A DNA stretch of 64,000 bases. Source: Asterochloris sp. CNOR1 (lineage: Eukaryota > Chlorophyta > Trebouxiophyceae > Trebouxiales > Trebouxiaceae). The stretch is taken from the NCBI GenBank assembly GCA_963969365.1, contig OZ017748.1, positions 620,001 through 684,000 of the forward strand, given 5' to 3'. How positions within the stretch are numbered: the stretch's first letter is position 1; every line of letters starts with the position of its first letter. Made by a program: the position numbers and the translations under genes. This document shows positions 1 through 64,000 of this stretch, piece after piece. Under the pieces are notes generated by a model that worked only from the letters and a program-made list of their open reading frames with translations, had not been told where the DNA came from and ran no database searches.

Positions 1-380
1 CTTTGTTTTTGCCCAGTGTTCGCCAATAAGAGAAACTTTTCTGAAGCTGAAACTCGATAGCAGATACAAACTCAGCTATTGTGCCTCCGCCAGTCTGCAA
101 TGCTTGAATTCTATTCTGTCATCCCAAGAACTTTAACTTTAACTCTAGTAGCTGGCACTACCTCTGATGCCTTTAGTATCGTCTGTGTTTGTGATAGTCA
201 AGATGCTTTTCGCAGCGGCCAGAGCTATGGCTTTCAAGTAAAAAAGCAGAAAAAAGTTAACAATCTGCGTTTTGGAATGCTGCCGCCCGCTTCAGCATCA
301 GACACCTTGGTAGTAACATGATCTGATAAGAAAACGTAAGACACTCATAGGGCGGAGCTGGGGGAAGTGAGGCAAGCCAC
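1..380. other. Intergenic, 5' of uL22
   Basis: This stretch is visibly richer in A and T than the rest of the window and holds no exon I can support. The one short plus-strand frame here has no recognisable motif. It probably contains the 5' flank of the ribosomal protein gene that starts at 381, and possibly the end of a gene outside the window. Confidence 0.5.
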
Positions 381-2209
381 ATGAGAGGCTTGCAGGGCCT
401 GTGCACAAGCGTGCGCCAGGCTGCCATCAGTACAGGGCTGCAGCAGCTGGCAATGCCATCCTTACAACATGCGGTGCCATGGGGGCAGGGAGCAGCTCTT
501 CCCAGCTGTGCTTTGCAAGCAAGCAGCTGGCTACCATGCATCGCATCCAGCAGGGTGAGCATCAAGCCTCCCCCTGGCCCAGCCTTCCTGATGTCATTGC
601 ACTGTCTGCCTTGCATGCATGCCGGAGCCAGGGTGTGCACCCCCCGTGCATGTTGCGTTCTGCTTGCTGCGCTGCTCAGGCTGGCAAAGCATCAGTCCAC
701 AGGAGCAGTCTGTCGCCCAATGCATTGCTCATGTCCCTGCATGATCCAGCGGCAATGTGTCGACCATTGCATTTGCCCTGTCCTGCCTTGCAGGGCTTCA
801 GCGGCAGCTCCTTTGCTGCTCAGCCAGCACAGGGGCAGGGCACCACAGAGGGGGCACAGCTCAATCCTCTCTCCTTTTCGCCAGACCCGAGGAGCGTGTC
901 TCCTTTGGAGGGCGCCCCTGGTAATTATGAGTCAGATTGGGCAGGGGAAGCATGCCAGCAATGCTGTCTGACATGGTATGGGGTAGGTGGCAGCAGCCAC
1001 TCAGCGCTGCAAAGCTGCCCTGGCAGTCAAGGGCTCTAAGCATGCAAGCAGCGCATCTGCTGATGCATGCAGCCCTGCACCATGCGCAAAATGCGTGGTG
1101 ACCTGAGGCTTGCAGCCCAACCCCCCTATTGTTTCCATCGAGCCTTGCCTGCATTGGCAGCAGTGCATCAGACAGGGGCTTGCCACCTCAAATCAAAAAA
1201 CCCTTACAGCAGCAATTAGCATGCCACTACAAAGCATATTGCCCATCAGAATCTCAAGCCCTCTGTCTGCCCGTACGCACACCCCATTTTGTCCTCAATT
1301 ATAGTTGCTGAGTTCCAGATGGAGCGTCGTAGAGGACCTTGTCGCTCAGGCAGTGCTCAGGGGGGCCCTAGCAGTCTGTTACCGTGCATTTCCACATGTT
1401 GCCCTCACCAGCATTGCTTGTGGTGCAGGTGGGGCACCAGGGGAGGAGCCTGTCGCGCGGGCGGTGCTCAGGAAGACACACATCAGCCCCCAGAAGCTGA
1501 ATGACTTTGCTCGCGTTCTGCGGCGCCTGCATGTGGAGGATGCCCTGATCCAGTGTGAGGTGTCCCCCAAGAAGGCTGCCAGGATCTGCCGCAAGGTGGG
1601 CAGGAGCGAAATGTCGCCCAAACTCCCTAAGGTCATGACCTGTGCTGTCTAGGCCTCGTCTGACCTGGCACAGGATGGTTGTCATGAGCTGGGTTCATGC
1701 AGCAGTGAAGTTGTGCTGCATGGTGCTTGCAGCTTGCCGCTATTGTTGCCAGCGGCTGTGTTCAGGACCAGCAATGCGTTTGGCTGCAAGCAGAGTGTGC
1801 AGTCCCATGCTGCACCACGCCAATATCAAAGCTGCATGGAGCATACTTAGCCTGTCTCAGCATGTCCGTTGCCGCTTGCGTTGCTTTGCAGCTGCTTCTC
1901 CCTGTTCATCCTGAGGACTCTTCTTGCTGCCATGTGCTGTAGCTGCTGCTGTCAGCCCAGGCAAACGCCCAGAACAACCATGGGATGGACGTCGACAAAC
2001 TGCGCATAGACAAGATGTTTGTGGGCCATGGACACCATGAGAAGCGACCTGCACCGCATGGGCGAGGCAAGACTGGCACAATCCGCAAACCTCGCAGCCA
2101 CCTCACAGTGCTTTTGACAGAGGGTAGCACAAAGCGCATCACCAAGATTGAGCCTCCCATGATGCTGCGCCACCGGAAACACTTTGATCAAAATATGCTT
2201 CGCAGTTGA
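381..2209 (+). CDS. MRPL22: Organellar ribosomal protein uL22 (large subunit), nuclear-encoded
   Basis: Structural protein of the large ribosomal subunit lining the exit tunnel, here for an organelle. Proposed exons 381-473, 794-920, 1429-1595 and 1943-2209 join in consistent phases (0, 1, 0) to 217 residues. Exon 3 carries the uL22 signature around ARAVLRKTHISPQKL and SPKKAARICRK. Exon 4 continues with SAQANAQNNHGMDVDKL, KMFVGHGHHEKR and PRSHLTVLLTEGS, matching the family through to its beta-hairpin end. The first 31 residues (MRGLQGLCTSVRQAA...) have arginines and no acidic residues, like a mitochondrial or plastid presequence. I favour mitochondrial but cannot exclude plastid. Exons 3 and 4 are very secure. 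Exons 1 and 2 rest on phase and splice motifs only. A 111-bp partial copy of the exon 3 edge lies just upstream of exon 3. Confidence 0.88.
1331..1475 (+). repeat. 111-bp-spaced, in-frame duplication at the uL22 exon 3 edge
   Basis: The segment near 1332-1361 (gaggaccttgtcgctcaggc...) recurs at about 1443-1472 (gaggagcctgtcgcgcgggc...). The offset is 111 bp, a multiple of three, so both copies read in one frame: VAQAVLRGAL upstream and VARAVLRKTH in the real exon. The frame stays open across both. The upstream copy therefore looks like a decayed duplicate of the conserved exon start, now probably intronic or an alternative exon extension. Confidence 0.7.
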
Positions 2210-2779
2210 TGCTTGCTCTGCCAAACCCTTGAAATGATGTGGTTTTACTGATTGTTGCCTATGCCAACGCACTGCAGCTCTCAGGGTGCTGTGCCTTCAA
2301 AGGGGAGGTCAGCTCAAAACATAGACAGGATGGGCACCAAGACCTCAGCCAAACTGGGACATGTACAAAACCAGCAGTCATCATATGTAGCTGAGACTTT
2401 GAATGGAAATCAAAAGCATAAGACTGCCGCTGTACGTGGCAAGTCAAGTCTGCTTTGTTGAACAGGTGTGGGATGTACTCAGAGGCTGCAACGGCAGCCA
2501 GGGACAAGGACCAAAAAGCAGGCACCAATCGCCATGCTGAGGGAAGGGACAGATGCTTGGAACTGACACCAAAGTGCCTCTGTAGCTGTACAGCTTCATG
2601 TACTGGTCAGAGTTTTGGGGCTGATACAGTTCCTGGAGCCTGTTACGCTCTGTGAGGTGCTGGCAGGGTCATTATCAGACAGTCAAGGGAGCTTTTCAGC
2701 TCCACAGGCAGGGCTTGTCATGTTCAAGGGGTACAGGCGCGGCGTTCAGGGCTCCGGTGGGTTCCTGTGCATGGCAGTT
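2210..2779. other. Convergent intergenic region between uL22 and gene A
   Basis: About 570 bp between the stop codon of uL22 on the plus strand and the proposed stop of gene A on the minus strand. Short frames occur on both strands, but none shows a recognisable motif or a convincing splice context. It presumably holds both 3' untranslated regions. Confidence 0.5.
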
Positions 2780-5700
2780 TCAGGCGGCAAGCTGTGCGCC
2801 CCTGATGGCATCACACATGATGGTGGCGACCTGCAGGTAGGGCGGACAGCGGTCAGGGCCCACAGAGGATGTCAGTGAAGCAGTCAAGTGATCCCGACAA
2901 GGTACAGGGGGCAGGGCCTCAACTGCTGCTGCAGAGCACTGAGTGAAGTGGCCCTGTGTTCAAGTCCCAACTCTGACAGCTCAAGAGGCTGCTGAAGCAG
3001 CACGGTAGCCAGCTGCTGGCTCAGTCCCACGCCTGAGCAGGCCCCACACACGCGGCTTGCTGGCAAGCAGCCATTGCACATTGAGGTGCAGAGCAAGTCT
3101 GTTGGGTTGTTTGCAAGGGGTGACATATTGCCTCCAGTGCTTGAATGCGATAAGGGTGGCTCGTCACCCACCTCATGCAGGGAGTGAAGGCGCTCAGATG
3201 CCTCAGAGCTGAGGCAGTCCAGGTCAGCCTCATCGTAACTACTCATGCCCAGGGCCTCCTGGCGCCGAGCGACCAGCGTGAAGTACTGCTCTTGCGTCTC
3301 TCCAAGGGCAATCAGACGACTCTGCAGGCAGCCACATGAACAACCATGCAGTGCTGTTGAGGCTCGCCAAGGGGCCTGCAACAACTGCTGGAGCTCACGG
3401 GGCACAGCCCAGAGGCCCATGGGCCTCCTTTTGGAAAGTCTGTGCTGTGCTGAAGGCGGACACATGAGCAGGGATCAGACGAGGGTCACCAAGGGCCATG
3501 CAGCACCTGCCAAAGCACATGGGCACGACTGGGCTATGCTGACTGTGCAAGGCCATGCTGTGCTGTAAGCCCCAGCAGGTTAGTGCTTCGCAGAGCATCT
3601 CACCACAAGTGGGCAGCTGGCCTGCGTCTGGATGGTGATGGGCAGACGCGACTGGCTCAGCTCATAGTGCAGCAGGTCGCCGCTGGGCAGAGTCTGCAGG
3701 CAGGCAGCTTATAAGTTTGCTTCAAGAGAGTTGCTTGCAACGGCCAGTCAGCATGTGCCGCAGCAGCTACAGGCAACATGACTGCAAAATGCCTAGCCAC
3801 ATTGGCACCATGTATGCTCGAACACGCCAACCAGCAGCCGGCCAGCAAACTGCTAATGGCCAGACTGGCATCATGTGTGCTTGAAGAGGTCAGTCAGCAG
3901 CAAGCAGGCTTGGCAAGTAGCAGCACAGCTATCAAGTGATGGTTGAGACAGAGCGCCATGCAGAAGAAGACAACAGCACCTTCATGCTGCTGCACGCTGC
4001 ATGTAGCTCCCAAACCCCTCACTTCTGCTGTCACAGGTCAGGACAGTGCTGGCCTGTCAGGATGTGCAGGCCCGCCCACTCCTGGCAATGCAGATCCAGG
4101 GGAAGTTTAGTGCTTGCAGCCTGTCAGACAGCCGCCCACCTTGCAGCACAGCACCCGACGCGCAAATGGCTCCTTGATGAACCCGCAGGGCACATCGCTG
4201 TTGTTGGGCAGGCTGAATTCAGGACCCCACTCCAGATCACTGACCACCTGCAGTGCAGCATGTGCCATGGCTTCAGCAAAGAGACCATCTGCATGACTAA
4301 TGGAGCAAAGCAGCACACATACATACAGTGAAAGCACACAAGTTCATGTACTTTGCGCGGATAGCAGGATGCACGCCTGCCGTTCGCAGAGGCACGGATA
4401 GACATACAGCATGACTGCAGCTACCAGAGGGCACGCTCGCCTGCTGCTGGCTCGACAGCAGGCAGTTGGCGGCTGGACTGCTGTCTCTGCACAGTATCAT
4501 GCCTGTGAACATTGTGCAGCGCCATACACACCAAATGCCAGCTGCATTGCTTACCTGCTGCTGGCTGGAGAGCAGGCAGGTGGTGGCTGAGCTGCTGTAA
4601 AGGTGGCGAGCAGGGCGGCTGGAGGTGCTGAACAGGTATGGGGCAGCCAGCGGGCCGTGGGTTGCTGACACCACCTCATCTGACTGAGCGTCTGCATCAG
4701 ACCGCGGTAGACTTTGCTGGCAGCAAGCAGAAAGCCGCTGTGCAGCCTTGGCAGACTTTGCTTGCAGCAAGTAGACAGCTGCTGTGCAGCCCAAGCCACA
4801 GCAGGCTGCAAGAATAGGCCCCAGACCGTATAGGCCAGCAGGCAAGTGCAGGGTGGGCATGAAACCATGCAACAACAGCTGTGAAACACTTGCTGCAGAA
4901 GCTGCCTAATCAGGAGCTGGCAGGAGCTGGTGACAGCGTCGCAGCACCTTCTGACCAGACAACTGGGCAGGAAGAACCTGCCGGCAGAGCAAGGAGAGGG
5001 CATAACCTTGCAATCAAAAAAGGGCTGACAAGGTTTGCCATGGTTTCAGTTCAGCAGCGCACCTGAGGCTTGCTGCAGCACTCCAGCAGAGCCTGCCTCC
5101 CCCAGAGATGACAGCGCCTGAGCCAGCCGGGGCAGCAGGGACGCCTGGCACTGCAGAGTGACGATTGCGCTGCCGCGCTCGTCCACGGGCTGCACCAGAG
5201 TGCTGGTGATGCCTGCCCTGTGCACCTGGGGGCTATCAGCCTCCACCTGCGGGCAGGATGGCCAGCGCTTAGAGGCTCCTCAGCCTTGTGTAGCAGCTGT
5301 CAACGCTCCTGCCCTTGATCAGGCACGAATGACGATGTCTGCACAGTTCCAGATGCCGTGGACAGGCCATGCACCATATGGTGCTTCATTGAGGGACTTG
5401 TGATGTCGACATCAAGAAGGTAGCAACAGCCTTTCAGGACAGGAGCCCTCAAACTCGCCGTTGGGCCAGCTTATTGAAGGTGCAGGTGTGCACGGTCTGA
5501 AGCACGTGGCTATAGCAGACTGCGCTAAGCAGCAGGCAACGACCCAGTGCGAGCTGCAGGATGGCCTGGCAATGAGAGGACGGCTAGCAGTTGCCCTAGA
5601 GACTCACCACCAGGTAGCTCTTGCTCTCAGCATCAAACGGCAGCCCCGGCACAGCCAGAGGGTGCTCCAGGGCAGGGGCAAGGGCCAGGCCGCTGGTGCC

Positions 5701-8700
5701 ACCAGCCTCAGCCGCTGCTGCGGCAAAGGTGCCAGACTCCCCCGAGCATAATCTGCTCATGCAGCTCCTCCCGTCCTCGCTCCAGCAAACGCTGCTGACG
5801 CAAGCGGGCAGTGAACCAGCCCTCTTGGGGCTCCACGGTCGCCAGGAGGTCAGCTTGTCCGGGCTGCCAGCCTCAGACTCAGCTGAGCTTTCCACGTCAC
5901 TGTGGCAGGGCGACCTGGCCAGCAGGGTGTCTGGCCCTGTGACCTGCTCACTGCCTGCCATGGCCCCTGATGCCGCAGTCAGGCAGGACAAGCCTGGCCT
6001 GCCAGCGGCGGCAGCCGCCAACTGGGCCAACACACTCTCTGTGTGGAGTGGCAGAGACAGCAGTGCTGGAGAGGGGGCGGCGCCTGCCTCTGCCTCTCCC
6101 ACTGCAGCGAGGTCTGAGCAGCTGCCCGGCCGAACAGCTGTCTGGCGCCTGCACAACCCTGCACAGAGCAACACAGATGGGCAGTCAGCTTCAGCACAAG
6201 GGTTTGTAGACGTGCACGCACAGGGATGGTCACTTCAAGCACTCAAGCTGTGTGGACGTGCACAAAAGTCAGCAAATGAATGTGAAAGCCAGGGTGCACT
6301 CGTGCAGTCCAGGTACGGACGAGCTGCTGAATGAGGTTGTGGGGACCGCAGCTGCGACCTTGCAACACGCCTGACAGCCAGCGAGATGAAGGAAGGCAGG
6401 GTGCGCCCTAAGCTGTTCAAATAGGCAACCAATACATCTTTGGACCAGCTGGGCTTCACGGTTTGTGCAGCTGCAACCTTGCATCTGAGCAGGGCCGTGA
6501 CAAGCAACAGCGCCAGCAGAGGATCTCACCACCAGTCGGGACAGAGGTGCACCGCGTCGACAGGTCCTCCACCTGCGCCACCTGCCTGCTGCTGGCCGCA
6601 GCGGCAGGCAGAGCTGACAAGGACAAGTCATCACAGCGGCCCGCAAAGCACAGGTTGTCCCTGTGCAAGCCTGGGACGGACAGCGACCCCTTCTGCAGCG
6701 GCGTGCTGCCTGCGGACACCGGGCTGTAAATCTCCGATGGCGCCAGGACACTCTGAGCAGCTGCAGACTCCACGGGCTCACCTGCAACCGGGAGGAGAGC
6801 ACAACATTCCTGCTTGAACGCTCGGCATTGCAGTGCCTGAAAGTTTCTTAGCATCATTGCCTGCAGGGCTCTCAGCACTGGAGCGCATGAAAATCCTCAG
6901 CGGAGCGCTTTAGAGCATTTTCAGCAGGGCTGTCTGTAGACTTTCTCACCATTCCTGTCTATTTTCCAGTGCCCGAGCATCCCCCATCTCTGAGCACACA
7001 TGACCTGTCACCAACTGGCCTGCAGTCTGAGCAATTCAAGCAGGCAGCGCCCCCACCCTGCAGCCTGTCCAGCAAATTCGCGCAGAGTGCAACCGCCCAC
7101 CAAGGCTGTGGAGGCGTCCGTCCGCCTCTGCATCTGATGCCGGCGCCGACTCGTCGCTGCTGCTCCCCTGCAGGGGGCACAGGGTACTGATGGGGGAGCC
7201 CCGCATCTCAACCTCTGTGGGCTGCTTCTTGGCCCCGGCAGCCAGGCTGCCGGCAGGGCGGGCTGGCCCGCCGCTGTGACGGGCCACAACATGCCCAGGG
7301 GTTGAGGCGCTCCGCCGATGGCGATGGCCGGCTGTGGCCACCGCCTGCGTCATGAAGTGGCCCCTGTCTACAGCCTGCAGACAGACAGATCATGTCGTCA
7401 GGGAGTGGCGGTGCACAGAGCTGCTATTTAAGCCCCCACCATGGAGTGGCACCGGTTTACACCCTGTACGCAGGCAGCCAGGCAGATGGTAAGCGATTCA
7501 ACGTAGGGAGCAGCTGTCATAGCCAGCATCAGTAGGTGGCACTTGACCACAGCCTGTAGGCAAGCAGGTTCATACAACAATTGGTCATCACTGTCAGGAG
7601 GCAGATAGTGGGTCTTGATGTCATACTGCACCTAAGCGCAGCTGGATGAATGCATGATGCAGTCGGGAAGTGGAGGGACCGCACAGGCCTGCATCGGCGC
7701 CGCGCAGGCACAAACCAACTCAGCAGCACAGCACAGGCTTGACCCCACGTGAGCCACGGAACAAGCTGACAGGCAGGCTGAGCTTGAGAGGAGGCAGCAG
7801 CCGAACAGAGGGTCAGAGCCTGCCTCACCTTTGCTGCGCTGGGACTGAGGCTGGCGCCACGTGGCGATGAGGGGACGGACAGGGCTGCCTGCATCTTGGC
7901 ACTGGCTGCCAGCACACGCTGCCGCCGGAAGGTGGCGGCCTCTGCAGGGGTGCGCCACCAGCGCCTGCCCATCCTGGACAGACCCCCTGCGCCACCAACA
8001 GAGCGTCAGGAGGCCGGTTCAAGGGGGTACCCTTTATGTGGCGAGGAGATGGCAGGCCAGCTTCTGGGCCAGCTTCTGAGAGGTGTTGGGCTGTGTGCAG
8101 AGACCCCCACAGAGGTGGCAACCCGTGCAGAACCTCCAACAAAGACGCAGTGTTTGATCTTTTGCTTGGAAAGCCCTGAGCCAGTCCTAAGCCCTCCAAG
8201 GTGGAGATCTGATGCACAGCCCTCAAAAACGGCGCAGGCCTGGAAGGAGCTCTGCGTGTTTCGAGGACATAAGACCCCTGGCTAGGCCTGCAACGAGCCC
8301 ATGTTGCACTGCGCGCTGCACGCTAGAGCTGCTGATGTCTGCAAGGCACTGCACGCCACAAAGCAGCTCACCAAAGTGCGCAAGCGCCAGCAGATTGTGC
8401 ATGGCCATGCAGGTGGTGCCTGTGGAGATGAACGGCCGTGCATGGGCACACAGCCTGATGTGCAGTGCAGCGAGCGCTGGTGCTCAGATACAATTCCACA
8501 ATCAGACAGGTACCCACCTGGCACAGACAGGGCTGCGGCACTATCAGACTGCGTGCGCTTCAGGCTTGTCTGCGCCAGAGGGTGCTTGACATGCTCAGAA
8601 TGCGTCCACGTCAGGCGCAGGCGAGGTAGCGACTTGGCATGCTCCCAGGAGGCTGATGCAGCAACCCCTGCAGCAGGCACCAGGCACTCTAGAAGGCACC

Positions 8701-11700
8701 TCAGCACAGCACAGCACAGCAGATATGGAGTGTGGTGCCTGCTGGATGACGCTCTGAGCAGGCTTGACGAGACGCTGCACTGCGCCCAAAGCTGCCACAC
8801 CTGCAGGAGGCTTATCACGCGGTGCAGCGCAGCACAGAGGGGAGGTGGGTTAGCAGCGCCGCCCAAGTAGGCTGAACAAGCCGCTGCACCCTGCACTCCA
8901 ATTTAAATAGTGTGCACCAGGATGCCAGCACTCAGCTGCACCACCAAAGAAGCAAGCCCCACAAGTGCAGAGGCAACCTCACCACGAGGAGCCCCAGCTG
9001 CCAACGGGCCTCCAAAGGGCCCGTCCTCCAGAACGGTGTCCATCAGGTCGTCCAGGCAGCTGGTGTCCAGGCAGGTGGAGCTGGTGTCCAGGAGGCTGGC
9101 GCTTGTGTCCAGAATCCCGCCAGCCTGGCGGCAGCCGTGCCCAACAGCCCAGAGGGAGTCCTCTGTGGCGTCCAGCAGGTCCTGTGTGTCCAGCACCTGC
9201 AGGGGCCATGGGTGTAGTGCGCTGTTAGAGGCAGAAGGCCTTGTGCGCATCTTGGCACTTTAGCAGGTTCTGGGAGACCTAGGAGGTGCCAGGACATGTG
9301 CACAGTAGGTCAGTAAAGAGACTGTGCAGTCCACGGCCTGGCATAATGGGGGGGTCTGAAGCCACCTGCCGTCCAAATAAATTCTGCATGACCCCATCTG
9401 AGGTGACGTCACCGTGTGAGCTTGCGATTTCATCCTCCTCAGGCAAGTGCAACCCCCCGGGATTAGTATCCATTGGGCATGTAAAACTCAGAGGCGGCAT
9501 GCCAGTGGGCATGTGTCTTAACTTGAGGAAGTAGGAAGCATTCATAGTGACAGGCTGGCGGATCCTTGGGCGAGACAAGCCAGGACTGCTGCCTGGGCGG
9601 GGGGGCAGAGTAAGCCCGCAAGGGGCATGTGTGGCCCCAGATGCTGCGCTACTGCTGTTCAGCATTTTCCACCAGCATGCACTGCCCTGCTTATCCTGGC
9701 ACGGCAGGACGTCGCAGGGGAACACCATAGTCCAGGCGGCCCCCCCTGCCCCCTTTCCCCCAAGCTTACACGGGAGGCACTGCAGCACCAGCCACTGCAG
9801 CATGAGCAACCTAAGGCCCAGTGTACCCACCTTGGCAGTGGCAGATGTGTTGCCCAGCACAGCGGGCGCATTCACCCCTCTGAGCAGGGCAGCTGCTGCC
9901 TCCTCAGCCTGTGCCTGCCTCGCCCCCATAGCTTGCCTGCATCAGTGATAGGACAATAAGGGCTGTCAGGGAGAATGACCTAAGCTATGCAGCCCAAGAA
10001 ACCTCTGACACCTGGCTGTAGCTTGATGCAGCCAGCAGACAGCAGCCAGCTCGTGCAGGGAGCAGGATCTGTGGGGAGTGACCCCCCTGCACAGCACTAC
10101 ACCTGCAGGGGGTCACCCTACATGTGCTGTCATGGCTGGTGGTTATTACACATGCAGGCAAGGTTGACTAATAACCTACCAGGAGGATTGGTCAAGGGGG
10201 AGGCTGGCAGGCAGGTGCAGCAGCAGCATCCGGCATGCGCATAAGAGGGGTGGCGCTGTATGCAAACCTGAACAAAGGTGGGCACCAGAGGCTGCCCTGC
10301 GAACAGCCGGAGTCTGGCCAGCGGGTAACCCTGGCTCAACTGTGCGTGCAAATGGGACCCTCAGATCCCCCCAGGTAAGCAGCCCAGACCAGGCCGGCTG
10401 AGCAGGTGCTCCTGACAAGCAGGGGGAGCCATCCCATCCTGGAGCTGTCCTGGCATGCACCCGTGTCCCAACGGTTACCCTAACGAAAGTTGGTAGCAAC
10501 CTGCAAATACCTTCCCCTGCTGCCACAGCCCGCCTGCTTGGCACAGCATTCACCACAGCAAAAGCCAGGAGTCCTTTGGGCTGGCAACCAGGGTTGCACA
10601 CCAGCAGACCCGTGCGTTGCCTCCCCCCATCCAGCTCTCTCATGTCAGTGCTCCTCCAGGTGCCCCTGAGCGGCTGCTGGGCCCCACACACAGCAGCCAG
10701 CCCGGTGGGTGACTAGCATTGCTGCACAAGCCAGAAATCAACTCCCAGCACTCACTTGTCCCTGAGCAGGTCGCTCTCTTCGTCCCCGTCGCTCCACCAG
10801 GTGTCCCCCAGAGACTGCTGCGTATCAAACATGGCACTCCAGCCAAAGGCCGACTGGAACATGTGCTGCTGGGTGCCCACATCATAAAAGGAGCTGCTGG
10901 CGCTGGCCTGGCGGCTGATGGGCTTGCGGCTCCGACTGCGGCTGCGACGGAGGCCCCTGCTGGCACTGGCGGTGCTCTTGGGGGCCTCCAGCATATCGCT
11001 CATGCTCAAGAACAGGTCACTCTGCACTGACTCCAGAATGGAGGCTGAGGGCTGGTCCAGCGTGCGCTCTGCAGCAGGGGCAGGTTGACGCCTGCTCAGC
11101 TTGGTCTCCATGGGATTGCTGAGGAGCAGGGATGGTGCCCACCGGCCTGGGAAGACAGTCTGCACCCTTCAGAACAAAACAGGAGAGGGGCACAGGATAG
11201 CTCGAATACACGCTGTATGGTAGGGTCCTCAGATGAGGCATTGCGTGCAAATAGCTGTGCTGCTGGGCTTAGTAGATTCTGCAGCCCATGAGGGTCAGGG
11301 CCAGACTTCACTGCAGTGTGCTGGGTGATCTTCAAGAAGACAGCCCTGGCTGGATGACAGACCTGTCCTGGCTGACCAGCAGGCAATGTCAGATCAGCGT
11401 GCAGCAGTCTTGGAACGCAGCTGGGCATGCTCTGCACTTGCCTCGAGCCACCCAAGAATGACAGCCTTGTCGAGTCACTCATCTTGCCATGAGCATGCTG
11501 GGCAGTGCTTGAGAGAGGTACAGTGCATGTGCCTCTGAGACTTGTCAAGCCAAGTCCTGTACAACAGCTGGTGCGCAGCTCTGCTGCCTTGAATTCAGCC
11601 GAAGATGTGCACAATGTCAAGGGGGCATGACCTCTGACTTCAAAGTTGACAGGCCATTCCGGGGCTCACCAAAGGCTTCGACATCAGTAGATTCTAGGAG

Positions 11701-11733
11701 GGTGTCCAGCAGATCTGCGTTCTGGGAGCCCAT
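2780..11733 (-). CDS. Gene A: unknown multi-exon protein
   Basis: I do not recognise this protein. The start at 11733 reads MGSQNADLLDTLLESTD. Exons 11670-11733, 10756-11146, 9831-9936 and 8983-9196 join in matching phases (1, 2, 0), and a likely fifth lies near 8840. Further probable coding exons lie near 8310-8420, 7830-7975, 7050-7350, 6520-6780, 5600-6150, 5065-5250, 4120-4300, 3610-3690 and 2890-3321. A last exon at 2780-2830 ends RGAQLAA. The N-terminal third is rich in S/R (RSRSRSRK) and acidic-hydrophobic LLDT/LLDA/CLDD motifs. The middle is Ala/Ser-rich and probably disordered. Near 3650 an ordered stretch reads GDLLHYELSQSRLPITIQ. Whether all exons belong to one gene is not proven. 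Transcript data would settle it. Confidence 0.45.
4441..4605 (-). repeat. Donor-junction duplication in gene A
   Basis: A segment of about 45 bp starting ctgctgctggct occurs at 4441 and again at 4556, 115 bp apart. On the minus strand the 4556 copy ends in CAGCAG followed by GTAAGC, a good donor. The 4441 copy has CAGCAG followed by GCGAGC, so its GT has become GC. This looks like a tandem copy of an exon end plus splice donor in which one donor has decayed. Confidence 0.6.
4709..4797 (-). repeat. 44-bp tandem duplication in gene A
   Basis: Two adjacent units start agactttgctggcagcaagc (4709) and agactttgcttgcagcaagt (4753). Both end in gctgtgcagcc, with a few substitutions. The 44-bp period is not a multiple of three, and the location is probably intronic. 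Confidence 0.75.
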
Positions 11734-12099
11734 GGCCGCGGTCTGCTCAAACCTCCGCTCCCGCCGATGTGCCCAAACTTGGAGTTTGGCGCTGTGTGGC
11801 TGTTGAGGGTGGGGTGAGGTCAGGAGGTGACGAGCGCTGTACCTTGCTATGGCAGGAGTCTAAGGCTCCGACCAGTGTCGGAGGCTGGATCCAGTATTCT
11901 AAAGTCAAAATCCACGAGCTGCTGATTGAGGTGCTCAGATCGGATGGCATCCTCCGTGGGCATCCCTTGGCTCACTACGGTGCCTTGCGAGGTTGGAGAA
12001 CGATTGCATGGCAGTCCCACAATGCGGATGTGCATCCCAACAAGGCGTTCTTGCAGGCCACGGTAACCAAGCAGGACACAAAAGCTGTTGCGTGCGCTG
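11734..12099 (-). promoter_or_regulatory. Region 5' of gene A / 3' of DLH
   Basis: This 366-bp gap separates the stop of the dienelactone hydrolase gene from the start codon of gene A on the same strand. It should contain the 3' end of the former and the promoter of the latter. I see no distinctive promoter element. The assignment rests only on position. Confidence 0.4.
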
Positions 12100-15000
12100 T
12101 CACTGAAGGTTGCTCTTGAAGAAGTCAAATACGCGGCTCCACGCCTGCTGCTGTGAGTTGGCTGACCCGGTCGGCAGGCCGCCAGCTGCATGGGACACAC
12201 AGAGAAGTCACACACATGCAAGGGAGGCAGCTTGAGTGGTTGAGCCAGGCTGAGGATGTGGCAGGCGCAAACTCACTCTTCATCTTTGCGTCAATGTCTT
12301 TGTGGGTCCGGTCGTTCATAAACTGCAAACAGCAGCAGAGATTGGAGGCCTGGAGGGACGCACTAGAAGCACTGCACAAAATCACACCACTACATGGTAA
12401 AGGAGGTGAAGCAACGCAGCCACCATTTTGTCCCAGCCTGTGCAACCTCTCACTTACAGGCAGGCCTCTCTAGCAGCTCTCACCCCATGGCCCTCGCCAG
12501 GATATGTGAACAGAGTGGCATGGCTGTTGCCAGCATCAGTGATTTTCTTCACGAAGCCTTGCACCACCTGTCAACATGAGGGCACAGGACTTTGTGACAG
12601 GTCCTCCAGTACCCTGCTCATGGAACAGTGCAGCAGCATTCGCCTGCTGAGACACACTGTGGCTCAGCCACTGTATGGCTGCAGGGACAAGTTTCGCACA
12701 CAGCGCTCTGTATGACATAGGTACGACATGTGCCCTGGCCACACCATGAAGTGCAGCTAAGGGTGCCAACTGCTGGGCCACATTGGGGCTGAGCGATGAT
12801 TGCTGAACATGGCGCCGTGCACAGACCTCAGCTGCATGCTGGGGAAATGTGTGGCAGCACACCTCCTTCTTGGCAAAGTCCATGCTGTCATCTTCGCCCA
12901 CGTGGGCCTGAACAGGACACTTGATCTTCTCTGGCTGCAGGCACAGTGATGGAGGCCTTCAGATGGGCTAGCTTGAATGTTGGATTGAACAAGCTGTCGT
13001 AGGAGGCAGTGTTTGGTGTGACACATCCTGAAACCCAGCCTGAGGCCAAGCGCAGCAGTAAAGTCTGGCACTGGCATTGATACACAACGAGTTGGCGCCA
13101 ACACGCTGCATGCAGCTGGGATGGCAGCCAGCATGGCCAGGCATGTAGATGCACACAAGTGACAGCGCTGCATGCTGCCTGCATCAGCGCATGGGGCTGA
13201 ATCTGCCCAGCTGCCCAGCACATGGCCTTGAAGCTGGCACACACGGCATGCATAGGTGCAAGCTAGTGCGGCTACCGCAGGTAGCCTTCAGTGGTTCATC
13301 TATCTATGGTCCGTGATGCACCACACTCACCTGGGCTGCCTTGGGGTCAGGTGTGCCGTAGAAGGGTGCACTTGCGTTGACAAAGCCATTCTGGGCAGCC
13401 AGCAGGCTGAGGGCGCCACCCATGCAAAAGCCAATCACACCAACCTGCAGCCCACAGGGTGTCCATGTCAGAGGGCAGGGTCCAGGCAGCCTGCCTTGCG
13501 CTGCTCAGGGCCAGTCAGTGACAATTTAGTCGACTGCAGCTGAAACAAGCAGAACAATGGAGCACGCTGTGGCTCAGCGCCCCCCTTTCCAGGACATGTA
13601 CCACCAAACTGCACCAGACACCCTCCTGCCAGCAGGCGAAAGCCATGTACATGATGCCTTCGCTACAGTGCAGCCTTGAGACAATGGTCCCTGGTACCAG
13701 GTATCAGGAAGGTGGCCTGGCTGCAGGCCTGACACCTGCAAGTCACTTACTCTGAGCATCTGCTGCTCAAGACTTTTCGTGCATTGTGCATACCCGCCTG
13801 TGTGGCTGAGGGCTTAGGCAGGGAGCATACTGCAGCGGCTGTGCAGAAAGGACAGCAGGGCGCTGAGCTGACTGAGCTTATCACAGCGGCAATAGTCAGC
13901 TAACATAGCACTGCACCAGCACGGAGCAGCATCACAGACCACAATTTCAGGTCAGCCATAGGCCTTGCACAGCCACCTTGTTCGCTCCCTGGTCACGAAG
14001 GTACTGTGCAGCAGCCCCTATCTCCTCAACGGCGCGCCCCCAGTCAAGGTTGCCCATCAGCTGCATGGCAGAATGAATCAGTGTGAGGCAATATCCTTGA
14101 CAGCACGGCCCCCAGGGAGGTTGCCCACCAGCTGCAGGGCAGACATGGTCGATATGACACAGAGAAAGCTCCTGAAAGCACGCCAATCGCAAAGGATTTG
14201 CCATCAGCTGCAGGGCAGCTGTGGTCAGTGTGAGGGAGTCTGTTTGACAACACGCCCCCAGTAAGGGTTGCTGGTTAGCTGTAGGGCAGACACGGCATTC
14301 TAAGGGGGCCCCTAGCAGTCCCTCTGACAGCACGCCCCTGGTGTGCAGACATAGTCACGTTTGAGGAGTGCAGTTATGCTGCCCCCTTCAACGAGCCTGG
14401 GCAAGCCAGTCTTTGCCAAGATAGCTGCATCTGAGGTGCTGTACAGCCACAGGTTGCACACAGAGGAGCCCACAGATGGGCCTGCAAGTCGGCACACTGA
14501 CTTGCACTCACCGCTGCACACCCAGTCTCCATGTGCAGGCAGGCTCAACCTGGCATGCAATGCACCCCTGCAGCAGCCTCGAGCCATCCATATGACCGAC
14601 AATACACTGTTCAGGGATCAAGCTGCTGGCACCTGCCACAACTTGCCAGCATAATGCAGCATGACAGCAGGAAGTCGCAAAACATTTCCATGGCAGCCGC
14701 TAGAGTGCCTTCCAGCAGGCTGCTGCATGACATAACAGTCGGCTGGCCAACAACACAGCAGAAAACATAGCATGCCACTGCAGACGCAATCCGCACGTGA
14801 GTGGCCTCCTCTGCATCCACGCCAATCTTGCCATGGTACAGATCCGGCACCAGGACTGCCAGGCCAGTGTTCTCATGGATCTTCAGGGCCTGCAGATAAA
14901 TGCGCTGGCCTGGTGAATGCGGGATGTTGCCGTGGCAGCAGGATGCAGGGATGGACTTGGCGGCAGGGAGCATGCGGTCTGGCAGCAGCCGGCATGCAGG

Positions 15001-15357
15001 TGCACCCTGACTGCACATCATTCAAAGCTGCGCTGTTTGTTGACTTGTTTCAAGATTGGGTACCATGTTTCCTGCACCTGCTGCTGAGCAAGCCCGTCAC
15101 GACGTTCTTGAATTGAGGACTGCAGCTGCGCACCTGGAGCTTTACCTCCTCCGTTACGCCCCACCTGCAGCCACGGGAGAAACATGACTCATGTGTGCTG
15201 GTGCCATCCCTGCTGGGCTGCATGCATTGCTGCTTGCGCACAGACATGATAGGCATGGGGTTTACCACTCCTGCAGGACGATCACGCCGTTGCCTTTCCC
15301 TGTGGCATAGCCTGAAAGTTCCTTACCAAACGAGACTTTCTCAAGTTTGTCAGCCAT
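12100..15357 (-). CDS. DLH: Dienelactone hydrolase family protein (carboxymethylenebutenolidase-like)
   Basis: Alpha/beta-hydrolase of the DLH family, which hydrolyses enol-lactone or related esters; the natural substrate in algae is unclear. Nine exons join in phase to 233 residues: 15266-15357, 15134-15164, 14797-14889, 13977-14060, 13331-13444, 12863-12934, 12484-12567, 12277-12322, 12100-12185. The start MADKLEKVSFGKEL runs into GVIVLQEWWGVTEEVK, then VLVPDLYHGKIGVDAEEATH and LMGNLDWGRAV. The nucleophile motif is GFCMGG (catalytic Cys). The acid lies in VGEDDSMDF (Asp) and the base in PGEGHGFMND (His), so the Cys-Asp-His triad is complete. Length is normal for the family. No targeting peptide is evident, so the protein is probably cytosolic. 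Exon 4 has several decayed copies of its acceptor and first codons in the intron before it. Confidence 0.94.
14030..14345 (-). repeat. Four-copy tandem array spanning the acceptor of DLH exon 4
   Basis: Units of 71-76 bp recur with their splice-acceptor segments at about 14061, 14132, 14208 and 14279. Each holds a pattern like acgcccccag...ttgcccatcagctgca. On the coding strand the real exon begins LMGNLDWGRA, while two copies can be read as LVGNLPGGRA and LTSNPYWGRV. The copies therefore include the splice acceptor plus the first ten or so codons of the exon, decayed to different degrees. Confidence 0.85.
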
Positions 15358-15698
15358 GGTGCCTATGCTGCTATGCTACAAGCCTGCAGATGGCTAGGGA
15401 GCTGTCAAATCAACGCATTTGCTCCCATTCAAAGCGACATCACAGTGCATGCATGCAGTGGAGAAAGTTCTGCCGGTGCATGCTCAAGCACACCTGTTGC
15501 GGGGCTGTCTATAGCTTGCAAATGGTGATCGCGAGAGGCAGCCTTTGTCTGGTTGTTTGCATTCTTTCAAAGCGGCATGAAGTCGCAGCTTGTTCTCCAG
15601 CTGGTCAGGACGATAGACCTGATGCACCAGGGATGGCCGCACGCTCTGACCGTTCTTATTGGTGCATTTGATTCAAGATCTGCAGGCAGCAATCAGCA
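15358..15698. promoter_or_regulatory. Divergent promoter region DLH / gene B
   Basis: These 341 bp lie between the start codons of DLH on the minus strand and gene B on the plus strand. Both upstream regions must share this space. No motif is singled out; the call is positional. Confidence 0.5.
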
Positions 15699-18600
15699 AT
15701 GCTGAGTGTGCTAGTGCCGCGGTATGTCTATGCTGTGGCAGTGATGCTGCATGGCCAGGCTCTGCCTCAGGTAACCCAAATGTCGACTGCAGCAACATGT
15801 GAGGTTTACAAGCTTCACCATCCACTGTTCATGCAGGAGCTGGCGGCAAAGGCCTGTTTATGTAGGCTAGAAGTGCAGCATGAAGAGGTAAGGTGCCTGT
15901 GAGCGTGTGGCAGCATTATCTTATTTAGCAATGTGCAAGTGTGGTGTTGCAATGCAGGCTGGCTCTGAGCTTCTGCAGCAACACCAGGAGGTGCATCTTG
16001 AGGCTGGCCGCTCCCGCACCACCACCTGGTGAGGCCACCATATTGGGACCAGATGGCTTGTCCGAGCAAGGCTTGCGTCAAAGCCCGAGACTGGGCCACA
16101 GCTCTATTGCATACACACCTTCAAAGATGCTCACCCACACCTTGGTGCCTGCAGGCTGTGGGTAGCCGATGGCATGCTGACCACCATTGCAGATGCCACC
16201 CTGACCGTCACACTGGCAGTCACCCCGCAGAAGGCCGTGCCATTTGCATCTGTTGGTGACAACCAGCTGCATGCAGAGCAGCAGGGGGGCACAAAAGTCA
16301 CTAAGACAGGCGTGAAGTTCCAGCCAGGCATGGCTGCAGCTGTTGCACGGCCAGCTAGCGCAGGAGAGGCAGGCACCGGTCAGAAGGGGCTGTTTAGCTG
16401 GTGCCGAAAGCTGGCCAAGCGGCGGCAGGTGGCCAGTGGGGGTCAGGAGGAGCAGGACAACGGAACTGAGCAGGTCAGCTCACCACTCAAAGCTGCTTGG
16501 TGAAGCCATACTTCTGTCTGCCTGCCTAGAGATGCGTGTCTGCCTAACATGGTCGGGACAGCCGGACCTGCATTTGCCTTGCCGGGAAGGGGAGAGTCCA
16601 TGTGATGCTCAGAGGCAGCAGATTGCCCGCGGGTTCATGGGGTGCAGGGCCATGGTGCTGCACAAGAGTCTCCACCCGCAAGGTTTTGATGCTTTAGGTG
16701 GGGCATCCACTCCTGGTTGGAGCCACCGCATTGACTTTGCATGGCTTGACTGTGGTGCAATGTCATGCATTTCCTGTTTGCTGATGGCTTGCAGCCACAT
16801 CTGACTGTGAGGTCGTCACATCCTGTTTGCCCGCTCACTGATTATTAGGGAGAGTTGCACACCTGGTGCATGATCTACACGAGTTTGCAGACGCAGCCTG
16901 GCCCCACTGACACAGGTCCAGTCCCTCATAAGCCTGCCACATGCTGCTGCAGGCGCCGCCTTCATTGGCAGGGAAGCCAGGGGCAGGGGGTAGGGCTGCT
17001 AGCCCCCAGCAGCCACCAGAGGGCAAAGAAGTTGCAGGATCGCTGCAGAGGCAGGTCTTGCAAGACTCTATCTCTCTGCAGGAGGTGCTGATGAGCGCCA
17101 CCCTCGAGCGCAGCTTCGAGCTGAACCCGGAGGTGCGTCCCCTGCCAGCACTGCACTGATGTGCAAGGCCACAGGTGCCCCTCACAGAGTAAGGGAAACC
17201 TGAAGGGTTTGCCGCTACGTGTGCTGCACGTCTTGCCATACCCTTCCACACCCCTCCAAAGGGTGCGTCAACATCCCAAGGTTGATGCAGTCCTGAGAGG
17301 CTCCTTGAATCTGTTTGCTGGACCAGCAAGCCAGCCTCCATGTCTGCAGAGCTGGGGTGCAGGGCATGAAGATCCACCACTTCCCGTCTGTTGGCAGCAT
17401 GCTGGCTATCCAGCAGCAGCCCGCATCAGCAGCAGCCCGCATCCTAAAGCTACAGTTTCACCCTGGCACGCCAGCTGCAAGCCTCCTTGCATGCCCTTTG
17501 CAGATCCCTGCTTGTGCTCCCCTGCAGGGCGGGGGCTGCCTTGGGGTCACGGTCAAGATTGGGGCGCCCCAGCGCGGGCCGCACCACCTGGTGCTGCAAC
17601 GAAACCACCCTGGCACTGTTGTAGTAGGTGAGGGGGAGCCTCTGAACCCCACCAAGCAGGGCCAGCCTGCCAACCAGACCATGGTATGGTGTTAGGTTTT
17701 GTGCTGTCACCTTCCCGCTCAAGCATCAGGGGGAAGTGTAGTGTCATCAAGCCCGTGTTCTGGTCGGTGGAGGGGAGCACTGCGATGGAGACCCAGCCCC
17801 TGTCCAGCAGAACCACAGCGGCATGCCAGCACCCTGGTCATGCCAGCCATGCTGTGGTAGGCGTGTGCTGTGTTCTTTGCAATCCTGCGTCTGGCAGGTC
17901 CTAGGCAGGGGGACTTTGCCATGCCCCGCCTGTTCAGCCCCATGGTGTGCCCCAGCATGATGTCTGCATCTGTGTCCTGCAGCTATCAAGCCTGCTGAAC
18001 CAGTCCTGCATGAAGTGCAAACGCACTTCCGCTAAGGCTTGCACGTGGATGACGTCCCTGCCCCTCTGCCCATCCTTGCTTTAGCTGGCCCCACAGCAAA
18101 TGCAGTGCCGCCATGCACACCACAAAGAGGCAAGCTCATTGCGCTGCTGCACCTGCCTGCACAGCTGCAACCTGAAACAGCAGCGCCGTCCTGCAGGCAA
18201 TGCCTGAAATACCAGAAAGGCGCAACATTGCCTGCGCATGTCCATTTAGGCCAACCAAGTCATTCATCGCTGCTTGCAGACCACAACCTGGACGATCTGG
18301 TCACGCTGCTGCCCCTGCCAGCCAAGATGGCACGCAGGACGCCCCGCCAGTCGCGCAGCACGCATGACGTGCTGCACGCGCCTGCACGGGTGGTCCCAGG
18401 GGCTGCTGATCAGGCGCCCACCGCTGGCCTCCACGAGGGCCTCCCAGCCCAGCACAAGCGCACAGGCCTCGATACCATGTGAGGCTGCCCTTGACGCTTG
18501 GGGCCCTGCATTGCTACAGGGGCGCTGCTGCTTGGTGCTGCATAGTTGTGGGCCCTGAACATGAGGGCCCATGAGGGCCCATCTGGCCAGTATGGCGTGC

Positions 18601-21600
18601 TCAGAATTGCCACTCCCGCTCTTGCCCCTGGGGACTGTCAGGGAGTCTCTGCTGTGCATATTGCACTGCACGCAACTCTCTGTGCTGCCACGTTCTTTGA
18701 GTGCGTGCTGTGCCGCACCAGCATCATGCTGCCTGGTACGTGACCACGTGTGCATCTGCCAGGCTGCCTACCTGCTGGGCAAGGCGTTGCTGGCACTACA
18801 GGCCTCTGTGCACCTCCAGTCAGGGCCATGCAGCCGCACTCACATGATGGCCCTGCAGGGCACCCGTTGTGGTGCTGTGACGTTGGGACACAGTGGGACT
18901 CGCATGCTAGTGAGACGCAGCGCCAGCGCCAAACCCTGACCTGCACAGGGTCTGTGCAGCTCTGGGCCGTGTGGCTCCCTGCAGCTTCTCCTTGAGAATC
19001 ACCCCTCAACTGTGTGCATAGAGGTGGCAGGGGTGTGGTGTCCATGGGTGTTGAACAGAATACTGCTTCACCCCTGCAGGGTGTCTGGCGCAGGAGGGCT
19101 TGGAGCAGTGCTGGAGCACGTGCCGGCTTATGTCACCTTCGGGGGCGTCCAGGAGAGCAAGGCTGGCAAGCATGTGCCCCACATGCCTGTGGCAGCCGCC
19201 CGGCACGCTGTTCCCGAGTCTGGGACAGGGCAGCACCTCCCTCTGCAGCCGCAGAGCAGCAGCTCGAGATCAGCGGATGCAGTGCCAGCTGCTGGCGAGG
19301 CAGATGGCTTGAAGCGCATCTCCTTTGAGCTGCAGCAACCGCAGCCGCAGCAGCTGGATGGGCTGTCGCCCGAGTCCAGCACTATAGCCCAGGAGCCCCC
19401 TGCCCCTGCTGAGCAGCATAGGCGCTCCCCGCCGTCCCTAGAGGGTGGTCCCCGCCACCGGGCTGGCAGGCTGAGCAGCCAGGGCAGCCCTCCAGCTGTC
19501 AAGTACGCCAGATTGCTGAATGGTGTCCTCGAGCCTGACCATGAAACCCTGCAGCCCGATCGCAAGAGCATGTCCCTGCAGCAGGGCATGGACCGGCGCC
19601 AGTTCCGACCCCTGAGCGGCAGTGCGGCACCTCCCAGCTGCCCTGTCACACCAGGGATCCACGCGACCAGGAACTCCACAGGTGCAGCTGTAGGCGATGG
19701 GAGGCTGCACTCCGCGCTCCCTTCCAGGCGTACCTCAGCCGACGTGGAGCATGCAGCTGTTGTCAGAGGGCGCCTGGGCAACATGTCGCTGGCTGCAGGC
19801 GTGGACCGGCAGCAGTTGCAGCTGGCTTTCCGGGGCCTGTCAGGTCTGGACAGGAAGCTCCTGCTGCCCGCCCACAAGTGCCTGGCTGAGGACTCGTTCG
19901 GGCAGGGTGAGCAAGGTGTTGCCGAAGCAGGGATCCTGTCAGACTGTTTGATGAGCTCAGAAGTGCTGCTGCAAAGCCTGCTAGCAGGCAGGCTGAGTAT
20001 GTTGCAGAGACTTCGCATTGGCGCGCACTGTGTTGTTGAGCACCAACTCGCTTGGTGTCAATCCTGTTCCCTGCAAACAGCCATTGTGGTTCTGTTACGT
20101 GTGAGGTGCCTCTGATCTGCTAGAGATCTAATGTGCTGCTGCCTGGACTGGCTGAGCATCTGCATGCTGCGACAAGGTTCCCTGCCGGGCTGAAACATGT
20201 CTCCAATGCTGCCTGCTGGCCCGGGCAGATCCGCACCACAAAGTTACCTGCGCTGTGCCAGCACCTGTGCTGTGCTGCCTGCAGAGCTGAGGAACCGCCT
20301 GATTTGGCTGAGCTCCTGGCTTTGCTGCACACAATAGACCGCAGTTGACGCTGCCGCTCAGCTGCACAGGTGCCCTGATTGGCTGAGCGTCAGCGGATGG
20401 ACAGCAGCACCAGCCTCCATTCCCATGGCACCTCCTTGCTCTGCTCGCTGCACAGTCTGGCAGCCGCCTAGTTTGTGCCTGGTGCAGGCTGATTGCCTCC
20501 TGAAATGCTGCCTACAGAGCTGGGCGGCCGCCTGGACAGGCTGAGCGCGAGCATGACCATGCCCAACCGCCCCAGCCCGGCAGGTCACCTCAGCCGCCAG
20601 ACCAGCTGGAGCAAGGACGACACAGGGCTGGATGTCAAGCGCCGGGCCAGCACTTTGAGGCCGGCAGTGCCATCTGCAGAGGACCCTGTGACTGGACAGC
20701 CCTGCCTGGACTTTGAGCTGAGGTGGGTGTGCCAGCTACAGCACAAGCATAAGCCTGACTGCATTTGCTGAATGTCCTTGCTCAGCATTGAGCAGTGCAG
20801 AAATAGCTGATGCTGCAACCATGCTGACTCTTGCCGACTCGACCACCTGCCCAACATGTCTGCCCAAAATAACAAGCTTCAACACTTCAGGTCACTAGCC
20901 AAGTCACTCACCAGCCGTTTCTGTTGCTGTGCGGCTGCTGATTGCCTTTGCACATGCATTCTGCAGGCTATCTGATGAGGCAACCTGCAGTGGGCCTGCT
21001 TTGGCCCGCTGCAGCCAGGGGGATGGTGGCACAGTGGTCATCAGCTGCTGGCAAGATGCCAGCTGGAGGATATGGGCCATGTTGCAGCGGCCTGCAGGTG
21101 CGAAGGTGTAAGCCCCTGATTGGGCTGGCTGCAAGCCTCTGTGTGGCCATCCCAGGATGTCACAAGCTCTTTGCAAGCATCTGTCAGGTGGCTGCCTTCA
21201 TTGCATTGGATTGAAGGCAGGGCAGTCCATGTTGTAGGCCATGCAGCACTCACAAGGCATACACCCCGGATTGCCCCAGCCACTGTGGGTGCTGGAGAGG
21301 TATTGTCAGCCCTAGCAGATTGCACCCAATCAATGCCTGGTCTGCTGCAGATGACAACGGAGTGCAGCACACAGCTGTGCTCATGCAGGATGAAGCTGTG
21401 GGCCACTGGACCTGCAAGCAGGTCAGTGCCCTTAGCCACATTGCTGCTGCATCCTGCATTTGTCTACGCCTGATGCATCTGGGGCTGCACAGCAGCGTTT
21501 GCAGCAAGGCCTACATGCAGACCTGTTGCTTCTTACCTGAGAGGCGGCTGAGCAGCCCCTTGATCGTAGACGTGGACCGTGATGGGCCACCTCAAGCTGC

Positions 21601-21643
21601 CTTTGTGCACACGGCTGTCCAGCGCCTGCAACTTGGGAGTTGA
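15699..21643 (+). CDS. Gene B: unknown multi-exon protein
   Basis: Not recognised. A chain of exons joins in consistent phase: 15699-15770, 15837-15887, 15958-16028, 16155-16473, 17082-17132, 17528-17627, 18280-18478, 19080-19906, 20518-20722, 20967-21097, 21351-21421 and 21521-21643. The start MLSVLVPRYVYAVAVMLHG is hydrophobic, like a signal peptide or membrane anchor. A short coiled-coil-like stretch follows (LEVQHEEAGSELLQQHQEV), then a beta-rich-looking region (LTTIADATLTVTLAV). The 827-bp exon 8 encodes a long Ser/Pro/Gln-rich, probably disordered segment. Later exons (GGTVVISCWQDASW, QHTAVLMQDEAVGHW) look ordered. Ten or more phase-compatible junctions make a real gene likely. The stop at 21643 could instead be skipped by an unseen splice into region B2. 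Confidence 0.5.
20130..20560 (+). repeat. Degenerate copies of the acceptor and start of gene B exon 9
   Basis: The real exon at 20518 begins ELGGRLDRLSAS after ctacag. Related stretches precede it: at about 20285 (AELRNRLIWLSSW after ctgcag), at about 20358 (agctgcacaggtgccctgat followed by tggctgagcg), and at about 20135 (tgcctggactggctgagcat). The shared core is CTG-G-C-TGGCTGAGC. The upstream copies lie in the intron and look like decayed duplicates of an exon edge. Confidence 0.6.
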
Positions 21644-21933
21644 AGGAGTATGGCGGTGCAGCCTAGTCCTGCATACAGGTGCAGGGCAGCCTGGCTGCTG
21701 GCAGCAGCCGGCCTGGGCCGGCGCTGGTGTGGCAGTGGGTGGCCCCTGGGGCAACAGGCAAGCATGCAGTCAGCACAGCGGATGCGCAGGGCTCAGCCGC
21801 TGCCCTCCTGGGCCATCGGGGAGCCCAGCTGCCAGAGGCAGGCGCCCAGGGAGGTGGCAGGTGCGCACAGTGGTCCTGGCATTTCTCCCAGATGCCGGCA
21901 GTGCGTCATCATGAGGTTCACGGTCAGCCTGCC

Positions 21934-23708
21934 GGGTGCCGGTTGTGTCCCAGCTGCTTGACCGTACACCACCTGGTAACGCAGTTGTCAGGGACATGGT
22001 GCAGCTTCCTGAGGTAGCGCACATTCTTGAGCGGCTTTGTGGTGCTGTCAGCAGCTGGCGGGCCAGCAAGGCACACCCAGGACATGCAGCACTGGGTAGA
22101 GGCATCCACCACTGTTGGCCTGATTCTGCATGCACCTCCCTCCTTCCGGACCATAAACATTCCTAAAATTTGTCTTGACAGTGACATCAGGGCAGTGACA
22201 CCCCTGCTGCAGGCCATCCTGGCTGGGCTCCCTCTGCAGGCGGGCGGGGCCGGACACGGTGTCAGACCCTTCCAGCAGTGGCACGGCAGGGGCGGCGCAG
22301 GCAAAGGCTGCGCCTGCCCACCCGCCACCGCGGCAGGGGCCCTTGGCACAGCTGGGGGTGTGGCCAGCAGAGATGCGACATCCCACCACAGGTCAGCCGC
22401 AGCCATAGGCGCCCTCTGCAACTTGACGTCACAGAACGTTTCGCAACGGGTGCCCGCTCGCTCAGGCAGGGGCCCTTTGGCATGGCCGGGTCTGTGGCAT
22501 AGTGCCCCATCACAGGTCAGCCATTGAACGGCAAGCTGCAACCCATGCTGCTGCAGAATCGAGGCGGGAGTCTCGCGCGAGCAGGCGGCCCACCAGCAGC
22601 CGGCGCCAGAGCGGGACGGGGGGTGACCCCTTTCTTGAGCATGCTCTCTCAGGCGACAGGTCAGCAGTGGCTGTATGCAGCCGTCACGCATTCTGTGCAC
22701 CTTGCAGACTCGGCAACAATTCAGGCATACAGCCAGCCTGTGCAGCACCCGCAGCAGCACCTCAGTCTACAACAACAGTCTGCCATTCCCTCGCAATCTG
22801 CCAAGTGTGGCAAAGTAAGCAACATCGTCATGTCCAGCACTTGCAGCACCTTTCATCTCGTGCTGAGCCATCAGTAATGCAGTCAGGTGCTGCTGAGGCC
22901 TGAGCAGAGGAGGCATGCATGCTTCCCACCAACCTGAGCTGACAGCCTTGCTTCCTCCACCATGCTTCGTCAAAGTGGGCAGCCCCTGCGGGAATCTCAG
23001 CCCCTGCAGGAGGTTCAGCAGAGGAGGCATGAGCAGCACATACTGTGCATGCTGCCTCCCCGCTCTGAGCCAGCAACATTTGTGGTCACGCTGCCTTTCA
23101 GCTCTGAGCCAGCGTCCAGACACCTGCTGTCGAGACGGGATGCTCCTGCAGGATGCTCAGCAAAGGAGGCGTGGGCGGCTCGGGCAAGCTGCGTCCCAGC
23201 GATGGCAGGGTGACGGACCAGCTCAGCGAGGCCCATGGCATGCAGCAGCCCTGTGAGCTGACAGTGGAGTTTGAGGAGCCAGTCAGTGCACAGGTGGGCT
23301 AGAGTCTTGGTGTTTCTAAACTCTTGTTGCCCCTTGTGTGCATTCTTGCTGATCATCATTGTGAGTGGAACCCTTGTAGTGCCCAGCTGGGTGTGTGCAA
23401 TGCAGATCTTTAGTAATTGACTTCCGGAAGCCGCAGAGGTAGCATACAGTGCATGAGGATGTCCCAAGATTTATGACTGCTGTTTGGGTCAATCTGCAGG
23501 AGCCTTGTGAGGGCATGCCTTGTGATGACTTGTTTGTGATGCTGTATAGGCGGCAGGTATTGTGTGCCTGGGGTATGCCCTGCTTGCAATGGCTCACGAG
23601 GAGGGCACACCTTCCCTGAGAATCACCACCAGCCAGTCAGCCAGCAAACTGTCAGAAGCACTGAACATTCACCCAGATCATGAGGGAAGTAATGGGACCC
23701 CGTCCTGA
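21934..23708 (+). CDS. Region B2: exons of an unknown plus-strand gene, or 3' end of gene B
   Basis: Probable exons include 21954-22013 (LLDRTPPGNAVVRDMVQLPE, followed by GTAGCG), a stretch near 22524-22660 (NGKLQPMLLQNRGGSLARAG), one near 23153-23294 (CELTVEFEEPVSAQ followed by GTGGGC), and a final exon near 23550-23708. That final exon joins in phase and ends LSEALNIHPDHEGSNGTPS before TGA. The product is not recognised. It may be a separate small gene or the C-terminal part of gene B. The junctions between 22.0 and 23.1 kb could not be resolved. Confidence 0.35.
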
Positions 23709-24082
23709 CACCACAACCCCTGATCAGGGCCCTGCTTTTGAACACACCTCCACTCATCCACATGAGCACTGCAGCAGATTACTCACTGGCTTACCAAGCA
23801 GTAGACATGGAACAAACAGAACACATGCCAAAACGTACCGATCGATGAATGCAGCCTTGCCCCGCTTTGATGCTCATGTCAGTACCCAGGCAGCCTCTTG
23901 CATGTGCATGACAGATTGCAGCGCATGAGAGCAATGAGTAAAGAGAACAAGTGATGAGAAAGGGGTGTTTTGATGGCGTTTCGCACAAAGTTTCATTTGC
24001 AGATGGCATGAGGTGCATCATCCAGTCAAGAACTTCACAGAACTGAGTCTCAGAATGTCGCGGTCGACTGCTCTGAGGCTGT
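23709..24082. other. Convergent intergenic region
   Basis: This 374-bp interval lies between the last plus-strand stop of B2 and the stop codon of gene E on the minus strand. It has more A and T than the flanking exons and no supported coding sequence. It likely contains two 3' untranslated regions. Confidence 0.5.
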
Positions 24083-25988
24083 TTACAGCTTGCAGATGGC
24101 AACCATGGCCAGTACGCTGAGGACTGTGCTGCCAATGTACCTGCAGGCACACGCTCAGCAGTTAACCCCTGGGTCCACCAAGAGGACTCAGATGGTGAGA
24201 GCAGGCAGTGAGAGCAGGCAATGACAGCAAGAAGACGGGAGCCAATGAACTCACATGCTGAAGACCTTCTTTTGAATGCGCTTTGCAACTCCCAAGTTCA
24301 GCATTGGCTCCAGCCCGCGGTCATCGACGTCCCACGCCTGGTCAGCAAACAGAGATTTGTCAAGCCAAACCCAACTCGCAGGGCATGGCAGGGCTGACGG
24401 TGCCTGAATTGATGGGACATTCAAGGTCGAGCTGTCGTGCCGTCAGTTGGGTGTGTACTGCATCTGACGCCGGCAGCCAGCAGAGCCAGCGCTGTGCTGA
24501 CATGGCACAGCTGGCAAGATTGAGTGTTCCAGGCAGTATGGCAGACTGGTTACTATTATGCCTTCTTGTCAGGTGCATGGCACGGGCACCCAAGCTGATG
24601 CGCGGCGCCTCTCTTTCCCTCACCCCTGCCAAGCTCTCTGTGCAGAGGCCTAGCTGAGCTGAGACCAGGAAGCCTAGGGAAAAGAAGAGTGTGGGAACGA
24701 GCGTCAGTCTGGTGGTGGTGGATGCATCATTAGCAATCATCCAGGCTGCAGCTGCCAGGGTGGGGACCTGCATATACAAGAATACTGCAGAGCAGTATGT
24801 ATACGGACCACATGTAGGGACACTACCACAGCGGTATCTGCAAATGTGCCTGCAGAGTGGGCAGCTGCTGCATGAAAGCATGGCAAAGCTGCAGCACTGC
24901 TAGGTCCTGTGCAGCGCTGAGACAGCCCTCAAGGCTGCAGCACAGGTGGCCAGAGCACAGGCTACATGCATCAAGCTGGCCAGGAGCCATCAAGAGTCTT
25001 TTGCACAATGCTCAGGTGCCAATGTAATGCCTGTGGAGCTGTGACATCAAGAGCCCGCAGCTCTCCAGCAGCAGGAACCCATGAGCCACTGTAAGCTCAC
25101 CGCCAGGCAGGCACCCACGATAGCCCTCCTCTTCCTCTCAGGGTAAGAGATGACCTCAAGGCGCTCTGCAAACTGCTCCCTGCAGCACGATGAGCACGTC
25201 TGTGGACCTGGTGGCTGCAGCTTGCTGCAGCAGAGACAAAGCAGCTGAGCGACAGCGTCATGCATGCCTGGGAGGTGTTGCAACCTGACATGCTCCGCAG
25301 CATGCAGCACGCTCACCTGAGCTGCTGGCGCTCAGGCTCTGTCTGCTTCCTGTACTCCTCAAAGGAGAGCTTCCTGCCGTTCTGCAGGGATGTGGTGCAA
25401 CTCAGGACGCAACCATAAATGGCAGGCAACACTTGTGTGAGCAGGGTAATGGCATGCTTGTAATCTCTCTGCGAAAATTGCCTGGACAGGGCCTTCAACA
25501 GGACGCTTCAGCACGCCCCATCTGATGGTTGTAGGTCCGCCTGCACACATCAAAGGCTCAGAGATGCGTGGAGCCAGCAGTTGTGGCAGCACACATGCAT
25601 GACAAGTCACATGTCTTCAGCAGAGATGAAGCTTCTTGTGACCATGCTCACCAATGCCATAGACATCTTTGATGACCTGCAGAAGGCATCAATGGCTGAT
25701 TGCATATGTGATAACATATGTCCTGAAAGCGCCACGCAAGAGCCAAGCCAAAGCAAAATGTATGCAGAAATGTTGCAGCTCAGAGACCTGGCCAATTGGG
25801 TTGTTGCCGGCTTTGAGGGCCTCTGAGGAAGGTGCTGTCTGTGCTGCACACCTCAGGTGCATGGATCGCAGCATAAGAGAGTCAGGAGCAGCAGTAACGG
25901 TTGCTAGCAAACAAGCTGTGGCAGATGGACACTGCAAAACGACGAGCCCTTTTGTGAGTGGATCGACGTGGCGCCACAACGAGCGCAT
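24083..25988 (-). CDS. Gene E: small predicted organelle-targeted membrane protein, unknown function
   Basis: Six exons join in phase to 180 residues: 25788-25988, 25317-25381, 25101-25134, 24666-24767, 24255-24337, 24083-24140. The first 50-60 residues (MRSLWRHVDPLTKG..., then SMHLRCAAQTAPSSEA) resemble a plastid or mitochondrial transit peptide. A charged segment follows (NGRKLSFEEYRKQTEPERQQ). Next come two or three hydrophobic segments (IVGACLAVPTLAAAAWMIA; LVPTLFFSLGFL; a C-terminal STVLSVLAMVAI), separated by DVDDRGLEPMLNLGVAKRIQ. I do not recognise the family. It looks like a small conserved-type integral membrane protein. The third acceptor (GAGAG) and the fourth donor (GTCTCA) are weak, so those junctions are the least certain. 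The next gene upstream on the same strand ends only 111 bp away. Confidence 0.6.
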
Positions 25989-26099
25989 GTGGCAATCAAA
26001 AATTTTCAAGAAGAGAAAGTTCTTTATCCTCCCTCACACTCAATTGTCATAGTGCTTTGTTACTCTCATGCACAACAACACCAAATTGGCTGATTGCAC

Positions 26100-29000
26100 T
26101 CACTCACGCCGGCTGGGTCTACACTGAGGAGCTGAGGTGTGCTGGACATAGGTGATGCTGCCATTGCGTTTCCAGTATGTGATGCCTGCCCACTCTACGG
26201 CAGGCTGGAGGTATGTGTACAGCATGCAAACGGGGAGCAAGGCATTGTTGACATACATCCCCAGCCATACTTTCCCCCAGCTGAAGCACTGGAGATCAAG
26301 GTCATCTGCTGCTGGCAGCTGCTGTGTGAAGAGATCCAGCAGGACACCTGCAAGCAGACACAGCAACGTGCCCACTTGCATCAGTCAACGTGCTGCCAGT
26401 CTAACATCAGACAACACAGCATGAGGGTCCCACCCTGGCCCACTGTGCGCGAAACCTCTCATCTCTGCCTGCCGCGCCGTGATGACAGCAGCCAGGCACC
26501 CAAGGAACCACACGTTGGGCACAGAAGCAATATGTGAACCCAGCCCACCACTACCAGGGCAGCAGCAGCCTCTTGCTCAAACAAGAGCCCACCTGTCATC
26601 CATCTTAGTGCTCCAGCCGCACTCAGGAGGCCCACCCAGAACAGCAGAGTTGAGACCATGCTCAAGCTGCACCCCTTCTCTCCAAACAGGCCCAGCCAGT
26701 CCCAGGAGGTGCCTGGGCCATCGTACACCTGCTGCGTGGGCAGCAGCAACAGCTGCACTACCCACAGCAGCAGGCGCAGGCTGGCTGCAGGGCAGACACC
26801 TGAACTGAGGAGCCCAGCTGCAGCAACCACCGCAGCCTGCGCATGCTGGCTGCAACTTGAAAATCTCAACGCGCCAAGAGGTGGTCTATAATCTCTTGGC
26901 TGCATGAATGTATTCAATAACGGGCTCTAGAAACCTATGGTAGGCACACGCGCACTCCTGACGCAGTGTGCCACAGCTGGCTGTGTGGGTGGCAACAGCT
27001 GCAGCACACAACCTCGGCCTGTGGCGGCTGGGCAGGAAGGCTCCCTGACAGGCAGCAGTGCTAGCAACACGCCATGCCTGTGTGACCTCCTCAGGAAGCG
27101 GGCACAGCAGGCTGCCATGGACAGGCAGCAGTGCAGACCGGCGCAGGTCAAACAGTGCATGGCGCCTGCATGTGACAACTGGCGCAGCGATCCCCAGGTT
27201 GATAAATATCAATATCATGGGCAGGTGCAGGGTAGGAAGTGCACGGCCCTGCCTGCAGTGCAGGCATACATAAGAGTCCAAGGAGCCACATGCAGAGTGC
27301 GGGGCCCATTGCCACAACTGAGAACCCAGGAGAGCCAGCTGCAGTCCATGCCACCTACCTGTGGTGGCGGGCACAGTAAAAGCCCAGGAGAGGTAGGAGT
27401 GGGCGACCATCATGGTGTGGTTGATGCGCCTGTTGGTGTCCCCCGCCCAGGTGTCCATCACAAACAGCTGGCGCCGCAGGTAGTTCCAGTAGTGGCGCCA
27501 GCTGAAGCAGGGGTCCAGCCTGCAGGCAGAACATGCTCCATCCAAAGCTGTTCACCCACCCCCCCAAGTATTGGGCACTCCCAACTGGCTTGCACGCATG
27601 TAGGTTTCAGCAGCAGTAAGTCTCAAGGCCGGGTCCCGCCTGCAGGCAGGATGCTCAAATCAGCTAATATCCCAGTCTGTTCTGCAGGCAATCACTTGGT
27701 TCCAGCAGCAGGGCCAGCTCAATCAGGCATCCAGCCTGCAAAGGCAGCGTCCCCATCCACCAATTGCTCCATTTTGTTTGCATGCAGCTGGTGTTTTATG
27801 CAGGCAGGGTGCTCCATCCAGCCGAGCAAGCGTGCTTGTTGCGGTGAGCCATGCACTGAGAGGCGCTGGCTGCATGAGGAGTCCCTGCCACATGACATGC
27901 GACTCAGCACACGTGCCAGCTGTACATGAGGACACGGGTGCACCACAAACTGTGAGCTGTGTCCAGGGGGAGGTGGCACAAGGGTGCCTGGCCACTGCCA
28001 GTGACCCAAGCAACAGTGTGCTGCTGCTAGCAGCCCTCTGTGCCTGCAGAGAGCCTGCTGACATGGCAATCTGTTGATGCCTGCCTCACCTTTGGGGAAA
28101 GACTGCATGGGGCTGACATAGCACCTGCAGCTTGTGCTCTGCACACTTTGCAGCAACGATGAGGTCGTCTGAGTATCCTCCGCCAGCCCAGGCCTGCAGC
28201 AGCAGATGTGGAGCTCAGGAAAGCCCTGCAAGATGCACCAACTTCTGGCAGCAGGCCGCAGCATAATGCATGCTGAATTGCATAGTAGTGCACAGACACC
28301 AAAAGCTCAAGGCTTTGTGGGCACCAGTCACACCACCTGGGGTATGTACACCACAGGCCTGACGGCACAGCCTCCTCGCGCTGACGCTGACCTTCACGAT
28401 ACCATAGCGATCGTCCCTGAGTGGCCCAAGCGGCATCACCATGCAGCCTCCCCACACGAACTGGATGCGCTGGCGAGTGGAGAAGGCTGCCAGAAGCGGG
28501 AGGTGGTAGGCCAACACGCAGTATGTGAGCAGGCTGCTGCCAGGGGCCGGTATGTCCAATGGGTAGCCTGCAGCCATGGCACTGCTCTGGGGCTGATGTA
28601 AGAGGCAGGAAGTTGCTGGGCATCACTTTGCATGAACACCAGATCCCTCCAAGTGCCATGCAGCATGTCATCACATGATTGCCACCAGTGCAGGCCGCAT
28701 GCAGCTAGCCACGAACGTGGGCTCACGAAGGTGGTCTCACGAAGCGTCTGAGGGACTGGGGGTGTCTACTGCTACTGCAGAATGACTGACAGCAGAACTG
28801 TGTCTCATGAACAAGCAGGCACCTGTGGCCATGAACAGGCTGGGATCAGCCTGCAGCTGCTGGACAGTCCTCTCCATGAAGCTTGGGTGCGCCTGCAGAA
28901 AGCAACAAGTCCTATCCACCATGTGGCTGCCAGGTGGACCAAAGATGACCATGAAGACGCACCTCCAACATGTATACCAACAGTACAATGCACACATGCA

Positions 29001-31969
29001 CGGAGTTGAGGGCAGCAAGAGGACATGCTAGTGCACTGCAGCAAGCTGATGCAGCATCACGAGGGACTCACTGGCTGATAAGCTTGTTGGTGCACTGCAC
29101 TGTCGAGGATGCATGAACACCTGAGCTAGCCCAGAGAGAAGACACTGTCTGTGACAGCAGTACATGTCAGCAGTCAAGACCTGCCAGCAGCCACGCTGCA
29201 CTGCTCGACTCAGCCTATGCTAGAAGTCTTGGGCGTCTCCTTCACATGCAAGCATCACACCTGCCTGCCGACCATGTGTTGCGAGTTGCAGTGTGGCTGG
29301 GTCCACTTACGTGAATGCAACTGTCCAGACAAGCAGCAAGCTCAGTGCTGCTGAGGCAAGACTGGCGGTTTTGCCGAGGCCTGTTTGCAAGCACCATGGA
29401 GCAGGGTTGGCCCAGCACAGTGGCCTAGCCTTGGGCAGTCTATTGCTTGTGCATAGCAGATGTCAGCAGGGCGAGAGGCCCGCTTCGGAAATGGCCTCTT
29501 GAAGACTGCCGAAAGGGCTTCTTATAGCCAGCACCCTGCACTACCTCATGTGACTGCTCTGGCCTAGCATGGCCCCTGAATCCAGGGCACGCTATATGTG
29601 TGGCAGGCATCTTCTGCCTGCACGCCCATCTTCTTTGAGCTCTGAGCCTGGCCCTCACCTGAGCATCATCATGCAGGCAGAGCATGTACTATAAGCTTGG
29701 CGCTGCAGCAGCCAGCAGTGCTGCAGCTTTGCCTGACATGCACAGCATGGCCGGGTACTATAAAGCCCTCTAAGACCTGGGACATTCAGCTAGCTGCTTA
29801 CCTGGATGTCATCATCCAGACAAAGCGCAAACTTTGAGTCTGGCGCTGCTGCAGCCAGGCCTTCCAAAATGTTGTGCAGCTTCTGGCTGCAGCTGGTGGC
29901 TGGACCAGCCACCACGACCCGAGCCTTGTGCTGTGGCACCTGCACACAACAATTATCAATTGTAGGCAGTCCCGGTGAGGTGTGCTGCTGCCGCCTGTAG
30001 CTGCCTGCATCAGCCTGGATAAACAGCAGGGGGCAAGCAGCAGGCACTGGACAGCAGCAGGAGACGTCTTGATGCCTGCACAAGCTGCATATGAACACGG
30101 TGAATAATGTCCCAGCAGTTCAGACAAATTGCACACCTACAACAAGGTGTTATGCCCCGACATTCAACGCCCGTAAACATGCTGGCAGCACAGTGGTGCT
30201 GCATGCCTGCAGCTGCCCAGGCAGCACAGTGCTGATGCAAACACACGGCAGGCATAGAAACTAGCAGGTGCCAACATGTGATCTCCCGGTGTACCCAGGA
30301 CCTGAATGTTGTAGTAATGGAGACACCCGTGCAGCACATTGGTGGACTTGAGGGCGCGCAGCACATAATGCCTTGGCTGGAGCTTTCAGCGTAACATAGT
30401 GGCTCCCTCAAATGAAGCAGTCAAACCAGCATACCTGGCGCGAGCTGCCATCCCCTGCCAGCAGCGCCAGGACAGCGTCATGGGCTGCATCCGCCTTGCT
30501 GCGCACCACAAATAGGAACTGCAGCTCGGCAGGGTAGCGCAGGCCCAGAGCAGCCAGCCAGTTGGCTTGGCTGTTGGCGCTGCAGCCAGTGACTGGGAGT
30601 ATCACTGTGGCTGGGGGCAGCGGCAGGCCAGAAGCCTGCAATACACAACCGAGCATTGAAGATGCTTAAAAGACAGGTCTCAGGAAAGCCAGTTGCCGGG
30701 GCGGGTGGTGGCAGATCAAGAGCCTGCAGTGCAGACATGACCCTGCTGGTGGTGTGAGCCATGGCTCCAGTGGCTGCAGTGGCTGGGACGAGGGGCAGGC
30801 CAGAAGCCTGCAGAGCACTCACGGCTTGTTGAGAGGTGTTGCAGGTATGGCTGCAGTCCTATGACGGGAACAGTTTTATGGTCGCCTGCGGCAACAGCAG
30901 TGTAACGAGCCCTACGAGCAGGCATAGCTGCCTAAGAGAGTTTGGGGCAGGGCCTCGGTGTTTTAAGTGGGTGCAGAAGGGGCGGACCACGGGCCTACAA
31001 CACAACAGATGGTGTGGCGAGCAAGCTCAACATGGCAAGACGCAGGGCTGGCAATGCCTGGCAGGATTGTGTTGGCAGGGCTAGGGCAGCTGGCTAACCC
31101 AGGAAAGCAACAGTTACACCCAGCAACTGACAGGACTGCCCAAAACTCTTCAGCATTAGCGTATGACGGGGCCATGGTCGGGCCTGCCTTCACCTGTTCT
31201 AGATCTGAGGACGAGGCCCCTGGTGTGCAGCCAGGGGCTGAGCAGCTGAGTTGTTGCGTGGGAGCAGCACAGGCAGCCTGCAGGGCACACAGCTGAGCGT
31301 GAGTTTGCTTGGATGCACCCACACAAAAACCAAACATGCTAGCAGGAGACTGGCACAGGATGGCGCAGTGTGCCTGACATTGGCAAAGGTCTGACCTGAC
31401 GGGAAGTCGTGGGGTATGATGACCAAGCACTTGAGCTCAGCCTGTCAACAGACAACTGACAGCCTGTACCTGTTGCCTGCGCATCTCCCCAAGGCGCACC
31501 ACAGCTGCCCAGCTCCACGCCACCGCCAGCAGAACAGCAATCAGGGCACCTTGCAGCTGCAGGAGGCAGACTGGGCTGAAATCACAGATAACATGCCAGC
31601 AGTACCAAACACACCGGACGGCAAGCAATATGTCGGCAGGAAGTAAGCAATGGCTTTGCTGGAGCACAGGTGAGTTCTGAGAGGTCCTTGATAACATCCC
31701 TCACCTGTAGAGTGCTTATCAGAGGGTGGCAGATGAGTGATGAAATCCTCTGGGCTCTTTGGAGCACCAGATCGCAGGCAGCAACAAAATTGCGAACAGG
31801 AATCGGGTGGGGGTCCATCCTGCCTCAGCAGCAAGGCTGACTGACGCCCCTGCTGCTGATCAGACCACATGCTGCAGCATGTCAAAGGGGGCAAGCACAG
31901 TAGGTTATCTCTCTTTCTTGGCCTGACACCCCATAAGTCTGCAGGCGCAGCCCCATCAAACAGGATCAT
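26100..31969 (-). CDS. GCS: Ceramide glucosyltransferase, plant type (GT21)
   Basis: Transfers glucose from UDP-glucose to ceramide to make glucosylceramide, in ER/Golgi membranes. Ten exons: 31928-31969, 31470-31556, 30435-30635, 29802-29939, 28823-28892, 28392-28567, 28090-28193, 27359-27519, 26593-26784 and 26100-26311, in consistent phase (460 residues). An N-terminal membrane anchor (LQGALIAVLLAVAWSWAA) precedes the GT-A core. Core motifs are VILPVTGCSANSQANW, ARVVVAGPATSCSQKLHN, the metal-binding LCLDDDIQ, YPLDIPAPGSSLLTYC, FVWGGCMVM, GGGYSDDLIVAA, and a HYWNYLRRQLFV segment in the place of the usual Q-x-x-R-W. The C-terminus has membrane segments and ends WAGITYWKRNGSITYV, as in land-plant enzymes. 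The first exon is the weakest call. Two introns contain arrays copied from exon edges. Confidence 0.93.
27505..27830 (-). repeat. Copies of the acceptor of the GT21 exon at 27359-27519
   Basis: The real junction at about 27511 reads ggtccagcctgcaggcag on the plus strand. Related stretches follow at about 27632 (ggtcccgcctgcaggcagga), 27728 (atccagcctgcaaaggcag) and 27800 (atgcaggcagggtgctccat). Some carry the trailing atgctcc/ccatcca. They form a degenerate ladder, spaced roughly 70-120 bp, of the splice acceptor and flanking intron. Confidence 0.6.
30600..30820 (-). repeat. Three-copy array of the acceptor and first codons of GT21 exon 3
   Basis: On the coding strand the real exon begins after TGCAG at 30635 and reads ASGLPLPPATVILPV. 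Two upstream copies in the same intron begin after TGCAG at about 30807 (ASGLPLVPATAATG) and 30723 (ALDLPPPAPATG). Spacing is 84 and 88 bp. All keep the acceptor AG and the first codons in frame. Confidence 0.85.
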
Positions 31970-32000
31970 GCTGTTTAGTCTCTAGGCAAAGCTGATCGGT
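31970..32000. promoter_or_regulatory. 31-bp gap between divergent start codons (GT21 / DHDDS)
   Basis: Only 31 bp separate the proposed start codons of the ceramide glucosyltransferase (minus) and the cis-prenyltransferase (plus). The transcripts must then overlap at their 5' ends, or one start lies in a further upstream exon. The GT21 first exon is the weaker of the two calls. Confidence 0.4.
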
Positions 32001-35000
32001 ATGTTGCCAGGACTAACCAGCAGGCTGTGGGAATGGGTACAAGGGCTGCTACAGATGGTCTTGGCAGCAGGAGCAATCCCAAAGCATGTGGCATTCATCA
32101 TGGATGGCAACAGGCGCTATGCACGTCGTCTGCAGGTGGACTCAGCATTGGGGCACACGGCAGGCTGGAGCAAGGTGGGTGCAGCAAACTGTGGACCGCC
32201 TGATGCCTCTGACAGTAGGAGCCTCAGAGCTGATGCCTTCGACTGCCTCAGCGGGGGGTGTCTGTTGCTTACTGCACCTGGACATGAATGCAGGCCCGCT
32301 GCATCTTCAATAGGCTGAGACTCTGGCAGAATCCGCCATGCTGCAGCCAGTGCACTCTGTCCCTGCCCAGCCAGAGCAGCAGCCTGCCCATGACGCCGCT
32401 GTGCGGCACAGTTGCACATGCGACTCCTGCATGCTGAGACCTGCTCCCAATCTTGCAGTTGGTGGATGCCCTGGGCTGGTGCCTAGACCTGGGGATCACC
32501 TGCGTCAGCGTGTACGCCTTCAGCATCGACAACTTCAAGCGCAGTCAGGCCGAGGTGGCTGCGCTCATGGACCTGGCCGAGGACAAGTTGCAGGAGCTCC
32601 TGCAGGTGGGTATGCGCCCTGCAACAGCCGTGAGAGGCCCCACAGGCATGTGCGGGGACCCGGCAAAAGACAAGCTGCGTACACTCCACCTGCAGGTGGG
32701 TTCGCGTGGACTTGCATGGCTGGTGCGGTAGTGTGCAGGAAAGGCAGTGCTGGGAAGGGACTGGGATAGGGGGTGGGGGATCAGCCACGTGGACCAGCAT
32801 GTTCACATCAGGCAGGGGTTCCCGTCGGTATGCTGTAACATCCGCGATGCATATGCGCCATCTTGATGTTTGGGTGCAGCAGCCTGCAGGCGGGGCAAGA
32901 CTGCGCGGGGTGCCAACTGACCTGTCAGAGGGCAAGCTATATAAGTTGTTGCAAGCACATTTCCAGGCAATTGGGCTTCAGTGGGTCACTTCTGGCAACA
33001 GTATCATGCCATTTGGTTTTCAAGAGAAAAATCGTCAGGCCCTGTACTGTTGACAAGGAGGTCTGGAGGGTGTGCTGGCATCAATTCTTCATCTGGCAAC
33101 ACAGGAAGTGGTTTGGCTTTGCGTCCAGGGATGTCCTGGAACACTGCAGATGCCCTTGCATTGCAGGCAGGAAGCGCCGGCTGTAAGCCACCGCCTGTGG
33201 GTAGGAGGTGCTGCTGGTGCCCTTGGTGGAAAGGCAGCATACGGAGAGATGTGGGTCTCGCAATTGTGCCAGGTTGGACACTTTGCTGGGCGCATGAGCA
33301 GGAGCTTCACTGGGTAATGGTCACCATTGCCAGAGTGCAGATGCAGACTGTCCTGCTGGGGCCGGCTGCGCTGTGTGGGTAGAGCACTGGTGACAGTGGC
33401 ACCTGTGCTGCAGGAGTGGGGCACTGCGGACGCAGACACGTGTGCTGCGCATGCACAGCACTGCTGACCGTGGTGCTCATGCTGCAGGAGCGGAGCGTGG
33501 TGGACAGGCACGGCGTGCAGGTCAGGGTCATCGGCAACCTGTCCCTGCTGCCGGCCCGGGTGCAGCAGGCAGCGCAGCGTGTGATGCAGGCCACGCAGCA
33601 CAACTCCAGGGGCGTGCTCAACATCTGCCTTGCCTACACGTGAGCCTGCACAGCTCTGGCTGCATCCACCTGGTGCAGGGCTCTGAGGGGGCGCTGCCTG
33701 GCCTGCACGTGAGCATGCGCATCTGCTTGAGGCAACACGCGCTGAATGTAGGATCTGAAGTGTCAGATGGGCTTGGCATGTTCTCCCCTTGACTGACGCA
33801 CAGGGCTTCCTTAAAAGGCCTGGAAGCGTCCTGCTCAATACTGTGAGTGTGTCTGGGCTGCGCCCACGCAGTGCCCTTAGAGGGCCCAACTTGTCATGTG
33901 TTGGCCAGTGCTGTTCTACAGGTGCTTGGTGCAACGCCAGCATGCCACAGCACAAATGCTGGCTGCAGCTTACCAGGGAGTAGCGGCAGCCTGTTGCTAC
34001 AGACGAGTCTGGTGGTCCTTGATCAGCCTGAGCCTGTTGGCACAACCAAGGCTGCCCTCTTCAGCAGCTACACCCTCCCCACCCTCTGCTGCAGGTCCAC
34101 TCAGGAGATGGAGCAGGCAGTGGAGGCAGTCCAGCACAAGGTGGCGATGCAGCAGCTCAGGCCGGAGAACGTCACGCCTGCAGCCCTTGAAGCCCACCTG
34201 TACACCCAGGTGCCCACAATCTGCTGCTTCCGCTGCCTGGCCACCTTGACAGATGATGTGGAGCGTCAGCAGAACCATGAAAGGCTTCACGGAGGGCAGT
34301 GGCCCGCTCTCTCAGGGGTTGGCAGTAAGATTCTTGCGTTGCCTGAGCAGATGCAATGCAGAGGACCCCTGGGGCCTGCCCACTGTCTGTCACCTGGTCA
34401 CAGGATGCATCTGCGTGGAGCGGCGCTTTGAGTCTGCTGCTGCTGCTGGCACTACGTCATCCGGCTTCCTGCTGAGCAGCACTGCAGGGGCTGCCGCCGC
34501 ACCTGGGCAATCCGCCATCTAGGTCCCTGCTGAGCAGCACCTCGGTGGACCGCTGCTGCGCAAGCCGCCCCGTCCCCTCATATCGCCCACAGGACACGGT
34601 TGCCGCCCTGGGGAACATACAGGCCTGCCTAGCACCATCCAGACTCTGGGGGCCTGTGCACCCAGTGTCTCTCAAATTTCTTTAGGAGATCTGGTTGAAA
34701 AATACAGCCTGACAGGCGCTGCCGCTGCCTGCAGGGCTGCCCCGATGTGGACCTGCTGATCCGCACCTCGGGGGAGCGTCGCCTCAGCAACTTCCTCCTG
34801 TGGCAGTGCCAGCGGGCCCTGCTGGTGTTCAGCCCCGTGCTGTGGCCCGACTTCTCCTTCTGGGACCTGCTGTGCGCGCTGGTGGCCTACCAGCGAGCGG
34901 CACCGCATCTGCTGCGGCTGCGGGACGCTGTAGCGCCTGTGGACTCTGCACTCGCTGCCCGCCAAGCTGCCTTTCAGCCACAGCTTGAGGCAGCGGCAGA

Positions 35001-35607
35001 GGCGTCTGCGGCAGAGCCTCAGGCAGGGGCACTGTTGCGACAGCGCAGCAGCAGAGTGCGCAATGCTGCCACTGCCGCCTCAGCAGGCGGCAAAGTCCCT
35101 CTACCTGCGCAACAGAGGACTTTTTTGGCTCGTGTGGAGCAAATGACCATTCCAGTTCCAGGACCTGGACTTCACAACGCTGAGAACCCTCATGGCGTAC
35201 AATTTAAGGACAGGCATCAGCAGAATGAAGGCACTGCTGCTCCTCATCAGCATCTTCCGCAACATGCCCGCAGTGGCCCTGCGCCAGCCAGGCAGCTGAC
35301 CAAACATCAGAGCCTGGCTGCAAACGAAGCTGCCAGAGCTGAATGTCAACCTGAGAGGGTGCAACACAAGAGCTGTGAGCAGCGTCCTGCAGTAGCTGTG
35401 GCAGCTAGCACCTCGTCTGACTGCCATCTGCCTCAGCAGGCATGCGTGCAGCAGCTGCCTGTGCTGGATGATTGCACCGATGAGGAGGTGCCTTCTGACT
35501 GGGGTAGCCAGATCTGTCTGCTGCAACATGATTGCCTGGACAGCAATAGCGCGAGACGCCATCCTGATGGGAGACCTGAGGCAGCAGTTTTCATTGCAAT
35601 GCTTTAA
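32001..35607 (+). CDS. DHDDS: cis-Prenyltransferase (dehydrodolichyl diphosphate synthase type)
   Basis: Adds isopentenyl diphosphate units in cis to make long polyprenyl diphosphate for dolichol, at the ER. Five exons, 32001-32174, 32459-32605, 33488-33639, 34095-34209 and 34735-35607, join in phases 0, 0, 2, 0 to 486 residues. Family motifs appear in order: [15 protein letters not shown] (catalytic Asp), [65 protein letters not shown] and [11 protein letters not shown]. Domain order and spacing match the eukaryotic DHDDS subunit, including the N-terminal helix [15 protein letters not shown]. The last exon continues about 220 residues past the catalytic domain in an Ala/Gln/Arg-rich tail with no motif. 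Exon 2 has a second in-frame donor copy 90 bp downstream. Confidence 0.95.
32571..32700 (+). repeat. 90-bp in-frame duplication of the DHDDS exon 2 donor
   Basis: Exon 2 ends [12 protein letters not shown] before GTGGGTATGCG (donor at 32606). Exactly 90 bp downstream the sequence reads [13 protein letters not shown] before GTGGGTTCGCG (donor at 32696). The frame stays open between them. Using the second donor would add 30 residues without a frameshift. Confidence 0.85.
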
Positions 35608-36170
35608 GTGCCCAAAATACATTTGAGCAGGACAGTTGCCTGCAGTTTGCTCTGATCTGTCCTTGACTGCCCTGCACCCAGTGACTCACCCCCTGCACCA
35701 CCTGCTCCCAGTAAAAGAGTGTCCGTTTTACCCCCCACTTGTGTTGTCTCTGCAAATGAGTGGTGATGCTTTCATCGAATTGCAAGTGATCAACTGGAAA
35801 GCCTTGTCGAGTTGTTCAGCATCAATTCTTTGCTGCATCACTTGCAGGGCTGTATGGCACTTGCATGTGGTGCACAGCAAAGAGTGGAACCACTCTCAAG
35901 TGCAGCTCTGGCAATATCGAATTCAGGGGTGGGGGACCATGCGTGGAAATTATCAAATGTTCATGCAGAAGCCAGAAGGGAACATGGGAGTCAGCATGGA
36001 ATGATGCATGACGAAAGCTGCTGTCTGTTGCCTCTGGATTTGGTGATCTACATCTATGCCAAGGTACACTGGCCCACCCCTGTGTGGGCAGCACCTGCAA
36101 GGCTGTCAGCACGCAGCGTCACTGACGTGCAGGCATGCTGCTGGTACAACAGGGTGACGCTGCATGCTGA
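35608..36170. other. Convergent intergenic region
   Basis: About 560 bp between the DHDDS stop and the first probable coding sequence of gene C on the other strand. Several short frames exist on both strands, but none has a recognisable motif or convincing splice signals. It is likely 3' untranslated sequence of both genes. Confidence 0.45.
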
Positions 36171-36179
36171 TGGTTCAAG

Positions 36180-39100
36180 CGTCATTGCCACCGCTGCGCA
36201 TTAAGACTGATGGTGCTGCAGCAGGAGGCATCCGCCAATGTTTCCAGGTGGCATCTCCAGTGGCGGGCGCGCCCAATAACGAAGACATCTGGGTTGGGCT
36301 GGGCAGCAGCCTCCCACTCGCGCTGCATCGCCAGGAGCCAGTGTCCCCTGCAGCCGACAGTGGACGGTGTTTGACACGAAGAGATGCCTCTAGGTAGGTG
36401 TTGATCAGTCTCAGCATATTAAAGAGCCCTCGGCCATGAGAGCATGTATGCTATATAGCCAGGCAAGCTGTCAGGTGCCTGGTCCCGCACAGACTGCGCT
36501 GAAGCAAATACAGGGCTGCAGCACCTGACTTTGAGCCATGGCTTCCATCAAGAGCGCCAAGCAGCCACACTTGGTGCTGCTTTTGAAAAACTGCACCAGC
36601 GTGCCCAGCCAGGCCCACATCAGTACTGCTGACATGCCGCCTCGACCACCACCAAATCAGGTGCTGACCAGCCATGCCTGGCACTGAAGTGTGCTGACCC
36701 TCAAGCTCATCCGAGCCAGGCCAGGGCCACCTCCAGACATTAGAGACCACGCCCTTACAGCACCTCCAGAAACACAGTATGTTTGAGCAGCCATGCCTGG
36801 CACTGCACTGGACTGCTGGCAAGCTCACCTGAGCTGGGCCAGGGTCAGACCATGCAGGGACTCCTCAGCCAGCGTTAGGGAGCCTTCAACGACTGCTTCT
36901 GCCTGCCCATGCTGACCCGCATGGCGCAGCTCCATGTAGAGCGAGAAGGCCTGCAGCACCCAAGGTGCGCTGCTGTCTGTAAGTGGCGCTCATGGCCAGA
37001 CTGCATCAGCACAAACTTGTGACCAGCCGGGTTGCTGCAGGTGGGACGGCACTGTACCTCCCCCCCAACAATGGCAGCGCGCTGCAGCTCCCCGTTCAAA
37101 CATGAAGTGTGTAGCTCCTGCTCATTGGCCACTTGCGTGCCTCAGAATGCCATATGAGGCAGCTCCACTCTGCAGTTGCCTTCCACCCAGAAGGCAGCCC
37201 ACCTGCTCACGGTCCACACATCCTATCACTGGCCTGCTGCAGGGCCTCCTGCAGGCACCCTTCACCTGAATGGTGTCACCATTGAGGCACAGCAACGTCC
37301 AGCCCCAACCCGCTGATCGCACAGCAGCCAGCTCATCAGCACCAGCCCACGGAGCTGCCTGGCTGGGCTGCCTTTTGCACATGCAGAGCATAGCCATGTC
37401 TTCCCCCCAGGTCTGCGCTGTGCCCTCTTCAGGGGGCACAGCAGCGCCATGACTGCCACATTGTTGCCCAGAAGCCCACCTGCTCATGCTCATCTTGCCC
37501 ATTGCTGGGCTGCAGCTGCAGGGCCTCCTCCACCTCCTGCAGCACGACGTCCACATACTGCCGCGTGAACAGCCCGCTGCCATCCCCGTCCTGCATAGCG
37601 GCCTCCAGCTGCTCATCTGACCTCTCAGCAGGCCCTGGCGCCCGCTGCTGGGCGCCGGCTGCCCGCTTTACCTGCGCAGACTGCCCGCTGCTGCTGCCAG
37701 GCAGGGCTCCTGCCCCTGCCTGCTGGGCCCCTGTGCCGCCAGCCAGCCGGGCCTGGCGACACTGCCTGCTGCTGTTGCATGGCTTGCATGACTTGGCCCC
37801 TGCCCCTGCCTGCTGAGAGCCAGTGCCCGCTGGCTGGTAGGCCCCGCTGCTGCCAGCCTGTGCAACCACTGCCCTACGCGGCAGCCCCTTGCCTGGGGAC
37901 AGCATGGGCACCCCTGGCCCGCCTGTGGCTACCCCAGCCTCCTCGGTCTGCATGTCCTCAGCAGCCGCACCATCCCCGTCCACGCCACTGGGGCCGGGCT
38001 CAACAGAAGCAGCATCAGCAGCAGCAGCAGCTGTCCCTGCCTGTGCAGCCCGTCTCAGGCCGCTGCTCATGCGCAGGCTGCTGCGGGTGCAGGCGCGCCT
38101 GGGCCGCACCAATCTGGCGCTGCTGTCGGCCCCAGAGTCTGACGCCGCATCTGCCCCCTCTCGTTCTCTCTTGGCCCGTTTGGCCTGCAGCCTGTGTGAG
38201 CCGCCCTCCCCTCTACCCATGCAGGCCGAGCCACCAGACGCCTCTGTCATGCCCTCCCTCTGCCTCTTGAAGTGCCTGGCGCCCGTGCTGCAGGAGTCTG
38301 GCCTTGCCGCCTGAGTCCTAGGCTGAGCACTCTGGCCCTGCTGCCTCCTGGAGCGTCGGCCGCCGCTGTGGCTTCCAGAGCTCGCAGAGTCTGAACCAGA
38401 CTTGGCGCCCGGCCTGCCGCCAGCGAAAACGCGGCTCTGGCTGCTGCTTCCCGTTTTCATGCAAGCAGGAGCCGCGACAGGAGCTGCAGCAGCCTGCACA
38501 GCAGTGCCTCCGGATCCCATTGGCCACAGCTGTGGCTGAACCTGGCCACCGTGCCTGGGCTCCTGCTCATCTCTGCAGCGCAGCCTGAGGTCCCTCATGA
38601 GGGGCTGCACATCCCTCAGAACCCTCAGGGCCTGCAGGCAGACAGTGCAGAGGTCACCGCATTGCCTGGCAAGCGTGCTGCGCATTGACCGCAGTGACCC
38701 CGATGCAGGTGACAAGTGAGGCAGCCGACACCGGTCTGCTCCATGGTGAGCTGCTGCCTTCTTCAGGGCTGCAGCTGCAAGTGCCCTTGTGTCAGGGGCA
38801 GAGCGGCCTCTTGTTGGTGAGCATGTTTCATAGGGTCTGACCTGCTGCCGTCTTCAGGGCTGCGTCTGCAAGTGACCCTGTGTCAGGCTTTAGACTTCAG
38901 GGTTTAGGGCTTGGCATGCATCACAGGGACTGACGTGCTGCCTTCCTCAGGGCTGCAGCTGCGGTTGCAAGTGCCCCTGCGTCAGGGCAGATGGGACTGA
39001 CCTGCTGCTTGCTGAGCTGCTCCCCAGACCAGGGCTGCACGCGCAGGCGCCCCTGCACCAGGTCCGTCAGGCGCTCGACCATGCGCACAACGACCATGAC

Positions 39101-42100
39101 GCAGCTGTTGCTGCGAGCGCCGGCCTCCCCCCGGCGGTCCAGCAGCCCTGTGCTGGGCTGCTGCCCCTGCACACACAGGCCGCGTTGTCATCGTGGTTCC
39201 AAGGATGGGAATGCTGCCTGGGCAGGCTGCAACACAGCTCGCCCACTTGACATCCTGGAGGAGCTCTGTGAGGCAAGGCAAGTTGCAGTGGGCGTCAGCA
39301 CAGGTTGAGTATTGTTGCTCATATCTGCTCTGGTCTTGTCTGTCCAGACGTCATCGTACACAGTATTGTACAGCTTATTGGGCAGTGCGGACTCACAAGA
39401 ACAATCTTGCTACTGCAGTGTATCTCCAACCCAGCAGCCACCATCGGGGCCTACTGTCACTACCTGCTCTGCTGCAGACCTGCACTGCTGCAGACCCCGC
39501 CGGCAGCGCTCACCCCAATCTCATCAGCCCAGGGCCACAGACATGTCCTTGAGGCACAGACCCTGCACTGCAGCCGTCACTGCAGATTTTGGTCACCTTC
39601 ATCTCATCTGCCCAGGGCCGCAGCCAGCTCCCATCCTTGCGCCCCGCGCAGTCAGCACAATTGGGCAGGCGCTGGCAGTGGCTGGACTCGAACCAGGAGT
39701 CGGCATTAACCTGTTCAGAGCATTTGAACAGGATCAGCAACGCTTGGCATTGCAACCAGCAGCGCTAGAACAAATGGCCATCCTGCATTGCAGCTATTGC
39801 ATGTATGCGAAACCATATGCCAGGCAGTTGCCGTGATGCTGTTTCCTTGCCGGTCTTTTGCAGGCCACACAAGACCACGCCTGCCTGTCACTGCCCTTTG
39901 ATCAAACACACCTTCTGCCTAGATGCTGTTGTTAGCAACGATAGGCCTGACCTGCTTGTCATCACCCTCTAGGTTGGCAGCCCGCTCTGCCCAGGCAAGC
40001 TTCTCCAGTATGTAGGCACTGGACAGCTCTTCCATGTCCCAATCATTGCAGCTGAACTGCAGGCCACAAAGATGATTGAGCTCAGTTTGCATGCCTCAGC
40101 TGCAGATAGCAGGTGTGCCTTCTAAGCAGTGAGTGACAAACATGAACTTTGAGTACTAGTAGGACAGCTAGTAACAGCATATTTCAGCCACTTTCACACC
40201 TTTTTGGCAGCATGCTCCTGCCTCAGGTGCTTTTGACTGCAGGCAGGATGTATCTTGGCCGCCTCACTGCTGTCTTGCCAGAACATCCTAGACTGCCCGG
40301 TCCTGTCCAAACCTCAACAACAGCCCTGGGCATGAACACGCTGGTGAGGCCACAACAAGCGTAATTCCGGATGTGGAATGGTTTCTGTGAGGGTGCCAGC
40401 TTCAGAGCTCTTTACATACTCAATGGTCAGTTCCTCTTGAGGCCGTCCCTCATATCATCACACAGGATTGGGTGACCAGAACGTGCCCTCAAGATTCACA
40501 AACACCCCCCTGGCTGGTGAGCACTGATCAAACCCACCTTCAGGGATGGAACAAGGCTCTCCACATTCCCAAAGGTCAGGAACGCGTGGCAGCTCTGCTC
40601 AGGAAGCTCTACCAGCTGCATGTTGGGGCCGTCGCGCACATGCAGCACCAGGGGGATGCCCTCCTCCAGATAGAATTCCAGAGGCAGCAGCTGGGTGTGG
40701 CGGCTGTGGTTGCCAAATATGGCCGCATGCACGCGCTCCAACTTCCTGCAGAACAGGTCATCTGGGGTGGGCTGTAAAGGCGCGCAGGCAGCTTACTCAA
40801 TTTCAAGAAGAACAAGCCTGCAACCTGTCCTGATGTGTGAATATACAATCTTCAGTCTTGCTGCCAGCGGCTGGGCGGCTTAGTCCTTCTATTCTTTACC
40901 AGCCCACCACTCACATCTGAGTGCAGCAGCTGCTCTCTGGTGCTAGTCTGGCGGCCGTACACCAGCCGCAAACAGCTCCAGTGTACCATTCAGCCTGTCG
41001 ACCACACCAGCAACCCACCCGGGATTAAGGCCTAACATTGCGTCTGCACAGAGCACCTTGGCATCACTCAGGTTCTGGGATCGGAATGCTCACCTGTGGC
41101 CATTTAATGTGGCCAGGGGCCAATGCGCAATTCCCCAGGGTTGCATTTCCACACTCTATGCCTTCAATGCTGCCGTTTGCAGTACTCCACAGGAACAGGA
41201 GTCAGAGGCAGGACCAGGCCCACTAGGCCACTGAAGCAGCCCGTCTTGTCATGCACCAGCAGCGCACCGATTGTTGTCCACCGTGGCCAGGGGCTGTACG
41301 ATCAAGTCCCCTGTACCGCAGTTCCAGCTCCTCCGCTTCTTGGTTTCCAGGTGGAAGGCCGTGTGCTGGCAGGCGCGGCCAACAGCAGCAAAGAAGGTGA
41401 AGCTGGCGACGCCCGAGCTCTCTGAGTGCAGGGCGTGCAAGACGTTGCTGGCCCGGTCTGAGCGCATGGGCCGCGGCAACGTCCGATTGCAGGCCTGGTC
41501 AATTGCACAGCAGACACCTGCAGGACAGGAGCCCACCAATCTTGAAGCAAAAGGTGTTGCATAGCTGGTTAAGCTGCTGGGCAAATGCAGCATCTTGTTG
41601 CATGTCCGGTGGATTGCACAGCCGAGGCTTGCAGCTGGAAGCCCAGATGCCCATGCCTACAGCAGGCAGCCCAGCTCTACGGCAGGCAGCCCAGCCGCCA
41701 GGGAAACCCTTGCTGCTAGCCCAGCCTCATAGCAGCTGCCCAGGCCTGCAGCAGGCGGGCCCAGCTGCAAGGCATGCTGCTCAGCTGCCCAGGCACTTGC
41801 CTTGTCACAGGTCCAGTGATCAAGCTGGCACAGAGCTTCTGCAGAAACTGTATGGGTGCACAGCCTGGCTTGCCAGGCATGCCCTGGCTGCATGGGCCGC
41901 TGAGCAGCTGCTGTGCAGGGCACAGGACAGAGAGCCCCACCTGTTGCTGCTGTTTGGCACCCCTCCGAGCACACAGCTGGCCGCACCAGCTGCCCAGACA
42001 TGTTTGCACTGCTGACAGGACCCTGTCTTCTGCTGGCCACACCCAGCTGTTAGGTAGCCCATGGTGGTCAGGCAGGTGCATGCGGCAAGATGTCCACTAC

Positions 42101-43860
42101 AGCAGCTACCTGTCACATAGCAGGCAGCCCGGGCTCACCAGGCAGGTCTCCTGCGCTGGTCACACCCAGCATCAGGCAGCCCTGGCTTGCAGCAGGCAAG
42201 CCGCGGTGAGGGTGGCAAGTGCAAGCTGCGATTTGTTCTCTGTGGCAGCTGGCTAATGCATGGCAGCTTACCAGGCATGTCTTCGCTGCTGTCCACACCC
42301 TCTGGCAGCTTCCCCGGCACCGAACAGTCCGTCATGTATAGTGAGTCCTTGCTGCCTGGTCTGCCAACAACACTGTCGCTGATGGCCTTGCTCACGAGGC
42401 AGAGGCAGCTGATGGGTTTCTTGGTCAGGCGGCCATGCGACCACTGTGGCGTCTGCAGGGCAGAAGACTTGCAAAGTCTGAATTCTGTCGGGCAGAAAAC
42501 TTGCTGAGTCCAAGTCTCTCAGGGAGAAAAGTCCTTCCTGCATCATGCAGGTCTCCAGCCCTCAAAGTTGGTCCCCCAGCCAGGTGAGTTGCCAGTGGTT
42601 CACCTGTGACTCTCCGCAAGCTGCAGGTGCCCTCTGACAGCCCGGCAACCCGCTTTTTGGAACCCCACCTGTGGCGGGCAGGGGCGCTTTCACAAGACAG
42701 CCACTGTGGGCAACAACCGCAACGCCTCCAACATGTGGACTGGCTGAACATCCTTCCTGACCCAGCACTGGCTGCACTCTCCCATCCCAGCACCATCAAG
42801 CACATGGCCCTGATCTCATGCTTGCAGCGGAGCCTGATGTGGCAGCCGTCATGATTGAGGGTCAAGCCGCTGGAGGTCCACGTGCAATATGGACACCCAT
42901 GCTTGCAGATTTGGGGCGCAGAGCTGCACCAGAAACTGGAATAGGAAGGCTCAGCTCGATGGTGACCAGCTGTTGCCTTGCTAGGTAGGCAGGCTTGCTA
43001 GCTGGGCCCAGACTAGGCTTACACGCGTGAAGGTGGGCACTCAAACCAGACCTAGGGTGGTTCCTGACCACTTGAGTGCAGGGACACAAACAAGAATGTA
43101 CGCTGGCCTGCTGCTCATGCGCTGGGCAGGGGGCCTGCTTTGGCAACTACAACCCTGAAGCATGCTGACTGTAAAGTTGTTGGACAGCACAGCTGTGGCC
43201 CAAGCCTAAGTCACAGATAAAGACAATGTTCACAAGTAGCCCAGGCTCACCGTAATACTGGCTGTCGCCTTGTTGGCCAAGCCATCGCCAGAAATCCGGG
43301 AGTAGCGCTTGTCCTGAAAGGTTGCCTTCACCACATCGTAGACCTGCCGCAACGCCACCTCCCAGTCTGAAGCACAGGCCCCTCACAGTCAGCGCAAGCG
43401 CCTTCACCTTGTCAATTCATGCCTCGGTATCATGTTACTGTCTGTAGCACAGTGGCCTTGAGTGTACAAGTCTGCCCGGTCAATTGAGCTGCATAGGGCT
43501 TGCTCATGCATAAGGCATCCCAGATGTTGGCCTCAGCGAGCTTTCATTTGTGTCACCATATGATGGGGCATGGCCTGGGAGGCAGAGGGGAAGGAGCATG
43601 CTCTTGCTGACAATGCAAGCACCAGCACTCCGCCTGCAATAGCACCCTGAGCCTACCTCACCTCCAACTGCAAATTCAGGAGCCCAGCTGGGACCTGTGC
43701 TGCTAGCTGGCCCCTCCCCTGGCCAGCCGCCAGCAGGCTTGGTGGCGGCATTGCTGGAGGCAGATGGTGCCTCCAGGGTGACATTTGCCCCACCCCGCCT
43801 GCTCTGCTCCCTCACAAAGTCCTCAATTTGTGCTAGATCTGCAGCACAGCCAGGGACTTG
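36180..43860 (-). CDS. Gene C: unknown, probably nuclear multi-exon protein
   Basis: Not recognised. Probable exons on the minus strand, 5' to 3': near 43690-43860 (LAQIEDFVREQSRRGG), 43250-43380 (SDWEVALRQVYDVV, DKRYSRISGDGLANK), 42285-42410 (CSVPGKLPEGVDSSEDMPG), 41240-41560 (RACQHTAFHLETKKRRSW), 40530-40760 (LLPLEFYLEEGIPLVLHV), 39970-40060 (DMEELSSAYILEKLAWAE), 39008-39170 (VERLTDLVQGRLRVQPW), and a large exon near 37480-38715. Others follow near 37080-37130 and 36829-36951 (AFSLYMELRHAGQHGQAE). The large exon is low in complexity, rich in Gln, Ala, Ser and Gly. It has basic clusters such as HFKRQREG and AKRAKREREG that look like nuclear localisation signals. Boundaries and gene number are uncertain. 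Confidence 0.4.
38740..39065 (-). repeat. Four-copy array of an exon donor in gene C
   Basis: The real exon end on the minus strand (GEQLSKQQ followed by GTCAGTCC) appears on the plus strand as gactgacctgctgc at 38995. Copies occur at about 38928 (gactgacgtgctgc), 38835 (gtctgacctgctgc) and 38745 (tggtgagctgctgc). Each is followed by a cagggctgc...caagtgcccctgcgtcagg-like tail. Spacing is 67, 93 and 90 bp. The exon edge plus donor has been copied into the intron. Confidence 0.8.
42015..42325 (-). repeat. Three-copy array of another gene C donor
   Basis: The real exon end (VDSSEDMPG then GTAAGC) includes on the plus strand gtcttcgctgctgtccacac near 42279. Copies lie at about 42146 (gtctcctgcgctggtcacac, preceded by caccaggcag like the real junction) and 42024 (gtcttctgctggccacaccc). 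Spacing is 133 and 122 bp. Confidence 0.65.
42452..42542. repeat. Short tandem repeat, about 31-34 bp units
   Basis: Units beginning gggcagaagacttgcaaagt (about 42458), gggcagaaaacttgctgagt (about 42490) and cagggagaaaagtccttcct (about 42520) form a two-and-a-half copy degenerate repeat inside a probable gene C intron. Confidence 0.6.
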
Positions 43861-44149
43861 AGGGGACTGTGCACTAGTAGCATGCCAGCAGCATGTGAGA
43901 GCTCAGTAGCGCCCAAGGCCAGACATCAGGCCTGTGACCCTCCCTGCAGAGTGGATGCGGGACACCTGCCAGCAATGCCACAGAGGGATGGTGAGCTTTG
44001 GGTGTGTGGTGTCAGTAGTGCGCAGGCTGGTGGAGGCAAGCAAGCAACACCACCAGGATCCACTCACGCTGAAAGGATGCTGGTGGACTTGTCTGTTCAG
44101 CAGTGTTGGTGGTGGTGCTTTGCAGCCCTGCTCCTGCCTGCAAACCTGG

Positions 44150-45745
44150 AGCTACACCACTGGCCACTGGCTCCCAAGTCCATGCATGTGCTGGAGGCTA
44201 GGCAGACTCTCACCAGCAGTGGTGTCCTGACTGGCGGCCGCCATTGCAGGCCCCAAATCTGCCTGCGCTCGCTGCTGGGCAATCAGTTGCTGCTTGATTG
44301 CAGCCTGACTCCTCTGCTCCGGATGTTGGGCCAACTGATGCTCATGCTTGGCTCGGCTTCCCTGGGCAACCTCTGCCTCGTACACAATGAAGCGCCTCTG
44401 CATCAGCCGCACATTGTGCAGCTCGCTGGCGCGCCCTGCAGCCATGTGGCTATGTGTCAGCTGCCCGTCTACTGCCAGTCAGCTGCTGCTTTCAGACAGC
44501 AGTGTGGCCACCGCCCCCCCGCTGCCTACTGCTCGTCAGCTGCTGCAGTCAGGCAGTGGAGTGGCGATCTCTCGGCTGCTGCCCGCTGCCCGTGAGCTGC
44601 TGCAGTCCGGCAGTGAAGCAGCAACCTCTTACCTGCTGCACACTGCTCATCAGCTGATGCTGTCCAGCAGAGGCTGCACCTCCCCAACTATCTGCACACC
44701 TCTCGGGGCTTTGCTCTGAATCCACATGCCGATCTCAAGAAGTGGCTCTTGCCCCTCTTTGTGTCAACCCAGCTTGTCCACACCATTCAGAATTGTTGTA
44801 AGCAGGCCACTGCAGGAATTGTGGGGCGTGCTCACCGTGTGCGTACTCCTGCATGCTGCGCAGGCTCAGGAAGTGTGGGTCCACAACCAATCCAGGGTAG
44901 ACCTCCCGCAGCATGGCTGAGTAGTCACAGACGGCCTGCAAGCACCGGTGCTGATCAGCATTGCTGCCGTGCCTGTGACCTGCCATGGCCGTGCTTCGCA
45001 TCCCGGGGGCACCTCCTGTCAGACAGCACTCAGTGGGAGAGTGATGGCGCGTGTGCATGCCTGGAACCACCACCTTCAGGGTCGGATGGTAAGGCGGCCA
45101 GGCCTGGAAGCAACAAGTCCAGGTGCGAATGGCGGCGCCTGAGGCTTGCACAAGAACCTGCTTCGTTTCTGTAGAAGAGGCGCTGTCCCTGAAAGGTTGT
45201 TCACTTTGCATGGTAAGGACGCTAGGCGGCTCTTCATGCAGGCCAGTGTGCACCCTGCCTGTCTTCTCTGAGGAAATCCCGGCTGCTGCACTTGCACCGC
45301 CAGGCTGCAGCTTACGACTGAAGGCATCAAGGTGAGGGATGCAAGGCTGCCATCCCAACGCTTCAGGCACAGAAGGCAAAGATGTTTGTGCCCGTGAACC
45401 AAAGGCATCCTTCGCAAGACAGACTGCATACAGTGCAAAGCTGGTCAGGGCTGTGCATGCAAGCGTTGGACTGTGGTCTTCGATAAGTGACGACCGGGGT
45501 GCAAGCTCAGCTGGTCCACCCAATGCCAGGCAAACTATTGCCGTCACTCTGCCCACCGTGTGGAGGTCAGCAGGGCTGGGGATGCCAGGCTGCCCATCCC
45601 GGCGCTGGTTCTGAAGGCACTGCGTCTCAAAAGCATCCCGCACCACCAGGGCTGCCATGGCACCTGCCCACCCACGGTAGGTCTGTCCCTGGCCGTAGTA
45701 CGCCCTGCAGCAGGGTGTTTGTCTGAGTAGTCTGGAACTGGCATG
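44150..45745 (-). CDS. Gene C2: unknown exons, possibly the 5' part of gene C
   Basis: Probable exons on the minus strand: near 45560-45700 (YYGQGQTYRGWAGAMAALV), 44833-44945 (VCDYSAMLREVYPGLVVDP, then donor GTGAGC), 44635-44691 (HQLMSSVQQ, then GTAAGA), and 44215-44445. The last contains a charged, probably helical stretch (RLMQRRFIVYEAEVAQG). A frame stays open for over 300 codons from 45658 to 44735, but part of that is probably intron. The product is not recognised. I could not connect all junctions in phase, so this may be one gene with C or a separate gene. Confidence 0.3.
44460..44695 (-). repeat. Four-copy, about 57-66 bp array of a gene C2 donor edge
   Basis: The probable exon end before GTAAGA at about 44633 appears on the plus strand as cacactgctcatcagctgat. 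Degenerate copies lie at about 44586 (ccgctgcccgtgagctgctg), 44524 (cctactgctcgtcagctgct) and 44468 (tctactgccagtcagctgct). Each shares ctgc-cgtcagctgctgcag-cagcag. This is a minisatellite-like ladder abutting the real junction. Confidence 0.7.
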
Positions 45746-46798
45746 TGGGGGTGCAGGGAAGGCCAGCCCTTCAGGCAGCTAGCCTATTTGCTGCCGCCAA
45801 TATGCAGGGGCGGAACAGCTTACGGCATGTGAGGCTCAGAGAAAGGAGCCTGTATGCCAGGGGCTTTGTGATGGTGAGGACCCTTACCCTTCTATTGTGT
45901 GCTGCATGCCACTGTGAGCCTGGGGTTGTGCACAGCAGACAGGCCACACACAGCATGCAGTCCTCATGCACCTTCAGCAGCGGCAGAGCTAACAGGAATT
46001 TGCACCTCAGCCACAGGCTGCTGCAAATGCGCCCCTTCACAGAGCAGGCACAACAAAAGAGAAATACCAGCAAAATTCTTGCAGAGCATAGTCAGCAGCA
46101 CACATGCACCATCAGGATCCTTGCACATGCAAGCCTCATCATCTGCAAAGCAAACGGCTCAAATTCGTACTTACAACAACAAACGGAGAACAGGCCTATA
46201 ACATTATCCGGAGCATGTGCCGCCCTTGCAGAGCACAGCTGGCAGCGCAAACAAAGCCAGCAGCATACGTGGCATGGACAACAAGCAGAATTTCCCACCT
46301 AAGCCACAGCCGGCCGCGGATGCATGCCCTCGCTACCAAGTACTGCCTCTGAGCCTTGCCGGCACCTGTATTTGCACACAGCAGTCTGTAAAACAATGTG
46401 CTGGTCCTTGCTGTGGTGGCACTTTGAAATTCATGCAAGTGAGCTGAAAAAAGGTTTGACATAATGGACAGTGGTGTGTGATGGGGCCTTGCATACATCT
46501 ACTCCATGACAGCGCAGCATGCAACTCTCGTAATGTGGTTCACAGTTGCCACTGCAGACAGAGCTGTAAGTAAGATGAGAAATCCTGAGAGTCTTGTTGT
46601 CTGCATCACACGCTCAAAACACCCTACACAGCTTGCCAACAGGCCCCCCAGGCTGCAGGCTGGAATTGGCCATGCGCCACTATCTCTCAGGTTGCCACCT
46701 GTTCACTTTTGCAGCACCTGTCAGCCCTTTGGCACGAGAAAGGTGATGTCCTGGGGCAGCTGCCCCCCCAACCCTTCAGCCCTGGGGGGGCACAGACT
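45746..46798. other. About 1 kb without a supported gene
   Basis: Between gene C2 and the stop of gene D. The part from about 46050 to 46650 has more A and T than the gene regions. A minus-strand frame near 45770-45880 (RVLTITKPLAYRLLSLSL) could be an exon, but I see neither clear splice sites nor a recognisable family. Probably intergenic, including upstream sequence of C2 and the 3' flank of D. Confidence 0.4.
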
Positions 46799-48303
46799 TA
46801 CTGCCTTGGCTCTTCCACATGCTGCTGAATGCAGGCCAGCATTTTGCCCCCCACCTCAAGTTCCCACTGAGGTGAGCACCAGCTCACAATCAGATGGCGG
46901 AGAATCCCACTGAATGGCAACAATGCTGCAGCATGCAAAACTGACATGCAGGGACTGTGCTGTTTGCAGCTGCCCCACAGGAGCTGCCCCACAGGGGTGC
47001 CAATCACCCAGAATATCACTGGCGCTGACCCACCTGCACGAGGCAGATGATCCTCAGGCGGCATGTCAGGCAGAATTGGCGCCTGCCCCTGCAACCCCTG
47101 GGCTCCCGAAGCCCCGCCCGCACCAAACAGCGTCGTGCTGACAGGCGGCCCCGGCCTGTTGCGCTCCAGGTGGCCCAGCAGCAAGATCTCGTCTGTGCAC
47201 CGCACCAGCTCTCCCAGCAGGCAGTCCACGCCTGCCTGCATGTTGGCAGCCACCAGCTGGTAGGGATCTCTGCCGCAGGCGGCCTGGCCTGACAGCGCTG
47301 CTGCCTGACGGGCGCACGTTGCTGTGATTTCTGCCAGGGTCCCACTGCTGCTGTGTGCCCCCTCGTGCAGGAGGAACTCGCACAGCAGGTAGCTGATGTT
47401 CCCCTTGCCGTCAGGCAGTAGGCGCCGGCCCTGGCAATCGGTGCCAGGCAGGGGCCCTGCCTGATTGGGGCCATCAGCAGGCCGCCGCAGGTCTGGGCAG
47501 CGCCAGCCTCCCTGCCACATCTGCAGGCACAGCAGGGGGAAGGTCTCAGGTGGGGCAGCATCATGAGTGCATCTTGCTTGTGGATTCCAAAGCTGTTCAA
47601 TGTCAGGCTGACAGAGACCTGTCGCAGGCAGGCACATGGATGTCCTGGGCTATCTGGAGTGTACTGAGTGCCCACTGCACCTGCCAGGTGCTGCTTCACT
47701 GCTGCAGACCTGGCCGTTGAAGACCCTGACGCTGGCCGAGGCAGCCCAAGCACTGCAGCATTCACAATCCACCTGCGGGCCTCCTGACTCTCCAGCAGCC
47801 GCCTGCTGGGCAGGCTGGGTAGCAGCTGCCCTGCATTCCGCACCAGCTGTTGAGGGAGCAGCTTGCTGCCTCCCTGAAGGCACCTGCTGGCCTCCGCGCT
47901 CAGTGTGGCGCTGTGCAGCAACAGTCTGCTGCTGAGGTGGGCCCCTTGACAGCTGCCGCGGCTGCCTGAAGGCAGCTCCAGATGAGCTTGGACGCTGCCT
48001 GACCGGCGCTGGTTTGCAGGCCCCTTGCGCAAAGCGTGTCTGCTGTTCTGCACGCTGCCCCTGCACAGGCACGTCGGGCCCTCCGTCGGGCAGCCTTGCC
48101 GACCGCTTAAGCAGCGCCAGCCCATGCTGCCTTTGCTGCTGCTGAAGGGCAGGTTGGAATGGGCCCTGATGCCCATTGCTGGCTAGGAGCATGCCCAGCT
48201 GGGTATGAGCAGCTTCTGGCTCTGCTGCGCTGTTGGTGTGGCACAGCACCATTGAAGAAGGCGCCTGCCTCTGTGGCGCTACATTCCGAAATCCCGATGC
48301 CAT
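46799..48303 (-). CDS. Gene D: unknown protein with Gln/Ala-rich N-terminus
   Basis: Not recognised. The proposed start at 48303 reads MASGFRNVAPQRQAPSS. Exon 1 (47710-48303) is 198 codons of Gln/Ala/Pro/Arg-rich, probably disordered sequence ending VRVFNGQ before GTCTGC. Exon 2 (47034-47520) joins in phase 0. It looks ordered and mostly helical: MWQGGWRCPDLRRPADGPNQ, DGKGNISYLLCEFLLHEG, AANMQAGVDCLLGELVRCTD, ILLLGHLERNRPG. It ends before GTGGGT. A last exon near 46866-46799 reads ELEVGGKMLACIQQHVEEPR before the stop. The junction between exon 2 and the last exon does not match in phase as drawn, so a small exon or another splice site is missing. The organisation suggests a scaffold or complex subunit, but no function is claimed. 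Confidence 0.45.
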
Positions 48304-48878
48304 GTTCCCCCCAGCATTCCCTATAGCATATTTGCCAGGGGTTTGAAGGCATCCTGCATGCCTTTCCAAACAAGCAGGCTGCCTCATTGCAAATGGCTGT
48401 GCCTAACACAGCACTTCACAGGCTCAATATCTGCGCCTGCCTTGATTAGGTGCCTCTGATTGATACTTCTGCAGGTGGATCATGCCCTTAAGTTGCCGCA
48501 TGAGGTTCATACACGACTTCGTCTCAGGAGGAGTCCAAGAAGATATTGCCTCCCACGAGTCCTTGGACCGATTGAGTGACAGTCCAACAGCCTCGTTGGT
48601 CTCATACATCAGTGCTCCTCAAAAGCGCAGGACGATGCCAGGCGGAGTGTGGAAGCTAGGTCTTGAATGCCAGACATGGTGTCCATGGCTCAAAGTCGGC
48701 CTGTTGCTTGACTGTGTCTCTGGTCCTCGAAGCTGGCTATGTTGATGCTGTCTATTGTGAGCAGCAAGAAAGTCTGACAGGGCACTGGGAGGGCTTCATT
48801 GTACTTAGGTGACTCGAGTTTCGGCCCATGCCAACACAGTGCCACTGTGCCTTGCAGCACAATGCACATCAAAGCCAG
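48304..48878. other. Region between gene D and bL19
   Basis: About 575 bp downstream of the bL19 stop and upstream of gene D, both on the minus strand. A minus-strand frame at 48424-48609 (MYETNEAVGLSLNRSKDSW) is less compositionally biased than most spurious frames. It could be an upstream exon of gene D, but I found no donor that ties it in. Otherwise promoter of D and 3' end of bL19. Confidence 0.35.
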
Positions 48879-50045
48879 TCATGAGACTGAGTAGGCTCCA
48901 GGCTTGCTGCTTCTCAGGTAATATAGCTTAGCCCGCCGGACATGCTGCGAGCGCAGAACCTTGATGGATTGCACATGGGGGGAGTACCTGCAGCATGGGC
49001 GCAGCTCAGCTCTGGCATGATACCACCTCAGGGGTTGGTCTGCAGAGCTTGAGGGGCAGCGCAACAAGAGGTTTGCCTCCTTGCAGACAAGGCTTCAGAC
49101 TGTATATCATCATTGTTGCAAGTTGTGCAGAACTCACAAAGGGAACGTGCGTTCGATTCCGCCGGCATTCCCCAGGAAGTTCCTCAAAGTGAAGCTGGTG
49201 CGGACACCTCGATTGTTGCGCGAGATGCACAGGCCCCTCACCGTGGCAGGCTTGCGCTGGTTCTCAGGCACAGTCTGCAGGCGCGACAGCAGAAGGAGCT
49301 GTGCAGGCAGCAAGGGGTGCTACCTGTTCTGGCAAGACATTGTGCCATTGTCAGGCCAAGTGTGCAGGCAGCATGAAGTGCAAGGCAGGGGGTTGTTTGT
49401 CAGGAGGCAACAGGCAGCCGCTTTGAGGCATCCTCTGCATGCAGATGATGGCAGGCAGCGCAGCTGTGCTGGACACCAGGCAATGATGCAGCCAGATGCC
49501 AGCCCACCGTTGAGGCTGGCAGTGGTGCACTGCCAGGGCTGCTCCAGGACTCCACACACAGAGGCAGGATGCAGTCCACCAGCGAATAGCATTGATCAAT
49601 GCACAAAGCTCACCAGAATGACCTCCAGCTCATCCCCTGCCTGAAAGTCAGGAAAGCTTTTTGCTGTGTCTGCAGCCTCCTGCTGCTCCTGCTCAAGCAC
49701 CTGCGGGGGCCATCAGCAGTTTGTCGCCACAGCTTCACGTTGTGCCTGCACCTGGAATGCCAAGGCTGTACGCCCTACCTGCATCATGTAGCCCATGCGC
49801 TTGGTGAGGGTTTTGCGCTTGGCCAGTTCGCAGGTAGGAGTCCAGGGTGCTCTGGCCTGACCCCACTCATGCGAGGGGGGCTGCTCCTGCGCCCGAGGCT
49901 TGCCTGCTGCTGCTGAGGTGCTGAACGGGCATGCAGCCTCAGTCTCCGGGGGTTGCACTGCCTGGGGCAGGATAGATGAGGCATGGTAGGACAGGCTGCC
50001 CTGGCAGGCCAGGCCTCTCAGCCGCAATGATCCCTGCCTGAGCAT
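48879..50045 (-). CDS. MRPL19: Organellar ribosomal protein bL19 (large subunit)
   Basis: Large-subunit protein at the interface with the small subunit, here for an organelle ribosome. Four exons, 49779-50045, 49614-49700, 49138-49274 and 48879-48987, join in phases 0, 0, 2 to 199 residues. The bL19 core is clear: FPDFQAGDELEVIL, VPENQRKPATVRGLCISRNN, RGVRTSFTLRNFLGNAGG, IERTFPLYSPHVQSIKVL and HVRRAKLYYLRSSKPG. The N-terminal 80 residues are an extension beginning MLRQGSLRLRGLACQGSLSY, arginine-rich and without acids, as in a mitochondrial presequence. Plastid targeting is not excluded. I chose the ATG at 50045 because the presequence starts there; other in-frame ATGs lie up to 50240. The uridine kinase gene diverges from it. 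Confidence 0.95.
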
Positions 50046-50319
50046 GATGCCTGAAGAGGCCTTCACGAGGCCTTCTCGAGATGTCCTATCTGACAATCTG
50101 GCCGGTGGCTGGACAGAGTCGCATGCTTGGCGCTCTGGATGCTGCCTCTTAAACCCTGTGTAACCAGACATAGCCAGACCCACCATCAGCATTAAAACGT
50201 GCCTGGCGTTGGCCGGTGGATTTCTGCATGCGTTGATCATTGCCGGACACAGCCTGCCCTCGGCTCATAGTCTGATCAGGCACCATGTGGCCCCCCTGCC
50301 ACTGGCTTTGAGGCGTTCC
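50046..50319. promoter_or_regulatory. Divergent promoter region bL19 / uridine kinase
   Basis: At most 274 bp separate the two start codons, fewer if the uridine kinase starts at the in-frame ATG at 50209. The space must hold both promoters and 5' leaders. No specific element is identified. Confidence 0.5.
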
Positions 50320-52586
50320 ATGGCCTTAACAAAGTCCCCAAGCAGCAAGCTGGCAGGTGCTGGCAAGGGCTCCCAGGTGGCCCTCGCTGAGATGATGGAT
50401 GCGTCCAACACTGCACCTTTCATTATTGGTGAGCTGCTATCATGACCAGCTCAGGGTGGATCGGCCAGGACTGCTAGTATGAGGTTCAGCTATAGGGACA
50501 GGCCTAAGGATGGTCGTGTCCACCAGCTGCTGCTGCGTGATGGCACCGGCAGCAGCAGGCCTCCATGTCTGCAGGCGTCGCTGGAGGCACTGCCAGCGGG
50601 AAAACCAGCGTGTGCACGCGCATCATCGAGCAGCTCAGGAGGGAGATCGCAGTGCGTACATTGCTGCCCTGTGTCTTGGCAGTTGCTACAGCCTGCATCA
50701 TAGCCCCTTGCCTACCACTGTTCAACCCAATGGAAGCTGAGAGTTGCCTGACGTGTTGGCTGCTCTCTGAGCGGTGGGTGTGACGACGGCCCGGGGCACG
50801 CAGCATGTACTTGCCTGAGCTGCCTGGGCATGCCCAGCTTGTTGCATGCCAGACCATGCCTGCTGCAAAAGGCAGGCTGCCAAGCCCCGCTGCATCCAAG
50901 GCTGCGCCGGCCCCTGTGGCCTGTCCAGACAACCTGTAATTGCGGCAAGCTGAGAGCCTACGACCTGGTGTAGGACAACACTGGCCTGGTCAACCTCAGC
51001 CAGGACAGCTTCTACCGCAATCTGACTCCAGAGGAGCACAGGTCTGACTGATGCGCCACCCTGGACAGACCAGCATGCCTCAGCCTGTGGCTTGCCTGAT
51101 GGACTCAGGGCAGCTGCATGCCAGATGCACTCTGGCGCAGAGGGCAAAGCGTGGTATTGCTGCTGGTACAGGAGGCTCACAGGAAGGCAGGAGTGTGGCT
51201 CCTGTGTCCTGCAGGTCCATTGCTGACTTCAACTTTGACCACCCCCACGCCTTTGCCTTTGACGAGATTGTGGAGTGCCTGCGCTCTCTGAAGCAGGGCA
51301 GACCAGTTCAGATACCCCAGGTGACTCATCTGCAGCAGGGACTACTGCCTGCTGCTGCATGCTGCATGTCCTGTTCAGCAGAAGCTGCGCAAGTGCTGGG
51401 AATGACGATATGTACCTCGCATGCGGTGCTGCCTGCATATGGTGGCGCCTCATCTGCTTAACCCTCTTTGCCAGCTGCAGCAGGCGCCTGGAGACAGCAG
51501 AAGCTGCAAGCTGCGCCTGTGCAACATGCCGCAAATTGCCACCGTAGACCACGTAAACCTACCCTGCTAAATGCGCCCCCATCTACTGCAGTATGACTTC
51601 AAGTCTAGCAGCCGGCTGCCTGAATTCATTGCCATCAATAGAGCAGATGTCATTCTCTTCGATGGCATCCTGGCCTTCCACCACGAGAGCCTTCGTGATC
51701 TGTTTGACATGAAAGTGAGGTTTCCCTTGTGGTGAAGCACAGATGATGCAGCCACTGCAATATCTCAGTCACGCCAGCACAGCACGAGAGCTGCATGCCA
51801 GTCTCCTGGCAGCTTGGGCTATATATATAGTCTGCATGAGCTGCTTGACGTTGACTCTTCTTGCCCTGTATGGGTGCAACACATTGTGTGCAGATCTTTG
51901 TGGACACCGATGCGGACACCAGGCTAGCACGCAGGTGGGCTGTGCTTTTGTTGAATGTCAGACCCATGTGCAGAGAACGGCGTGTTGATGCATGATCCTG
52001 ACCAGTCAATATCACAGTGCTTCCAGCAAGGGTATGAACAGTCTTGAGAAGTGCCTACTTGAGCAAGAGGCCTGCACCTTCTGCAGGGTGCGGCGAGACA
52101 TTGTGCAGCGCGGGCGTGATGTGCTGCAAGTACTAGACCAGTATGAGAGGTGAGACAGCTACCCTCGGGCCTCCTGTTTCCAGATTGATGCCACGAAGGC
52201 TTGCATGATATTTTGGCTGCAGCAAGCGACTGTGGCTCATCTCACTTCCTGTATGTTCCTAGCAGCAGCAACATAGCGAGCTGGCACCCCTGCGCTGGTG
52301 TATCCCAGCTCTGCCCCACATGCTGCCATCACGGTGCAGGACTGTGAAGCCCAGTTTCGACAGCTACATTGCCCCCACAAAGCAGTGGGCAGACATCATC
52401 GTGAGTTCTGACAAGGAACCCATCGCAGATGCTTGGCTGTGCAGCAGCAGCAGTCACTGTACAGCAGGCGGTCTGACCTTGCTGCTGCTGCAGGTTCCAA
52501 GGGGGGCAGATAACCTGGTAGCTATTGGTCTCATCACAGAGCACATTAAGCTGAGGCTTGCCAGACGGGAGCAGCAGCGTCAGTAG
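50320..52586 (+). CDS. UCK: Uridine kinase (uridine-cytidine kinase family)
   Basis: Phosphorylates uridine and cytidine with ATP or GTP in the pyrimidine salvage pathway. Nine exons, 50320-50428, 50575-50651, 50974-51041, 51215-51320, 51592-51714, 51894-51934, 52087-52149, 52340-52400 and 52494-52586, join in phase to 246 residues. Motifs: P-loop GVAGGTASGKTSVC, NLSQDSFYRNLTPEE, DFNFDHPHAFAFDEI, YDFKSSSRLPE, VILFDGILAFHHESLRDLF, IFVDTDADTRLARRVRRDI, RGRDVLQVLDQY, TVKPSFDSYIAPTKQWADII and VPRGADNLVAIGLITEHI. Every exon junction falls at the expected point in the family. The protein ends right after the kinase domain, so it lacks the uracil phosphoribosyltransferase domain fused in many plant homologues. 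The start could also be 50209. No targeting signal is evident. Confidence 0.96.
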
Positions 52587-53090
52587 CCAGCAACCTGTTG
52601 TACAACCTGCACATGCGCAGCCTCAGTCTTTTGGTCTGGGCATTTGTTGGGCCTGCCTCAGCAGAATTTTGACCCAGTGCTCTGTGTCACACTAGATTGA
52701 CATACAGGACTCTTTGGAAAACCAGCTCATCAGGATTGACGAAGTGGCTGCCATGATGCTTCAGACCACCAGTCACTCTGCAAGTGCCTTGCTTCTTGTA
52801 TAGACACAACCTGAGATGTCTTTTTTTACATCACCAGCCTACCACAATGGCATGGCATCAGTTGCTTTGCACTTGCAGATACTGAAAGTTGAAGTTCTGG
52901 TAGCCTTCAAAACGCCGCAGCCCTCTCATGGAAGTCAGTCTACAAAATTCATGAGCCGTGCCTATTTTCTGTTTCTCGAACTGGGGGACGAAGCCTATCT
53001 ATCTGCAGCTGCCCTGAATCAGCCCTGCTTCACCCTTTCTTGCCTTCCAGAGCGACTTGCTCAACTGTGGAGGTGGCCCTCAGGGAGTCA
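52587..53090. other. Convergent intergenic region UCK / ABC1K
   Basis: About 500 bp between the stop of the uridine kinase and the proposed stop of the ABC1K gene on the other strand. A plus-strand frame near 52700-52790 (DSLENQLIRIDEVAAMMLQ) looks peptide-like, but no splice context supports it. Likely two 3' untranslated regions. Confidence 0.4.
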
Positions 53091-56000
53091 TCACCCTGCA
53101 GAGCCAGGCAAGACTTTGTCAATATGACCCATCAAGACCGACAGCAGGCCAAACTTTGAGGAAAGCAAGTCTTCCTGATGAGTAAGCTTCATTGGGAGGC
53201 CAGAGTCACAATTCAAAGCAATGCTATGTGCTAAATGCAACATGCTAGGCACAGGGCACCATCTCACCTCATCAAATTGGACCATGGGGAGGTCTGCACC
53301 AGCCAGCTTGGCTGCCCCATTCCCACTGCGAGAGGCGTTGCTGTAGCCAGCAGGCGCAAGACCTGGGTCCAGCGTCTGCTGGCTGGCCGTAGGCGCGGCT
53401 GCTGCAGGAGGACCGACATCAGAAGTTGCAGCGCCATTGGTACCCTCCACCCAAGAGGGGGACGTGCGCTCCATGCTGTCGATCAGGGCTGCTGTGTCCT
53501 CGATGAAAGGGTCTGGCCCTGCCTCAGACTGCTCCTGCACGGGAGCCTCTGGGGTCCGCATGGCCACTTGAGGACCAACTTGACTCAGTGCAGGCTGAGA
53601 GGCCGAAGAGGCTGGTCTGCAGCCAGGGGGCAGAATTTGAAAGCGGGCTTTACGCTGTTCTGCTCATCATCTGACACACAATTGTGCAATGACTGCCAGC
53701 TTTGCACGTGGGCACCGAGTCACTTCAGCCAGCAGGACAAGCCAGCAGGACAAGCAGCTGGCAGAGGCTGGTACTGCCGTGTGACCTTCAGAGCTTGCTG
53801 GGACCCTGAGGTGCAGTATGCATGGTGCTGCCTGTGAGTCGAGGCGACAGCACAGCTGCAGGCTGCTGTCTCACCTCAGCTTGGGGCGGGTGAAGGGCGA
53901 CTGCTCAGCTACAGCAGCCCTGCTCTGTGCCCCTTGGGGAGCAAGGAAGGTGCGCAAAGTGCGGGCAGCGATGCGAGAGGACACCTTGGAGGCTAGGGAC
54001 AGGGGGATCCTGCAGACACACGACACTGGGTGAGGGACCAGAGACTGGAGCTGGGTGAGAAGCAAGCAGGCGCTGGGAGCAGGCAGAGCACACTCTGGGC
54101 ACACCAAGGGGAGACTTTGCAGATATCTGACACCAGGGAAAGGCCATGCATCGGTCACTGGGTGAGGGACATGGAGGAGTGGCACAACGGAGGAGGCAGG
54201 GCAAACCCGTACGCGTAAGCTGCAAAGCTGGGTGCTAGACACTGCCTGAAGAGCATTGCAGTGGAGCCCCATTCAGAGTGGGGCCAGTGCTCGCATGCTC
54301 ATAGCAAGGCAGACTGTGGAGCACAACGGGACGCCTAAGTGAGAGTGAAGTTTACACCAGCACATCAGGCTGCAGGCATTGGAACAGGTGCAGGCCCTCC
54401 TGTGCTGCACAGCATACACTTGCTTGCTAGAACAGTGGTTGCAACCCCATGCTCTGTGTGGTGCAGCCCCGCACCTAAGCGCCTCCCATCTGGCCGCAGC
54501 CGGCAGCTCTGCAGCCTCCTGAGCGAACCACTGCAGCATCTGAGCAGCTTGCTGAACCTGCTCCAGCGGGGATCTGGCAGTCCCAACTGCAGGCTGAGCT
54601 GGCGACTGCAACGCTGCTGCCGGCGCTGCCGTTGTCACTGGCCTCTGAGGCGGCTGGCCCTGCTGCTTTGAAGTGACCGCCCATCGCTGCTGCGGCGTGC
54701 GAGCCGTCGCAACCGACTGCCGGGCAGCAGCGATGTGAGAAGGCAGCTGCTGCCGCTGCGGGGCAGCAGCCGTCTGGGAGGGGGCCCCTGCAACCTTCCC
54801 TGTGGCCGCAATCTCCTGCATAAGCCTGATGAGGCGGTTGATGCCGTCAATCTGGAAGCGGTCATCCTCCCCTGCAGCATGCAGGTGTCTGCAATCTCGA
54901 TTTGGCTCAGTTTGCACGAGCTCAGCACAATGCATATGAGGCAATGTTGGCGCCGGCAGCTTCTGCCCAGCCCCATAGGTAACAGCAAGAAGCCAATTGC
55001 CTGTGCAGCAGGGAAGCAGCCCCCGATTTAGGAGAGGTGAGCAGGCTCAGCGGCCATTCATGGTGAGCTTGTGGCTCTGTCTGTCTGTCGTTGACAAAGG
55101 ATTCAGCAGGCCTCTGCCACCGTGTCAAGCGTTCCTGACATGACCCCGACAGGCCATCCAGCCTTGGCAGCAGCTGAGCCATCAAAGCAGCCCAGCATGA
55201 AGTGGTTGCGCTTGCCCTGACAGGGTCAGCAAATGACCTCAGGTCTCAGCAGCTAGAAGCAGGCAACAGATGACCTGAGGACGCTTACCAGCAAGAGCAG
55301 GTAGCGACAGGAGGCCCTCTAGCAATAGAGACCCAGGAAGCCCCCTGTACTGCCCAGCCGCAACTTCACGCTCCTTTCCTGCCACCTGCATAGGGTGCAA
55401 GGTCTTACATGTGAACACTGCCAGTCAAAGGGTGCTGCCATGGGAGGGGTGCTACAGCAAAAGGAGCATCACACCCTGTCCTGCAGCCTCTTGCAAAAAA
55501 GCATCGTGACCTAACAGGACAGCATGTGCAGGCCAGCTGCTTATTTTGACAGGCTGCTAAGGTTGTAAGGCCCCGGTGGGAGAGAAGGCTGATGGTCTCA
55601 GGGTGGGGCACATGGCAGGTACGCATGATGCACTGTGGGCTGCAGCCGGCTAGAAAACTCAAGGAGACCTTGGCCACAGCCCTCCCGGCAGAGGATCCCC
55701 CTTTCCCTTCTTCTGTATCTGCCCCTGCTCACCCTCCAGGAGCTGCATTGGGCACTGCCGCATTCTTGACACGGCATCGTCCAGCATGGTGAACAGAGAA
55801 CGCTGTCAGCCATGGGCCTGCCAGTACAAACCCCGTCTGCACTAACCCCTCTCCAAGAGCTGCATCAGGCGCTGCCACATGCTTGATGTGGCATCGTCCC
55901 GCATGGTGGCCCAGGGGATGCTGTCAGCCACAAGCCCTGCCACTGCAGCCAACCCCCTCTGCAGCACTCACCCCCAGGAGCTGCATCAGGCGCTCCCGCG

Positions 56001-59000
56001 TCCCTGCAATCGCGTCATCCAGTGTGGTGCGCAGGGCAGCATCCACCCCCTTGGCCAGCTCCTCAATCAACATCTCGCGCACAAAGTCTCCCTCTGGACC
56101 TAGCAGCAGCCCGAGCGCACTGCTGCCTGCAGGCAGGGGTGCACATGAGATATTGCAGTAAAGATGTATGCTGTTTTGCACGCAGTCTTGCACTGGGACC
56201 ACAGCACTTTGCTTGACCACACTGCTGCCTGCAGCAGTCAACATGAGTGGTGTCTCCACCACTTGTGCCTGTAGTTGCACGTCAAAGCACCTCCGGTCGA
56301 GGCCAAGCAGCAGCACAAAAATCATGGCTCCGGCCTGCAGTAGATGCTGCACTGTGACTTCTTTAGCATTACATTGCCTCATGAAGTCAAATCCCATGGC
56401 CAGCAGCAGTCCACTTGAGGCCCAGCAGCAGCGCCAGAGAGCTGCTGACTGCAGCAGAGACAGCGCCATGGCTCCTGTATGCAGTTGATGTGGAGCTGGA
56501 GTGCCTTGTAGTCTGGTGCCTCATGCAGGCAGTCCCTGTGGCCTGCAACAGACTATGTGTTGCCTGCACCAGGCAAAAGGCTGCGCACAGGTGGGTGGGT
56601 GGGCCCTGCAGCAGCCTGCGGCCTGCAGCAGATGCATCACATATATTGGCACCACAGCCGTGTCTGATATAATGAGCCACGTGGTGTGCCCACCCGTTGA
56701 CAACAGGCACATACAGACTGCCTCTCAAAGCAGTTGCCCATGCCACCACCAACAGCTTGTCAGTGTAGGTGCAGACAGCACATACCAGTGCACTCTCTTC
56801 AGCAGAGGCCAGCAGCTCACCTGTCTCAGATCTGATCCTGTCCCCTCCCTTGGTGACCCACTCCTGCCGCGCAGGGCTGCGCACAGCCTGCTGTAGCAGG
56901 GACTCCAGCCGGGCGAACTGCGGGGCACAAAAGCAGCCTTTAAGGCCACGATGCTACAATCAGTTAGATGGCTGGGGTAAACATTGCCATGCGGACCAAT
57001 GCTTGCACCAGGCACAAGACCCGGCTCCTGCTGTACTGCGCTGTGCACCACTCACAGAGCAGAACTCATCCAAAAGCTGTACAAGCGTGCCAGCATCCTG
57101 AACTGCAGTGCATATCCTACAGAAGAAGCAGCCTTTCCACTTTCTGGCTGAGCAGCTGCTACCTGCCCTTGGCTTGAACTCTCTGTCGTACATGCAAAAC
57201 CCACCTGAAACCTGCCGCGGCTGTACAGAAGGGTGCGCAGCGTATCCCGCAGCTCCTCACTCCGCTCAGTCAGTAGACGCCGTGCAATCCAGGGGTAGGC
57301 TGCTCCAAGGACCTTATAGTCTTTATTGGCTGACAGTGCAATGCCCTGCAGGTAACAGTGACTTACAGGAAATCGTGTCCAGACTGGACTTGGCCAGAGT
57401 GCACACTCCAGACTCAACTTTGCGAAGGGTTTATCACCAGCCACTCCAGGAGCATGGCATTGATTCCATTGCAAGCTTCCTACAGCCATGTCGGGCAGCA
57501 CCCTGCCACCCTGCACATTGGCTTTGGCGCCAACAAGCTGCCTCACCTCCAGTACGCTGAGACTCCTGATCAGTAAAGTGTAGTAAGCTGGGATGGCAAA
57601 GCCGTAGTTGTACATTGTCTTCCCCAGCTCCCCACTGAGATCTGAGAAACTGAGGTTGGCCACGCCCTTTTCCAGCGCCCGTTGAAATACACCTGTCAGC
57701 GCTGGGGCCAGCTCTGTGCGGTCTGAGCCAGCGGGGAGCAGGCCCAGCGTGATGAAGTCGGCTGCTAGGGAGTCGAATTCGCGGTTGACCAGGTGCAGAG
57801 TTGCCTGTATCAGGGCCCTGTACAAGCATTACACTCAAGGTCAGGCCTTGGCACCTCAGCAGCTCCTGCATATGTAATAAGGCCAGGTGCTGCAGAGGAC
57901 ACCCTGTCAGGCTAAAAGGGGGACTTGACAGTGCAAAGAGCAAATTGTGCATAGCAGGCCCCTCCCTGCATGGCAGCAGGTGCGCAAAAGGAGCACCTGC
58001 TGCAGGTGGGTCAAGGTTTGGCCACCACTTGTATGCCAGCAGATCGAGTCCTCATCTGGAAGGAATCAGGGTCTCTGCGGTGCTCTGCAGCTGAATAACA
58101 GGACAAAGCACACACCTTCTGATGGGACTGTCAATTGTGCCCATCATTCCAAAATCGATGTATGCCAACCTGCAGAAGCAAATGCCATACTGTCAAAAAA
58201 TTCTGGTTTGGCAAACACAATCTGTAAAGCCAAGCCTGTAGAGCCCCAGGCGTCAGGGGAGCACAAGAACAGGTCAGGTACAGATCCCACCTGCCATCTG
58301 CCATCTTGAACAGGTTGCCAGGATGGGGATCTGAGTGATAGTAGCCCTGCAATCAGACAACAGCCGTAGCAAGCAGAGGATGGTGCAAGTGGCAGGCACA
58401 CCAAACGCCTTTATACACTGGAGCACATGGCCAGAACAGTGCCCAATTGGCCAGATAACTGCTTGAGAATCTTTGGTGTACGCCAGGCGGCGGCACAGAC
58501 CCATCTTAAGGAGGCTGTCTGGAGAACATCGTGCATAGAAGTGCAGCAGCCTTTCCTATTCAATATCTGCACTGCTGAGCAGAATATTCCAGTGCCAGCG
58601 AGCAACCATGCTCTGACAAATCCCCATGCAAAAGGGCAATTGAGCTTACCTCTTCCAGCATCTGCTCCAGTGAGCAGCGCACGCCAATCTCAACCAGCTT
58701 CAGATCATCTAGGTTGCCTGTCCCATCTGTAGCTGTGCCCCCACTGCGCAGGCGGGTCCCCTCGACCCACTCCATCACCAATACCCTCTGGGTTGTGATG
58801 TCAGTGTACAGGTGGGGCACATAGACACCCTGCAGCACCACAAACAGGATGGGCAAGAAACCGCACTCAGAGGGGTATGCTCTCTGATGTGCTGTCAACC
58901 CATCAGCCTCATTGTGCCTCAGCCATCAGGGCGACGCAGCACCACTCAAGACTGCTGGTGCACAGCCCACAGGAGTGGCAATGCTAAGCCGCAGCGCGCA

Positions 59001-61367
59001 TGTGACAGCCGTGATGATGCTTCAGAGACCCAAGTGAGGTGTGATTTTGACAATGACATTTAGCAGCTTGGAGGAGACAGTGGCTGACTTACCTCCAGGT
59101 CGCCAAACAGCTGCTTGAAGCGCATCCCATTCTGGGCCTCTCGATTGTAATCGAGCTCCCTGAAGAGACTGGTTGCCCACTCGTCCAGCAGGCTCGGCAG
59201 GTCACTGCAGCAGCCCAGGGCATGAGTCAGTGTACTCTGTACACTCAGGTGAGCTGAGCACACGAGATCAGGTTTGCAGTGCCGTGCCTTGCCTGTCCTT
59301 TGACACAACTGCAGCCACCAGGACCTGATACAGCTGCAGCCAAGCGGGTGTGGGCTGGTTCAGTACCAGGCTGCCAGATGCATGAGCAATGCCGCGGCAG
59401 GACTTGCTTTGCAATGCTAAGCACATGGTTCAGGGCATGCGTCCTGCAGCATATGAGCTGTAAAACTCCATACTCTGTGAAATGTTGAGCACATTCTTGG
59501 GTCCCCCAGCTCTTGATCAAGGCCCTGAGCTTGAGGCTCCTGGGCTCACCTGTTGATCTTCTTGGCCTCTCGAAACCAGCCAGCCAGGCGCCGCAGAATA
59601 AAGATGTCCAGCGCGATGGAATCACGTACTCCTGGCCGCTGTACTTTTACCGCCACAGGCTCATTGTTGCTGCGAAGCACACCCTTGTATACCTGAAGCG
59701 CACGGCACAGCATGCTCACATGGCCTGGGCGGAAGTGTAGCCGCGCTGACACCTGTGTGTGTTTGGCAAAGCATGGCCAGGAATTGATTGAAGCAATGCC
59801 AAGAGCAATGCTGTGCATGACATAGTGTGCTGCCCAGCCAGGGCGACAGTAAAACCCATCACCGAGAGCAGCTACCTGCAAGCATACAGCCTGTTGCGCA
59901 GGGCCACCATCTGGGAAGCATCACTAAAGAGTGCTTCCCTAATCACACGCCTATGTGGACACCTGCCACCAAGACTATGTTTACTGGTGTGCATGCAATC
60001 TAGGCAGGCACAATCATCACCTGGCCAAGCGAGGCAGCCGCTACCGGGCTGGGCGTTAGGCTGCTGAAAACATGGCTGGGCGGCCTGCCAAGCTCATCTC
60101 GTAGCACCTGCAGACAGCAGCTATGCCCTCGCATACAGCGAACAAACAGGCACCTGTGCCACAGGAGTCACTGCACTGCACAGCTGTACATCAGCCCATC
60201 CATCCAAGAACTGCTGGATGCTCTCCCAACCAAGAAATACATCAAGCACTAGTCTTCCTTGAGCACCAGCACTGCGCTCATTGCTGCACATCAGCGACTC
60301 TGTCCACCACATGTTGACGCTGCAGCACCAACGTCAACATGCTAGCCAAGAGTGTGCAGGCAGGCCGCACCTGCATTGCCTCAGCATCTGGGAAAGGCGG
60401 GATCTGATCCTGCAGCTTTTCCAGCTCCTTTAGGTAGTCTGGCGGGGTCACGTCCGGGCGAGAAGAGACAGCCTGCAGCAATCAGCACAGGTGACCAGCG
60501 CGCTGTGCTGCCCTTTGAATGACACAGGCAAACCGTCTGGTGGATGCAGCCTGTGCATGAGGTGCAGCAGAGCAGAACTGCTCTGCTTGGGCCACAGCAC
60601 GTAGTCTCAACGCCTTGAGGGACGCCTCATGCTTCCAGCAGCCTTTCACAATCTCATTGATTGCAAGCTGCCTCAAGCAGTGAACTGTCATGTGCCCCCT
60701 GGCTCTCTGACCTGGCCAATCTTGACAAAGGCAGGGCCCAGATCTGTGAGCATTTCTCGCAGGCGCTGCGCCTGCAGGGGCGTGAGGGTGCTCCAGTCCC
60801 CTCCCCGGCTCGAGAGCCGTGTCTGCACCAGCCATTTTGAGATGGCATACCCTGCACAAATAGATGCCGTTGCAGCTGGGAGCATTGCATGTGTGAAGGC
60901 AGCGCACAACAAGCAAACCCCAGGCCAGCACCTGAGCTTTCCATCTGGTGCCTGCAGACTAGCGACAGCTGCAGACATCGAGCGCCGGCTCACCTACGCT
61001 GATGGCGCGCTTTGTGACCAGCACAGGCCGCGTCGACCAGAAAGCGCCATTCCTATCTGGATTGTACTCCTTCTCCTGCAGCCGGGGTCCTTGTACTGTT
61101 GAAACAGCACCAGGCGTCCAGACCCATTGTAACTCATTCAGCAGCCAGAGACTAGCTGTAGAGCTGCACACAGCATTGCCTGATGCAGAGGCTTACCAGG
61201 TAAGGCAACAGCTCATCAGCCCTGGCAGAGGCTGCCTGCACAGTTGTTCGCCTCAACAGTGTTTGCCTTCTACATGCTCTGCGGAGGAGCCTCCCCTGTG
61301 CCCTGCTGCTACTCAACTGGCAGCCACAGAGAATCGAAGATCCCACAAATTGCTCCGAGCTGAGCAT
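53091..61367 (-). CDS. ABC1K: ABC1K (UbiB/AarF-type) atypical kinase, probably plastid
   Basis: Atypical kinases of this family act on prenylquinone and lipid metabolism at plastid or mitochondrial membranes. Fourteen exons join in phase to 597 codons: 61197-61367, 60994-61075, 60712-60851, 60371-60472, 60021-60107, 59550-59692, 59093-59204, 58650-58829, 58291-58346, 58116-58169, 57547-57817, 57205-57345, 56821-56917, 55972-56126. An Arg-rich leader (LLRRACRRQTLLRRTTVQAA) precedes DLGPAFVKIGQ (KxGQ), AAASLGQVYKGVL, VAVKVQRPGV (Lys near 210), FRELDYNREAQN, MEWVEGTRL, YHSDPHPGNLF and LAYIDFGMMG. Downstream exons are tentative: near 54480-54900 (DDRFQIDGINRLIRLMQEI then Ala/Gln-rich), 53875-54010 (SLASKVSSRIAARTLRTF) and 53091-53570, with a stop at 53091. 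The C-terminal part is unusually long. Confidence 0.92.
55735..56060 (-). repeat. Three-copy array of the end of ABC1K exon 14
   Basis: The real exon end at 55972 reads TTLDDAIAGTRERLMQLLG. Copies further into the intron end near 55857 and 55740. They read TMRDDATSSMWQRLMQLLE and, near-identically framed, TMLDDAVSRMRQ...MQLLE. Spacing is 121 and 117 bp. The first copy has lost a GT donor; the second is followed by GGTGAGC, a good donor. About 60 bp of exon plus junction has been duplicated twice. Confidence 0.88.
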
Positions 61368-61655
61368 TTCTGAACAGTGTGTCGTGGAAGGCAGGCACAC
61401 TATGAAATTAAGTCACTGTCTGGTGGCTAGCAGAGCTTCACTGCATGATCTGAGGAGCAGCTGCAGGAGTCGTAAATTGACAGCCAGAACATGGCTTCCC
61501 GGAATGGAAGTAGCCCATCTGACACCCTACCATCTCGCTTGTGTAGCTGATCCATACTGTGCTTGAACAGACGCCTTGCAGGTGGATGACGTTGAAGCCA
61601 GCTGTAGTGCGAATCGAACGACCAAGACAATCGAGATCATCTGAACATTGAGATC
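61368..61655. promoter_or_regulatory. Divergent promoter region ABC1K / RecQ
   Basis: These 288 bp separate the start codons of the ABC1K gene (minus) and the RecQ gene (plus). They must carry both promoters and 5' leaders. An in-frame ATG at 61400 could extend ABC1K slightly into this interval. Confidence 0.5.

Positions 61656-64000
<2,345 letters not shown>

Follow-up and report, generated by a model that had tools for sequence, protein, structure and literature searches.

Old local copies of exon edges in the introns of Asterochloris sp. CNOR1

Why are the edges of exons, together with their splice motifs, found again inside the adjoining introns? The first-pass annotation of the window (the whole stretch of 64,000 nucleotides analysed here) had described such copies and attributed them to a process that favours exon edges, or to tolerance of duplications as long as the outermost splice site stays functional. 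The observation of exon-edge copies in introns is confirmed, and ordinary local DNA duplication filtered by selection is probably behind them. Intron growth and the duplication and loss of splice sites are usually argued from single cases. In the 304-kb sample analysed here there are dozens of exon-edge copies whose decay can be measured, and the fate of spare acceptors and donors can thus be followed in bulk.

Local direct copies and their overlap with splice junctions

Self-alignment of the window resulted in 31 arrays, and a predicted splice junction lies inside or is touched by 27 of them. Of the window pairs, 24 (21 intron/junction and 3 intron/exon pairs) are spread over seven gene models. 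The features are:

1282..1472, plus strand: copy pair, lag 110; the acceptor of a ribosomal protein L22 gene model (exon from 1429) is covered by the second copy
4435..4598, minus strand: copy pair, lag 114, 84% identity; 6 nt of donor follow the exon end (exon from 4555), with GC instead of GT in the intronic copy
14022..14295, minus strand: DLH gene, acceptor and exon start (exon up to 14060), with three more copies upstream in the intron, by eye
18114..18329, plus strand: copy pair, lag 161, acceptor 18280
20273..20546, plus strand: copy pair, lag 233, acceptor 20518
22332..22522, plus strand: copy pair, lag 133, 88% identity; 7 nt of donor follow the exon end (donor 22392)
23000..23200, plus strand: copy pair, lag 142, acceptor 23152
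26750..26854, minus strand: ceramide glucosyltransferase gene, copy pair at lag 65 with TGCAG and 35 bp of exon; transcript-confirmed acceptor (intron 26785-27358)
27483..27740, minus strand: same gene, copy pair at lag 216 with TGCAG and 37 bp of exon; transcript-confirmed acceptor (intron 27520-28089)
29654..29858, minus strand: same gene, copy pair at lag 143 with 5 nt of donor after the exon end; donor confirmed by transcript (intron 28893-29801)
30607..30812, minus strand: same gene, copy pair, lag 172, 88% identity, TGCAG plus 29 bp of exon; transcript-confirmed acceptor (intron 30636-31193)
33367..33505, plus strand: copy pair, lag 74, acceptor 33488, prenyltransferase gene model
34485..34778, plus strand: copy pair, lag 228, acceptor 34735
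36665..36847, minus strand: copy pair, lag 119, donor 36829
37196..37532, minus strand: copy pair, lag 277, donor 37480
37634..37918, minus strand: exon-internal repeat for contrast, lag 75 (in frame)
38720..39062, minus strand: two-pair array, lags 91 and 266, donor 39002
39479..39631, minus strand: copy pair, lag 83, donor 39597
41439..41634, minus strand: copy pair, lag 112, acceptor 41518
41970..42300, minus strand: copy pair, lag 144, donor 42272
44469..44704, minus strand: true tandem array with a period of 57 and about 3.4 copies; uncertain gene model inside
55734..56036, minus strand: ABC1K gene, two intronic copies (lag 117) of an exon end and its transcript-confirmed donor (55971/55972)
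56099..56564, minus strand: ABC1K gene, decayed copies of the transcript-confirmed acceptor edge (56126/56127) lie upstream of it in the intron; two small exons were falsely predicted in this stretch by the gene finder

The DLH array (four acceptor copies by eye) and the ABC1K array (exon end and two copies) are as the first-pass annotation had claimed. Its figure of 2-4 copies does not hold generally, as most cases contain a single pair. The intron copies of DLH are missing from six aligned protein homologues.

In the 304 kb sampled from the 56.4 Mb genome, we found 171 pairs of local direct repeats at lags of 30-400 bp with a score S of at least 38. At this threshold, nine local dinucleotide shuffles gave 0-3 pairs, seven control lag bands gave 2-7 pairs each, and only 10 inverted pairs occurred; the excess is confined to short lags. 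For 389 acceptors and 389 donors, anchors from the exon edge had a match in the adjoining intron in 19 and 17 cases, respectively, while searches against other introns, in two trials, gave 0 of 389 each for acceptors and for donors. Chance similarity from a CTG/CAG-rich composition is ruled out by the shuffles, the control lags and the other-intron searches, and the refuting outcome named in the first-pass annotation, copies that resemble exon edges no more than unrelated GC-rich intron sequence, did not occur. Circularity of the gene models was rejected as well, with 85 of 88 junctions unaltered after the intronic copy had been scrambled.

Pair identity is 62-88% with five exceptions among the 171 (median 0.76). 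Almost no pair exceeds 90% and the duplicating activity is therefore old. The aligned segment is typically about 55-60 bp long and fills about half of the spacing (median aligned/lag 0.56), so that most pairs are not head-to-tail, although there are some true tandem arrays.

An intronic copy is paired with a copy that straddles a predicted splice junction in 69 pairs (lag 50-342 bp, median 133), as compared to 32.7 ± 4.9 upon random placement. For two window genes, ABC1K and ceramide glucosyltransferase, junctions could be checked against two spliced, transcript-derived proteins from the same species, and 6 of 7 pairs straddle a verified junction (null 1.63, P=0.00075). The comparison with randomised positions, which the first-pass annotation had named as a possible refutation, thus came out in its favour. 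Purely exonic sources are fewer than expected (14 vs 22.6), while junction-spanning sources are doubled. Weak pairs, of which about a fifth to a third are due to chance as judged from control counts, lean the same way (junction-spanning 54 vs 37.1, purely exonic 49 vs 71.2). Intron-internal and exon-internal copies of similar length are also present.

Ends, decay and use of the copies

Copies that straddle a junction are short and break off shortly beyond the splice motif, whereas intron-internal copies are more complete. On the intron side, the ends of copies that contain exon sequence cluster 3-15 bp beyond the junction (30 of 74), and at three transcript-confirmed acceptors the copies end sharply at TGCAG. 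Identity is about 0.83 in the exon, 0.42 at intron positions -7 to -12, and at chance level by -21; some pairs retain residual similarity in their intron part (p=8e-7; z>2 in 13 of 64). The copies stop past the splice signal more neatly than a simple account of duplication plus selection predicts. Where the alignment of a unit spans more than 0.8 of the lag, there is no straddling excess (16 straddling vs 20 intronic).

It had been claimed that copies keep the exon reading frame in several cases. As a rule this fails, and the examples are anecdotal: differences between exon and intronic copy are distributed over the codon positions without bias (275 of 1086, 246 of 1096 and 279 of 1093), and of the 43 gaps within exonic stretches, 36 have a length that is not divisible by 3. 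The intronic copies therefore look neutral. Lags of intron/junction pairs are likewise even modulo 3 (21/24/24), while those of exon-internal pairs are multiples of 3 in 13 of 16 cases. The near-absence of young pairs, together with the codon data, had raised the idea that copies are born divergent. This is not favoured because two ABC1K intron copies match one another at 49/63 but the exon at only 46/63 and 45/64, and because the spectrum of differences, with 414 transitions and 386 transversions, seems unremarkable.

GT survives in 18 of 41 donor copies (15 of 31 when only alignments that include the junction are counted), and AG in 35 of 48 acceptor copies, 29 of which have the full TGCAG. 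Both transcripts splice at the outermost sites only; no copied splice site is used in them, and the intronic copies are absent from both proteins. The proposed rows of alternative splice sites are therefore unsupported, also in view of the GT counts. The view that duplications are tolerated since the outermost site stays functional gains support from the same transcripts and from the in-frame lags within exons. That intronic copies represent real alternative or duplicated exons is hardly credible: one ABC1K intron copy is coding-like enough for a gene finder to call an exon, but the copies are missing from the transcript proteins of both genes, lack codon-position bias and carry frameshifting gaps, and so do not behave as duplicated or mutually exclusive exons.

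Origin of the junction excess

We propose, with a probability of about one half, that old local direct duplication, selective filtering and neutral decay explain much of the junction excess. Short segments would have been duplicated locally and directly, 30-400 bp apart, long ago and throughout genic DNA. Copies in coding sequence would have survived mainly when in frame, those in introns freely. A duplication over an exon edge would place a second exon edge with its splice motif in the intron while the original outermost site stays in use; introns have probably grown in this way. The intronic copy would then decay neutrally while selection holds the exonic partner, and straddling pairs would therefore stay recognisable for longer. 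This persistence, together with intron density, may account for much of the excess, filtering being its likely main cause. The exon constraint assumed in this model is not visible in the data, since the exonic and intronic parts of the units diverge alike (0.280 vs 0.288) and codon position 3 is hardly faster (ratio 1.07, 95% CI 0.93-1.22).

Part of the excess may be mutational, with breakpoints at CTGCAG-like words, because such words, which resemble the acceptor consensus CTGCAG, are frequent at the ends of intronic copies: TGCAG or CTGCA occurs at 30 of 172 ends of intron-internal copies vs 6% of random intron positions, as read on old copies. The idea is weak, since TGCAG is also found in 9 of 86 copy middles and is enriched neither at the ends of exon-internal copies nor at exon-side ends. 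CTGCAG is very common in this genome.

Randomly placed tandem duplication with coding selection and decay was simulated in 26 settings. The straddling/intronic ratio, 1.83 in the C3 stretch, was 0.55-3.6 in 21 settings and 11.9-45 in five old or indel-rich ones. A process that favours exon edges, as the first-pass annotation had suggested, is thus not required by this ratio; its interpretation as a whole is partly supported. That purely random duplication, tolerance and decay suffice, without any mutational preference, is possible, as many settings bracket the observed ratio, although we would not bet on it. None of the 26 settings also yielded straddling copies that are short and bounded by the motif together with intronic copies that are fairly complete, so that a preference for exon edges keeps some plausibility. 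Straddling pairs of at least 80% identity are complete in 2 of 27 cases; settings with little indel turnover (m1, m2, m7) gave 30-58%. Short copies were obtained with m3, m4 and m6, with almost no intronic pairs (straddling/intronic 150/11, 54/2 and 52/3). Setting m5, with many long indels, came closer (178/50), and its straddling copies at 80% identity cover a median of 0.34 of the lag (observed 0.30), but its intronic copies are as short (0.36 vs 0.73). Incomplete pairs have a ratio of 61/21 = 2.90 vs 0.49-1.82 simulated, and complete pairs 14/20 = 0.70 vs 0.61-2.43. With full tolerance and exons changing at 0.7-1.0 of the intron rate, as the divergence data suggest, the ratio was 1.04-1.21.

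It is doubtful, but would fit the neat ends, that the exon edge is itself the unit, a splice motif plus about 35 bp of exon having been copied into adjoining introns by a past process in the lineage of this alga or retained by selection; perhaps 5% of splice sites would then have a decoy copy within a few hundred bases. A mutational process that copies exon edges and a few nucleotides past the splice motif would account for the peak of intron-side ends, the sharp TGCAG ends at confirmed acceptors and the source bias shared by weak pairs. We regard it as unlikely: few purely exonic pairs are predicted by a tandem origin too, complete units show no straddling excess, and intron-internal and exon-internal copies of like length exist. 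We know of no DNA-level mechanism that would see splice sites. Selection that keeps the copies, for example because they act as decoys or regulate splicing, amid decay of the remainder of an old tandem duplication, is quite improbable. The AG and TGCAG retention, and identity that is high in exon edge and motif and near chance beyond, would agree with it. However, GT is kept in fewer than half of the donor copies, 73% AG retention fits neutral decay of one copy at 76% pair identity by our estimate, CTGCAG is abundant anyway, and the transcripts of two genes use no copy.

Relation to known kinds of duplication

Boundary-crossing tandem duplication and repair-mediated proximal duplication are the closest kinds. 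In the single case of PMC4974935, a tandem genomic duplication across an intron-exon boundary created a new intron in the potato RdRp gene. As there, a local duplication spans an existing junction and places a second splice site and a piece of exon in the intron; unlike there, the copies sit within an existing intron and go unused, as checked by transcript in two genes, and the pairs are numerous, old and for the most part not head-to-tail. Vertebrate repair-mediated proximal duplication, as outlined in PMC2671141, shares short nearby copies, some with splice sites, and an activity declining over time. The linked copy separated by other sequence is found here as well, given the short-lag excess and the partly filled spacing. 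Its exon example is inverted, from which either orientation may be expected; the preponderance of direct pairs differs from this and disfavours templated insertion in both orientations. The average distance there is 1.2 kb, partly an effect of the method by the paper's own account, and a table lists 4 partial exon/intron donors among 824 duplications, whereas 69 of the 171 pairs here are intron/junction pairs.

The duplication of an exon segment with AGGT as a route to intron gain, summarised in a review (PMC3443670), likewise involves tandem genic duplication that enlarges non-coding sequence. Unlike in that model, donor and acceptor are in register one intron length apart in only 3 of 479 introns (local score of at least 36, vs 0.10 in the null), the mean match being about that of permuted pairs; general intron birth in register is thus not seen. 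Dispersed introner elements, that is near-identical introns, were not seen for the DLH and ABC1K arrays (2 of the 31), which matched only themselves in a whole-genome search that skips very common words. Few arrays, such as 44469-44704, are truly tandem like intronic minisatellites. Most consist of two old copies and a spacer, without the head-to-tail order and high identity of minisatellites (aligned over more than 0.8 of the lag in 16 of the 69 intron/junction pairs), and the 15 rows reported by Tandem Repeats Finder overlap only 7 of the 31 arrays. In a literature search that covered few subscription journals, none of the titles and opening abstract lines listed describes copies of exon edges in introns at this scale.

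Should the abrupt end beyond the splice motif be borne out genome-wide with RNA-seq junctions, splice-site-linked duplication or selection for decoy sites would be needed. The copies also mislead gene finders, as in the ABC1K intron.

Local repeats and the gene models they fall on

The analysed DNA amounts to 304 kb, about 0.5% of the 56.4-Mb assembly (21 contigs), and consists of 264 kb of contig C3, including the window (C3:620001-684000), and 40 kb of contig C8. Ungapped self-matches (S>=17) occur at 0.1-0.6 per lag, the spacing between copies, at lags of 20-250, and at a rounded 0.00 at 600-3000. At lags of 30-400 and S>=38, banded alignment with gaps gave 171 direct pairs of copies and 10 inverted ones. 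Direct pairs numbered 0-3 in nine local dinucleotide shuffles and 2-7 in seven equally wide control bands. When the DLH and ABC1K arrays were searched against the whole genome, they matched only themselves.

All but 5 of the 171 pairs have an identity of 0.62-0.88. Local duplicates of 65-88% are common in the 304 kb, and only 2 of the 157 pairs with at least 30 aligned bases exceed 0.9, one of the two apparently being artefactual because its copies overlap. A steady process would be expected to leave many young pairs; by this reasoning, duplication seems to have slowed or ceased.

A purpose-written, self-trained gene model predicted 46 genes with 610 introns in the 304 kb (median lengths about 250 bp for introns and 111 bp for exons; consensus CAG/GTGAG at donors and CTGCAG/G at acceptors). 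Pfam domains were present in all seven window proteins submitted (from seven of the nine window models, some of them trimmed). Among named sources, the best matches of the DLH and ABC1K proteins are from trebouxiophyte algae, with Trebouxia at 65-66%, and also Botryococcus, Apatococcus, Myrmecia and Coccomyxa. Two transcript proteins, P0121 (ABC1K) and P0241 (ceramide glucosyltransferase), from a source 'lgn' which we take to be assembled public reads, are products of these same window genes; they are spliced, as the genes extend over 8.2 and 5.5 kb of genomic DNA and the contigs over only 3966 and 1749 bp. The gene model already contained 54 of the 56 junctions from their spliced alignment, while 22 of its 76 junctions in these two genes are absent from the transcripts, some lying past transcript ends and some being due to false small exons. 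The DLH model is faulty, being joined to a neighbour gene and without its true first exon. Two other loci were noted:

Window 62155-64000 and beyond: one gene model combining a RecQ-type helicase and a phytanoyl-CoA dioxygenase domain, probably two genes.
C3 about 559425-564452, minus strand (L004-L005): two long open frames (3444 and 1581 nt) lying back to back, which contrast with the intron-rich neighbour genes and are possibly a mobile element.

Exon edges copied into introns

The first-pass annotation had claimed that exon edges spanning splice sites are tandemly copied into introns. This proved to be a real and statistically strong feature: pairs with one copy in an intron and the other across a junction (straddling pairs) are about twice as frequent as expected.

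Pair classes, observed versus expected from random sliding of the pairs along the gene models (pairs that share an array are not independent)
Intron/junction: 69 versus 32.7 +- 4.9
Intron/intron: 43 versus 56.5 +- 6.3
Intron/exon: 14 versus 22.6 +- 4.0
Junction/junction: 15 versus 14.1
Exon/exon: 16 versus 14.8
Exon/junction: 7 versus 12.5
Touching intergenic DNA: 7 versus 17.7

With transcript-verified junctions, six of seven pairs straddle one (null 1.63, P=0.00075); here ABC1K pair 56099 changed from junction/junction to intron/junction, and pair 56323 from intron/junction to intron/intron. Copy coverage is maximal at the exon edge (0.11 at acceptors, 0.09 at donors). Inside the exon it has dropped to 0.03 by 50-59 bp from acceptors and by 80-89 bp from donors; on the intron side it dips to 0.06 at 40-60 bp from the junction.

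That annotation also had copies keeping the exon reading frame in several cases. As a rule this did not hold: intron/junction lags are spread evenly modulo 3 (21/24/24), and of 43 gaps within exonic stretches 36 are frameshifting. Exon-internal repeats are in frame (lag a multiple of 3 in 13 of 16). Differences between exon and intronic copy are even over codon positions (0.253, 0.224, 0.255), with a position-3 ratio of 1.07 (0.93-1.22); exon-internal pairs themselves are only weakly biased (0.236, 0.281, 0.297). The intronic copies are thus without visible coding constraint. AG is retained in 35 of 48 copied acceptors (35 of 45 where the alignment includes the junction) and GT in 18 of 41 copied donors (15 of 31).

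In the two genes checked, ABC1K and ceramide glucosyltransferase, the copies are unused: they are absent from both transcript proteins, and the six array junctions in these transcripts are the outermost sites. Copies are also absent from six aligned DLH homologues. One intronic copy of an ABC1K exon start (window 56415-56448, and 56218-56228; SSSLALLLGLK versus GSSALGLLLGP) is coding-like enough to be predicted as an exon; neither it nor a neighbouring small predicted exon occurs in the transcript protein.

Random duplication and the shape of the copies

Random tandem duplication was simulated in collapsed gene structures, followed by decay and identical detection. Events were allowed within introns, across one junction or across a whole intron. 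The straddling/intronic ratio was 0.83-1.06 in a first series (five settings), 0.95-3.3 plus 11.9 and 45 in a second (six), 0.55-2.0 in a third (eight), and 1.2-3.6 plus 13.6, 17 and 27 in a series without whole-intron events (seven). These values bracket the observed 1.83 (75/41, C3 stretch), and therefore the ratio alone does not demand a preference for exon edges. For complete units (aligned over >0.8 of the lag) the ratio is 0.70 in C3 (14/20; 16/20 over both stretches); the third series gave 1.11-2.36 under full tolerance and 0.61-2.43 when the exon part was limited to 60 bp. For incomplete pairs the ratio is 2.90 (61/21), as against 0.49-1.82 in that series.

Some features are not matched by the simulations. 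Among pairs of at least 80% identity, 2 of 27 straddling and 5 of 12 intronic ones are complete; under gentler settings, 30-58% of such straddling copies stayed complete. Where straddling copies came out as short as those observed, hardly any intronic pairs remained (150/11, 54/2 and 52/3 straddling/intronic), except in a setting with many long indels (m5), which gave 178/50 but intronic copies that are too short (median 0.36 of the lag versus 0.73 observed).

An exon-edge test, selecting on the exon edge only (35-bp anchor, threshold 34), gave 13 acceptors and 9 donors. At acceptors the exon part matches at 0.82-0.84 and TGCAG at 0.62-0.92; identity is then 0.42 at -7 to -12, 0.35 at -13 to -20 and at chance beyond; on the exon side it falls at once to 0.31 past the anchor, which may in part be a selection effect. 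Donor identity is about 0.56 over +1 to +6 and about 0.31 beyond. At three transcript-confirmed acceptors the alignments end directly past TGCAG. In some pairs the intron part is still similar (z>2 in 13 of 64; p=8e-7 in comparison with other pairs). Exon and intron parts, where both align, differ to a similar degree (0.280 and 0.288, respectively, over 25 pairs; 0.246 and 0.286 over 12 complete pairs), which disfavours strong constraint on exons as the main cause.

The most cautious interpretation is that local duplications of old date, filtered by selection on coding sequence, left decaying exon-edge copies in introns. The motif-bounded shape of the copies leaves room for a mutational bias linked to junctions, or for selection on decoys. 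Boundary-crossing tandem duplication (PMC4974935) and repair-mediated proximal duplication (PMC2671141) are known relatives; a review (PMC3443670) was also drawn on for comparison.

The CTGCAG word and intron flanks

CTGCAG is the commonest hexamer of the window (243 in 64 kb). Where intron-internal copies end, TGCAG/CTGCA is enriched (30 of 172 ends versus 6% of random intron positions; copy middles 9 of 86); exon-internal copies have no such excess at their ends, nor do exon-side ends. Breakpoints at this common word would make acceptors natural hot spots, because the acceptor is itself CTGCAG, but the signal may instead be an effect of where alignments end. In 3 of 479 introns of the 304-kb sample, donor and acceptor flanks align at a score of at least 36 (null 0.10), and these are candidates for birth by tandem duplication.
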